Below are positions 1 to 64,000 of a stretch of 64,000 nucleotides of DNA, in pieces. A program made the position numbers and the translations under genes. The stretch's first letter is position 1. The number at the start of each line of letters is the position of its first letter. Source of the stretch: Haliotis asinina. Lineage: Eukaryota > Mollusca > Gastropoda > Lepetellida > Haliotidae. The stretch is from contig NC_090290.1 in NCBI RefSeq assembly GCF_037392515.1, forward strand, positions 36,605,253-36,669,252, read 5' to 3'. The notes under the pieces were generated by a model that did not search any database, had not been told where the DNA came from, and saw nothing but the letters and a program-made list of their open reading frames with translations.

Positions 1-80
1 ATTTTATTTATTTGGGTTCTTTTATTTATTTATTTGTGTTTGTGCGTGACGTTATCCTTCTGGCTTTTTTTTATTAGTAT

Positions 81-225
81 GAGTTTGAGTTTGTGCCGAT
101 ACCTGTGGCGTTTCAGGTCTAGCATTGAATGTCACTCGAAATGGGCCTTACATACGGTACCCATCTGTGGAATCGAACCTTGGTTTTACATCGTGGTTTG
201 GTGTAGGCGGAAAACCTAAGGTGAT
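81..225 (+). repeat. Family 2 SINE-like fragment
   Basis: GAAATGGGCCTTACATACGG followed by a TGTGGAATCGAACC box matches the tRNA-like half of family 2 seen elsewhere in the window (for example 7423-7580). The GTGAGT end is worn away. It lies in the last visible intron of EF-hand gene A or just beyond that gene. Confidence 0.55.
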
Positions 226-396
226 GCAGATCCCAGACTTAACATTTTGGGTAGACCCACAGGTAGTGTCCTGACATAATTATCATGGTTTAAGCGAACT
301 GATATTGGGATCTATGTACAGAGGTTCCAGGTACGCCTATGGGAGGTAACTCGACGATGGATTATAACAGTGACGAGATCTCTCATTCCTACTTAC

Positions 397-2415
397 ATAT
401 ATTCTGACGAGTTCGGTGGAGCAAGTGCAGGAATCACTGCCAGAAATTCATCCAACGTGATTTTCCAGTTACCATCAGTATCCATATGCACAAAGGCGAG
501 CTGGAAAAGATAACAATAATACGAATAATAGTGATTCAGGAAAAGCATGTTACATATGCGAACCTCGCCTTTGAAATATCTCGCTTTCATCCCAGGTACA
601 CTGTCGCCAGATGACCTTGGTCTCGGTGCCCTTGGTTTGGTACCTCCTGATCTCTTGGCGCAAATTACGAGTGTGCCCGGGAGCACAACCCTTTTGACAA
701 TCTGGGTAATGCAGAAGGCTGCAGTGTTGGAGAGTCTACATAGTCTCCGGAACGTTCTTGGTGGGTTCGACTAGGCAGCGTTCCCTGGGAGAAGTCCCAT
801 TCGGGGCTGCGTGTAGAAGGGGCAGTGGCCCTGAGCTGATGATAAGCCTTACCAGCCTGAATGTGCCGAACCCTGTTTGCTGAGTTTTTCATCTGAATTT
901 GTAAAACATAATAATAATGAGAATATTTATAACGTGCCTTTCCCAGACTACATATCCTGCTCAAAACGCACAAACTGATCATTATTACCCCCGATAACCC
1001 AAGCTTCATGTCAGGCGTTGGAAGGTTCATACTCACCGGGTTTTCATCTTCTGCTGGGCGAACCGAAGCAATTTTTAACATACTCACTGACCCAACCAGA
1101 GGCCACACGTATCACACATGCATCGTTGTGAGGCAGGACTGAGGTCCTAGAAACTCCCAGAAGTCAAATTGCCAAACACTGATACCCATCCAAGATCTCT
1201 CCGCACCCCACGTAGTTTAACCTGATTTTTGACGTGAGCTCTACACACAGGACCACACACACCACGTGCACCACACAAAGAAGTCAAGGTCAAATACACA
1301 TGTTCAGAAATCGCAATTGCTTTTAGGCTCTGTTTTCTTATATATGTGACATACAAGTCATCTCTGTGTTTACGTGAGATTGATTACAGAATTTATTAAC
1401 ATTATCAATAAAAAGAATGAACAGATGTGGATTTAAAAATATGCGCCACATCAAACCACGTTATGTCTGACCAATCACGGCCTCTCACCAGATGCGGGAA
1501 AGTGACATTCAGAATGTGTTTTCTAAACATGCAACCTCTAAACGGCAATGCGGGATATTCTGAACGACAGCAAGGGATTGTACGACCCATTCCGTCCGAA
1601 TCATCGTCCATTTTCAGTGGATACACATTTTAACAGAAGAGACTTTGCATTCCTTTGCACTGGGAAGTACTACAGTATACAACCGAGGCCATTCTTAAGA
1701 TTTGTTTAGGTTTCGTACTCTGTGTAGAGAACTTTGTCAAGTTATAGCGTCCTTTGGAATTGAAGTCACGACTAGTGCTGAAAAGCTGGAGAAAATTCTT
1801 TTCTGATTGGCTGATGTCAATATTATGTTAGTAATTTCATTGGTCAATCAAAGTCGTCCTAGCGTAAGCTGTAATTGTATGTCCTCAGATGTCTTCGTCG
1901 GAAACGGTAGCTACGATTTGAATTCTGGGAGAACGGCATTTTTTCAGCATAGGGATTTCCTTATATCTGCTCATTGCATGAACAGGTCAAAATAAATATC
2001 CGCACCAGCATGAGAAAATATACTAAACAGCAAAAAAACGTAGCTCTGGTTTTTTTGTTGTTGTTTTTGTTGGGGTTTTTTCGTCAAGGTTTTTATAGAA
2101 GGCATCAACAGATATCATACTTACAGCAATGTCTTTTCTTGGTAGTCTATGGCCACAGATGATCAACAGCTTCTCAAACTCGTCAATGGTCAGTGCACCG
2201 TCTCCATTACCATATTCCGTGTCCACCTTCAGGAACAGGTCGATGTACACCTTCTTTTCTTCCTCTGGCAGTTTATTTCTCCCGACCAGAGGGCTGGGTG
2301 CGTTACTCGTGACGACCTGTGTTTGGTGGTGTACGCCGACCGTTCCAGGTATGGAGGTCGGTGCCTGCCCGGGGGAGGGGTCAAGGGCGAGGGGTAGAGA
2401 GTCCCTAGTGGTCAT
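397..2415 (-). CDS. EF-hand calcium-binding protein, calmodulin-like (gene A), partial at left edge
   Basis: Two coding exons are visible: 2125-2415 (97 codons, donor GTAAGT, phase 0) and 397-500 (104 bp, acceptor TTTTCCAG, donor GTAAGT, phase 2). The last exon, which should carry EF-hands 3 and 4, lies beyond position 1. The start at 2415 is chosen because a splice acceptor (CTATTCCAG) ends three bases before the ATG, so the 5' UTR probably begins in an upstream exon. Residues 1-50 are a Pro/Ser/Thr/Val-rich extension absent from paralogs B and C. The first EF-hand (D65-E79) has an enlarged loop with GNGDGAL. The second (D104 to E115) is DTDGNWKITLDE, with Trp109 in place of the usual Gly. 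By family knowledge such proteins bind calcium and act as sensors or buffers; the partner is unknown. Splice phases and the second-exon length match genes B and C exactly, which supports common origin. Confidence 0.85.
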
Positions 2416-2418
2416 ATT

Positions 2419-2759
2419 CTGGAATAGGAGACAATCGAATTTACGAACAAGAAAGAGGCCTTAAACGTGTTAATAGAAACTGATTTATGAAGACTCTTCT
2501 TTTTGATGATGGTGAAACAGTCTCGTTTGTGGGGACTGGTTTCTGCCTAGAGCTAGTTTAGGGGAATTGGCTTCGGGTCGCCACGCCTTCAAGAACAGAG
2601 GTGTTCTCAGGAAAAGCAGATATCTTTGTTAGGTCAACGAACACACATTTAATCAATAGGTATTTTAGACAAATAATTCAGACAAATAAATATATCAGTG
2701 GAGAAACTATTCAACTGAAAGTGCAAACAATATGAAAAGGCATCTTTGATGGGCGTTTT
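2419..2759. other. No gene seen; 5' flank of gene A
   Basis: Upstream of gene A on the minus strand. A 5' UTR exon is expected somewhere here or further right because of the acceptor next to the ATG, but I cannot locate it or a convincing TATA box. Confidence 0.3.
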
Positions 2760-3316
2760 CGAAGTTGAGTTGATGAAGAATGGTGACAATTTTATTGATG
2801 TAGAACTTCTTTATTCTGTGAAAGGCGACGTTCTAATGTCGTCATGCAAGACGTAGTGATATATGAGAGTGAGTGAGTGAGGTTATTTTTCCAGCTATAT
2901 GGCGGCGGTCTGTAAATAATCGAGTCTGGACCGGACAATCCAGTGACCATCCAGTGATGAGGATCGATCTGTGCAATTGGGAACCGATGACATGTGTCAA
3001 CCAAGCCAGCGAGCCTGACCACCCGAAGCCGTTAGTCGCCTCTTATGACAAGCACACTCGCCTTTTCTGGCAAGCATGGGTTGCAGAAGGCCTATTCTAC
3101 CCCGGGACCTTCACGGGTCTGATATATGAGAAACAAGTGAAGAGAACATATACATGAGCCGGTATTATTCATCCCCAATCTATTGTGATAAGGTACAAAT
3201 ATTCTGTATTTCATTCTGGTGTATCATATGCTTGACGACATTAGAATCTATGTAGAAGCCTTCACTATGCACATTGTCAATAAAGAAGTTTATATCAGAA
3301 TTGCCATCATTCTTAA
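2760..3316. mobile_element. Inverted-repeat element interrupted by a SINE
   Basis: The left arm (about 2760-2853, with GTTCTAATGTCGTCATGCAAG) and the right arm (about 3226-3316, with GCTTGACGACATTAGAATCT) are diverged reverse complements over roughly 85 bp. Both also contain ATAAAGAAGTT/AACTTCTTTAT. A family 1 SINE sits between them at 2868-3119. This looks like a non-autonomous inverted-repeat element that was later hit by the SINE. Confidence 0.55.
2868..3119 (+). mobile_element. Family 1 SINE-like element with target-site duplication
   Basis: Nearly full-length: GAGTGAGTGAG start, GGCGGTCTGTAAATAATCGA core and GACCTTCACGGGTC end. It is flanked by an 11-bp direct repeat, TGATATATGAG, at 2857-2867 and 3120-3130, the mark expected of a retroposed insertion. 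This is the best-defined copy for setting element ends. Confidence 0.8.
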
Positions 3317-3838
3317 TTCGACAACACCAAGATATACCTACAGATAATAGAAACATACTGAATTCAGAATGTTAACGCCATACTCTTTGTACAAGCACTG
3401 ATTGTAAACAAACACGATTATATTTCGTTTAATGAAAGGATTTAATATTTCAATAAACCATTTTATTGCCACTCTAATGATGGTCGTTAAACCTAATGGG
3501 GTAAAAAGATTACACACACACACAGAGAGCACACCACCCCCTTTGTTACACATGCAAGGACGAAACGGGACTAATAGCGTGTCCCAGATATGTTATAATA
3601 GGTGCTCATTCAATCGGAAGATATGTGAGGGGGTGCTTGACTACGTTCGTCTGTATGTGTATTTTTACTGAGCTGTTGATGTTTTATTACAGTCATCAGC
3701 AGTATTGTACGCGATATCTGCTCTTCTACTCGTTCAACGTGACCTGATCCAGAGAATACTAATGCATTGCATGACTGTATAACAACTGGTTGGGTCTATT
3801 ATTGAGAAGGGGTGCACCTTTGTCAATTGATTGTCAAC
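3317..3838. other. No gene seen
   Basis: AT-rich sequence with a short CA run near 3512-3522. No recognisable protein or RNA. Confidence 0.3.
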
Positions 3839-3990
3839 ATGACCGAACAGTCGAGGCAAGGTCGCCGTTTAACATATCAGGGTCGTGAAATCGTGAGCAA
3901 TGTCTCAATTTTCTTTGAAGAAAAGAAACTACTGATGGATTTCCGATGTATGCATGCATCGCATGAAAGCACAGTTAACAATTGTCTTTG
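3839..3990 (+). pseudogene. Possible transposase N-terminal remnant
   Basis: The reading frame MTEQSRQGRRLTYQGREIVS followed by NVSIFFEE resembles the N-terminal helix-turn-helix start of Tc1-like DDE transposases (a basic GRxLT..RE.V.NV pattern). It is short, and no catalytic part follows. Confidence 0.35.
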
Positions 3991-4329
3991 CTCCCCTATT
4001 TAATAAAGTTAACTCGACTCGCCGTTTGTGCCATTTGACCCCCCGAGTCATGCATATATGAAGTAAAGCTGTAATGCACAGATATGTTTCTATATCTGAA
4101 AAATCCCCTGGTTTCAGTTTCGATAATAAAGAGATAACTCAAACGATACTGAACAAAATATGTGTTTATATTGTCGAGTTTCATAGCCAACTAACACCTG
4201 GAGAGCGTGATCTAAGTCTGGAGGAGTTACGTCCCTTGTATGTGATGTGTCGCTATGTTATGTATCAATATATGGTTAAGTGGGAACTTTTACTCTGATA
4301 CGATCCTTCCTTACGTGAAGATAACCACT

Positions 4330-4494
4330 TTGCGCCGCACTCAACAATATTCCATCTATGTGGTGGAGGTCTGTAAATAATCACGTCTGGACCATGCGAT
4401 CCTGTGATAAACAGCATAGATGTACGGCGTTAGTCGCCTTTTACGACAAGCATGGGTTACTGCAGATCAGTTCTAACCCGGATGTTCACAGGTC
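4330..4494 (+). repeat. Family 1 SINE-like, internally deleted
   Basis: GCGCCGCACTCAACAATATTCC then GGAGGTCTGTAAATAATCACG. The middle part (GCATCGATC to the GACCACCCGATC section) is missing, and the copy resumes at GTTAGTCGCC and ends near GATGTTCACAGGTC. Confidence 0.7.
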
Positions 4495-4733
4495 AAACCG
4501 ACTAAAGTACGTTAGAGGCCTCAGCTGTGGTCGTCTGCTCTTGACTACTCTGACTGCAGTGACTTGTGGCGATCTGTCGATCAGTTCCAAAAGATATAAC
4601 TTCCTTGCACAGTATACAGTTATACCAACTCAAAAGTGCATGACTAGACTAAACTATCCAGTGATCAACGGCATGAACATCGGCCTACATAAGTGGGATA
4701 CGATGACTCAACCCCAATATATACTTACGATTA

Positions 4734-4865
4734 TATACTAGACAAAAATAGTTTGGGATATTATATATTTTGAAACCAAAAACAGTGATATATTTATTTA
4801 TTGACACCCGGATAACATACCAATCATCAAAATACCAATATTAATGACTTATCTTGTCCAGTATA
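4734..4865. mobile_element. MITE, copy 1 of a three-copy family
   Basis: About 130 bp with terminal inverted repeats: TACTAGACAAAAATAGTTTG at the left and the complement of TACTGGACAAGATAAGTCAT at the right. TA flanks fit a mariner/Tc1-type target. Related copies lie at 40909-41039 and 55747-55880. Confidence 0.65.
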
Positions 4866-5011
4866 GTTAAACTGTAGACATTTAAATACTCGATACTATT
4901 ATCATACTCTACTCAAGAAGGGAAATGCGGGTCCTTTGAACATAATGTAGTCAAAAAGGTGGACGAAATACCTGAATATTTGTATACTCACAACTAACGC
5001 ATGCACATACC

Positions 5012-5125
5012 CAACATAGCCTAGTGGGTAAAGCGTTGACAACCCGAACACCCGGGTTCGATTCCCCAGAGGTATACAATGTGTGAAGCCAAATTCAAGT
5101 ATCCCCTGAAATTGCTGAGTGAGTT
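5012..5125 (-). repeat. Family 2 SINE-like, reverse orientation
   Basis: On the plus strand it reads CATAGCCTAGTGGGTAAAGC and then CCGGGTTCGATTCCC, the reverse of the tRNA-like half. It is head-to-head with the copy at 5150-5285. Confidence 0.65.
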
Positions 5126-5149
5126 ATTGAGTCTAGTTTTAAGCCGGTT

Positions 5150-5285
5150 TTTTTCTGCAATTTTCGGCAATATGATGGCGAGAGAAGCAGACATGGGCTT
5201 CTGACACTGTACCCATGTGAGGAATCGAACCCGGGTCTGCGGAGTGACTAGTGAACGCTTTAACCACGAGGCCACCCCACGGCCT
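5150..5285 (+). repeat. Family 2 SINE-like
   Basis: Contains GGCAATATGATGGCG, TGTACCCATGTGAGGAATCG and ACGCTTTAACCACGAGGCC. It is followed within 35 bp by a 21-bp minisatellite. Confidence 0.7.
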
Positions 5286-5317
5286 GATATTGCAAGAATA
5301 TTACAAAGGTGGTTAAA

Positions 5318-5522
5318 CATCAGCAACAACACATTAATCATCAGCAACAACACATTAAACATCAGCAACAACACATTAATCATCAGCAACAACACATTAA
5401 TCATCAGCAACAACACATTAATCATCAGCAACAACACATTAAACATCAGCAACAACACATTAAACATCAGCAACAACACATTAATCATCAGCAACAACAC
5501 ATTAAACGTCAGCAACAACAAC
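5318..5522. repeat. 21-bp minisatellite, about 9.7 copies
   Basis: The unit is CATCAGCAACAACACATTAA plus one base (T or A). Copies differ mainly at that T/A position. Because 21 is a multiple of three, it creates open frames on both strands (HQQQHIN-type and LLLMFNV-type) that I do not regard as genes. Confidence 0.95.
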
Positions 5523-6390
5523 TGATGCCAAATAAATGACAATATTGCCTAGTAAAACTATATTAAACTCGATGAGATGGGGGTTGAACTGATCTGAAAT
5601 ATCCACAATAGACTAATGTCTGACAGTTTCATTAAAACACAACATGACAGTCTGTCTTTAACGTTGTATACATGGGGTGACATTTGGTGACATTTTTAAT
5701 TCTACCCTACTAATATTACATGTTACATCAACAAATACACAAGATTACAAATAACATCTACAAAAACACGAAAATGAATTGTATATGAATTATATTCATA
5801 AATGAATATATGACAAATATGGTAGAATTTTAAACTTTATTGCAAATGGTTTAAACATATTTGTATCTCAGAGAATCGGTAAAGATATGACCTGGATCGG
5901 TAATAAGGCAAAACGTGTACATATCAATACCTCTCCAGGTTATGTCTTGAAATGGTTTAAGCATTGAATACTAAACTCTCACCTCAAAGATTTGGGAACA
6001 AACTGAACGCGTATTCTGCCATTGCAGCATGAGTTGTCATAAACTAAATTGTTTTATAACCCCAGTGCCCTAGGTCCTATCTGATTACTTTTATGACCGA
6101 ATTCTCTAATACACGTTATACAGACAGAACAGAACAAAAACTCAAACCTTGGCGTTGTAATCTGCGGCTCCAACCTTGTCTATGTATGGTGCGTCTCGTG
6201 AAAGATACCTACTATCCCCAACTTCTGTATGTATGTAGATATGCGTCAGCAGATATTGTGTTACGAGCAACCGCCATCACGTATTCATTGAATCTGTTGC
6301 CATTTCTAATGTGCATCCAACAGAATCAAGTCCGATCTCTAAAGCAGAAATTAGAACTGAAAACTCATATCTTCACGGCAAAGATTTGCG
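5523..6390. other. No gene seen
   Basis: AT-rich. The open frame at 6093-6404 has no recognisable domain or splice context. Confidence 0.3.
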
Positions 6391-6548
6391 ATGGGATAGT
6401 CTAGTGGTTATAGCGTTTGCTCGTCACCCCGAAGACCTGGCTTCGATTCCCAACATGGGTTACAATGTGTGAAGCCCATTCCTGGTGTCCCCGCTGTGAA
6501 AAGGCTAGAACATTGGTAAAAGCGGCATAAAACTATACTCACTCATTC
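6391..6548 (-). repeat. Family 2 SINE-like
   Basis: Reverse orientation: GATAGTCTAGTGGTTATAGC, then GGCTTCGATTCCC, ending with AAAGCGGCATAAAAC and ACTCACTCATTC. Confidence 0.75.
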
Positions 6549-6928
6549 ACATTTGTGTTTAAAGTTGAATTCACACAGAAACATTGTCTAATTGTTTATA
6601 ATATATATTCATCATAACATACACATTTGATAAATAGATCTTAAGGGCATTATAATTAATTGAATGTAACAGACATCAATTTATCAACAGTGTATGGAGA
6701 TTGATACATGAAACAATTCCAGGACGAACATATTCAAGGGTTATTCAGTTGCAAGCTCATCACCAAAACAGCGTCAAGCTTGTTATTGGAACATATGACA
6801 TGCATTAAACACATATGGATTACTGCTCATAGTGTCGTGTCAGCCTTGTGGAACCCATGCAACATATGTGACTCCAATATTCAGAGGAGTAATTCATGAA
6901 CACAGGATAGCAGTATGCATGTCGGGCG

Positions 6929-7169
6929 TGAGTGAGTGAGTTTAGTTTTATGCCGCACTCAGCAATATTCCAGCTATATGGAGGCGGTCTGTAAATAATC
7001 GAGTCTGGACCAGACAATCCAGTGACCAACAACATGAGCATCGATCTGCGCAATTGGGAACTTATGACATGTGCCAACCAAGTCAGCGAACCTGACCACC
7101 CGATCCCGTTAGTACGAAAAGCATGGGTTACTGAAGGCCAGTGTTCTAAACCGGACCTTCACTGTCGTA
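6929..7169 (+). mobile_element. Family 1 SINE-like, nearly full length
   Basis: Runs from GAGTGAGTGAGTTTAG to CGGACCTTCACTG. GGGCGTGA occurs at both flanks (6924-6931 and 7170-7177) and may be the target-site duplication. It has a small deletion in the GTCGCCTCTTACGACAAG stretch. Confidence 0.75.
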
Positions 7170-7422
7170 GGGCGTGAAAGACCAGATTTAGACTAGTACA
7201 GACACAGGTATGTACCTTCCGTGATATTGTAAAATTTGACAGCAACGTGAAACCAGGCACGCTCTACTTACGAAAAGTCCGTATTCTGCAGCTTTAAGTT
7301 TTTCGTGGAATTCAAAGTGTCCCAATTAATCCTGCCCATTATCACCAGCTGATGCCGAAAGGGACTTTTACTTGTTTTAGACACGAATGAGACGGTCCAC
7401 GGTTTGGGAGGAGATCAAGATA

Positions 7423-7580
7423 TGAGTGAGTGGGCAAGATTGCATATTGCGATATTGCAGCAATGTCAAGACTGGGGAAATCTAGAAATGGGCTTCAGAG
7501 ATTGTACCCACGTAGGGAATCGAACCCGGATCTTCAGCATAACGACCTCTTCAACCACTGGGCTACCCCACTGGCCACCA
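7423..7580 (+). repeat. Family 2 SINE-like
   Basis: ATGAGTGAGTGGGCAAG, then GATATTGCAGCAATGTC, GGGAATCGAACCCGGATCTT and CTGGGCTACCCCACTGGC. This copy shows the tRNA-like half well. Confidence 0.75.
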
Positions 7581-8005
7581 TGCTATTACACCTGAGCCCA
7601 GATGTAGAGACATGGCATCACGTCTATTTAACGCTTGACTCCCAAATTCCTTAAATATCTAGCTGAATTGATGATACTCGCAACCTTTCGTTCTTATGTC
7701 TGTCGAGGACACCTGACAGTGAGCTTAACAGTCCCCGTTTTGTCCTTAAAGGCACAATGTCACGCTTTTTCGACAATATTTTGGCCTGTAATATATACTC
7801 ATATGCAGAAGTAACGCAAGTCAAGTATAAAGAATACCTGTATGTAATATTCAACATTTAATACAAGAAATGCAAACAGGGTCAGAAAGTCAACAAATTG
7901 AGTGAAGATATTACATTGGCTAAGAGGACTGATGATATCAGTAAGTTTTAGAAAGGTAAAGGGATTGACAAGAACGAATCTCCCTGGTTTTGATTTGTAA
8001 TGTGT
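7581..8005. other. No gene seen
   Basis: Unique-looking sequence without a recognisable coding frame. Confidence 0.3.
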
Positions 8006-8215
8006 CTATCTTGTCGAGGGCGCGGTGACCCTAGGACAACCGCTAAGAGGAAGGTCATCCGTGGTCTGTGTTGTGTTGAATCGATGCTGGACACGGTAAA
8101 TCGTGGTTATGTTTACATCGAAATAACGGGCAACATCCTGAACAGACACTCCAGCTTCAAAACGCTTGAGAACCTGGTCTCTTTCAATTTGAGTTAAGCG
8201 TGGCGTATGTATATT
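8006..8215 (-). pseudogene. Tc1/mariner-like transposase fragment (helix-turn-helix part)
   Basis: The minus frame contains RLTQIERDQVLKRFEAGVS, VQDVARYFDVNITTIYRV and a DLPLSGCPRVT stretch. Together these form the paired-like N-terminal DNA-binding domain plus the GRPR-type linker typical of Tc1-like transposases (here SGCPR). About 65 residues survive. The DDE catalytic domain is absent, so it is a dead fragment. A second Tc1-like piece lies 1 kb to the right in the opposite orientation. Confidence 0.75.
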
Positions 8216-8296
8216 GTTGAACAAGGAGTGATAGGTCCAGCTTTGGGGCAGTCTAAAACCCAGTGGTGGTGACAATTCCTGCATGTTCGATGTCAT

Positions 8297-9119
8297 GACA
8301 TGACACTCACGTGTTTATTGGTATGGTGCGTTTTGTTGATTCCTTTTATTGATTTTTATTCAGGCCTCCCAACATTATTAATAACACAATCAGGCTTCAC
8401 TGCATGCCAAAACCCCTGCGATCGGCCTGAAAATGATGATTAAGATTTCGAACTGTATATAGATGCATGGGTAGAGAGTAGGCGGAGAGGTATTTTCAGG
8501 AGCTGTCAGAAAAACTGCCAGAATCCACAGCGGTGTACCGAAGATCGACAAGGGGGTGGAATGACAGAGAAACATTTTCTTTAAGACAAATAATATATTC
8601 TGTTTGCAGAGGTCAGGAAAAGTTGAAATACCGTTGTGCCAACATAAGACCAACACTACGTTGGGTCAAGTAAGCCATAGTTTAGTGTGATGTTCCATTC
8701 ACTGGCCCAACAATGAGCCAACATGATGGGTCCATCGTCAGTTCGACAACCATGGGCCAACCAAACCGGTGATTAAGGGCCAGCGGTGGACCATCATATC
8801 AATGCTCTCTGGGGTACCTCTAACTGAACCTTGTGAACACAGAACAGACATTTTATTCTAAACGTTACATGCAGCGACACAGAGAACAAACGACATATTG
8901 ATACACAAACTAACCAGCACACGAAAGTACACAAGTGTATTTGTTGCTGCAATCCCAAATTTGTGTTCTAACTAGTAAAATTATTGAAGAACACTGATTA
9001 TGTAGAACGCAGTCATGATGTTTCGTTTGCCAAAATGCAACTAAAAACATTTGCTCGTTTTGCACGGATTTTGCAAATCGTGATGATTGTCCTATGCACG
9101 AGCAATTTTTGTACAGAGG
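8297..9119. other. No gene seen
   Basis: No domain recognised. A compact GC-richer stretch near 8700-8815 with several GGGCCAAC/GAGCCAAC motifs may be an unclassified repeat. Confidence 0.3.
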
Positions 9120-9545
9120 GTATCAAACCTTTTTCCCGTGGAGACTGAACGACCACTTGACAAAAATCTCACGAGAAAACGCCAAGACTGACATCGGCGC
9201 AACGAGAACGGGCCACAGGCATGTCACAAGGACAATGTTTGCAAGGACAATGTTTGCAAGGACAAACCATAACTCGACAATGTGAGAGCCCAGACATGTG
9301 ATCGACCCAGAAGTGGACGTCCCAGAGTCACAGCACTCCTAGAGGATCGCTATCTGCAGGTTATTCACCTACGTAACTGGATGTTGACGGTGACGTCATC
9401 TGCAGTCACATCATTGGGTCATCACGTAAGCCAATTCACAGTGACAAGACGACTTCGTGCTCCTGGCATATGGACCCTGCGACCGCTGCGTTGAATGACC
9501 TCGTCCTTCCAGGGTCGTACGAACCTTCTGCACTGGTCATAACTA
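9120..9545 (+). pseudogene. Tc1-like transposase fragment
   Basis: The frame DRPRSGRPRVTALLEDRYLQ then VIHLRN, TVTRRLRAPGI and RPLR is the second half of a Tc1 DNA-binding region: the GRPR AT-hook linker followed by the second helix-turn-helix. The upstream frame (ISRENAKTDIGATRTGH) and the downstream frame (FQGRTNLLHWS) look like parts of the same element in shifted frames. Short direct repeats of CAAGGACAATGTTTG at about 9228-9265 interrupt it. Confidence 0.65.
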
Positions 9546-10440
9546 CATCGCTGTTTATTGTTACAATGTCATTTTACTGATAAAACACGTGTATTGCAGC
9601 GTGCTTCAACATACATTTTCCATTTCATCAGAGGGTTTTGTTATTTTTAATCCTTTTTGAAGAAACACAACCTTTGTACTTTCTTTTGCTTCTCAGTTTA
9701 TTAAAACATTGAACAAAGTCCAGTTTGATCAATTTTGCATCTAATTAGTTAAATGGTGAATGATCATATTTCATTAGAAACTCAAACATTTCACAATTAA
9801 GATGTTTACAGAAACATTGGGAAAGAAATTAATGTCTAAGGGAATTTAGGGCTGGTCAAAATAGCGTAATATGGAGTTCATCACAGAGGGAAGATGAATG
9901 CAGATGTCTATCTGTTATATCTTTCAATTCCGTAACAACGTCCTGTTTCAATGGGCAACCAGTGGTTAAAGTCAAACAGAGTCTATAGTAATAAGGTCAT
10001 TGTAACAAATAAGGTTCTAAAAAAGAGAATGCTTGTATATTATATAGTCATAATGATACCTGCTGACGTCATCTCCCCACTGACGACGTCAGTGAGAAGA
10101 CATATGTTGGCGTGTATGGAGGCCCAGTGTGGTCACACCTGCTAGTGATAACGTGTCTCTTGGCCACTGTTTCATTATGTGCCTCTATTGCGCTGTTTAA
10201 ATGAAATCACATCTGTGTATTTTTCAATTTTGAACCCTTTCGCTCTTTCCTAATAAACTGAGAGAAATAATTTCAGATATCACCACATCGGTGATAACTT
10301 TCCTTTGCCCGGAGGTTTACACTGTGGCTGTAGAATCAATGAACAGTCTAGACATGCTTGACTTAGACTGTTTAAACATTCCAAAACCACCAGTCTTAGT
10401 TATCAAGCATCATTTTCTTTTCTAATTGTTGTCCCTCATC
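9546..10440. other. No gene seen
   Basis: AT-rich, no coding frame recognised. GACGTCA motifs cluster near 10060-10090 (TGACGTCATC, TGACGACGTCAGTG), probably by chance. Confidence 0.3.
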
Positions 10441-10650
10441 TCACATTACACCTGGCCCCGATTTCTCGAAACAAATTTAAGTCTGAGTTTTGACTTAAGT
10501 CTGAGATTTTACTCAAATTTGAGAAAACACATTTCTCAGAATGAACTGATATCGGCACAAAACTCAAACTACAGGAACAATTTGAGTTTTGTGAATAGAT
10601 TACTTAATTGGTTTGGGTTTTATAGGTAAAAAAAATACATTTGAGTTAAA
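10441..10650. repeat. Possible interspersed repeat with internal inverted motifs
   Basis: Starts CCCCGATTTCTCGAAACAAA and contains many short inverted copies of CTCAAATTTGAG and AAAACTCAAA/TTTGAGTTTT. It resembles an unclassified hairpin-rich repeat; its borders are guesses. Confidence 0.35.
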
Positions 10651-11461
10651 ACTTCAGCTGTTTCAAATTGTGAAATACCATGCCCAGCCCCCTGTGGTTC
10701 GGATGACTATCACTAAGATGTGATTATTGCCGTCACTGTCTACATTGCTGCAATCACTGTGTTATAAAGCCTCTGAACTTAAACTGCAACACAATTGTGT
10801 ACTTTTGTAATGATTTACTTACTATATAGTTATTTTCAAAATAGAACGTTTGTTAATAAAATTCTTTCTTGTTTTTCTTGTTTTGTTTTGTTTTGTTTTG
10901 TTATTTCAGACATTTCGATTTTGGACTGATTCAAGGTTAGCTTTGAAAATGAACATGTCTGAAAATGAACACGGTAACAAAAATGACCTTGCTAACACAC
11001 AGGCGACAGATATCGCCGTCTCTATAACATCACAGACACATCCTTACTACCTCCAGCATCTCGACAGGTACTGTTCTCTTTCGTTTGGGCACGCGTCAAA
11101 ATAACCCTTACTTCTTAGCTGACACCTCTCGTTAGGCATACAGTCCAGAATTTTACATACAAAGACTGTCTCTCCCGCATATGCATTTGTGCCCATTTTT
11201 AGAGCATCGCGAAACACTCCCTCGATGGCCACCCACTTCCGGTTATGACCCTTTATCGCCTTATACTAATGGTGTTCCCTTGCAGTCTGAAATGTGAGTC
11301 AAATGGTTTAAGCTGCTTCGAGCAGTAACATCATGATGTGATATGTTTGTAGTGGGAAGGGTGTGAAGGTGTTCATGGTGACTGACCTTCGCAACTAAGC
11401 TTTACCAGTCCGCCCTGGGATTCGAACTGACAGTCACAGGATCCTGCCCGGGGAACACTAT
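10651..11461. other. No gene seen
   Basis: Contains a short TTTTG run (10875-10905). The frame at 10850-11104 shows no known domain. Confidence 0.3.
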
Positions 11462-11590
11462 AGCGAGTGAGTGTAGTTATACGCATTTTAGCAATATTCC
11501 ATCAATATCACAGAGTGGAACACCAGAAATGGACTTTACACACTGAACCCACGTTGGAAATCGAACATCAAGCGTTTGAAGACCAATGTC
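11462..11590 (+). repeat. Family 2 SINE-like
   Basis: GCGAGTGAGTGTAGTTATACG, TTTAGCAATATTCCATC, then GTTGGAAATCGAACATC. It is diverged and has lost the last tRNA-like segment. Confidence 0.7.
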
Positions 11591-11811
11591 AGAGTCATCT
11601 TCGTAACTAACATTTGATTTAAGACTTACGGAGTGTCCTCATCGTAAAAAAGCTTACCAAACATTACTGTATATTCTTTATATTGTATGTATGCACGTAC
11701 CATCACACATTTCACACAGGGGTTAACCATTCCTTCCCAGACTGCACAGCGAACTAGCGCTACGGGAAGCGTTACCACAAGCACCTGTCAGTGACTAAAT
11801 AAACATATTTC

Positions 11812-13892
11812 TAGCGACATTCCGGCAATGTGATGGGCATCATCAGACACTAACATTCCAGCAATGTGATGGGAATCATCAGCCACAGACATTCCGGCAA
11901 TGTGATTGGCATCATCAGACATTGACATTCAAGCAAAGTGACTGACATCATCAGACACTGACATTCCAGCAATGTGATGGGCATCATCAGACATTGACAT
12001 TCCAGCAATGTGATGGGCATCATCAGACATTGACATTCAAGCAAAGTGACTGACATCATCAGACACTGACATTCCAGCAATGTGATGGGCATCATCAGAC
12101 ACAGACATTCCGGCAATGTGATGGGCATCATCAGACACTGACATTCCGGCAATGTGATGGGCATCATCAGACACAGACATTCCGGCAATGTGATGGGCAT
12201 CATCAGACACTGACATTCCGGCAACGTGATGAACATCAACAGACACTGACATTCCAGCAATGTGATGGGCATCATCAGACACAGACATTCCGGCAATGTG
12301 ATGGGCATCATCAGACACTGACATTCCAGCAATGTGATGGACATCATCAGACACTGACATTCCAGCAATGTGATGGGCATCATCAGACACAGACATTCCG
12401 GCAATGTGATGGGCATCATCAGACACTGACATTCCGGCAATGTGATGGGCATCATCAGACACAGACATTCCGGCAATGTGATGGGCATCATCAGACACTG
12501 ACATTCCGGCAACGTGATGAACATCAACAGACACTGACATTCCAGCAATGTGATGGGCATCATCAGACACAGACATTCCGGCAATGTGATGGGCATCATC
12601 AGACACTGACATTCCAGCAATGTGATGGACATCATCAGACACTGACATTCCAGCAATGTGATGGGCATCATCAGACACAGACATTCCAGCAATGTGATGG
12701 GCATCATCAGACACTGACATTCCGGCAATGTGATGGACATCATCAGACACTGACATTCCAGCAATGTGATGGGCATCATCAGACATTGACATTCAAGCAA
12801 AGTGACTGACATCATCAGACACTGACATTCCAGCAATGTGATGGGCATCATCAGACACAGACATTCCGGCAATGTGATGGGCATCATCAGACACTGACAT
12901 TCCGGCAATGTGATGGGCATCATCAGACACAGACATTCCGGCAATGTGATGGGCATCATCAGACACTGACATTCCGGCAATGTGATGAACATCAACAGAC
13001 ACTGACATTCCGGCAATGTGATGGGCATCATCAGACACTGACATTCCGGCAATGTGATGGGCATCATCAGACACAGACATTCCAGCAATGTGATGGACAT
13101 CATCAGACACTGACATTCCGGCAATGTGATGGGCATCATCAGACACAGACATTCCAGCAATGTGATGGGCATCATCAGACACTGACATTCCGGCAATGTG
13201 ATGGGCATCATCAGACACAGACATTCCAGCAATGTGATGGACATCATCAGACACTGACATTCCGGCAATGTGATGGGCATCATCAGACACTGACATTCCA
13301 GCAATGTGATGGGCATCATCAGACACAGACATTCCAGCAATGTGATGGACATCATCAGACACTGACATTCCGGCAATGTGATGGGCATCATCAGACACTG
13401 ACATTCCGGCAATGTGATGGGCATCATCAGCCACAGACATTCCAGCAATGTGATGGGCATCATCAGCCACAGACATTCCAGCAATGTGATGGACATCATC
13501 AGACACTGACATTCCGGCAATGTGATGGGCATCATCAGACACTGACATTCCAGCAATGTGATGGGCATCATCAAACACAGACATTCCAGCAATGTGATGG
13601 GCATCATCAGACACAGACATTCCGGCAATGTGATGGGCATCATCAGACACTGACATTCCAGCAATGTGATGGGCATCATCAGACACTGACATTCCGGCAA
13701 TGTGATGGGCATCATCAGACACTGACATTCCGGCAATGTGATGGGCATCATCAGACACTGACATTCCGGCAATGTGATGGGCATCATCAGACACAGACAT
13801 TCCGGCAATGTGATGGGCATCATCAGACACTGACATTCCGTCAATGTGATGAACATCAACAGAAACTGACATTCCTTACACTGACATTCCTC
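11812..13892. repeat. Satellite array of a 36-bp unit, about 58 copies
   Basis: The unit runs TGACATTCCGGCAATGTGAT then GGGCATCATCAGACAC. Variants include CCGG/CCAG, ACTG/ACAG, GGGCAT/GGACAT and GAACATCAAC. A rarer diverged unit with AAGCAAAGTGACTGAC occurs three times, near 11926, 12036 and 12793. The marker AACGTGATGAACATC recurs exactly 288 bp apart (12223 and 12511), showing an eight-unit higher-order repeat that is near-identical over at least its first four units. The length being a multiple of three leaves long minus-strand frames: 669 codons in a LMMPITLPECQC-type frame, and 359 plus 251 codons in an SDDAHHIAGMSV-type frame. No signal peptide, splice site or unique flanking coding sequence accompanies them. 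Confidence 0.97.
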
Positions 13893-15004
13893 TTCACATG
13901 TTCTGCAACTGCAAGTATTCTTTGCATGTTTCGCAAATTCATATGCCCTTCACATCTTGTGGAAATAGATATATTGTTTACATGTTCTGGAACTATAGTA
14001 TTAATGCTACCTCTTGCCGATGATAACTACCTGCTTTGGAAAAATTGCATGTTGCAAAAAGCTCTCTAAAATTGTCAAAGACATATTCTGGCAATTATTA
14101 CCGAACGTTCACCTTATATTTCCAGTTATATTTCGGAAAAGGGTTTAATAACCACAAAGGTGATTTTTTATTGAGTCTGCAAATACATTTCATGTTTAAA
14201 AATCATTTACATGAATTACATTCCAAAACAGAAACTCCAAAATTATTTCTCAAATTGAACATTAGTGTAACCTTGATGCCACACCCCAAGTTGAATTGTA
14301 AATGAGTTTGCTGAAAAACAATTTGAATGACCCAAAACAAGTCAGACTGAAATATTCCCAGAGACGTGAGATATACATGTATGCCCAATGTTAAAGATAA
14401 AATTGATTAGTTGCGTACAGGTACAATATTAATGTTTGGAAACTCGTTTATCTGGTGATTTATAATTACATTTCCCTAAAACTGTTAAAAGCGCACGTAC
14501 AATCATTACAACAAGCCGGCAAGATCGTCAGAAATATGCTCAGTTGCATTCGTCACCACTCGCCCCTCTCCGTAATCCCCAAGAAGACTCGTCCCGCCTA
14601 TCGGTGCGTATCACGAGCCAAAATGCGACAAACCAATCAGAACTCGAGTAATGAGTGCGATACTTCGATAAAATTAAGACCGACTTCTTAAATCGTTTAT
14701 GACATAATGTTATTGTTTTTAAAAACATGACAAATATATATCGTCCATATTGTAAGTACTAAGAGCGTAGCTATCAGAATATTGCTGTTATTGCTTTGTA
14801 TGACAAGGGATGTGCACATTACATGAAACACTGTGAACAATTAGGCTTGTTCCACTCATCACGTACCGCGCGTGCATTTGTTTCGCTGTTCCAACTACTG
14901 CGCTTACCCTCTTGTCATACAAACCGATAATAACGATCTGAAACTATGATTGTTTGTTAAACAACTTTTATCAAAATTTGAATAAAATTCTGAAATTCAA
15001 ATGT
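13893..15004. other. No gene seen
   Basis: AT-rich unique-looking DNA between the satellite and the Penelope-like element. Confidence 0.3.
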
Positions 15005-15054
15005 TCAGTTGACATACAAGACACTATTATGGATGACAACTTCTTTAATTCTTT

Positions 15055-15100
15055 TAACACGACGTTTCAAGGCTAAATCTTGCCCCTTCGTCAGGTGGAT
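15055..15100 (-). ncRNA. Hammerhead ribozyme core, left terminal repeat of the Penelope-like element
   Basis: Minus strand: CTGACGA (15088-15094), an AGGGGC...GCCTT stem II, GAAA (15065-15068), then CGTC (15061-15064). This fits the type I hammerhead order CUGANGA / stem II / GAAA / very short ACGU stem III / GUC cleavage site. CCAC before the core and GTG after the site can begin stem I. Minimal hammerheads with such short stem III are known from Penelope-like elements. Confidence 0.65.
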
Positions 15101-15976
15101 AATGAACATAGATAACATTGCAGAATATATACAGGTATACATGAAGCCAGAGAGGTAAGATGTATATACAAGCACATAAATGTAATTAGGTATGTACAAT
15201 CACAGAGGAGAGATGAAAGGAGTAAAGTTTTAACAGTACATAGTTGTTTACACAGCTGATAGATTGTGAGTCTATGAGTCCTTGTTGACACACCAGGCAG
15301 AGGGTAGGTACACGCCTTGATCTCTATTGATCTGAGGTTCTAATCTTCTGATGTTGATTGCTTTCCAAAGCTTTCTTCTCCGCCAATCACTGATGTTGGA
15401 ATCCAGGATCTCGGTGTTTTTCCAGTTGATGGAGTGGTTTGGATAGTTGACGATGTGTTCAGAGAGGGCCGATTTCAGATCTAACTTTCTTACTGAAGTT
15501 TGGTGCTCTTTGAGTCTGATGTTGAATGGTCTGCAGGTTTCACCTATGTAGCTGCTGCCGCAATCACAGTTTATCTTGTAGATGCAGCCTCTGGGGTTGG
15601 GGTTGGTTTGATCACTGCCTCCTCTTCCATTTGCTCTAAGGATGTTTTTCAATGTCTTATCAGAATAAAAGGTCACATCAACACTGGCAGTTTTTCTGAG
15701 GAGTCGGCTTTGGCACGTCTGGCTAGGGTGGAGACTATGGCTTGCTTTATTTGTGGATGGTGGTTGGATAGGTAGTGGATATACTGGTCAGTGTGGGGGG
15801 TACTTTCGATAGACAGTGGGAACGATTTTTTCAGATGAGTTGTCAAAGGATACGTCTAGGAATGGCAGCTTGTGTTGGGCTTCTACTTCCATCGTGAACT
15901 TGTACTTGTATATACATCTTACCTCTCTGCTTTCATGTATACCTGTATATATTCTGCAATGTTACCTATGTTCAGT

Positions 15977-16022
15977 ATCCACCTGACGAAGGGGCAAGAA
16001 TTAGCCTTGAAACGTCGTGTTA
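15977..16022 (+). ncRNA. Hammerhead ribozyme core, right terminal repeat of the Penelope-like element
   Basis: Plus strand: CTGACGA (15983-15989), stem II, GAAA (16009-16012), CGTC (16013-16016). It is the mirror copy of the motif at 15055-15100, and every core base is kept in both copies. Confidence 0.65.
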
Positions 16023-16112
16023 AATGAAGAAGTTTAAAGAAGTTGTCATGCATAATAGTGTCTTGTATTACCTCACCAACTTCTAAATGCCTTTGAAGAA
16101 TTTCTTCAGTTG

Positions 16113-16756
16113 ACATGACAGAATTATGAGGATTTGCATTCTTAATTTCACTTTATTCGATGTACTTTTTTGTTTAGAGTGAAATTCATCGGTACGCTTC
16201 CACTTCAGACAGACTATAGACACTGTTCCCTGACGTAACAGCTCTACAGCTACCAAGGGGAAGGTTGGAGGGATTTTTTAAAAAGAAAGACAACAACCCT
16301 TATTATTTTGAAAAGTATTACAACGCCGCAATATTGTACGGCGTCTGTGGTATTTTGCCAACACATTTCATAAATGTTACGAAAACGTTGGAATTTTACA
16401 TATATTGAACAGCAAAAGAAACGCCACTCTGGTGGTTTGGCCTTTTTATTATTACTATCATTATTATTTTTTAGTTATTCATTTTGTCAAGTATATAAAT
16501 GGAATACATACACGTTTACTGTTATTAAATTTCATTTTTTTTCAAAACTTGCCTTTCTTTTGCTGTTCAGTATATACTGTTAGCATCGGTGGGTAGTTTC
16601 TTTTACACGTCAGTTTATAGCAGTATATTTCAGCAAAACAGCATTCCCATTCTGCACGAAAAGTATGAGTGCACCGAGACCAGTTGAAATATCCATGCTT
16701 CGACTCTCGTTAAACCACATGTGTCAGATAAGATTGCATCCCATCGATCTATGCTG
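16113..16756. other. 3' flank of EF-hand gene B
   Basis: AT-rich. The minus strand carries AATAAA (complement of TTTATT at 16445-16450), about 310 bp past the gene B stop, a plausible poly(A) signal. No other gene is seen. Confidence 0.4.
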
Positions 16757-18904
16757 TTATTTGGCCACGTATATAGCGAGGAATTCCTCAAAGTTCAGCT
16801 TCCCATCTCCGTCTTTGTCACATCTGGCTATAAGGTCGCGGATCTGGATCTTGCTGAGAGGTTGACCTGCCTTGGACATGATGACCTGAAACTCCTCCTG
16901 GGTCACGAAACCGTCTTTGTTGACGTCATATACGTCAAATATACGTCGAATCCTGGCGGCGCTGTAACATGGTATGAGTGAGTTTAGTTTTACAAGACTC
17001 TAGCAATATTCCAGCAATATCACGGCGTGGGACCCCAGAAATGAACTTTACACATTGCAGGTGGGCTTCACACGTTGTACCTAGGTAGGAAATCAAACAG
17101 AGGTTTTCGATGTGACGAGCGAATGCTTAAAACCTCGAGGCTACCCCACCCCAACCACTAACATGTTATGAGATTATGAAAACCTGACATGAACACTGAA
17201 AGCACATACCAAATGAATCATTCAGGAAAATCATCAGTACAATGAGTCAGTTAGTTTAGTTTTACGCCGCACTCAGCAATATTCCAGTTATATGGCGGCG
17301 GTCTGTAAATAATCGAGCGACCAACAGTGATCAACAACATGAGCATCGATCTACGCAATTTTGGAACCGATGACATGTATAGACCAAGTCAGCGAGCCTG
17401 ACCACCCGATCCCGTTAATCGCTCCTTACGACAAGCATAGTTGCCTTTTATGGCAAGCATGAGTTGCTGAAGGCCTGTTCTACTCCGGGACCTTCACGGG
17501 TCTCACTACGATGACATTGCATTGCAATTCTTTAACATATCTCTTGATGCGTCATAGTCTTTGGATCAGCGTGGCTAGTTGCGGTTTTTAGATAACAATG
17601 AAATCAGGTATGGCTTGCTTAGGGAGTGTTTGTGTATTTCACCTGACCTTTCAAAATATTTCAGAAAGCATCTCCTTCACAATACCATCAAATAGTGAAC
17701 GAGTGCGGTTAGGTTTACGCCGCACTCAGCAATATTCCAGATATATGTCGGCGGTGTAAATAATCAAGTCTGGGCGAACAATCTAGTGATCAACTGCATA
17801 AGCATCGATCATCCAATCCCTTTTGTCGCCTCTTACGACAAGCATGGTAGATCAATTCTAACCCGGATGTTCTCGGAACTCCCCTGAAATAATAACTGTA
17901 ATAGCATACATGATATCAGGTAATAGCAATGGAGATTATGACTAGAACGGTGTTCCATCGCAACGGTGTGACGGTTCATGTTCCACTATGACATCCGAAC
18001 TGGTCGTGGTACGCAGAGCCGTGCTGCATTATTCTCTAACTTCAGTATTTAACGGAAATGAATACATTTACTTGCTGTCTTCCAGTGCTTAATCATCCCC
18101 ATATTAGGACTTGAAATGGAGGCACAGATGTGGTAAATGATATGTATGCATTCTTCCGGTTCATGTCCTGCAAAGCTATAAGGTGTCGGCTTGGCTACCA
18201 AGTCACCGGATTCACCAATATGGTGAGCATTTACGGCTGGTACCATTCCGATTGTCCTCCCTCGATGGTATTAACAAACCACATGTACTTCCAACGCAGC
18301 GTTATTTCTTACCATCCCGCCCAACTCGAAAGTGTTCCACTTATTCAACTTACGCAAAATCTGCCGAATCAGGGGGAGATAATCGAGGGAGAACTGCAAG
18401 GAACTCGTCCAGCGTGATCTTCCAGTTCACATCGGTGTCCAGCTGAAGAAAGACTCTCTGAAACATTGAGTCATCATAACAAGGACAGATGGTAGGGTAA
18501 AGGTGAAATTCAATGCCTATTGAAGAATTGAGTTCTAAACCGGAAAATGATGTAACTTACTTTAATCTCGGTGTCTTTCTCCGCCATATTTTAATGTTGC
18601 TACAGTTACCATATTGTAAAAACAATTCACAGACAGTTTGACAGACAGACATACGTTGGACGGATTAACGACCGGACGGAGGGTCAGCTAGTACATATAG
18701 TATGACATATGTGGAATACATTAAATGAGTATGATCAGATGAACTTACGGCAATGTCCGCCCTGGACACCCTATGGCCACAGAATATCAACAGCTTCTCA
18801 AACTCATCAATTGTCAGCGCGCCGTCTCCATCACCGCTTTCTGCGTCCACCTTTAGGAACATCTCCGTGTACGCCATCTTTTCCTCGTGCGAGAGCTGGG
18901 CCAT
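16757..18904 (-). CDS. EF-hand calcium-binding protein, calmodulin-like (gene B), complete
   Basis: Three exons: 18749-18904 (52 codons, donor GTAAGT, phase 0), 18354-18457 (acceptor TGTTTCAG, donor GTAAGT, phase 2) and 16757-16961 (acceptor TGTTACAG, stop TAA). They join to 154 residues, close to calmodulin length. An acceptor-like ACTTCAG lies six bases before the ATG, so the 5' UTR is probably split. EF1 spans D20-E34 and is longer than a standard loop (SGDGDGALTIDE at its end). EF2 is residues 59-70, DTDVNWKITLDE, with Trp64 at the Gly position. EF3 (99-110, DVNKDGFVTQEE) and EF4 (135-146, DKDGDGKLNFEE) are canonical. There is no signal peptide or membrane segment, so it is probably cytosolic. 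The C-terminal lobe should bind calcium; the N-terminal lobe may bind weakly or not at all. Intron 2 carries three SINEs. Confidence 0.9.
16973..17156 (+). mobile_element. Family 2 SINE-like element beside a gene B splice acceptor
   Basis: TGAGTGAGTTTAGTTTTACA, AATATTCCAGCAATATCACG, then CTCGAGGCTACCCCACCCC. Its GTGAGT end lies about 12 bp from the exon 3 acceptor of gene B. On the gene's strand the SINE therefore supplies the sequence just upstream of the 3' splice site. Confidence 0.8.
17242..17503 (+). mobile_element. Family 1 SINE-like, near full length
   Basis: In intron 2 of gene B, antisense to it. It runs from AGTTAGTTTAGTTTTACGCC to GACCTTCACGGGTCT. GGACCAGACAATCC is lost from the middle. 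Confidence 0.8.
17700..17882 (+). repeat. Family 1 SINE-like, internally deleted
   Basis: Also in gene B intron 2. It begins GTGCGGTTAGGTTTACGCC, skips from GCATCGATC straight to ATCCAATCCC, and ends CCCGGATGTTCTC. Confidence 0.75.
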
Positions 18905-18914
18905 TTGGGTCTGA

Positions 18915-19200
18915 AGTTGTATGTCGAGGTAGAATGTCAGATAGATAAGTGTCTCGTCTGGGCCAATGTGTGATTATCCCGTCAGTGTGTAATTACTCTC
19001 GACGCCAGATAGATGCGTGAATTCTCTCGTCTCTGGGGATCCCGACAGTGTGTGAATACACTCTTCTCGTGATGCCAGGTAGATATGTAAATACTCTCGT
19101 CTCGTCTCGTCTCGTCTCGTCTCGTCTCTTGATGTCGGGTAGATGTGTGAATACACTGGCCTAGTGGTGCCTGATGTGTATGGTGTGTGAACATTCACGT
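18915..19200. repeat. Imperfect tandem repeat with a CGTCT run
   Basis: Diverged units of roughly 55-70 bp containing GCCAGATAGATGCGTG, CCAGGTAGATATGTAAATAC and CGGGTAGATGTGTGAATAC. A pure run of the pentamer CTCGT lies at about 19084-19127. It sits directly upstream of gene B. Confidence 0.7.
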
Positions 19201-19365
19201 TAAATGATGACTTGGCGAATACAATATATCAGCTCCTGTTTGGGTCTTGACACATCTCCACAATCAAGGAGCAACGTCCTCGACCACATCCGTATTAACT
19301 TCCCACAGTCTAATCTGCTCTACAAACAGGATGTCTGTATGTCCACATTAGTAGCTATAGTGTTA

Positions 19366-19369
<4 letters not shown>

Positions 19370-19457
<88 letters not shown>

Positions 19458-19746
19458 CTGTGTCTATCTACCTCTTTATTTCTTTGATTCTTTGTGTGTG
19501 TCTGCCTCTCTGTCTCGCTCTCTGTCTCTCTTCCTGTGTCTCTGTCTGTGTCTATGTGTCTGGCTCTCTGTCTGTGTGTGCCTAACTGTTTCTCTGTGAG
19601 CCTATCTCTCTGTGTGCCTCACTCACCCCCCACCCCAACCCCCTCTGTGTGTGTGTGTGCCTGCTTCGCTTCTCTGGGTATGTGTCTGCCTCTATGTCTC
19701 TCTGTGTATGTGTCTGCCTATCTGTGTGTGCGTGTCTGCCTCTCGT
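19370..19746. repeat. CT microsatellite followed by GT microsatellite and degenerate tail
   Basis: CT dinucleotides fill about 19370-19428, GT 19429-19457, and then an interrupted CT/TG mixture continues to about 19745. Serine/leucine- and cysteine/valine-type frames arise from it and are not genes. Confidence 0.95.
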
Positions 19747-20095
19747 AGAGGACGGATACATTCACGTCGTCCGATTACGTCCCAGGCGTAACTTCAGGGG
19801 TCATATTGGTCACTGAATTCTTGTGGCGTCTTGTTGCTGCAGATACGTTCACGTCTTGAAAGACAGACATGGACCAGCAAGATGCCGAAAAGACATAAGC
19901 TATTGCGGGGTTGACGACGTTTCATTAAAATGTTAAATTGTTTTGAATGAACCAGAAGGGTCAAATTTCTATGATAATAAACTAGAAGGTTTTCCTAAAA
20001 CATATAGAAACATGTCACCAACAGACTGACTGGACACTGACCCTCTGACCCACATACGACGTCCCGTGTGCGCAGAATAAGTAAACTTGGCGATA
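19747..20095. other. No gene seen
   Basis: Intergenic DNA between the two pyrimidine-rich tracts. Confidence 0.3.
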
Positions 20096-20099
20096 GATG

Positions 20100-20445
20100 T
20101 CAGTGCGTCTCTGTGTCTACCTCTCTCTCCCACTGTCTCTGTAGGTTCTCTCCCTCCCCTCTCTTTCTGTGTCTCTCTTCTCCACATAATGTCTCACAGT
20201 AACTCAGTGTGTGTCTCTCCATATGTCTCTTTCCTTCTCTCTCGATGTCTTACTGCCTCTCTGTTCTCAATCTCCCTCTGTCTTTTTCATTCCAGTGATG
20301 TCTCACTGTCTCTGTGTGTCTCCCTCCCCTTCTCTCATTGTCTCTCTCTCTCTTCCCTCTCTCTCTCCTCTGTCCCTCTCCCTCTTCTCTCTCTCACACA
20401 CTCTCTCTCACTGTCTGTCTCTCTCCCTCTCTCTCTTTCAATGAT
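20100..20445. repeat. Degenerate CT-rich tract upstream of gene C
   Basis: Polypyrimidine sequence (CTCTC, TGTCTC, TCCCT) ending about 150 bp before the TATA box of gene C. Such tracts can act as GAGA-type or nucleosome-excluding elements, but nothing here proves this. Confidence 0.85.
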
Positions 20446-20593
20446 GTTTCGCTGGAACTGCGTGTTGTCTCGGCCAAGTGCTATACGTACTTAAAACTTT
20501 TCAAAGAATCGGACCACGTACGTCGCAAACAAGGAAGTGGATATCGTTGTCAACAGTTCTCTTGTGGCGTCACAGGAACTACGCGGATGTCTG

Positions 20594-20601
20594 TATATAT
20601 A
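20594..20601 (+). promoter_or_regulatory. TATA box of gene C
   Basis: TATATATA 63 bases before the ATG at 20664, leaving room for a start site near 20625 and a short unsplit 5' UTR rich in CAACAAC. Confidence 0.6.
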
Positions 20602-20663
20602 CAGCTCTCATCTACTAACACAACAACAACCTCGACAACAGTGAAACTACACAGTCTGTAACA

Positions 20664-22500
20664 ATGTCGCACTTATCTCAAGCAGAGAAGACCCTGTACG
20701 CTGACTACTTCCTTAGAATGGAAGCTCAGCTGGGGAATGGAGATGGCGCTCTGAGTATAGCGGAGTTCGAGAAACTGCTGCAGACGATGGGATTCAGGTT
20801 CACCAAAGAACAAGTGGCGGTGAGGATGTGTTCATATGGCATTTGTTGCCGTTGCCGTTGTTTGCAGTCCTCATATGCTGTAGTAGTAGTAGTAGTAGTA
20901 GTAGTGGCCGCAGCAGTTGCAGAATTAAACGTTGTGGTAGTCGTACATTGTAGTCATTATGATATTGATTATGATCAATAGTATTAAAAGTAGTGGTAGT
21001 AGTGAGTGATTATTGTTTAACGTCGCATCTCTAATTTGGTACCAAATAAAAGATTAACTGAAACTTATTCGGATGAAGTGAATAGTTAGTTTACTCTGTA
21101 CATCATTTTTGTTGCAGGCGGAGTTTATAAAAACCGATACAGATCAAAACTGGAAGATTACTCTTGAAGAGTTCTTGGCTATCATGCCAAATGTGGCTCC
21201 CCCGGGCTCGCCCCAGGCCATGTGAGTAGACACGAAGTGTGGTGTCCTGAAAGTGTCAACAGTCGATACTGCCCAATATTAACCGTTAGCATTTATGAAC
21301 CTTTTACTTACTGCTAGTCTTGTGATACGCCACACAGTCCTTACAAATTTGTCTCTGTGAAGCCGATTTCAACATCAGATTCTGTCTCCACGGATTTACA
21401 TTTTGTCCGTAACCGCTTGGCTTCTCAGGAGATTGAGTAATGATTATTAGCACTGGTATTGACATACCACCTGTGATACGGTACATCACCATAAATTATT
21501 CACGACGATATAATACCAATGTATTGTGCCCTGAAGTTGTGATCTGATACAAATCCCGATTAGAGGCTGAGGATACATATCGCGATTTTAGCTCTATAAC
21601 CAGCTATAAAACACCTTAAGATCCAAACAAAAACCATGTGTAAATGAAGGAACCTTTAATTTGAAAAACTACATATTACGCACTTTTTGAAAACCACAAT
21701 GATTATTTAAAGCGAAATACTGTTAGCTGTCATAAAGAGAAAATAGAACAAAAAAGGTTGTTAATATCTGCATATTGCTGGATGGTGTCACTGCAGCCAT
21801 AAAATAGAATGAAATTTGTGCTGATTTTAATATTATATCTTAACAGCTATCGTGGCCCAGTTGAAGCATCGTATCGGAACATACGACAATCTAAAACTTT
21901 CCATCGATTCAATGTCGGCGGCCCGTGGAGCGATGTGTCGATTCGTACCGATCACATCACTATTAATTACCTCATCGTGATGAATACTCCTCATTAAGGC
22001 AGACATCTTGTCCTAGACCAGTGAACACTGACTGGTTCTGAAAAACTAAGGATTCTTTATAACAGCATGACTGCAGATGACTCATAGGTAACACGAGTGA
22101 TTATGCACGCAGGAACCAAATGAACAACTGCTGTATGTTATATATGGACCGAAGAATATGGAAAGTTAAAATATGTCTGTCATTTATATTCTATATTTTG
22201 GTGCTTTTCAGTGCAGCGGATATCCGACGGAGGTTTAACGAGAACGACTTGGACAAAGACGGCTTCATCACATTTGATGAACTGAGGAAGGTGCTTGCCG
22301 ACGCCAACCAGGACAAAACAGAAGAGGAGCTGAGGACATTTATTAAGGACTTCATCAAGAACTGGGATGCGGATGGAGATGGTAAAATCAACTTTGAGGA
22401 GTTTCTGGAAATGTACTTGGAGACCGCATTGTGCAATGACAGTAACAATGATGATGATGATGATGATGATGATGAAGAAGAAGAAAAAAACGAGAAGTGA
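20664..22500 (+). CDS. EF-hand calcium-binding protein with acidic tail (gene C), complete
   Basis: Three exons: 20664-20819 (52 codons, donor GTGAGG, phase 0), 21118-21221 (104 bp, acceptor GTTGCAG, donor GTGAGT, phase 2) and 22212-22500 (acceptor CTTTTCAG, stop TGA). They join to 182 residues. EF1 spans E20-E34 and is enlarged, with GNGDGALS in the loop and no acidic residue at the usual first position. EF2 (59-70) is DTDQNWKITLEE, with Trp64. EF3 (99-110, DLDKDGFITFDE) and EF4 (139-150, DADGDGKINFEE) are canonical calcium loops. After residue 160 a tail of eight Asp and four Glu, ending KNEK, is encoded by a GAT/GAA run; genes A and B show no such tail in the visible parts. It is divergently placed relative to gene B (shared 1.8-kb upstream region). 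A cytosolic calcium sensor or buffer is likely; the partner is unknown. Confidence 0.9.
20879..20905. repeat. GTA trinucleotide microsatellite in gene C intron 1
   Basis: About eight AGT/GTA copies just inside intron 1. Reading through the donor creates a valine/alanine run that is not part of the protein. Confidence 0.9.
21001..21050. repeat. Short family 3 repeat fragment
   Basis: AGTGAGTGATTATTGTTTAACGTCGCATC resembles the head of the longer element at 32507-32930 (GTGAGTTAATATTTAACGTCACATC, spread over the same spacing). In gene C intron 1. Confidence 0.5.
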
Positions 22501-22927
22501 AAGACAATGGCGATGGTGATTTTAGTCAGTGAAACCCCACCTACGTTCCCCCCAAAGGTTTCATAGGGCACAGTTTATATCATTTTATATGGACTTTTTA
22601 TAATGTGTTTTGTCTGAAATATGATGCATTATGAGTCTGACTCATCCAATGTTTCTGTTCTGCAAACATTGTGTCAGTACACACATGGAAAATGGAAAAC
22701 TAATCGGACAAGGTTTCATGTCAGTTAATTACAGTATTTGACGTACGGCAACATCGAATGTGATCAACCAATGAAAAATAGCACATTTATTGTTATACCT
22801 ACTTCACAATAGCATCCCCATATACATGATAGATCGATGAAAATATTAATACATATGCGTTATGTTTTTATATCGTACTATGTCAATGTTCATATAATAA
22901 GCATATAATTATTGCATGCACCAATAC

Positions 22928-22974
22928 ACACTCGCACTCGCACACGCACACGCACACGCACACACACACGCACA
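22928..22974. repeat. CA/CGCA microsatellite
   Basis: Alternating ACACGC and CACACA units in the probable 3' UTR of gene C. Confidence 0.9.
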
Positions 22975-23069
22975 TAGAATACATTGCTTGTATCGTACGG
23001 TTAGAACATATTTGACGCAAGATGTACATTCAAACGAACGGTATTTCGATCTTTTTGTACTTTTGTGAC

Positions 23070-23075
23070 AATAAA
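23070..23075 (+). terminator. Candidate poly(A) signal for gene C
   Basis: AATAAA about 570 bp after the stop codon. No earlier AATAAA is seen on this strand, so the 3' UTR may be long. Confidence 0.4.
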
Positions 23076-23722
23076 AAGTTGTGAAAACATAAACGATGTG
23101 ATAGTTAATATTTGTTGAAATTATTAATGACTGGTTTGAGTGATGGGTGAGTGAGTGAGCAATGTTTTGACAACACCACACTGTCACCACGAGGGTACTT
23201 CGAAGACAGCACACATGTTGAAACACCGTCATTTATTACCAACGTACAGCCTCAATCGAAATGCACAAGGTGCTCACAAATCGAAGATAATCATCAGGTA
23301 GTATCAAAGATTCGAACCCAAGATCACATAATCCTGTTAAACCGAAGGGAATTAACTCTGCACTCTGAAATTACAACCACAAAACAGTAACATTCCGAAT
23401 ACACGTACTGTAGTTCACAAGTACCAGACGGTAGAAGTGGCGATATATGAATATTTATGCACAGATGTCGAACGGAACGTATGTTATATTCTTTCATTTC
23501 GTGTTTAGTCGCATAAACGATCATTCTGGGAGAAACATACAGAAAAATCATGAGCATATCAAAGCAGAATGGCTTTCGTCCTTGGTCAATACTAGTGACC
23601 AATAAAAACAGCGATAACAAACTACTCGTATTCCGGAAACAACCGAGAATTAATGAGCAGGCCAGTCATCAGTCATATGACGTAGTAGCGTCTGAAGTTA
23701 CTTCCGGGTTCCCGTCGCAGGG
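23076..23722. other. No gene seen
   Basis: A weak GTGAGTGAGTGAGCAATG start at 23147 and an ATTCGAACCCAAGATC box near 23312 suggest a very worn family 2 copy at about 23147-23345. Confidence 0.35.
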
Positions 23723-23882
23723 ATGGGGGGGTAGCCTAATGGTTCAAGCGTTTGCTCTTCACACATAAGATCCCCGTTCGATTCTCCAAATAGGTAAAAT
23801 GTGTGTAGCCTACTTCTGATGTTCCTCGCCGTGAATATTGCTGAAAAAATCAAAAGCGGCGTGAAAATAAACTCACTTTCTC
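23723..23882 (-). repeat. Family 2 SINE-like
   Basis: Reverse orientation: GGGGGGTAGCCTAATGGTTC, CCGTTCGATTCTCC and AAAGCGGCGTGAAAATAAAC up to ACTCACTTTC. Confidence 0.75.
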
Positions 23883-24325
23883 TTGGCAACAGAGACCATG
23901 TAATCTATGATATGATCTCTGTGGTAATAACACTGATTAAAACTAAAATGTCTGGCGATTTAGCCAGCTCGCCCACCATGCATCCATGCGACATGAATAT
24001 AGTTTGTACAAGTCAGCGTCGATTGAGGCTTAATTAGTACCAAATCAAGATAAACTGACGCAAGATAAGTGAGTTAACTGACTGTAAAGTGCACGATCGT
24101 CGTGTTATAGTTGCTGTTCGTCATATCACATGGCTATTGCAGTAAAACGGTATCACCGTGGCTAAAAGCATGACAATATCCGCACATATGCGTCGATTCA
24201 CGGTTACGCATTCTGTGCAAATGACGCGAACGATCGAAACGTGCACGGCAGGCGCCATTTGTGTTTCGAACGAATTCCTACTTCTTTGCGTGATTGTGAC
24301 TGAACAATCCACGGATAGGCGGATA
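23883..24325. other. No gene seen
   Basis: Intergenic. The frames here run into the CA microsatellite to the right. Confidence 0.3.
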
Positions 24326-24334
24326 CACGTGCGC

Positions 24335-24382
<48 letters not shown>

Positions 24383-24548
24383 ATACACAGACACACACAC
24401 ACTCACACACATACACTCAAACAGACACACACACACTCACACACATACACTCAAACAGACACACACACACACACTCACACAGACACACACACACTCACAC
24501 AAACACCCTCATACTCATACACAAGCACAAACACACACTCACACTCAA

Positions 24549-24589
<41 letters not shown>

Positions 24590-24602
24590 AACACACACAC
24601 TC
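24326..24602. repeat. Long interrupted CA microsatellite with GA run
   Basis: CA repeats interrupted by ACACTCA and CAGACA units, then a GA run at about 24565-24590. It includes a roughly 40-bp higher-order unit (CACTCACACACATACACTCA repeated). Confidence 0.95.
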
Positions 24603-25173
24603 TCTCTCCGTCGTGAAAGTGTACTAAATGACCACTGAAACTCTCGTGAAGTGTGCAGCCCACCCACCGTCTTCATCGGGACGTTGTTCCGAACCAACCT
24701 GTCTCAGAGAGTCGTATCCGCCCCAGACTATTCACAAAATGTTTACGAATGCTGGCTTGTTCTCATCACGATATTGCGCGATTAATGCCAATGTTACGTA
24801 AAGTCCGACTCGACCAAACTCAACCACAGAGTCGTTAATCCAGTTCTTTAAATAACCATTAGCCCACCCTATTTCGGAAAAAAGGTGGAAAGTGGAACTT
24901 TTACAATCAGTTACGTCCCTTGCCATCAACACTATGACTCGCCTTGATGAGATTGGTACTAACTACGTGAAACATAGCTTACAGCTCTTTTCAGTTTAAA
25001 CCCTAGAATTGGAGACGGGTACAAGTGACTAAAAAGACAGTTGCACGACAGTAGTTTATTTTGTTTCAGCAAAATATGTCGCATTTTAACTATAATATCA
25101 CAAAGCGATGTCAAACCGTTTTATGCGTTTATAACAAGTGAAAATAAGTTCATTCAGAATGCAACTCAAGTGT
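24603..25173. other. No gene seen; 3' flank of the secreted-protein gene
   Basis: No recognisable coding frame or repeat family. Confidence 0.3.
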
Positions 25174-25179
25174 TTTATT
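25174..25179 (-). terminator. Candidate poly(A) signal of the secreted-protein gene
   Basis: AATAAA on the minus strand, about 325 bp after the TAG stop at 25503-25505. Confidence 0.5.
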
Positions 25180-25502
25180 TTAAACCCATCACAAAAGGTA
25201 CTATGTAAAAGCAACAGCAAAGCTTGGAAACAACATGGACATAAAAACATCTTTCAGTGTGACTTTGAGCAAGCTTCGACTTGGCAATGCTTGCAAGTTT
25301 GAAATTTGAGTCCGGTAAATGGCTGAATGACAATCTCAAAAATGATAATATCATTGGACTGATTTCTAATTTAAAATGCCTGATAATAATATGGTTAATA
25401 TTGAAATACAGATACGCAAGCAAGAGTTATGTTAGGAGAATCTTCTTCACAGACGTACATTGCTGGATAATATCCTCGCCAACAGCGACGATGTTGCCGG
25501 GT

Positions 25503-26402
25503 CTAGAAGGCAAGTCCGCCCATTCCCTGGTTTCCACTATTACCGCCATTGTTCATTCCTGGCAGACCCTGGCTCATTCCTGGTAGACCCTGATTCAGAC
25601 CCTGATTCAGACCCTGGTTCATTCCTGGCAGAGCTTGGTTCATTCCTGGCAGACCCTGATTCACTCCGGAGAGACCTTGGTTCATTCCACCAACCATATT
25701 GGGATTTTGCATACCAAGGCTGAACCCTAACTGACCCTGGCTGGGGTAGGGGCTGGTGGCAGACTGACCGTCTAAGCCGATCTTGCAGCACAGAGGAATG
25801 ACGTCCAAGCAGGTCGACCCAGAGATCTGGTGAGAGGGGCACAGAGCAAGTCCACGGCCGGTCAACTCATCAAAGGTCATACTGTCGATGGTCTCCGATG
25901 ATGTGGCTGTCTGGCCCTGGTAGATTGTGACAGGAGTGCCTACGACTCCGCGCGGGGTACGGGACTGGCTCCACCAGGAACGGTCTGTGATGATGTCGCC
26001 GAGGGCACGACTGGAACAACCTTCTTCGACGCGGGACGATACAGTAACGACGAACTGGTATTGTCCCTGAAGAGTGGAAGATGTGCTGGCAGACACGACG
26101 GCTGAGAGACGGAGATTACGAGCGCCACCGAACCGGTTGCCCCATGCCGACTGAAATCTGTTGTTGTTGCTGCTGCCGAGGCTGAGGGTGACCCTCATCT
26201 CATCCCCATTGGAGTTTTTGCCGATACAAGTCTGATACAGTGTGGGATCCTCCGGAATCATCCCTCGCATCCCTGCCCCAGCGGAAACCTGCTGGCCCCA
26301 GCCACCAACTTGACCTTGCTGACCCATACCCCACCACTGGGCGTTAGCGTGGTGAGAGACGATAGCCATGACGGCACACACAGCGACGAGTTGAGATATC
26401 AT
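25503..26402 (-). CDS. Secreted cysteine-containing protein with Gly/Asn/Gln/Met-rich repeat tail
   Basis: A single-exon frame of 299 residues. Residues 1-21 (MISQLVAVCAVMAIVSHHANA) form a clear signal peptide ending at an ANA|Q cleavage site. Residues 22-50 are Gly/Gln/Trp-rich (QWWGMGQQGQVGGWGQQ). Residues about 55-215 form the globular part, with six cysteines (QTC, EEGC, ALC, STC, LCC) and few charged clusters. From about residue 226 to the end the chain is built of MNQGLPG-type repeats. The middle part vaguely recalls the beta-barrel of Cu/Zn superoxide dismutase or CHRD-like domains (EEGCSSRALGDI, TGRGLALC) but lacks the metal-binding histidines; this is weak. A TATA element and a poly(A) signal bracket the gene. 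Low-complexity Gly/Asn/Gln-rich secreted proteins are common in molluscan shell matrix and mucus, so an extracellular structural role is likely. I do not recognise the exact family. Confidence 0.85.
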   Translation of the reverse strand: MISQLVAVCAVMAIVSHHANAQWWGMGQQGQVGGWGQQVSAGAGMRGMIPEDPTLYQTCIGKNSNGDEMRVTLSLGSSNNNRFQSAWGNRFGGARNLRLSAVVSASTSSTLQGQYQFVVTVSSRVEEGCSSRALGDIITDRSWWSQSRTPRGVVGTPVTIYQGQTATSSETIDSMTFDELTGRGLALCPSHQISGSTCLDVIPLCCKIGLDGQSATSPYPSQGQLGFSLGMQNPNMVGGMNQGLSGVNQGLPGMNQALPGMNQGLNQGLNQGLPGMSQGLPGMNNGGNSGNQGMGGLAF

Positions 26403-26466
26403 GATTGCTGAGATGAACTACGGATGGCGGACCGAGTAGTTGTGACTGGACAGTGGTCAGCAGCTG

Positions 26467-26473
26467 TTATATT
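26467..26473 (-). promoter_or_regulatory. TATA-like element of the secreted-protein gene
   Basis: AATATAA on the minus strand, 65 bases upstream of the ATG. It implies a start site near 26437 and a 5' UTR of about 35 bases. Confidence 0.55.
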
Positions 26474-27058
26474 GGCCTGGATATGGGAGTGTTGCCATCA
26501 TTACATTGCCTTGAGGGGGTTGTCGTTCAGCGTTGAGGAAGTACAGATCTGAAGATACATAACGTTGTTAAAGTGATCACTCACCGGCAGAATATCAATT
26601 TGATGTCGTTTATCGGCATGGTACCCCTACTCCCAAAGCGTAACTGATCATTATGCAATTAATGTTTTCCACACCCGCACAATCGTAATTAACACACTCT
26701 TCCTGATTGATCACATTCAAACGACCTCGTTTCTATCTAAACAGTCAGAGAAACTAGTCCGTGTTAATGACGCCCAATTTATCCAAGCGCTACAATGTAC
26801 CTGTGAAGAAGACTAAAAAGAGAAAATTTGATAACATTGTGGTTTTTAGGTGCTGCTTTTCCGTGTATAAAACACTATCAGATTTTCTTCTAGACTAGAA
26901 ACTGTCTTGTTTCCTCATTGTCTTATCTGTCACGTTCACCATAATTTAGACATAGGCAGAGCTTCTATCTTGAATCACTTACCATGTGACAATATCATTG
27001 TTGTAATGGCTGCTCTCGCAATACGTTTGTTTCTTTATATTTAATGCTACAAATAGTA
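26474..27058. other. No gene seen; upstream region of the secreted-protein gene
   Basis: TGATCA and AATTAAT motifs recur around 26640-26715. No coding frame. Confidence 0.3.
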
Positions 27059-27063
27059 GAGAA

Positions 27064-27150
<87 letters not shown>

Positions 27151-27193
27151 GGTGGTGGTGGTGGTGGTGGTGGTGGTGGTGGTAGTAGTAGTA
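27059..27193. repeat. GTA/GTG trinucleotide microsatellite
   Basis: Alternating blocks of AGT and GGT triplets over about 130 bp. They produce a Pro/Leu frame on the minus strand that is not a gene. Confidence 0.95.
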
Positions 27194-27864
27194 GAATTGT
27201 AGTAGAAGAAGAAGGGGGTGGAGAAATAGAGATAGTTCTAGTTGTAAATGTACTTAATCTATTTCTTTCATTCATATATTTATGTATTTAAATTTTCTGT
27301 TTATTTCATATGCTTAACGTTTTTTTCATAAATTACATACTTCTGTTTTGTCTCTCGAGCGGCTGTCTTCATATATATTTGTATATATTAGATGTTTATT
27401 TCTGTTGTTTTGTATTTTTTTTCTTCAGTTCCACAGTGTGTACACCATAGGCACATCCCATACGCCCTATTGTTCTGATCTTTTTTGTTAAATGACCATT
27501 AAAACAGTGTACTCCCCACCCCTTTCTCAAAACGCTGTACCCGCCCCTGTGTACACAAAATGTACAAGCTGTACGTATTAACTCTAAACACTGAACGTAA
27601 CCTGTCGGTCTGGTATGACGTACATGATGCAGTTGATAAAATATTTTTAATGTGATAAGGAACATTTATGCTAATTCTTTTTAACAAATTAAACGCACCA
27701 CTAACTTCTACCGATGTGCCAATGCTGTGATAAACAGATATACATTACTGACACATTCTTATACAAATCGTTCGCGGCAAGTGGTTAACATTCTGTCCTT
27801 GACGTCAGTGAGCACCAAACAGGGAAGGGAAGTAACTCGTGATTCACAGAAGCACGGCCAGAAG
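27194..27864. other. No gene seen
   Basis: AT-rich. The frames at 27396-27687 carry no domain. Confidence 0.3.
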
Positions 27865-28097
27865 GTACGTTTCTTCACCCGATTGTCTTATTTCAGGCTG
27901 CAACTATCTTAATACAAAACAATGTTATCAATGTGCAACTTCTTCATTATTTACACACGAGGTTTCTGGGCTAAAACCTGTACGTTTCTTCACGCGATTA
28001 TCTTATTTCAGGCTACAACTATCTTAATACATGACGCTTGTTATCAATGTGCAGCTTCTTTATTATTTACACATGAGGTTTCTGGGCTAATACCTGC
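27865..28097. repeat. Tandem duplication of a 115-bp unit
   Basis: Two copies start GTACGTTTCTTCACCCGATT (27865) and GTACGTTTCTTCACGCGATT (27980) and both end with GAGGTTTCTGGGCTAA. The unit runs into the hammerhead-like motif at 28119, so it is probably terminal sequence of a Penelope-like element in tandem. Confidence 0.8.
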
Positions 28098-28111
28098 ACT
28101 TTCATCATAAT

Positions 28112-28225
28112 TTTTCACCTGATGAAGAGAAAGCTATTAGCCAGAAACGCCGTACGCGTGTGTTAATACTACAGAAGCTGCACATCCAAGCAAGTGTCTT
28201 ATATTACCTTACATACTTCTAAATG
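28112..28225 (+). mobile_element. Penelope-like terminal sequence with degenerate hammerhead motif
   Basis: CTGATGA (28119-28125), an AGCTATTAGC stem-like stretch, GAAA (28144-28147) and CGCC where CGTC is expected. It ends with AAGTGTCTTATATTACC and ACTTCTAAATGCATAAC, matching the tail of the element at 15005-16112. The altered cleavage site suggests an inactive ribozyme. Confidence 0.5.
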
Positions 28226-28944
28226 CATAACAAACATCTACATCTATCTTGTTCCTCTAAAATATTTACTCAGAGTTCTTTACGATTAGAGATTACAGAA
28301 AAACATCTGCCCTCAACAAGTCAATAGAACAGAGAGACCCGATTAGAGGCAGGGGTAATAAAAGCAGTTACCAAGGGTGAGTCCGGGCCCGAGGCACCAA
28401 TGTGCGAAAGACCGTGGGCACTTAAACTGACCGTTTCAGCAAGGACACCTCGCGCGCTCAGTCCAGTTTATTATGAACAATCACAGAAACCAGTAACTGG
28501 ACACGAACAAGCTGTATTACTTGCTGATCGTATGTGGAAGATATATACATTCAAGACATAGAGGCAAAATTGTAGAAACGCTGTGGAAGGTTCCCCAACG
28601 TGATGCACGAGATATGTGTTCCCTCGGTATTTGACGACTTTGATTATCAGGTGAGGTGTGGTAAGGTGAAATGGGGTTTCACGGTATACTTATGAATATT
28701 TCGCTCTTATAACGACACGCATCCGTGTGTATGTGTGGCTGCTTGTACTAGCCAGTACGTACTTCAGTGCGAGCGAGCTCAGACAACAGGCCGCAGTGAG
28801 CATGAATGCCTTACTCAGAAAGAGCATACTGATTTCGAGGCTAACGGTGCTTGTTGTAGGTATTAATGTCGAGCGTCAGATAGGAACCAACAAGTACAGT
28901 GAAATGTGATTCTTCAAAAACATTTTGAATTTGGCGTAGTAATA
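28226..28944. other. No gene seen
   Basis: A moderately GC-rich stretch at 28320-28470 may be an unclassified repeat. The frame at 28727-28909 shows no domain. Confidence 0.3.
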
Positions 28945-29090
28945 CAGGACAAATTTTATGGATTGCAACTTCGTGTGTTTATTTTACGACGTTTCGGGGC
29001 CTATCCGCTCAACCTGATCAGGTGGCTTGGATAAGCCCCGAAACGTCGTAAAATAAACTCAAGAAGTTGCAATCCATAAAATTTGTCCTG
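28945..29090. repeat. 146-bp spacer-free palindrome with paired hammerhead-like arms
   Basis: Two 73-bp arms, from CAGGACAAATTTTATGG to its complement, meet at CCTGATCAGG (29013-29022) with no loop. About eight mismatches are visible. Each arm, read outward from the centre, contains CTGATCA, a GC-rich stem and GAAACGTCG, the hammerhead order with one altered core position. Confidence 0.85.
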
Positions 29091-29441
29091 AAGTACAGTG
29101 AACGTTGTACAGTCAGACACTCGCTGAGGCCGGAAAGTGTTATACAGCGAGTCGACTGGGATAATTCAATGTCTCCTTGCTTCAATACTTTTCAAACAAT
29201 ACCACATATTGTAACATTAATTATGACTAACTATATTTTTCTTGGTAAATAAAGGGAAAAACACAAATTCTGTATTTGTATATGGACTTATTCTCTTCAG
29301 TACAATGTACGTACATGCTGACAACCCGATCACAATCATAATCACACTTTCTTTCGTTTTGCTGACACGACATACCTATATAGGACCTCCCACTGACATC
29401 AAATAACTGATGTCCTATAACAAATGCTTACTGCCACTCAG
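29091..29441. other. No gene seen
   Basis: No domain or repeat family recognised. Confidence 0.3.
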
Positions 29442-29639
29442 CTAGTCAAAAAACAAAGGTACAGGCGTTGTGACACTGCTAAAGCTGTTGTGATATGTCC
29501 CAATCAGTGCATGCTGATGGACTAGCCTGTCTACAGTGTTACGGTGGCAGTTGAAATACTGGGCAACCTCTCTGTGTGTTCTGCCAGCTCTAATCATAGC
29601 CAGGGCGAGGAGACGTTGATCTATTGTCAATCTTGGCAT
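29442..29639 (-). pseudogene. Tc1-like transposase N-terminal fragment
   Basis: The frame MPRLTIDQRLLALAMIRAGR then THREVAQYFNCHRNTVDRLV is a clear helix-turn-helix of the Tc1/mariner type. It differs from the fragment at 8006-8215 (RLTQIERDQVL), so the two come from different families. The rest of the transposase is missing. Confidence 0.7.
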
Positions 29640-29875
29640 GTTAATGTGGAGTCGTTTTAACAGCAGCGCAAGTTTAAATGTTGACGATAGGAAGACCTTA
29701 CTTTTGTGTTTAAATACCCACGGTTTCACACTGCTGCATGATGTTTCCGACTCTCCACATGTAAAGCATGCCAGAATGTCATATAACGTTAGTGCAATTT
29801 TAACGGGGAAAGCCGTTTTTGTTTTCAATATAACTTATTGATGAACAGGTTAACACTTTTAACACTTACGAAATT

Positions 29876-29925
29876 GGGGGGGGGGGGGGGGGGGGGGTCA
29901 TTATTATTATTATTATTATTATTTT
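29876..29925. repeat. Poly-G run of 22 followed by TTA microsatellite
   Basis: Twenty-two consecutive G (29876-29897), then TCA and about eight TTA units. The length of the G run should be treated with caution because homopolymers are hard to sequence. Confidence 0.9.
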
Positions 29926-30179
29926 TTTTGAGTTTGATCAATTTCTACAATGCACACTTTCGTTTTGGGCGAGTATATAATCATCACTTAACATTTGTAA
30001 ACGCTGTTACAGAGTTTGGGCGCCACAAGAAGTTACCACACACAAGCCAAGTTAGTTAATTGAGTAAAGTACGCAATGTATTATGGAGCTGTTGGGTTTC
30101 AGGTCATTCTTATGAGTTTTCTGTACTTCCGTATTTGTAATTAATTGCGTAAATGTGATTTTATTGAGTAAAATACGCA

Positions 30180-30296
30180 AATACCCGCCTTATCTGGAGC
30201 TCTGGTTGGGACCCGACTGTAGCGTATGACGTGGTCGGGAATAGCACCCGCAACCTTCCGCTCTCTGGATGGACGCTCTAACCACTACACCACGGA
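30180..30296 (-). repeat. tRNA-like SINE head, family unrelated to 1 and 2
   Basis: Read on the minus strand: TCTCCGTGGTGTAGTGGTTA, a GAGCGTCCATCC stretch, then GGTTGCGGGTGCTATTCCC. This has the spacing of pol III A and B boxes. The B box (GGTTGCGGGTGC) departs from GGTTCGAATCC and the fold has no proper acceptor stem, so it is not a functional tRNA. It abuts the family 2 copy at 30297. Confidence 0.5.
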
Positions 30297-30438
30297 GACG
30301 GTTACTTTTAGCAATATTCCAGCAAAACACTCCGGGAGACATCGGAAATGCGCCGCACACATTGTGCCCATAAGAGGAATCGAACCCGGAGTTCCGGCGT
30401 GACGAGAGAACGCTTTGACCACTAGGCTACCCCACCGC
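30297..30438 (+). repeat. Family 2 SINE-like
   Basis: GTTACTTTTAGCAATATTCC, GAATCGAACCCGGAGTTC, GACCACTAGGCTACCCCACC. The GTGAGT end is absent. Confidence 0.75.
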
Positions 30439-30652
30439 ACTGACTATTTTTAATGTAAAAGCCAGACGTGGGATTTTATGCCGATGCTGACAGATTACCG
30501 GCATGGACAGATGCCGGTTTTGACATAGTAAAGACTTATATTTAATGTGACTGTTTATATTCGATGTGACTGCAAACGCGCATATAAATAATATCTTCGA
30601 AAAACATATTAAAATGAATTTGAAGGTGTGGAGCGATGTCGCGATGCAGTTT

Positions 30653-30797
30653 GGCAGCCTAGTGGTTAAAGTGTTCGCCCGTCGCGCAGAAGTTCGATTC
30701 CGCACATGACTATTAGTACACATTTCTCGTGTAGCCCGCTGTGATATTGGGGGAATATAGCTAAAAGCGGCGTAAAACCGTACTCATTGCACTCAAT
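30653..30797 (-). repeat. Family 2 SINE-like
   Basis: Reverse orientation: GCAGCCTAGTGGTTAAAGTG, AAGTTCGATTCCGC, AAAGCGGCGTAAAACCG. Confidence 0.75.
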
Positions 30798-31004
30798 TGG
30801 ACAGTGAATCTGTTTTCATTGCTCATTGCTTGAGAGGTGGTTGGACTGTTTGAAGCGCCTCACAAATCTGTTTCTTCGCTTGCAACTACACATCGACAGC
30901 GGTTAAAATGTTAACGTCAATTATGTGATGAGCATAGCCCTGTACTGGGGAAACGATTCTGAGGGTATTCGACGTCAACGGACAACGAGTGCGGTAGCTG
31001 AGGT

Positions 31005-31089
31005 TTCTGAGTAAGTGAGGTTCCGCTGTATTCAATGTCTTTTATCTGAAGACCCAGGTTCGACTTTCCCACATGGGTACAGTGTGTGA
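31005..31089 (-). repeat. Family 2 fragment fused to family 1
   Basis: CCCAGGTTCGACTTTCCCAC and GGGTACAGTGTGTGAAG, directly joined to the family 1 copy that follows. Confidence 0.55.
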
Positions 31090-31316
31090 AGATCCGAGTT
31101 AGAATTGACTTTCAGCAACCCGTGCTTGTCGTAAGAGGCGACTGACGGGATCGAGCGTTCAGACTCGCTGATTTAGTTAACACATGTCATCGCGTCCCAC
31201 TTGCGAAGATCGATGCTTATGCTGTTGATCACTAGGTTGTCCTTCCCAGATTGAAGTATTTACGCTGCCGTTTGGTTTGAATATTGCTGAGTGTGGCGTT
31301 AAACACCAGTCAACTA
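31090..31316 (-). repeat. Family 1 SINE-like
   Basis: Reverse orientation, from CAGCAACCCGTGCTTGTCG to TTGCTGAGTGTGGCGTTAAAC. Confidence 0.75.
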
Positions 31317-32506
31317 AAAAGACAAAAATCGGTAACGAAAGCTCTCTGGATTATTTTTTTTCAATTCATAGATAATCGGAAATGATTTTTATACGAAGCT
31401 GATACAACACATAGCTTTTAACTCGGACGAGATCTCTGTCACGTGACTGAAATATCCGGCGCTCATAATCATGCATTACTTTTACTGTCCATCAAAGGTT
31501 TTGCCTCTCTTACAGTGCTCACTATATTTTATGTTTATGTACTCGTATATTATGGTTTCATCGAAAATGAATTTCTCCACTGACATGTGGAAAACACGTC
31601 CAAACTTTATAGAGATGAACTGCACGGGGATCATGCATCATACTGTTAAAAGCATGTGCAAATATTGTGCATGTGAACAGCTGCGCTTCGGTGTAAAGTT
31701 TCACTATTTTCTCACGAATTTACGAATTTGTTTTACAATATATCAGTTCATGTGTAAACAGTACCTTTGAACAGAACAGAATATTTTGCAAAATCTCGTT
31801 TATAAAAGTTGACTGAAGTAAGTTGGTACATTTACACCCGTGAGTCCAAACATTTGATGGGTAGTATATTATCGCGCACTCTCCGACCATGCGGTTGTCC
31901 TCTTACGTCACATTCGTAACAAGCCGCCTCTTTCCGTGCCCTACCGGAATAACACGAGTAGCAGCTGTCAGTTCACGATTCGTCAGATCTTACACGGTCC
32001 AAGCAAGATATCGCATACGCTTATCTGTTTCAAATTTGACGAGTTTACACATATAGATAATATATGACGTAAAGGATAAACTTCCTTAGAAAATATCTAA
32101 AGAGGTGAAAAGCCATTTCAATTTGCGTAGATGCCGTTTATTTCCTTTGGTTGTACCAGGGAGCCTATATAGAGAGTTATAGAGTATCCCTGGTTGTACA
32201 AAAGGATCAGGCAGACAGTTAACTGTATAATATTTATATAATTATGCAAAACAGTATGCAAAAATCACCAAAAGTCTTTGATTATGTTAGTTGTGTTTTG
32301 ATTACAGAACAGGTTTGTGTACAAACAAGCGCCTGCATCACGGTCTCGTGGTATGTATTAGCCCATGGTAGTGACGCCATACTGTCACCATGGACGTTCG
32401 CGTTTACAGGTTTCTCGCAAGATTTCATTCTGAAAATGACGTTTAGACTGAGTGACTAGTACTACCACCACATCATCAAACAAAGATCCGGGTTAGAACT
32501 GTTCTT
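31317..32506. other. No gene seen
   Basis: The frame at 31471-31770 has several cysteines but no recognisable domain, splice context or signal peptide. The rest looks non-coding. Confidence 0.3.
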
Positions 32507-32930
32507 CATCAGTGAGTGAGTGAGTGAGTGAGTGAGTGAGTGAGTGAGTGAGTGAGTTAATATTTAACGTCACATCGGCAATATCCCAGCCATATCGCGA
32601 CGAGAACATTCAACAATGAAAAAGAGCACATATACATTATAAAAACCTGTCAACGAAGGACAGTAAAACAACTAGAATATCACAATTTCAATTAAAACTA
32701 GCATGGAAAGTTAAAACTAATAGCACTATTTAGACAATACAATAAAAAAAACAGGCTATATAGATCAAAAACAACAGAAGGTAGATCACCATACTAGGGG
32801 CCATGGGGACTTACAGTACTTCTGCTACCTGCATGGTACCTAGCTGGATTTACACCATCCCCTCAGCTGCTGGTGATTGTATGCAAGATTAGCCATGTTC
32901 TTCATCAAAACACGCTCGCCTAAAATGGCT
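32507..32930 (+). repeat. Family 3 repeat with GTGA run
   Basis: About eleven GTGA units (32514-32557) lead into TTAATATTTAACGTCACATC, CCAGCCATATCGCGACG, then an A-rich stretch and a downstream part with CCTGCATGGTACCTAGC and CACCATCCCCTCAGCTGC. It shares only the GTGA head with families 1 and 2. Short heads of it occur at 21001 and near 37670. Confidence 0.6.
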
Positions 32931-33105
32931 ACTAAAGGAATCGCCTGTAATGCTCGCTGACTTGTTGGGTAACTCGATGCTCTCCATGTCAATCAGTGGA
33001 TTGTCTGGTCGTGACTCAATCACCTTCCTAAACGAAAGATAGAGCGCCTACATTTTCGAAGTTCTCTTAGCGCTAAGGCTGTCGTATGAAAATCTACGCC
33101 AAGCA

Positions 33106-33172
33106 TAGAGCTGATTTTGAGCAACCCATGCTTCTAGCCTGAGGTGATTAACGGGATCGGGTGGTCATGCGA
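33106..33172 (-). repeat. Family 1 fragment
   Basis: TTTTGAGCAACCCATGCTTC then GGGATCGGGTGGTCATGCG. Only the distal third of the element remains. It is preceded by a TTCGAAGTTCTCTTAGCGCT motif also found at 34742-34765. Confidence 0.6.
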
Positions 33173-33502
33173 TGTGTTTTTCAACTTTTTATGTAAGGTG
33201 AAAGATGGTGCTTGAAATACATTACGTGTTCCTCTAGGAGTGGTAAAGTCCCAGCAATGACATTTGCCTTTTCACTACAATGGGTGAGTGAGTAAATTAG
33301 GCATGAACTTTGACCATTACTCCATTGTTCCTCATATATCACTCCTAGTGCTTTATGGAGTGGAGCAGATCCCTGTTTAAAACTTCGATGTTAACAAACC
33401 AGTAACTATTGCGAGCATAGCTTGCTGGTGAGCCCAAGGGACACAACTCTGTTCTGAGAAATACGCAGCTCTGTTCAATTCCTTTGACGACAGACCCATA
33501 AA

Positions 33503-33736
33503 AATCAGGGTTGGAATTGATCTTCAGTAACCCATGCTTTTCGTACGAAGCGATTGACGGGATCTAGTGGTCAGGCGCTGACTTGGTTGACACGTCATCG
33601 CATCCCTATTGCGCAGATCGATGTTCATGGGGCTTATCACTGGATTGTCTGGTCCACACTTCATTATTTACAGACCGCTGCCATGTAGCTGGAATATTGC
33701 TGAGTGCGGCATAAAACTTAACTCACTCACTCATTC
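33503..33736 (-). repeat. Family 1 SINE-like, near full length
   Basis: Reverse orientation from CAGGGTTGGAATTGATC to CGGCATAAAACTTAACTC and ACTCACTC. Confidence 0.8.
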
Positions 33737-33767
33737 CTTTGACGACAGTGATATCCGTGGCCTAGCA

Positions 33768-34110
33768 AAGATGACAGAGTATGTATGTATGTGTGAAGAC
33801 CATTTCTGGTGTCCTGCGCCGTGCTTTGGATGGACCACTGCCAAAGCGGCGTAGCTAACACTCACAGACTCACTCACTCACCCCGCTCCACGCACTCCAC
33901 TCACTCACTCACTCACTCCGCTCCGCTCACTGACTCACTCCACTGAGGCCACTCACTCCACTCCACTCCGCTCCGCTCACTGACTCACTCACTCCACTCC
34001 ACTCCACTGAGTCCACTCACTCCTCTCCGCTCACTGACTGACTCACTCACCCCACTCCACGCACTCCACTCACTCACTCACTCACTCACTCACTCACGCA
34101 CTCACGCAAT
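33768..34110 (-). repeat. Family 2 fragment expanded into an ACTC-type satellite
   Basis: GTGTGAAGACCATTTCTGG and AAAGCGGCGTAGCTAAC (33768-33868) are followed by about 240 bp of CACTC, CGCTC, CTGACTCA and CCACTC units. The satellite appears to have grown from the SINE's ACTCAC tail, with a higher-order unit that includes CTCCGCTCACTGACTGAC. Confidence 0.8.
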
Positions 34111-34344
34111 GAGGGCCTTCCTACTGGGGCACACAACATCTCTTTCATTCCCACCTCCTGTACAGAACAGTCAGGGTCGTGTTTATTAACTTTCTCTCAC
34201 TTTTTTGGACGTTTCCGAAGTTAATTTAGACATCTGTTTATAAACACATATAGCAACTCTCACAAGTACCGCTTTTCTGCTCATCCCAGTAAGACATGCG
34301 GTGTTGGATGATGGTGTTTCTCAAATGCTATTACGTATTTAGGC

Positions 34345-34476
34345 CTGTGGAGTAGCCATCTGATTAAAGCGTTCACTAATCCTGCTTGTTAAGCTTGGTT
34401 CTAATGTGTACCGATTGTGGAACTACTGTAATATTTAATAAAACTCACTCACTCACTCACTCACTCACTCACTCAA
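34345..34476 (-). repeat. Family 2 SINE-like, diverged, with ACTC tail run
   Basis: CTGTGGAGTAGCCATCTG, TAAAGCGTTCACTAATCC, then AATAAAACTCACTC extended to about nine ACTC units. Confidence 0.6.
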
Positions 34477-34724
34477 GCGGACACATTTATATAACTTATA
34501 TGAACTGTTCAAATCGGCTTATAACCCAACTAACTCACGTACTCGCCCTAAAGAAAAGAAGAAAATATCATCTCTGACCTTGATACCATCAGTATTTTGT
34601 GATCCGTATTTTCCAGTTTTATTGTATTTATAATTTATTACTACTGTCAATCCGGAATATTTGCTGCACTACACTGTTGAGTCACACTAGAGACTATCGG
34701 GCCTCTGGTCACAGAACTTGGCAA

Positions 34725-35005
34725 ACAGCCAGGGCCTAGCTTTTCGAAGCTTTCTTAGCGCTAAGATAGTCGTAAGTGTCATACATTAACATTAACTTCT
34801 ACAGAGCAATCTTAGAGCTATGGTGATATTGCGTCCATGTTAAAGTATGGGAGTTAAGGCTGAAAAGGCTCCGAGAACTCTTTGTAAAACGTATCAGTGA
34901 GCATGGGCTCACTCGCACAAAGCGATATTAGCGCTGCAATGATTTTAACTCCATTTCTCCAACGTAGGCTTATGATAGTCGGGGCGCTAAGATGGCTTTG
35001 TGTAA
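34725..35005. repeat. Hairpin-like interspersed repeat
   Basis: CGAAGCTTTCTTAGCGCTAA then GATAGTCGTAAG at the left, and CTTATGATAGTC...GCGCTAAGATGG at the right. The ends share GCGCTAAGA and GATAGTC motifs in opposed arrangement. It resembles an unclassified foldback or SINE-type element. Confidence 0.4.
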
Positions 35006-35019
35006 GATTTGTTTCACTG

Positions 35020-35545
35020 ACGCTCACGACATGTATCAGTTCGGTCTCAAAGTACTCTATCCCACGAGGGTAGCTCACGACATGCATCAGTTCCATCTTA
35101 AAGTACTCTATCCCACGAGGGTAGCTCACGACATGCATCAGTTCCGTCTTAAACTACTCACGGCACACATCAGTTCCGTCTGAAAGTACTCTATCCCACG
35201 AGGGTAGCTCACGACATGCATCAGTTCCATCTTAAAGTACTCTATCCCACGAGGGAAGCTCACGACATGCATCAGTTCCATCTTAAAGTACTCTATCCCA
35301 CGAGGGTAGCTCACGACATGCATCAGTTCCATCTTAAAGTACTCTATCCCACGAGGGAAGCTCACGACATGCATCAGTTCCGCCTTAAACTACTAACGAC
35401 ATGCATCAGTTCGGTCTCCAAGTACTCTATCCCACGAGGGTAGCTCACGACATGCATCAGTTCCATCTTAAAGTACTCTATCCCACGAGGGTAGCTCACG
35501 ACACACATCAGTTCCGTCTGAAAGTACTCTATCCCTCACGACAGG
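35020..35545. repeat. 51-bp minisatellite, about 10 copies
   Basis: The unit contains CTCACGACATGCATCAGTTC, CATCTTAAAGTACTCTATCC and CACGAGGGTAG. Two shortened units (near 35150 and 35390) lack the ACTCTATCCCACGAGG part. The 51-bp length keeps frames open on both strands (HDMHQFHLKVLYPTR-type), probably without coding meaning. Confidence 0.95.
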
Positions 35546-35757
35546 GAGGGGAGGGGTTATGGGAGGGATCTTTTGTTTGGTGGTGGAAGTACTTTTTACC
35601 TTTGAAAAATCGCCATTGCCGCTTTAAATCTACTTCACTGACAACTTGAGCAGGGATGCCCTACCTTTGGTTTTTCTTTTCTGTATTTATTGTCACAAAA
35701 GTTGATTCCGACAGAATGGTGAGCTCACACACCGGATCTGTGAAGAAGCCGGTTAGG

Positions 35758-35957
35758 ATTCATGCTGTCATGCTTGTCGTAAAAGGGTGGTCAGGCACGC
35801 TGACTTGGTTGACACATGTCATCGTATCCCAAGTGTGTAGCTCGATGCTCATGCTGTTGATCACTGGGTCGCTGGTTCACACTCGATTATACTCATATTT
35901 ACACACACCTGGAACATTGATGAGGTCGTCGTAAAAACTTAATTCTCTCCCTCATAT
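35758..35957 (-). repeat. Family 1 SINE-like
   Basis: Reverse orientation: CATGCTTGTCGTAAAAGGG, then TCGATGCTCATGCTGTTGATC, spread over the usual spacing. The ends are diverged. Confidence 0.7.
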
Positions 35958-36548
35958 ACCCGTGAGGTTCCAGGTAAGAGTTCGTCTTTGGCACCAAACG
36001 GCTGTCTCCTATCATTGGCTCTGGAACATAAGCGTCTATTTCCCGCTGCACAGATGGGGTTTTGCAGTGGAATTTATGAAACAAAACAAAATTCTAATTA
36101 TTTTAACCCAAATTTTATTTCCCAACAGCTGTCTGTTTATAATACACTAACGAATGTAAGACACTGCACACAATTTGCAATATCCCATTGAGGACCGATT
36201 CTGACAAAATCATCACAATCACAGATGTCAGATACCAATCTCTTAAATCTCCTCCTAACACTCCCGTGCAGAATCACGAACTTTTCTTATATAAGAAACA
36301 TGCATGAAAATCTCGTGCGGAGGTCCTACCCGCTAAGCGTTGTGTGTTTGCGAGCACAAGACAATGTCCAAGAACGAAAAATCCACGAAATAAACATGTC
36401 CCAATACGAATTCCATGAACCGTTCTTCAGTCCAGATGGTATAAAGAAAGCAATAACAACGATGAAAAGAACAATTGTGAGACAATTCATGTTAATACAG
36501 GCTCTAAGACGACAATTCCATGTGCAACAGTTTCAGACTTGCACGTTG

Positions 36549-36762
36549 ATCATCCAGGTTCGAATTAATCTTCAGCAAACCCATGCTTGTATTAAAAGGC
36601 GACAAACGGGCCCAGGTGGTCAGCCTCGTTAAGTTGGTTGACACATGTCATCGTATTCCATGATGTTGATGCTCATGATATTAATCACTGGTTTGGACCC
36701 AGGCTCGTTTATTTACACACCGGTGCCGTTTAGCTGGAATAATTCGGCGTTACACAACAAAT
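36549..36762 (-). repeat. Family 1 SINE-like, diverged
   Basis: CAGCAAACCCATGCTTG, GTTGACACATGTCATCG, TTAGCTGGAATAATTCGGCG. Confidence 0.7.
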
Positions 36763-37667
36763 AAATCAACCAACCATTAGTTTACATATTACTGCTGTTT
36801 ACAAATAACGATAGTAAAAACATGACTACCCGGTGTAAAACTGTGTATATCAGATACAAGTGTTTTCAACATCTTTACTTCATTACACTTTACATCAACG
36901 CACTGCATCGCAGGCAGTATCAGCATCAACATCGGTGATTTTGGAGATTATAGAGACTTTTTGCCGCTTATATTTACAGATTCCATAGCTCTGACCAATA
37001 GGAGATACGGCATCCTTGAATATTCTTTCATCTACTTTGGTAACCTGGCAGAAACTAAATGTTAATTGTCGGATAAATATAGATTATCTAACATCAAGGA
37101 ACTGATATCCTATACGAAAGGAATCTTTTGATACCACATATCAGCGCAATCTTACAAGAAACATTATTTACGATTTTAAAGGAATCGTATGATCGTTTAA
37201 TGTTCTTGCACTTAAATAAAAAATTATGTTTTGGTGAATGTATTTTTGTAATACTGGTATTATGGATTTGTTTATGGAACTCAAAGAATTAATTACATAT
37301 GTTGACGATGAGCTCTATTAATAGACTCTCTTATCGTATAAGGCTTGTTTACAAACAAAAATAATGGTACATGGTCATTTGGATGGAATTTCGAATTACG
37401 TATATATGTATTTTGACTCAGTAGTGAACGATGCAGAGAATTCATGGCTTAATGCGTGTATCAACGCTAACATTTTACTGGATGTTCAACTGTGTTGTAT
37501 GAAACTACTCAGAACTATTTCGGTTCTTGAAAGGAGCGAGTGTTTTTTCCTAACTAACTTCAATGCCCTACTTGGCATCGGTTGCAGAAAGTCTCCCCCT
37601 GTACTGGCACCAACACTGCTCAGCATAATTCAGGGACTTCGATGCTGCACAATACCGGAGTAAGGGT
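36763..37667. other. No gene seen
   Basis: The frame at 37364-37663 (99 codons) has no recognisable domain. Confidence 0.3.
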
Positions 37668-37739
37668 TGTGTGGTGTTTAACGCTGTTTATTGTTGTTAT
37701 TTTTCGCCGTATTCCAGTTATATCACGTCCCGTCAGGTT

Positions 37740-38150
37740 GATATTGCACGAGTGATGAATTCCATGAGCATGGTGTATGATATGTGGTATGACATATGAG
37801 ATATGATATGATATCATATCATATCATATCATATGATGTACTGTGATGTGATATATGGTGTATGGTGTAGTATATGATATGGTATACACGGTGTATGATA
37901 TGGTATGGTGTGGTATATTGTGTAGTGTATGCTATGGTATGTGGTATATGGTATGGTGTGTGGTATATGATATGGTATGGCATGACATGGTACGGCATGG
38001 TATATGGTAGGGTGTGGTATGTTTTTCTATGGTATGATATCATATGGTACTATATGGCATTATGTGGTACTATATAGTTATGTGGTTCTAAATGGTATGA
38101 TATGGTATGGTATTGTATGTCATAGTATGGTATATGGTATGTTATGGTGC
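37740..38150. repeat. ATGGT/ATATG-type simple repeat
   Basis: Degenerate GGTATG, ATATGATATG and ATCATATCAT units. It includes a near-perfect inverted stretch around 37805-37840 (GATATGATATC against ATCATATCAT). A family 3-like head lies just before it at about 37670-37735. Confidence 0.9.
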
Positions 38151-38458
38151 TGGCAAACACAATGGAAACGAACCACGATTAGTCCCAAATCCAGAGTATT
38201 TTCGCAACCCTGAACTGACTCAGCATAAGAAATGGCGACTTGTTCCAGGGAAGAATGTGGATTTGTAATGAAGATACATATATATTTTGTTCATCATTTT
38301 AAGATAATGACGGTATGGGACTGAACACCAGTCTGGGCATGCGCAGTGAGTATGGCTTTACGTCGTCTTTAGTAATATATCTTTTCGAGGGAAACAAGGA
38401 CCAGACATGGAGAAACAGAATCTGAAGGCAAACAAAAGTCTCAGAAATACAGCTTTGT

Positions 38459-38812
38459 TTGAGTTTAAGCAAAACTAAGTCAAGAAAGGAACACTCTTGC
38501 GATGAGGAATGTCCACAGGGCTTAACAGCTTTACACGTACGAGGAGTTGGCAACCCGCTGGAACCAAAGAAGGGTCAACATTTTACGTGTTTCTTTCTTT
38601 CTATAATTAGTATTTTAAAAACAAAACGAGACTACAGTTCCAATAAGGAAGATAGTTTATGGACAACGAATGGTGAAAGTGTCAACAATGGTCACTTAGT
38701 AAACCTTCAAGACAATGAAAAGGAGGCTGTGGAGACCCCCTCCGGATCCGACTATGATCAGGCAAACATTAGTACCTGTAGTAAACTACCGGCAAAGAAC
38801 GTAACTGCATGA
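38459..38812 (+). CDS. Unrecognised open frame, possible terminal exon
   Basis: The frame ends in a stretch of mixed, hydrophilic, tail-like composition: KTKRDYSSNKEDSLWTTNGE, then GHLVNLQDNEKEAVET and GSDYDQANIS, ending KNVTA before TGA. A pyrimidine-rich acceptor-like sequence (TTTCTTTCTATAATTAG) ends at about 38611, so the real exon, if any, could begin there and encode roughly 66 residues of a cytoplasmic tail such as that of a receptor. The upstream part contains CDEECPQG. I recognise no family and no partner exons are visible nearby. It may be chance. Confidence 0.2.
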   Translation: MSLSKTKSRKEHSCDEECPQGLTALHVRGVGNPLEPKKGQHFTCFFLSIISILKTKRDYSSNKEDSLWTTNGESVNNGHLVNLQDNEKEAVETPSGSDYDQANISTCSKLPAKNVTA

Positions 38813-39975
38813 CAAGAACATAACACATAGCCGCCGAAATTGCAAAGATCAAAAGCTTAATAACATGACAATCGTATACAATTTCTCACCGTTCTTGTTT
38901 CATTTGTACCGCCATTAATCATGAATGTAGACTTATTTTGTCGGAATAGTTGCAATAAGCAGTATTTCCCAAATCCTCAGTATCACGGATCTGAAATGTA
39001 TCCAGTCATCTTGAACGGCCATGAAACATGGAACCACGGGGACATTTCCGAAGTTCATGACTGACTGACGTCTATTCCTTCCTGCTCTTAAAAATAGTCA
39101 CTTATTAACTCATAATCCTTAAATAGGACATACATAAATGATATACATGGGTACTAAACATTTCACATGATTCAGATTTCATTGATTAGATTCTGTAACT
39201 TTAATAACGAGCTGGAAAAGCTGAGCATAATCATTGACTTGTACAGGAGGAGAAAAAATCTCGCAGCTGGATTTCACAAACCGATCCTTCTCGATAAGTA
39301 AGTGATAAATTTGACGTTGAAATGGTGTGTGTTGATATTTGGCTATGATTCAACACATTTCAAATTGCGTCTTTGACAGCTCGGCCGTTGATACATGGCT
39401 GAAGTAAAACAGCTGACGATCAGCTGAGAGCGCACGTGGCCTCTTAACCACGGTTCTAATGAAGATGCCTCTGAACAAAAGTGTACTAAAGGGCCATAAA
39501 TCACCAAAATGAATGGCCACCATAAGTAGGATAGCTGAAGGGAAAAAGACGCAAACGAGATTTTTTATGTAAAAATTGAACGGGTTTTGTTTGAAAGACG
39601 TCGGTTTGTTTGCGGCGCCCTGTTCACTGATACTTGAGCTGTAATTATTTGTTGGCGTTGTTGGCGTCGCCGTTGCTACTGCGCTGAGAAATCAAGTGAG
39701 TCATTACTGAAATGCTATCAATTGGGTTAGAAAGGATGTTTCCTGACACGGATTTCTGAAAGCTGCAACACGGAAGTCAGAATCAAGCCCGTTTCTTCTA
39801 TGTCATTTAAAAGACGAAGCTATGTAAATGACCGTGGCTTATTCGATTTGACGGAAGAATAGCTCATGCACGATGTTTAACAGATAGTTAACACCAAGTA
39901 GGTGGATACATAAATTGTGTACATAAATCTAGATTTCACATTCTGGAAGGAGGAAAACTAAAAAAAACATGAGAT
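38813..39975. other. No gene seen
   Basis: Unique-looking intergenic DNA. No domain or repeat family recognised. Confidence 0.3.
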
Positions 39976-40120
39976 ACAACTTGATCCGAGTGAATTATGA
40001 TCCTTGATCCGAGTGAATTATGATCCTTCATCCGAGTAAGTTATGATCCTTCATCCGAGTGAATTATGATCCTTCATCCGAGTAAATTATGATCCTTCAT
40101 CCGAGTGAATTATGATCCAA
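39976..40120. repeat. 23-bp minisatellite, about 6 copies
   Basis: The unit is CTTGATCCGAGTGAATTATG plus ATC, with CTTCATCC and GTAAGTT/GTAAATT variants that alternate in a two-unit (46-bp) pattern. Confidence 0.95.
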
Positions 40121-40307
40121 CCCCACAGATACAATGTTCTTGCGAATCGGAGCCACTTAATCAGAGCTTTGCGTATGTACACCTTGTAACGTGTCAGAGA
40201 AATTTGTTAGTTCTATGTGCTTTAAGCACACTGTAATCGGACAGATATTTCATTAGTGAATCAAGGTATTACTTAGGTCATGTTCATCCTGCAGACAGCG
40301 GAGGCGG

Positions 40308-40467
40308 CGGGGTAGCTAAGTAGTAAAAGTGCTCGCTCGTCACGCCGAAGACCCGGGATCGATTCTCCAGACATCCACACTGTGTGAAGCCCATTTCCGG
40401 TGTCTCCCGCCGTGAGATGATTGCAATATTGCTAACCACTCTCATTCACTCACTCACTCACTCACTC
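40308..40467 (-). repeat. Family 2 SINE-like
   Basis: Reverse orientation: GGGGTAGCTAAGTAGTAAAAG, CACGCCGAAGACCCGGGATC, GTGTGAAGCCCATTTCCGG, ending in ACTCACTCACTC. One of the best-preserved tRNA-like halves. Confidence 0.8.
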
Positions 40468-40596
40468 ATGAAATCTGCGATTGAATTATGACTTTTGTCG
40501 TTGTCTTCGATAGTAGAAATTATGGAAACATTCCGTGTTAATGTGAGTGAAACAGTAATACATTGTGACTCTACACAACCTGTGTTTGTTCCCTTC

Positions 40597-40782
40597 TTTT
40601 ACGCCACACTCAAAAATCTCGCCATATGACGACTGTTTGGACCAGATAATCCAATGACTGACATCATTAGCATCGATCTACGCATTTGGGATACGACGTC
40701 ATGAATGACCACCCGATCCCGTTAGTCGCCTCTTACGTCAAGCATGGGTTGCTGAAAACCAATTCTAACCCGGATCATCACA
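40597..40782 (+). repeat. Family 1 SINE-like, shortened
   Basis: CTTTTACGCCACACTC, GGACCAGATAATCC, GTTAGTCGCCTCTTACGTC, AACCCGGATCATCAC. Confidence 0.75.
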
Positions 40783-40908
40783 AATGGGTGCCATAAGCAG
40801 TGATTCTGTTTCTGAATAACAAAGTAATATCGCGTTATTCCAGATTTCAGTCGGACCCCTTCCAATCGCAACTGCAAAACAAAAGCAGCAAACGCTAACA
40901 TATGATAT

Positions 40909-41039
40909 GTACTGGACAGAAATAGTTAGGGATGTATGCAAATTTTGAAAGCTTGAATAATTATCCATTTACTAATTGACACACTGATAAAATATCAATT
41001 ATAAAATACCAATATCCCTAACGTATTTTGTCCAGTATA
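40909..41039. mobile_element. MITE, copy 2 of the three-copy family
   Basis: Ends are GTACTGGACAGAAATAGTTA and the complement of TTTTGTCCAGTATAT, with AGGGAT next to both. The inside is AT-rich with TTGACACACTGATAAAATAT, also seen in copy 3 in the reverse sense. Confidence 0.75.
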
Positions 41040-41179
41040 TATCAAATGAAATGAATGAATGAATGAAAGGAACAACCAACGGCTGTCTGATGCTATTTTC
41101 TTAAAACTGGCATCAAAATCGAGTTTGGGACCTGAAGAGACGATCGTTTTCATTCTGTCCTGTCCATAGATGGCATGTC

Positions 41180-42200
41180 ATAACGGTGATGATAGTGTGT
41201 CATGATGTGGATGATAGTGTGTCATGATGTGAATGATAGTGTGTCATGATGTTGACGATAGTGTGTCATGATGTGGACGATAGTGTGTCATGATGTTGAT
41301 GATAGTGTGGCATAATGTGGATGATAGTGTGTCATGATGTTGATGATAGTGTGGCATAATGTGGATGATAGTGTGTCATGATGTTGATGATAGTGTGTCA
41401 TGGTGTGGATGATAGTGTGTCATGATGTGGATGATAGTGTGTCATGATGTGGATCATAGTGTGTCATGATGTGGATCATAGTGTGGCATAATGTGGATGA
41501 TAGTGTGTCATGATGTTGATGATACCGTGTCAATTGAATGATAGCATTATAACGTGGATGTATCGTCTCGTGATTTAGATGATAGCATGTCATCATGTGG
41601 ATGATAGCATCACAAGATGTTGATGACAAAATGTGATGTGGATGATGACGTGTCATAACGTGGATGATAGCATTACAACGTGGATGATATCATGTCATGA
41701 CATGGGTGGTAGCATCATAACGTGGTTGACATGTCATGATGTGGATGATAGCATTACAACGTGGATGATATCATGTCATGACATGGGTGGTAGCATCATA
41801 ACGTGGTTGACATGTCGTAACGTGGATGATAGCATTACAACGTGGATGATATCATGTCATGACATGGGTGGTAGCATCATAACGTGGTTGACATGTCATA
41901 ACGTGGATGATAGCATTACAACGTGGATGATATCATGTCATGACGTGGGTGGTAGCATTATAACGTGGTTGACATGTCATGATGTGGATGATAGCATTAC
42001 AACGTGGATGATATCATGTCGTGATGTGGCTGATCGTGTGCCATAACGTGGATGATATCATTATAACGTGGATGATATCATGTAATGATGTGGATGATAG
42101 CATGTAATGACGTTAATGATGGTGTGTCATCATGTGGATGATAGCATCTCCAGATATTAAGATATTAATGATAGCATGTCATGATGTGGATAATTGGGCT
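41180..42200. repeat. Compound minisatellite: 22-bp units, then an 81-bp higher-order unit
   Basis: From 41188 to about 41520 the unit is GATGATAGTGTGTCATGATG plus TG (22 bp), with GTTGAT and GGCATAATG variants. From about 41650 to 42010 the array changes to an 81-bp unit containing GATAGCATTACAACGTGG, ATCATGTCATGACATGGG and CATAACGTGGTTGACATG, repeated about 4.5 times. Degenerate units continue to 42200. Confidence 0.95.
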
Positions 42201-42264
42201 GCCTTGATGTCGATAATGGCGTATCATGATATGGGTAACGGCGTTTTATCGCACCCAAAGACGC

Positions 42265-42335
42265 AGATCGTTGTCCAGAATATTGATTGCGGGATTGTCT
42301 GGTCCTAACTGGATGTACAAGCCGCCGCTATGAAG
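42265..42335 (-). repeat. Family 1 short fragment
   Basis: GGGATTGTCTGGTCCTAAC and a GCCGCCGCTATG remnant only. Confidence 0.4.
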
Positions 42336-42401
42336 CACCATTAAATAATCAAGGTTCGCGTATCTACAAACCCATCTGGAACAGCAGCATCCGATCGACA
42401 T

Positions 42402-42482
42402 CAGTGAGTGAGAATCGTTTTACGCCGCTTTTAAGAATATTCTATCAATATCACAGAGGGAGACACGAGAAATGGGTTTGAG
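42402..42482 (+). repeat. Family 2 fragment
   Basis: GTGAGTGAGAATCGTTTTACG, split at normal spacing, then CAATATCACAGAGGGAGACA and GAAATGGGTTTG. The tRNA-like half is missing. Confidence 0.65.
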
Positions 42483-43228
42483 GGACGTCAGATTCTGGAA
42501 AAAGTATTTGGTTAGGACATGCGTAGTTCCAAGAGAAGATCTTTAGAACATTCTTAAGAATGACGTAATCTGTTAACATCGAATGTTAAATGTCGTTTGA
42601 AATCCTAGTGTTTACCTTTCGAGAACTTGGCACAAGATATTCTCTGGTAGGGTCATGGGAACCATAGTTTCAATTACTGCAGGTATGCTAACCGCTTCTG
42701 GAGTCCCAGTGATGCTTAGCATGTGTCCCCTGCTGCGAGAGCCACGTGTTACTTAATTATTTCACTGGTAGAACTACGAAATGTGGCATATGACAGCTGT
42801 CTGATTCAAAAGCCCCTGGTTTTGCTTGTAGATGTCACAGAGGAGCGGCGTTACTAGATCTATTACGCATGTTAGCATAATTAACATACATTTGTGCTTT
42901 TTGCTAGCTGCCCATTCTCATCAGTCTTGCAGTTATGTTTCAAGACGGTTTCACTTGAACTGATTCTGTTCTGCCAAGTAAGTGTTGGGCACCTTGACTT
43001 ACAGTACCTCAGATCCTACTTAACAAGATGCACATATGTTTCGGACAGCTTCGGAGCTGGCTTAGGGAAGATTTTTTAAATGCTGTGTTTTCTTTGTGGT
43101 TCGGATGTGATGTTTAAACCGAATATAGAACACATCAACTGGTGTCCTTGACCTAGTCGATTGTAGTGATATAAGTTCAGGACAGTTTGTTGCTCCGACA
43201 GCCTGACTTAATCAGATTCCTGCTTCTT
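42483..43228. other. No gene seen
   Basis: No recognisable frame or repeat. Confidence 0.3.
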
Positions 43229-43474
43229 GAGTGAGTTTAGTTTTACGCCGCACTCAACAATATTCCAGCTATATGGCGGCGGTCTGTAAATAATCGAGCC
43301 TGGACCAGACAATCCTGTGAATCAACAGCATGAGCATCGATCTGCGCAGCTGGGAACCGATGACATGTGTCAATCAAATCAGCGAGTCTGACCACCCAAT
43401 CTCGTTAGTGGCCTCTTACGAGAGGGCATGGGTTGCTGAAGACCTATTCTACCCCTGATCTTCACAGGTCTCCT
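43229..43474 (+). mobile_element. Family 1 SINE-like, near full length
   Basis: TGAGTGAGTTTAGTTTTACG through GGCGGTCTGTAAATAATCG to CTGATCTTCACAGGTCTCC. One of the copies closest to consensus. Confidence 0.85.
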
Positions 43475-43689
43475 ACAGATCACAGTGTGCGAATGTCTAG
43501 TGTATTGTGATGAGTAACATTAATGTACAGAGACCCTTACAGAACAAAACAAACAATGGCGAATATTCGGATCAACATATGATGCATCGACGAGCCTGGA
43601 TGTTGTTTGAAGCTGCATTGATAAACTGATACACTTCCTAGAGAGCATTTGTTCCCAGGGGTATGCATATGTTCAGCTGTAACTCGAGC

Positions 43690-43835
43690 ATACGGCGGTT
43701 GCCTCTGTAGTCTAAATGATTTAGTGTCTATCAGGAGAGAGTCGGGGGTCGTTGGTTCGATCCCAGTGGCCATCTTTGTGCAAAGGTTTCATACCGCCAT
43801 CTTTGTGCAAAGGTTTCATACCGGGACACGCATTA
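43690..43835 (+). repeat. tRNA-like SINE head followed by a 26-bp direct repeat
   Basis: GGTTGCCTCTGTAGTCTAAA, then GTTGGTTCGATCCCAGTGGC, gives A-box- and B-box-like signals. The sequence GCCATCTTTGTGCAAAGGTT follows twice (43769 and 43796). I do not read it as a functional tRNA because the loop between the boxes is too long and no acceptor stem closes. Confidence 0.45.
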
Positions 43836-44744
43836 CCAACTTACTGCGCATTACCAACTTTTCCCGTCCTTATGAGGTACCCATTCACAGCTGGGTGGAC
43901 TGGGACACATAGTCACAGTACTTTGTCGAAGGTTACTGCACGTTGTTGTACCATCTAGGTGTCTGCACGTATTTCTATGTTCTTCTAAGTTAACTTGGTT
44001 GTATCCTGTACACTAGGGGTTGTGACAACACTGAAAGAGTCTGCACACAAAGTTGGGTCAAAGGTTTTTACACCAGGTCAAAGAAAGGCCTGATCTTGTC
44101 AACTCAAGGTGTCTGGATCACTAGTCTGGCGCCTTAAACAGCTTGCGCACCACGCTCACAGCAGTAATATCACTTTCCGACTTGATTCTGCAATATGAAG
44201 GCATGTCCTTTTTTCTTCTAAGCTGTTGACTCCCTAAACATCCGAACAAAGACAGAACATGTTTTTGTCAGTTAATATGTTAACAATAACCCTTGATAAA
44301 GCCAAACAGTGACGTTTTGCATATCATAAAATATTTCAGACAAGTGGAATTAACGCAGTGTCAGTTCTCGAAATTTCTCGGAACGGATTTGCTACATTTT
44401 ATGGCAATCTTAGAAATGAACCAATTACTAATCTGTCAAAACATATTGATGTTTCAAACAGCCAATTCATCTTCACGGATTTCTTCTCAATGACCAAAGG
44501 AATGTCATTACGATTTGATAGTGATTCATAAACACGTAATCTGGATTTTCGTTGAGTGTTCTTAAAAATAATTTCGTCATTTTTAGTTGATCAAAGACAA
44601 TTTTCGTTTATCCCGCAATATGATTTTCAGGACAATTTCACAGAAAAGACAAGTGCAGTAAGTTACGTTTACAACGAACATGCCTATAGGGACACTACTG
44701 ATTTTCAAATCCCGGTCACTTGCTGTATTTACCTAGAGAGGCGT
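43836..44744. other. No gene seen
   Basis: AT-rich. The frames at 44293-44493 and 44556-44768 show no domain. Confidence 0.3.
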
Positions 44745-45065
44745 ATACGGAACTACGCTTATAAATAACTAATCGGCCAATCTGAGTTCGATATAACGCT
44801 AGTTTACTATATACCACGAACAATATTAGTCCTAACCAAGTGTTGTAAATTTGGTTTTAATGCGTATACCGAACTAAGCTTATAAGGAACAAAACTGACC
44901 GACAATCTGAGTTCGATATAACGCTAGTTTACTATATACCACGAACAATATTAGTCCTAACCAAGTGTTGTAAATTTGGTTTTAATGCGTATACCGAACT
45001 AAGCTTATAAGGAACAAAACTGACCGACAATCTGAGTTCGACATAACGCTAGTTTACTACATGCC
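44745..45065. repeat. 125-bp tandem repeat, about 2.6 copies
   Basis: Units start GCGTATACCGAACTAAGCTT at 44862 and 44987, with a shortened first copy at 44751. They share CAATCTGAGTTCGATATAAC and CGAACAATATTAGTCC. The second and third copies are almost identical, which implies recent duplication. Confidence 0.9.
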
Positions 45066-45595
45066 ACGAACTATACTCTTAAAAAAATTAGGGGATATTA
45101 AACTTTCAATATGGATAGGAAGTGTAAACGTCAATAAACTTTTCAAGTACAGACATCTTATAAAGGCACTACCATTTCACCCTATTTCCACCCTTAAACA
45201 CAACGCATGATATGCACGTGCACAACGCAGTAGCCGCATACACGCGCATGGGGTTCCATTCTTGATTTTGACGTTTTTTCAAGGTCGAAAAATCACTTAG
45301 AACATTAATTTTGACACCCATCTTGCATCACACATCTGTTAGTATTTGTTTCTAGTCGATTGTTTTAAAATGAAAATCATACACATGCAAATTACATGCC
45401 ATACACCAATCATCTTTTAAAAGCGACTGCATTCCAAAATAACTATGTTAGTAAGGAAGTGCAAATTGTGATACACTCTCAAAAAATTCAATATCATATC
45501 AACATTGATTGACTCCGATAAATCTCCTAAATGTTTTTAATCGTAAATTTAAAAAAAAAGGTTGATCCCCTACTTTTCTTCAAGAATATATATAT
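45066..45595. mobile_element. Non-autonomous DNA transposon (MITE-like), about 525 bp
   Basis: Left end CTCTTAAAAAAATTAGGGGAT and right end ATCCCCTACTTTTCTTCAAG (with one central base each way differing) are terminal inverted repeats of about 22 bp with TA-rich flanks. There is no coding frame inside, so it depends on an outside transposase, probably mariner/Tc1-like. Confidence 0.55.
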
Positions 45596-47285
45596 TAGTC
45601 CTGACCACATGTTGTATTTTTTTTAAAAAATGCATATAAAGGATAAAATCAATGCTCCCTCCCTCGAAGTTACTGAGTGTCTAAATTTAGAAGGTTCCGT
45701 TATATAACGCCGTGTCTTTAAACGTGAACAAGCACATGACAGATGTATCCCATGTGGTGCCTACCGTTAAATCTTCCTCAACACTCTTAAAAATAGTTCC
45801 TGAGTATTAATATACTGAGAAGTAGTTATTATTTATAGTTTCTGTCGACTGTTTCAACATGTTGTTGAAGGCTTCATTATCCGTGTAATGAATGAGTGTT
45901 TATATTTGGTTGCGCCTTATCCTCATCTTCATCTTCGGTTATTGCTTAATGCGTTTTCACTTGAGCGCGGTCTACTTCCAAGCTTGCACCTGTCTTCGAG
46001 AGATTTCCTGAACAAGCTGAAGCCCCACTGTGTCGCCAGTGACTTAACACTGTGTGCAACGAGAGGGTATGATTGGTTAAGTGTTTAAACAAAGGAGAAG
46101 TAATGATGCAAACAAATACATATATGCTGTGTAAATGCGTTCTTTGTTATGAATACATATGTTTTTGCTAACCAGCAAAAGTAGTGACGTTGTCTAACGA
46201 ATATGTTAAATGCCTGTCTATCATAAAACGGGTTCTTGTAACTTGACCTTCTCTAACAAATACATGAAATGATTATTTATCATATACTGGTTCCTGTAGC
46301 TAATGGCACACAAATGTGATAAGCATATTTGTTTGCGAAAAGATTCAGGTCATAGATCTAAATTCTCCACTGACCACAACAATTTTGACAATATTTAGCA
46401 GAACCAACCAAACTTTAAAAAGTTAATAATTTGAAATTGGTGTACAAAATGTATCGATATCATTACATGTCTTTGCAACTCACACAGATTTCTCTGCTTT
46501 GAAGAGTTAAAAAAGGTATGAAGTAATAGTCTCATTCTTAGACTTCTTACAAGTTATAAATAATGGTCCGAAATCTCGGAGAGCTGCAACAAATAACACG
46601 AACCATTTCCGTGTTAATTTGATGTACATATGCTCTTAGTTTGATCTCTGCTTTGAAAGGCTGTAGAGTCTTCTCTGATGTTTTGCACAAATCGCCGTAC
46701 TATCATTTGCCTAAGCCTTGTTTTAAATTGGAAAATCATAGTAACTTAGATATCTCTTTGAAAAGAATTTTCACAAACTACAGAAAATGTACCAAGGACG
46801 CTTCTGTACTTTCAGAATAGGTGTATTTTTAACTAGGGCCGCGCAGTGGAATCGATCTACCGGTTAATCGGTTCAGACATGAAAACGATACGCTGATAGA
46901 ATACCAGTATTTTGTCATGCATTCGGAAAACATCGTAAACACCGTTTCCACAGAGTCAGTGGTGTGGTGATGATGATCTTGATGATTGCTGTGATAAACG
47001 TGGATGTTTTGTGGGAGTGGTGTGGTGGTGGTGGTAATATACTGACAGTGTATATTTACTTATTAATGAAGAGTGATGCCTAATATGTCATGACCAGGTC
47101 AAAGTGCTGTCTGTAAACCCTTAGGGCTTTTTTTAAGAGTGGAGAAACTAACTCAGTCTACTAACCACTGTGTTGATGTTAAATAATTGCTCTTTTACTG
47201 GTTTCATATGTGCCAAATATTGTTCACATAAAATTTTTGTTTGTTTTATTTATTATTTTTTTAATTCTGATTTTATTTTTTTTAT
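45596..47285. other. No gene seen
   Basis: AT-rich. The frame 45888-46088 has no recognisable domain. Confidence 0.3.
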
Positions 47286-47289
47286 TTTA

Positions 47290-47790
47290 TAACTTTATCA
47301 CTCATTTACGTGTACGGTACATGTAGTCAAAAAGTGAAGATAAATTCTATTTTGCCATGATTTCTCACCACAGCATATCGCAACATGAAAATTCTTTGCA
47401 ATACCAACCCTATTTATAAATGTGTGTTCAAGAAAAAAATTCCTACGAATGAATTTAATAGACAACAACGTTTGCTCTTTCTGTAAGTCTGAACCCGAGT
47501 ATAATGCATGTCTTTGTTGCCCGTCCATGTGGGAGAGAGCTTTGGAATGCTAGAAACTGTACATGCATAAAACATGTACATCGATGAAATGTTTTCAGTT
47601 TTTCAGATACTATAGGGTACTGATAGTGGACAAAAGTTTCTGAATCATATTCGTCTAGATGCCAAGAGATACATTTATATTACTGGTTTGAAAAAACATG
47701 TATTGATAATTTGGCATTGTCTCATTGGCATTATATCAAAACGGCTGAAATGAATAAATATATTGAGAAAAAATATTTATTTTATTCAAA
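47290..47790 (+). pseudogene. LINE remnant, C-terminal end of the reverse-transcriptase protein
   Basis: The plus-strand frame reads KKFLRMNLIDNNVCSFCKSE then PEYNACLCCPSMWERA, the zf-RVT-type zinc knuckle found after the reverse transcriptase of L1-like LINEs (NVCSFC...ETIEHLFW-type pattern). About 100 bp on, NHIRLDAKRYIYITGLKKHV then KRLK and KNIYFIQTKFK matches the usual C-terminal tail (LLAKRYIY.C, then a short helix). The RT core upstream is not recognisable and the remnant carries several stops, so it is an old 5'-truncated copy ending in an A/T-rich tail. Confidence 0.6.
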
Positions 47791-47877
47791 CAAAGTTCAA
47801 GTGTTGTATTTGTTCAGCAACAATAAAGGTAACATAACAACGTATGGTATGGATTTATAACTTCTTTAATCTTTACT

Positions 47878-48185
47878 TCTACTGCTTGACAAGGATTAGA
47901 TGAGCCACGCCCTGACAAATGACCCCAATTTGCATATATGGGAACGCATTCCTGAACATTACATTTGAAACAAGAGGGAAACAGGTTGTCGTCTAAATAT
48001 TGAAAAGTTTCCTTGTGCGAATCGTGTCGTGGTGGTTTCTTGCCACGGCCAGTACGTATTGCTCGTGCTTAATCGCCAAACTACCTAGTGACCAAGTGTA
48101 TTCGTCAAGATTACTTGCTCCGCCTGCTTGTCACAAACGCGTTCACTGCCCTGGCTCATCTAATACTTGTCAAGCAGTAAGTGTC
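47878..48185. mobile_element. Element bounded by 30-bp inverted repeats
   Basis: CTACTGCTTGACAAGGATTA then GATGAGCC at the left (47879-47908), and GGCTCATCTAATACTTGTCA then AGCAGTAAG at the right (48153-48182), are reverse complements with about two differences. The 245 bp between them have no known domain. Confidence 0.65.
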
Positions 48186-48925
48186 CACTAAGCATCTACA
48201 CCGTAAAGGTAACATAAATCAGCCTCAATACTCATACAGAGGGTAGGCTTTTGTCATGAAGAAGCCGCGTTCAACTCCTCGCTTGTTTACGATGCATGAG
48301 GCCATATTGTCCTCTGTCTTGATATTGTAGCAATGTTGTAAAATCGTAAAATTCAGTCCACTCACCAATTTTACTAAAGGGAAACGAGTCATCATGGGAG
48401 ACTGACTAGTAGCTAAAGTGGCAACACATCTCTCCAGTAACCGGTACAAAGGTTTGCAAACGAAATCTGAATATTTTATTTTAATCATTTTACCGTGGCA
48501 CCGAGTGCATGCTTTCGAGCATGGTTATATATGTACGCGTTATAAATATGCACTATTATTATCATTTAATCCAATACAGTTTATTTACGTCACACGTAGC
48601 AGTCTGTTGTGCCAGTCTGGGTAACCCTTTACCTTTCAGCATCATTTGACATAATGTGACCAGGGATCAAAATCGACCTTCCGCTTCGCAAGAAAATTCT
48701 GGACCACACGTACGTTCTTCTTCATTCCAACATAGTAAATATGTCTACGATGGATGTATTGTGGCAGGTCGCTTCATGAAGTGGGTACCAAATGGGTCAG
48801 TCAGGCTCTGTGTCCTGTTTCAAAGCTTGACCGTTTCTCAGTATATCAACCACTGGTTTGTCGGACCAGTCGCTATAATTGAAGGAGATAGCATGTCCAC
48901 TGCTGACTAAAGTGTTAAAAAGTGA
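48186..48925. other. No gene seen
   Basis: No recognisable coding frame or repeat. Confidence 0.3.
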
Positions 48926-49148
48926 CTGAGTTTCAGTTAAAAATATCCCATATGGTGGCGGTCACTAAATAATCGAGTCTGAGCCAGACAATCCTGGGAT
49001 CAATAGCATGAGCATTGAACTACGCAATTAGGACACGATGACATGCGTCAACCCAGTCAGCGAGCCTGATCACTCGATCCCATTAGTCACATCTTAAAAG
49101 AAACATGGGCTACTGAAGATCGATTCTGACCCGGATCTTCAGGGGTCA
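48926..49148 (+). repeat. Family 1 SINE-like
   Basis: TATGGTGGCGGTCACTAAATAA, at normal spacing, TGAGCCAGACAATCC, GTCAACCCAGTCAGCGAGCC, ending GGATCTTCAGGGGTC. The GTGAGT head is worn. Confidence 0.75.
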
Positions 49149-49469
49149 CAGTGTTAAATATGTTCATGTTGTACATAACAGTAAGTGATGCGGGTTGAGG
49201 ACCAACTGTTACTAGATTCAGCTTCGCGTTAACTACATAAACATTACAATATGCTCATTCGATTTCAAACAGGTGATGCACACGTTCCATATCCTAATGA
49301 CGTCAGCAATGACGTACATCGGTATGGAACTGTGAAGAGCTGATACAAAACCTTTTTCTTATTGGAAAATCTTTTGTCGCCTTCATGTTTACTTAAACCT
49401 CAGAGTCTCCCTATATGAAATTCCAAAGGTATTGTACACAGCTGGGGTATGGGGAAGTGAAGTAAACAT

Positions 49470-49556
49470 CCTTAGGAACGCAAGCCTGTCGTAAGAGGCG
49501 ACTAATGGGATCGGGTGGTCAGGCTCACTGGCGTGATTGACCTGGCGTGACATGGA
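49470..49556 (-). repeat. Family 1 fragment
   Basis: CCTGTCGTAAGAGGCGACTA then GGGATCGGGTGGTCAGGC. Confidence 0.65.
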
Positions 49557-50165
49557 TCTATAGCTTTCTTTATAAGAACTACATCCTAAAAACCGCTTGG
49601 CATTACGTCGGGATTCCTTGAATGTTTTCTTTAAAAACATTTGACATTGATGAGAAAAAGGCTTGCTTGGCATCTACAGGTGTGTGTGGAGCTGTTATCG
49701 GGTATATATCAGCATCCATGTAAATGCGGTGCTCATCATTCATCCCAACAATTGAGAACAGAGAAGCCAATACATTAATGTTTATCTGTATACAAGACGT
49801 GCAACGATGCAATCGCGGAGAAAAAAGCAAATTAGCGTTTTTAATGTTATCAGTTCGTCGAATGCACTTGAGTTTCTCTGGTAATAGTGTAAATGATTTG
49901 TTGAGCTCGGTAATGGTTGTGGCATGACGCTGATTTCGATACTTGATGCCATGATGTAACGTGTGTAAAGAATTCAAGATGTTACAAACACTTGTATCTA
50001 ATAAACATATTTTTTGTCAGGTATTCTTGTTATTTCCGGGACTGTTATTTGTCAAGCAGGGGTATTCTGTGAAATAATCGCTTCGACGGACCTAATCTGT
50101 ATTGGGTAATATAAAAGCGACAAAATCCTTTCATTATCTCATGAAATATTTCCAAGAAGAAGCGT
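49557..50165. other. No convincing gene
   Basis: A minus frame at 49603-49977 (124 codons) has mixed composition, but no domain, signal peptide or splice context I can recognise. Confidence 0.3.
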
Positions 50166-50410
50166 TCATTTTTGTGAGTATGTGAGTTTGGTCTAAGGTC
50201 ATTTTAACAGTGTTCCGGTTATGTGACATCCGGTCTGTTAATGAGGGAGGGAAACCCGAAGTAATGCAGGTCGCTGACATTTACCAATTTGGTAAAATGA
50301 GCATGCTCGTGATCCCGACAAATCCAGAAACACAATCGAGGCAACCAGGATTCGAACATACGATTTGTTTCTTGCATAGCCGAAGGCCGCAACCCGACCC
50401 AATTACCAGC
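50165..50410 (+). repeat. Diverged SINE-like sequence
   Basis: GTGAGTATGTGAGTTTGGTC, CCGGTTATGTGACATCCGG, GTAATGCAGGTCGCTGAC and a CAACCAGGATTCGAAC box. The GGTGATGCAGATCCCAGAC stretch at 221-239 is related. Confidence 0.45.
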
Positions 50411-51401
50411 CCTTCGCTATCCAAGACTATTAACGATTCCGATTGTATTATTATTATCATAGTGACGTTAGGTGAACGTATCCTGCTCACGAGATGGCAC
50501 CAATTACAAACAAGTTTTATGTTTACCTTAACAGAATAGAACCATAAGCCAAAAATGAAAAAAGCGACACGGTATCGGATTTGTTTTTGACCAGGACAAA
50601 ATTTGCATGTAGAAACTAGGCAAAGGATATTTTTAAAAATAGCATCATTTATCAGGACATAATCCTGTATGATTTAAAAGCGTCTGAGAGAGTGGCATAT
50701 TTACAAAATGACCTCATGAAAATTCGCTAGCCCGGCAATTATTTTGCTAGCCACGGGCTAGCGGTCCAGTGACTAGTCGCACACTGAATGTACATGTACA
50801 TGTCTACCATTATATGTTTTTCTAAATCCCAAATAGGTTTAATACCGCTCAATAGTATCTCAGTTGTCCCCCAGAATATCATCTTCGGGAGAACAAACGA
50901 TCGACCTAAACTGACCTTCAACTTACAATACATGCACACTGCTGAATACAAGGTAGAGGTGGCGGTATATTCAACTCACTCACAACACACATCCAGATCA
51001 GCGTGTTAATCAAGCCTTCAAGCAGGAATTATTTCCCCATTACAGCTCCCCTTTGGTCGCTCCAACAAGTGGGCAATGTTAGCTGTACGCCTCTGTTCTG
51101 TTACAAAGAGAAGGTTATCAGTTCGTTCCTACAGAGGCACGTGGCTGTTCGGGAAAGGACATGCATCCTGTAAATAGATACACTATCTATGCGTGATCTC
51201 AACATGAAGCCAAAAGTATCGTTCTTTGGGTATTCCGGTACTTACGATATGAAGTCAGAGACGCACGAATCAGGTCTCTGTAGCGAGTGCCCAAGAGCAT
51301 TTCCCATGATGTAGGTTGAAAACAACATAACATATATTGAACAATACTGCTTTAATGATTTTGTGAATATTTACAGCTTTCATATTTCGCTGATTTGGTG
51401 C
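50411..51401. other. No gene seen
   Basis: A small triple inverted motif, GCTAGCCCGG, TTGCTAGCCACGG and GGGCTAGCGG, lies at 50728-50765. Otherwise nothing. Confidence 0.3.
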
Positions 51402-51567
51402 GGTGGGGTACGCAGCCGACTGGTTAAAGTGTTCGCTAGTCACGCCAACGACCGCGGTACGATTCTACATATGGGTACAACGTGTGAAGTCCATTTCCGG
51501 TGCTTCCCAGGCGTGGCATTGCTGGAACATTGCTTAAAGCGGCGTAACACTATATTCACTCACTACA
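51402..51567 (-). repeat. Family 2 SINE-like
   Basis: GCGGTGGGGTACGCAGCCG, ACTGGTTAAAGTGTTCGC, GTGTGAAGTCCATTTCCGG, AAAGCGGCGTAACACTATAT. Confidence 0.8.
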
Positions 51568-52732
51568 TGTCTGATTTAGCACGCACAAAGCCATAATTAT
51601 TATTTTACCGACATTATGAGCCAAAGTCAAAGCAATCGGGTGACAGTACGGTGACAGCAGGTTGTAGTCATTCAAACATGAGGTCTAAGATCTTTGGATA
51701 AGACAATCATATATTGTTCTAGTTTAACGAAGGAATGTTCGATTTTGTGGAACATTTCAGTCGAATGTTTCAAGCAAGAAATGTTTATACTAATATATCC
51801 CCTCTTTGACCCAAGATCAGCACTTCGAGGAAAGTCTGAGTAATTCATCAGTCAGGAATATTCAAGCAAATATCTTACAGTCTAAAAATTAGTCTTCAAA
51901 AAGAAAATCCTTCTCAAAATGAGATTCGGTTTTAAAAAAACTGTTTTTGGAAAAATTGAAGCCAAAATATTTTTAGGCCTTACCTATAGATAGATACAGT
52001 AGATTACAGTATAGATATGATCGCTAACATATTTATCGTATAAATCCTGTCTCTAACAAACCCCAAATTCAAGCCCTATGACAACACCACTCCAATCACA
52101 CGCACACATTAACACACGCACGCACACACTCTCCAAAGACGTGAGGGACACACTACTGGCTATATACCTCCATATATTTCATTGGGTATATATGACAAAG
52201 CTATATATTCCATGAATGGGTAAGTTGAAGTCAATGACGACACCAGGTGTCCGTCAGAGGTTACGTTCTGCCGTACTGGGGCACGTTCCCTTTGCTAAAA
52301 CTGCCCCACTTGACAGCCTTGAGTTGCTTGGTCGTGATTCAACACATGGTAACTGAATCTAGGACAGCAAACCAGCTGAATGACAGCCCACAGAGAACAG
52401 ATTGAGCTGCTCCCAGTGGCACATCGACCCAATGGCTATCTCTCCAGAACATCAAAGGGCGTTGAACGTAGGACAAAAACTGTCGAGTAAGCAGTTTCTA
52501 ATCCATGCGTTTTGTGTAAATTGCTCGAATAAAATGCTTACCGCCTATTATGTGCTAAACAAAGCAGTGAAAAGGCAGCATTTGTTAAGTGTACGTGCTT
52601 CAAGCCACAGTTTCTCCATGCTGTAGCGAAGGGCAGGATGTCATCCTCAAGATGAAAATGTACTGGCGCGACTTCAGTACTCTGAGGAGATAACACGGTT
52701 TCAGTGGGAGTATTCACCCTACAGTGCATGAT
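51568..52732. other. No gene seen
   Basis: A short CA-rich run at 52100-52130. The frames at 52402-52759 carry no domain. Confidence 0.3.
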
Positions 52733-52955
52733 ATGTGTATAATTATGTTTCCTTGCCACTTGGAGGGGGCAATGGGGCTAATCGAGCAGATAGTGTGTTG
52801 GTTTACAGTTAATACGTCGGGGTTCGAGTCTAAAGGAATAACATGCATAGATTTATTTGAGGCGCTTTTTATAATTGTGCTTCCTGGCCGCTTGTGTAGG
52901 GGCCAATGCATGTAGCCGTGCAGATAGCGGGTTAGTTTGCAGTTAATATGACGAG
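52733..52955. repeat. Direct repeat of a tRNA-like head, two copies about 133 bp apart
   Basis: Copy 1 (52736-52817) has TTTCCTTGCCACTTGGAGG, GAGCAGATAGTGTGTTGG and TTACAGTTAATACG. Copy 2 (52871-52950) has CTTCCTGGCCGCTTGTG, GTGCAGATAGCGGGTTAG and TTGCAGTTAATATGACG. Copy 1 continues into GGGGTTCGAGTCTAAAGG, a B-box-like signal that copy 2 has lost to the SINE at 52953. Confidence 0.55.
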
Positions 52956-53103
52956 TGAGAGAGTTTAGTTTTACGCCGCTTTCAGCAATATTTCAGCTAC
53001 GTGGCTTCATGGTATATGCATTTGGGACACAACGGCATGTGTCAACCAAGTCAGCGAGTCTGACCACTCGATCCCGTTAGCCACTCCATGCGACCAGCAT
53101 GTA
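52953..53103 (+). repeat. Family 1 SINE-like, internally deleted
   Basis: GAGTGAGAGAGTTTAGTTTTAC (at normal spacing), then GTCAACCAAGTCAGCGAGTC and GATCCCGTTAGCCACTCC. The CGGTCTGTAAATAATCGAG part is gone. Confidence 0.7.
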
Positions 53104-53199
53104 AGTAGACAGAAGACCCTCCGGAATACTCCATGCATTACTTCTGCAGCTATCAGTTCATGCACGCTACAATCTTGGCTTACCTGTGTATCTTCAGTT

Positions 53200-53464
53200 T
53201 GGTTTTGGTTTATTTTCTGATTTGGGTCCGTTGTTTCATGTATTTATTAAAATCTTTCATTGTATTCATTGTTTGTGTTTTGGGGAATTTTCTGCCTTTT
53301 TTCTCTTATTTTGTTTTGTTGTTCGTTTGACTTTGTTTGCTTGCTTTGTTTTGTTTTTGATTTTTTAGTTTTTGTTTGGTTCGGTTCGGTTTTTTATGTT
53401 TTGTGTTTTTGGTTGGGGGGTGGGGGTGGGGTATTTGTTTTTGTTTTGTGTGTGTGTTTTATTT

Positions 53465-53527
<63 letters not shown>

Positions 53528-53580
53528 TTTTGTCGTTTGTTGTGTTTATGTGGTTTTGGGGTTTTTTTTATTTGGTTTTC
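53200..53580. repeat. T/G-rich tract with TTTA microsatellite
   Basis: About 17 TTTA units at 53461-53530 inside T/G-rich DNA (TTTTGTTTTG, GGGGGGTGGGGGTGGGG at 53415-53431). The Phe/Leu/Ile-rich frames here are not membrane proteins. Confidence 0.95.
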
Positions 53581-53851
53581 TATTTTCGCTATGATGCTTT
53601 TGAGTGCCACGATGAGCAACAACAAACAATATACAAGACTGTCGCACTACTTCAGCTTGACCACCAACAGGACTGATATATGAACACAACAGACCTGATG
53701 GAAACGCTGATAAAAAACATTTATTCAAACTCAAAAAATACAATTATACGATTTCGCTACCATATTACCTTCTATTATAAAAACATTCAATTACAATACA
53801 CAGCCCTAACAGAAACAATATCTAACACATAAATCAGAATGCCTTGCCAAA

Positions 53852-54092
53852 ATACACCCCTATCTATACAAAATTGAGCAGCAAAACGTTAGTAAACATT
53901 TACCTACCTGGAATATGGTATATTTGTTTCCATTTAGAATGGGAAACTCACAAGACAACGGTTATGGCGAAACACCCTATCTATACAAAATTGAGCAGCA
54001 AAACGTTAGTAAACATTTACCTACCTGGAATATAGTATATTTGTTTCCATTTAGAATGGGAAACTCACAAGATAACGGTTATGGCGAAACAC
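53852..54092. repeat. Tandem duplication of a roughly 120-bp unit
   Basis: Both copies contain CTATCTATACAAAATTGAGC, CGTTAGTAAACATTTACC and CACAAGACAACGGTTATGGC (the second has GATAACGG). They differ at only a few bases, so the duplication is recent. Confidence 0.9.
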
Positions 54093-55303
54093 CAAATTTA
54101 TGCTACTCACACTCCATCATGTCACAATAATCTATGTAAAAAATTGAACCACCTGAGTTCTGTTCTGCCATCATCCCCGCAAGGCAGTCACTGTTATGTT
54201 CATACACTTTGAGAAAAGCTTGGCCTCAATACATCCATGATGAACACAAAGTTTCCAGGAATCCAAAGTTAGTCGCATGTACACACATTTTGACAAAACG
54301 GCACAGTCACTATTTTGCCGCATGCCGGGGTGGTACATGAAAGCACAATCGACACTCGCCGAGCCTAAAAATCAATAGTTTTTGATGAGATCAAAAAAAG
54401 GATCTATTCTTCGATTCTGGAGGGTTCTGATTCAACATCCAGTCAAGTATTCTCCACTTTCACGTCAGATTTCAAACTTTCGCTAAAATGTAAACATTGT
54501 CTCGTCCGCCATTTTTAACAGCTTAATTGAACCTTTCATATCCAGTAGCCGATATATACAACCAGACACGGAAATAATACACTAAATCGCTGAACACCTC
54601 TTCATGGGTATCCGTAAAAATTCAGAAGCAGGAAAATAGAGAGTTGAACACATCATTGCCAAAACACAACAGGTGGCGAAATAGAATAAAAGATTGCCGT
54701 ACTTAACTTCACAAATAAGTGAGAGGACAGTCGCAATGAGGCAAACAGGTGCCAACCACACCCCGATCGCATGAAACGTCAGCTTGACTGGCATAACACA
54801 GGACAGTACAGGATTCGGCAAATCATGCCAGACAACGGATAGACCGGTTGACCACTTTGCATTTGTGCCAGGGGGTCAGTCGACGCAGTGTTGGAGGACG
54901 ATTTCGTTTCGGTATTCTAGCCTACTTCCCTTTCGTGCGTTGTCCTTGACACGTAAACGTCAACGACAACACTTGGCAAGGCCAGAATACAGTGTAGAGC
55001 AGCTAGCTACGCACATCGGTGACTGTCAGCGAGTCCTACACACACTGACGAAAGCAGGTATTCCTACTTGTGATCAGGTTTACTGCCAGCTCTCACGACA
55101 AAGAAAGATTACGAGGTATTCTACTTGGGAGCTTACTGCGACGCAACCTCTTCCCTTCCTGAGGGAAGACTAGGCACAATATGTTTCTGTAGTGAAGAGA
55201 CACTTCCATGGATAATTAAAGCTCAGTATTATAAATGTATAGTCACATCGTAATTAAAAAGTCTCCATTAGTATATATAGAATAATATTAAATGTACATT
55301 AGT
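54093..55303. other. No convincing gene
   Basis: The plus frame at 54784-55173 (129 codons) is Arg/Thr/Ser-rich with no recognised domain. Confidence 0.3.
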
Positions 55304-55315
55304 ACATATTGAATA

Positions 55316-55572
55316 GACCCGTGAAGGTCCCGGGGTAGAATAGGCCTTCAGCAACCCACGCTTGCCATAACTATGCTTGTCGTAAGAGGCGACTAACGGG
55401 ATCGGGTGGTCAGGTTCCATGACTTGGCTGACACATGTCATCGGTACCCTATTTCGTAAATCGATGCTCATGTTGTTGATCACTGGAATGTCTGATCCAG
55501 ACTCGATTATTTACAGACAGCCATATAGCTAGAATATTGCTGAGTGCGGCGTAAAACTAAACTCACTCACTC
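55316..55572 (-). mobile_element. Family 1 SINE-like, full length, with target-site duplication
   Basis: From GACCCGTGAAGGTCCCGGGG to AACTAAACTCACTCACTC on the plus strand. The flanks ACATATTGAATA (55304-55315) and ACATTTTGAATA (55573-55584) match at 11 of 12 bases. With the copy at 2868 this fixes the two ends of family 1. Confidence 0.85.
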
Positions 55573-55584
55573 ACATTTTGAATA

Positions 55585-55746
55585 TCATAAACTATACATT
55601 AAAATACATAGAATATGTATAAAGTATTCGTTAGTATATACAGAATATGACTAAATATACATTGGTATATATAGAATATTATAAAGTATCCATCAGTATA
55701 TATATATATGACATATATGACATGACATGGGATTTAGTGATTCAAC
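55585..55746. repeat. AT-rich imperfect tandem repeat
   Basis: TATATAGAATAT-type units (GTATATATAGAATATTATAA and relatives) with a period near 50 bp. It also extends left of the SINE to about 55262, so the SINE landed inside the array. Confidence 0.6.
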
Positions 55747-55880
55747 ATATACTGGACAAAGTATGTTAGGGATATTGGTATTTATATGACTGACATTTTA
55801 TCAGTATGTCATTGAATAAATAAATCATTATTCATAATTTCAAAATTAACAAATATCCCTAACTATTTTGTCCAGTATAC
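55747..55880. mobile_element. MITE, copy 3 of the three-copy family
   Basis: TATACTGGACAAAGTATGTT left and the complement of ATTTTGTCCAGTATAC right, both followed inward by AGGGATATT. It is the closest to a perfect foldback of the three copies. Confidence 0.8.
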
Positions 55881-56540
55881 GTCTTGACACTAGACCTAAG
55901 ACTTGACAACTTAAAGTGTACAATGACGTAAGAAAAAGTGTACAGTGACGTAAGACGCTGAATTCCATATTTCGAAGTAAATGGCACAATATGTAAGGTC
56001 ATATGTCCTAAGTAGTAACAGTATCAGATTTCACACGTAGTATCAGGGTATACATATTTCAATGTATATTCTGCCTTCAGAAATACAAACACAAAAGCAT
56101 CAATGTTAGTTAGTGTTGCATTACAACCACCCATGCAAACTGTACAACGCACATTCACCGCGGAATTAAAACCATTAAGACGTTCAAACGCGAATTAACT
56201 CTTTGCAACCGAGTTTCAACCGCTTTGTGTATTGTAACATTTCATAGTTATAAAAATCAATAGCCCAAGGGTGGATTAATCAAGAGTTAACCAAAGATGC
56301 TCATCTCACGTGGTTTTATGGCACAAGCTATTGATCTGCCGATGAAGTCACACTAGCCGTTGTATCAGAGTCGACTGTCATCTGTTACTAGTAGTTAAAG
56401 GATCAAATGTTCGTGCCAATCTCCACCGATGTGAGAATCCCTTTGGGCGGAGAATATGTCCATCACTCCGCACATCTGCCCACTCAAGCTGCTCGTCAAC
56501 ACGAGAAATGGTGTTATAAGTAGTGGAAGCGTGGATGCTG
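55881..56540. other. Upstream region of the TGF-beta gene; no gene seen
   Basis: GTGTACAATGACGTAAG and GTGTACAGTGACGTAAG occur twice at 55916-55955 (TGACGTAA is a CRE/CREB-like core). No coding frame. Confidence 0.35.
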
Positions 56541-56547
56541 TATAAAA
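56541..56547 (+). promoter_or_regulatory. TATA box of the TGF-beta gene
   Basis: TATAAAA, 119 bases before the ATG at 56660. It implies a start near 56571 and a 5' UTR of about 90 bases containing three AGCTGATC-type repeats. Confidence 0.7.
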
Positions 56548-56659
56548 CATAGACCCGTCAGCGATAACACAGTGACGGCGGAAGGTTGAGTGAACAGCTG
56601 ATCGCTAGTGCCGCAGTGGAGTTTGTAAGCAGCTGATCAGCTGATTCCCTACCAGCAGA

Positions 56660-57278
56660 ATGGTTACGCACTTTGACCATATTACCGTTCTTGGCCTTGT
56701 TCTTGTCACTACACTCGGCGTGCTTGGAAATTATTCCCTCATTGATGATGCCGAAAGGAACGACAGTTTAACACAAGGAGCATCAAATAGTAGTTTCGGT
56801 GATGATGAGGATACCATTGACTATGGCGTCGACGTCGACGCTGACGTTGACGTTAAGCTAAATACGACGTACGTCCCAGAAGAGGTGACTGAGAATAGTA
56901 CCAGTATTTGGAGGTTTAATGACAGTATGAATGCAACTAGTGTTAACAAGACGGAAGACAATCTGTATGGGAACGTCAGTGCAACTGGTTTCACCCCAGC
57001 AACGCCTGTAAACAAATGTGTCACGTGTGCTATGAGAGAGGATGACCGCAAGTTTAGAATCGCGGTGATTAAGAATCAGATTCTTGAAAAACTGCACTTC
57101 CACAGTCCACCAAACATGACAGGCAGAACGCTGCCAAAAGCGCCAAAGATCGCTCAGCTGCTCGAGAGGTCGGGAATACAAGGGGACTCACCGGATCACT
57201 ACGGTTACCACGACAAATACTTTTATGATGATCGCCTCTACGGCCATACAGAACGTATCTTCACAATTGCTAAAACAC
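56660..57278 (+). CDS. Myostatin/GDF11-like TGF-beta ligand, first exon (propeptide part)
   Basis: One exon of 206 codons plus one base, ending at a GTAAGT donor (phase 1). Residues 1-24 are a signal peptide (ITVLGLVLVTTLGVLG core). Residues 25-115 are acidic and carry about ten N-glycosylation sequons (NSS, NTT, NST, NAT, NMT and others). Residues 117-206 match the start of the myostatin/GDF11 propeptide: a C120-x-x-C123 pair, IKNQILEKLHF helix, PPNMTGR, LPKAPKIAQLLERSGIQGD and a final ERIFTIAKT equivalent to the vertebrate TETVISM segment. By family knowledge the product is secreted, cleaved at a furin site, kept latent by its propeptide and signals through activin-type receptors to SMAD2/3, limiting muscle growth in vertebrates. 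The furin site and the cysteine-knot ligand are not in the window, so the gene continues past 64000. Confidence 0.85.
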
Positions 57279-57985
57279 GTAAGTAGTATACCAAGCTCAT
57301 GAATGACATGCAACCGGTTACATGTTCTGTAAACGGTCACTGCACACATCTGTCTGAGGTGCATAAATCCATTGGTACGTTAATAAAAGCGACAGAACCA
57401 TTCCCATATTCATATAACAAGAGTCCACTTAATGCAGAGTCCTTTGTACGATTCCGACTATATCGCAATCGTGTTTAATGATGATATATGTTTTTGATAC
57501 AGAGGAGCGTATGATGCCCAATTGGTGAAAAAGCTCTAAAACACGCCGTCTACTCTTAAGTAAAGAAAATCAAGTGATTACGTCCTGAATTTGGATAAGT
57601 ACTGCATAGAGCAGGCAATAATACAATATGAACAGTTGTCATGATAGTGATATTATTGTGTCCCTGTTACGTAATAGCTTGCAGTTGTTCTTTGTCATTT
57701 AGACGTGAGCAATACCATGTGAGGTCATCTGAAACCTTATTATCGATCTTTGTACTGAAATAACACTTTCGTGTTGACAAGCAGCGCTTCTTTCCGTCGT
57801 TCAATTGACATGCTCGCTGGGATGACATGGATGGAACTCCATACATCCGTTAAAGAATGGATTCCAGTCAAACTGGATTGTCCTTACATTTCCATTCAAT
57901 TTAATTGCCATGTACAAATATATTGCTTCTTCGAGAGCGGTAACGAGATTTATTCAATATACATGTATACCTTTTTCACCTCAGA
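57279..57985. other. Start of intron 1 of the TGF-beta gene
   Basis: No further exon of the ligand seen. No repeat family recognised. Confidence 0.5.
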
Positions 57986-58136
57986 ACGTGAGTGAGTTTT
58001 AAGCCTCTTTAGCGATATTCCTGGAATTAGGCAGAAGAAACACCCATAAATTGGTTGGCACATTGTACGCATGTGTGGAACTGAAACCGTGCTTGCTGCG
58101 TGACAAGCTATTGCTTTAACCACTTGGCTACCTAAA
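57986..58136 (+). repeat. Family 2 SINE-like, diverged
   Basis: AACGTGAGTGAGTTTTAAGC, TTTAGCGATATTCC, TGCTTTAACCACTTGGCTACC, at normal spacing. In intron 1, same strand as the gene. Confidence 0.75.
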
Positions 58137-59227
58137 ACTATGTAGTAGCCGTGCTGAAATAGGTGATACAATCTGGGTGGGTTGTTACATGCAATAACAG
58201 ATCTCAGCATGTCAGATAACTTCGACCAACATGCTTATGTAAGTATATACTGTAATCTCTCTGTATATGAATATGAGGTATAAATATGTCTCAGCAGATA
58301 ACTAATAGTTCACAGCCACACACTTCGAACACGTCAGTCACGTACAACATCGCCTTCCAAACAATCTGTGATATTAAACACCGTTGACGTTTCAGTAAAC
58401 TGAAGATATATTTATTGCATGATCCCCAGGGAGTTGAGATTGAAAATACTACGCGTCGCTGAGATTGGTATCCAGTGATCGAGGGGGAAAACAAAGCGCC
58501 TTTGAGCTGGATATCGACGCTGTACAAAATGTTAGTATAATAATAATTAGTATGAAAATGAATTGAGAACTAAATTCAGTTAAGAGACAAGTTCGGTATT
58601 GCGTCTCCGCCATTTATATGTGCATGAGTGATTGCATAGGTATAAGAAATCTCCAACCTACAAATACAAAGTATAATGAGAAAGTCTCTTTGAACGAATA
58701 CCAAATAATGACAATACGAGGCGGGGTATCCAGGTACAACATCCAACACGCAGCTATCGGAAATCAGGCAATCACAAAAACTATGTCACGTTAACAATCG
58801 AACTAGGCCTTGGTGAAGGCGCTATCCTTGAGATTTCCTTCCTCATCGATCCAGAATGATGAAAGGTTATCGAATTTTTTTAACTGCATCACATCACTGA
58901 AGACCACGTATGTTGTACTTACGCAGTGGCGTTGTATTCTCAATTAGGATCGAGGCTCAAAATACAAATAACTGAGGTATTAAACAAATTTGATTTGTAA
59001 AATGTAGATGTTTCATTCCAGCAAGGTTGGCTACCAGCTGTGGGGAAACATTATTCCTGACATGCGACTCTTTACTATGTCATGTTATGCTGAAAAAGTG
59101 AAAAAGTATTATCGCCAGCATGAACTGGCATTGTATGACAACCCAATATCGCCACTTGCAATACGAATAATCAGTACTCTATTGCTGGCGAGGTTGATGT
59201 CACGTAGCAAAATATTATCTTCACATG
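58137..59227. other. Intron sequence, nothing recognised
   Basis: No exon-like frame with TGF-beta propeptide or ligand features. Confidence 0.4.
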
Positions 59228-59555
59228 CAACATGTCCAGACCGTGGTATAGTCTCTTGGCTGACAACAGTGTACAAACCAGTATTTCTCGTTTAACATGC
59301 CCAATCCGTGGTTTAGTTTGTAAGATGACAACGGTGTACCAAAAAGTATTTCTCGTGCAGCATGCCTAATATGTGCTATAGCCTCTTAGCTGACAACAGT
59401 GTACAAACCAGTATTTCTCGTGCAACATGCCCATTCAGTGCTTTTGCTTCTCGGTTGACATTGGTGAATAAACCAGTATTTCTCGTGCAGCATACTTAAT
59501 CCGTGCTAAAGCTTGTAATATGACAACAGTTTACAAACCAGTACTTTTACATCCA
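59228..59555. repeat. 65-bp tandem repeat, about 5 copies
   Basis: The unit contains CATGCCCAATCCGTGGTTTA, TGACAACAGTGTACAAACCA and GTATTTCTCGTGCA. The CATGC/CATAC marker falls at 59296, 59361, 59426 and 59491, exactly 65 bp apart. Copies are 70-85% alike, so the array is older than the 125-bp and 120-bp ones. Confidence 0.9.
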
Positions 59556-60984
59556 CACGTGTAAATAGCTTCCAATGATTATCATACATTCAGTACTGGT
59601 CTCCAGTACGCAGTTGTTGCGAAGTATCCCTTTTCTTGCTGTATTTTCCTTGGATGCCCTTATATCAGATGTAAATTGTTAGATAGGAAGGCTAGACTGT
59701 CCCTTACAACCTGTATTCATTAATTACCACCACAATCGTGCTCCTAGTAAACCGTATATCCTATAATCTCGTTTGGTTCCTTTGTTCTCACATAGAAATA
59801 CGCCGCTGAAATACTACGTTAAGCATTACTTCATTGACTGTATGACGTCAACATGGCCTGTTGTGCCGTACTAGCTACTTACTTTACACTAGAAAAGGTC
59901 GAGTATTGCCAATTAGTTACAATTATTGAACCCTCCCTACGGGAATAGTTGATGTTCCCACCCTTCACTAGTTAGGTTATGTAAGACCCGAGGCATATAA
60001 CACGTCCTCGTTGTTATTCGTTGTCATAGAGCCCTCTGTGAGGAAAATGCGTCGTGCAAGAATTCTGCCAAGTATTTTACATTAACATTTATGAAAAGTA
60101 TCAAATTCAAGTGAAATACATACTCACTTTCATAAGTTTCAAATATCGGCATATCTCATGTTTATGCACTAGATAACTTTAAGATCCTTACGAATGTGAC
60201 ATTGACCACAGTTGAGGCAATGAATGCTGTTTTCAGGACTATTGTCCGATTTCATGTCATACGTGTGTGTTTATAAGTCACTAGCAAATAGTGATTTTAC
60301 AAGTGTTTGCAAAAAGGTGAGAGTCCCGTACCCTATCGGCATTTTACTATTGTAGGTCGCACTTCTAGCCTCTGATGATCTGGCCAACAATACTCTTTGA
60401 CAAGTCAAGGTTTATTCAGTTTCAAACATACTTTTGCATTTCAGAGACTAAATGCTAATCTGTCACATTATAATCATTATTCTGCAATAAACCCTAATTA
60501 TGCCGTTATCTGTGAAATGACAGAAATAGGACGTCGCAGCTATTGTCCATCTCACCAGCAACACTCCCTTTGTTCTTACATGACAGCAATATTCACCACG
60601 TTGGCGCCTTGACCGTAATTGGTAATCTGTTTATCTGGTAGAAATGTAACATTTATGTTTACCACGCAGCTATTCATTGGATTAGCAATCTGTTCTGTAA
60701 CAACAGTGCATAGAGAAAAATATGTTATTCAATGTCTTTATGGATATATTTATATAGGCACGTCAAATATTTACAGCTAAATTTGAGGGTTTTCCGGAGA
60801 GATTCCAAAACACCATCCTCGTTGCATCAACTGGTTTCATTAGAGTAGGTGGCATACTGGTCAAGCTGACAGACCAGAGTTTGATTCAAGACGCGTAGAA
60901 AATATGAACCCCATTGTTAGCGTTTCCCTTTCTAATATCCCATACATACTAATGTAACTGCATATTATTCCCTTCATACACCCA
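59556..60984. other. Intron sequence, nothing recognised
   Basis: No coding frame of interest on either strand. Confidence 0.35.
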
Positions 60985-61292
60985 CGCTGGAACATACCGC
61001 CTCCAGAAAATTCTTGATTCTGTGATAGTGATATTTTTCATCGACGGCATAACCATGAATGAAATTGAAATTGATGTAAAACGCCAATATGATAACTCGT
61101 CTCTGAAACAGATTCTTGGTGGAACATACCGCTTCCAGAAAATTCTCGATTCAATGATAGTGAGATTTGTACTCTTATCAAATCGTCTTGTCAGTATACA
61201 TTTATACATATTTTTCATCGACGGCAAAAATAGGAATGAAACTGAAATTGATGTAAACGTGAATGTGATAACTCGTCTCTGAAACAGATTCT
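60985..61292. repeat. Direct duplication of a roughly 130-bp unit, second copy with an insert
   Basis: Both copies contain GGAACATACCGC, CCAGAAAATTCT, TTTTTCATCGACGGC, AATGAAA...GAAATTGATGTAAA and GATAACTCGTCTCTGAAACA. The second copy has about 45 extra bases (GTACTCTTATCAAATCGTCT and onward). Confidence 0.85.
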
Positions 61293-62590
<1,298 letters not shown>

Positions 62591-63185
62591 AGTCTCAGAA
62601 TCTTAGAACAGAGACACCGGTATATTAAATGATGTAACTAAGCCCGTTTCCAGCATCTTTGTTCGCGTCTTGACATCGTGATAATGATACTAGTCTCAAC
62701 AGAAATAATTATGCTCGCATGTTTTACTGTATGTGTAGCAAAAATGAAAGTGCATTTACAAAAGAAGAGTGAACATTAACAGCACGAGTTTCCCACCCCT
62801 ATTCTACTTTTCATGTCTTTTTGCGAACACCTGGTGTCATCACCGATTTCGAGTTATACTTTAAAAAAAACTTCCATTGCCACTCTGCTTTGTACGACCA
62901 ATGTACTATTTCGATAATCGAAAGTGGTTGTTCAGTTTAATCGGAATATAAAGACTAGAAAGTTTCGGGTGACTATCAAAGATCCATGTGTGGGCATGGG
63001 TCGATTTACCCTTGATGTTTGTAACGGGAAATATATCCATTTCACATATTAATGTAAGGCTCTACTAATAAAACTGCATATGCCTGAGATTACTAAACTA
63101 CGAAAGAAAGTACACCTAAGACATGGATTTGACCAAAACAATACAAACTTTAAGAACTCTACGGATGATTTTTTATTTTTTATTC
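62591..63185. other. Intron sequence, nothing recognised
   Basis: AT-rich, no frame of interest. Confidence 0.35.
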
Positions 63186-63189
63186 ATAA

Positions 63190-63262
63190 GTAATTTATGA
63201 ATAAAGAAGTTGTTTATACATAAAGTGTGTCCTTATCTGTTTCACCAACTTCTAAATATGCC
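63190..63262 (+). repeat. Penelope-like terminal fragment
   Basis: AATAAAGAAGTTG, TAAAGTGTGTCCTTATCTG and CACCAACTTCTAAATATGCC match the tail at 16030-16105 (CACCAACTTCTAAATGCC). TTCATAAGTAATTTATGAA just before it is a perfect 19-bp foldback. Confidence 0.5.
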
Positions 63263-63694
63263 ACTCGAAAAAGTAATGCACGCCTTACCAAATTGGTTTG
63301 GGTTGAAAATTATACTTTAAGGTAGACCCAAATGCATAACTATGTATCAGTTTCTAATACATAACCATCTACTAACCACTTGTCTATCTTAGTTGTATCT
63401 ACCATATAACTTGGGTGTATTCTGTTATCTGCGTCATGATCATATTGATCAAAGTATTATTTCCACAATCTAACAAATGTATTCTATTGCACTGAATGTT
63501 ATCGGTCACAATTTAGTTGCTTATATCATACATGACATGCATACTCCTTAAATATATTCCTCACGTACCCAGGGTGAAGTATGTGTCGTTTACAGTGTAC
63601 GTAGTCACAAGTACATGGGGTACACATGAAACGTCTTGATCTTTCAGTTTAACATATAAACGGAATTTGCCTCCCAGGTGCACCTACCAGGTTA

Positions 63695-63815
63695 GCATTG
63701 TTTTTCAGCAACTCATACTGGTCGTAAGCGGTGACAAACAGGATCGGGTAGCCAGGCTCGCTGACTTGATTCTCCTTTTATCGTATCCCAGTTGTGTAGA
63801 CCGATATTCATTGCC
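63695..63815 (-). repeat. Family 1 fragment
   Basis: TTTTTCAGCAACTCATACTG, GGATCGGGTAGCCAGGCTCG and CGTATCCCAGTTGTGTAG. It stops at the AGACCGATATTCATTGCC point. Confidence 0.65.
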
Positions 63816-64000
63816 AAACACAACTCTACAAAACACACAAGAAACCACACATAGATATACATCAGAGTGTCTTCCCATTTGCAGATGGTATATGAAATGA
63901 CCCATTGCAAAGTTTAAGAAAACTTTAAATGACCGTAATTTTCAAATGACTCACTGCTAGCCATATAGTCTTCCTTATGCATCCAAGTTTGGGAATTACA

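Follow-up and report, generated by a model that had tools for sequence, protein, structure and literature searches.

Three old EF-hand paralogs of Haliotis asinina share a tryptophan at position 6 of the second calcium-binding loop and a displaced ligand in the first

Overview

Three paralogous EF-hand genes, here called A, B, and C, lie within 22.5 kb of the 64,000-nucleotide stretch of Haliotis asinina DNA analyzed here (the window), and all three encode tryptophan at position 6 of the second calcium-binding loop. We consider it likely, with a fair measure of doubt, that they are old duplicates of a calmodulin-like ancestor with Trp6 and a displaced ligand in EF-hand 1 (EF1) and that EF-hand 2 (EF2) still binds calcium, with changed affinity or kinetics. 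Gly6 is regarded as all but indispensable for an EF-hand of high affinity, and a loop with intact ligands and an anciently kept Trp offers a natural test of that view.

Gene structure of the cluster

A six-frame scan for the motif D-T-D-[GVQ]-N-W-K-I-T-L-[DE]-E gave three matches, starting at positions 482 (minus strand), 18439 (minus strand), and 21136 (plus strand), and in the gene models GT/AG splice sites link each exon carrying the motif to an exon encoding EF1. Scan and gene models together confirm the observation, made in a sequence-only reading of this DNA, that Trp occupies position 6 of EF2 in all three paralogs. Genes B and C are complete and gene A is partial, and the limits of the span from 397 to 22500 are set by the end of A exon 2 and the C stop codon. 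The exons are as follows.

2415-2125, minus strand: gene A, first visible coding exon; EF-hand 1, preceded by an N-terminal extension of ~45 residues
500-397, minus strand: gene A, exon 2, 104 nt; EF-hand 2, loop DTDGNWKITLDE at 482-447
18904-18749, minus strand: gene B, exon 1, 156 nt; EF-hand 1
18457-18354, minus strand: gene B, exon 2, 104 nt; EF-hand 2, loop DTDVNWKITLDE at 18439-18404
16961-16757, minus strand: gene B, exon 3, 205 nt including the stop codon; EF-hands 3 and 4, DVNKDGFVTQEE and DKDGDGKLNFEE; Pfam EF-hand_7
20664-20819, plus strand: gene C, exon 1, 156 nt; EF-hand 1
21118-21221, plus strand: gene C, exon 2, 104 nt; EF-hand 2, loop DTDQNWKITLEE at 21136-21171
22212-22500, plus strand: gene C, exon 3, 289 nt including the stop codon; EF-hands 3 and 4, DLDKDGFITFDE and DADGDGKINFEE, and an Asp/Glu-rich tail; Pfam EF-hand_7

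Gene A is cut by the left edge of the window (its third exon would fall beyond base 1), with 131 aa in view. Its first exon in view ends at a donor reading ATTGCT followed by gtaagt and has an acceptor-like cag that ends 3 bases upstream of the ATG, and its exon 2 is bounded by the acceptor ttttccag and the donor gtaagt. Gene A presumably also encodes four EF-hands, of which EF-hands 3 and 4 are predicted. Protein B has 154 aa (17.5 kDa, pI 4.7), and protein C has 182 aa (21 kDa, pI 4.2) with its Asp/Glu-rich tail. By eye, no signal-peptide-like start is evident in B or C, and the products of the three genes are most likely calcium sensors or buffers, with a presumed intracellular location.

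The three genes have the same intron phases (0 after exon 1 and 2 after exon 2) and the same exon 2 length of 104 nt. When the three proteins were compared with the window by tblastn, no match outside the three genes was better than an E value of ~1; the B query in this search, and in the Pfam, solved-chain, viral profile, and prokaryotic profile searches below, came from a version of the model that lacks one Ala at the beginning of exon 3. Gene A lies only partly in the window, and the gene models are known here from DNA alone, so one might suspect pseudogene copies or a motif created by the models themselves. We regard this as very improbable, because open frames, GT/AG sites, and conserved phases are found in A, B, and C and synonymous change far exceeds amino acid change; a gene-model artefact in particular was rejected in view of the open frames, the splice sites, and the matching phases.

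The window also holds features of other kinds. A 36-base unit repeated in tandem about 57 times (11816-13875) lies between A and B and is open on both strands, with frames of up to 699 aa. The frame at 15272-15787 (minus strand) resembles by eye the GIY-YIG end of a Penelope-like retroelement, with no Pfam match at 0.01, and the frame at 29442-29834 (minus strand) encodes a helix-turn-helix (Pfam HTH_23 and HTH_38), perhaps of a transposase. An open frame at 56645-57283 (plus strand) is like the propeptide of growth/differentiation factor 8 (myostatin; PDB 6umx, E = 3.2e-05, residues 123-205), has no Pfam match at 0.01, and, judging from that likeness, is probably the first exon of a GDF8/11-like gene. 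A 304-residue frame at 25503-26417 (minus strand), likewise with no Pfam match at 0.01, has a signal-peptide-like start (by eye) and a tail of GMNQGLPGMNQ-type repeats and looks like a secreted protein. No Rfam match was found in the window.

Tryptophan in a second loop with intact ligands

In A, B, and C alike, the EF2 loop carries a full ligand set, with D, D, N, T, and E at positions 1, 3, 5, 9, and 12. All three loops thus have the canonical Asp/Asn at positions 1, 3, and 5 and Glu at position 12, together with the hydrophobic Ile at position 8. The canonical Gly at position 6 is replaced by Trp in 3/3 genes, and Gly occupies this position in all 7 remaining loops that can be seen (EF1 of each gene and EF3 and EF4 of B and C). 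The EF3 and EF4 loops of the C-lobe, in view for B and C only, are canonical.

Profile scores indicate how unusual this residue is. With W in place of G at position 6, the score against Pfam EF-hand_1 is 11.2 to 11.3 bits lower for the A, B, and C loops. We then varied this residue in the B peptide and took Pfam scores for every amino acid except I, M, Q, R, S, T, and V (13 in all). Against EF-hand_1, the scores ran from Gly (25.8 bits) down through Asn (21.6), His (20.7), Glu (20.5), Lys (20.3), Cys (20.1), Asp (19.3), Phe (19.0), Ala (18.7), Tyr (15.1), and Pro (15.0) to Trp and Leu, tied for lowest at 14.5. Trp was also the lowest of the 13 residues with EF-hand_7 (14.1, versus 20.8 for Gly). 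With EF-hand_6, Gly scored 25.6 and Trp 20.5, which is mid-range among the 12 non-Gly residues (17.9 to 23.0). Two of these profiles thus mark Trp6 as unusual, and to the third it is no more deviant than other replacements of Gly. Among the ten aligned matches to solved structures (5 of 251 and 5 of 138 for the EF2 peptide and EF2 profile queries), none has Trp at position 6. The motif words had no match in the full-text literature, a text search that is blind to figures and sequence databases.

A displaced ligand in the first loop

EF-hand 1 reads [DE]-[AT]-[EQ]-x-G-[DN]-G-D-G-A-L-[ST]-I-[DA]-E in A, B, and C, and its loop spans 15 residues. When it is read as a 12-residue loop, position 1, canonically an acidic ligand, is Y in A, S in B, and L in C, and the acidic residue lies three places upstream; in 3/3 copies, therefore, three extra residues displace the first ligand. 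Two residues of this loop, D27 and E34 (B numbering), are invariant across the three proteins. An extended first loop also occurs in plant calcineurin-B-like proteins. HMMER alignments place a three-residue gap at EF1 against one calmodulin loop and the 4il1 fusion, and other calmodulin loops align without a gap. Because EF1 and EF2 are both non-canonical in all three proteins, we do not regard A, B, and C as true calmodulins.

Both N-lobe EF-hands thus deviate in A, B, and C, and Trp is the lowest or tied lowest of the 13 residues in EF-hand_1 and EF-hand_7, as might be expected if the N-lobe had become an interaction module that is insensitive to calcium or holds its shape constitutively, in which case Trp6 and the altered EF1 would be signs that switching was lost and a fixed binding surface gained. 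Lost binding, however, should let D1, D3, N5, and E12 of EF2 drift, whereas all of these are invariant, as are D27 and E34 of EF1, and we consider such a module unlikely. The sequence-only reading had suggested a special lobe, for instance one with a calcium-independent binding surface; the EF2 ligands D, D, N, T, and E, intact in all three copies, speak against a calcium-independent lobe. Since all EF2 side-chain ligands are kept, retained calcium binding is favored over a calcium-independent lobe.

Age of the duplications and selection on the second loop

In the 82 aligned N-lobe codons, 56 residues are identical between A and B (dN of 0.19 to 0.22), and the A-B dS is 0.97 by YN00 and 1.40 by NG86. 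The A-C and B-C pairs share 43 and 42 residues over the same codons (dN of 0.41 to 0.42 by NG86), and dS against gene C is not estimable by NG86 or YN00, which we read as saturation. A blastn comparison (1e-3) of the five visible introns gave no match of one intron with another; its sole matches link B intron 2 to the 5' flank of A and are, by eye, a dispersed repeat that occurs elsewhere in the window too. The duplication is therefore old, given the high dS and the lack of matching introns. A very recent duplication, which had been named as the case in which selection would have had no time to act, is ruled out by the A-B dS of ~1.0 to 1.4 and the intron comparison.

In a stretch of 16 codons that begins with the EF2 loop, each pair of genes differs at 10 to 12 codons but at only 1 to 3 residues. 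In the 82-column N-lobe alignment, 40/82 columns are invariant, distributed as 10/12 in the EF2 loop (Trp6 among them), 8/15 in the EF1 loop, and 22/55 elsewhere. In a simple neutral simulation, Trp was retained in all three copies with P = 0.0024, 0.0086, or 0.033 under three assumed branch-length settings. On these comparisons of codons, Trp6 is maintained by purifying selection, which acts on the EF2 loop as a whole. The sequence-only reading had taken conservation in diverged copies as a sign of selection for a special lobe. Purifying selection and the keeping of Trp are upheld, but Trp is not singled out by conservation, because 40/82 N-lobe columns are invariant.

The same figures bear on whether Trp6 is a neutral ancestral quirk that arose once, is tolerated, and has no special role. 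One origin before the duplications would be enough, 40/82 N-lobe columns are invariant anyway, and Pfam EF-hand_6 puts Trp mid-range among the 12 non-Gly residues. Against this stands an A-B dS of ~1 or more, over which drift would rarely keep a residue with a single codon in all three copies (0.0024 to 0.033 in the simple simulation, with assumed branch lengths), and we consider this explanation unlikely.

Calcium binding and a possible role for the tryptophan

According to the reading that we favor, one ancestral four-EF-hand calmodulin-like gene would have given rise to A, B, and C by tandem or inverted duplication, and this ancestor would already have had Trp6 in EF-hand 2 and the displaced first ligand in EF-hand 1. 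A single origin of Trp before the duplications suffices for its presence in A, B, and C. EF-hand 2, with all of its ligands kept, most likely still binds calcium, and a bulky Trp where Gly normally eases the tight turn would change the affinity or kinetics of the site. The indole, which could also be exposed, probably packs against neighboring N-lobe residues or a target.

How well EF2 might bind is a separate matter. A published account (PMC5983762) presents Gly6 as a strongly conserved residue that is critical for high-affinity binding, and since W scores 11.2 to 11.3 bits below G, EF2 could be a poor site. EF1 is non-canonical too, and the whole N-lobe might be weak or silent. A residue other than Gly at position 6 can nevertheless be compatible with calcium binding, by a loose parallel with EF1 of NOX5, which has Glu at position 6 and is counted, in a section of PMC7317449, among four active sites, with a non-canonical loop and different coordination.

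More tentatively, it is possible that the three genes belong to a molluscan calmodulin-like subfamily in which the conserved Trp6 and the displaced EF1 ligand tune the N-lobe to another calcium range or to a specific partner, with Trp as a natural reporter in single-Trp members such as B. The sequence-only reading had likewise put forward, as a conjecture, an undescribed calmodulin-like subfamily expanded in this lineage. Protein B has no Trp other than Trp6 of EF2, and its fluorescence, or terbium luminescence, would therefore be a direct readout of this site. In a broader view the case is of limited interest, as other EF-hands are known to lack Gly6 and families of calmodulin-like genes are widespread. 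In other respects A, B, and C are unremarkable as calmodulin-like genes, and Trp6 is a modest variation on a familiar kind. In public molluscan genomes such genes may go by the name "16 kDa calcium-binding protein-like"; a literature search on this name listed one paper, on Schistosoma.

Comparison with known EF-hand proteins

All three proteins belong to the EF-hand superfamily, with Pfam EF-hand_7, EF-hand_1, and EF-hand_6 above the gathering score in A, B, and C. Three NCBIfam families were matched, all below the cut-off (the best was XopAW, 61 bits versus 120), which we take as general EF-hand similarity. Among viral contigs, a profile search gave 204 pattern stretches, none of them confirmed, and a DNA pattern search gave 0 matches. 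In bacterial and archaeal genomes, 1 of 175 pattern stretches from a profile search was confirmed, in a protein from an Akkermansiaceae MAG. This protein has several EF-hand loops (one with Gln at position 6), 28% identity, and no Trp anywhere in its frame, and we rejected it as a relative, regarding it as a distant EF-hand protein only.

The best solved chains by sequence were a calmodulin/calcineurin fusion and calmodulins (best 60 of 485 and best 60 of 405 matches). Calmodulin (PDB 1ggz, calmodulin-related protein NB-1; PDB 2l1w) likewise has four EF-hands in two lobes and a similar length, and it is among the best solved-chain matches listed mainly through the C-lobe of B and C; A, B, and C differ from it in Trp at EF2 position 6 and in the displaced EF1 ligand X. 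Calcineurin B (in fusion 4il1; also 3ll8 and 1aui) likewise has four EF-hands, and part of 4il1 can be aligned with residues 16-149 of B, but calcineurin B has Gly6 in the aligned loops and a first loop without the three-residue insertion.

Two molluscan proteins were compared with A, B, and C by description only. Bivalve CaLP, a calmodulin-like protein, is, in the portion of PMC5379566 that describes it, an EF-hand protein of two domains, each with an EF-hand pair. The Haliotis shell protein Hdh-SMP5, another EF-hand protein, as given in an excerpt of PMC10741955, has 134 aa and a signal peptide, in contrast to B and C, in which none is evident by eye. NOX5 offers a likeness at position 6 itself, since its EF-hand 1 also has a non-Gly residue (Glu) there and is calcium-active according to the relevant part of PMC7317449. 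That loop, however, is a non-canonical, calpain-like one in an oxidase, whereas EF2 of A, B, and C combines canonical ligands with Trp6.
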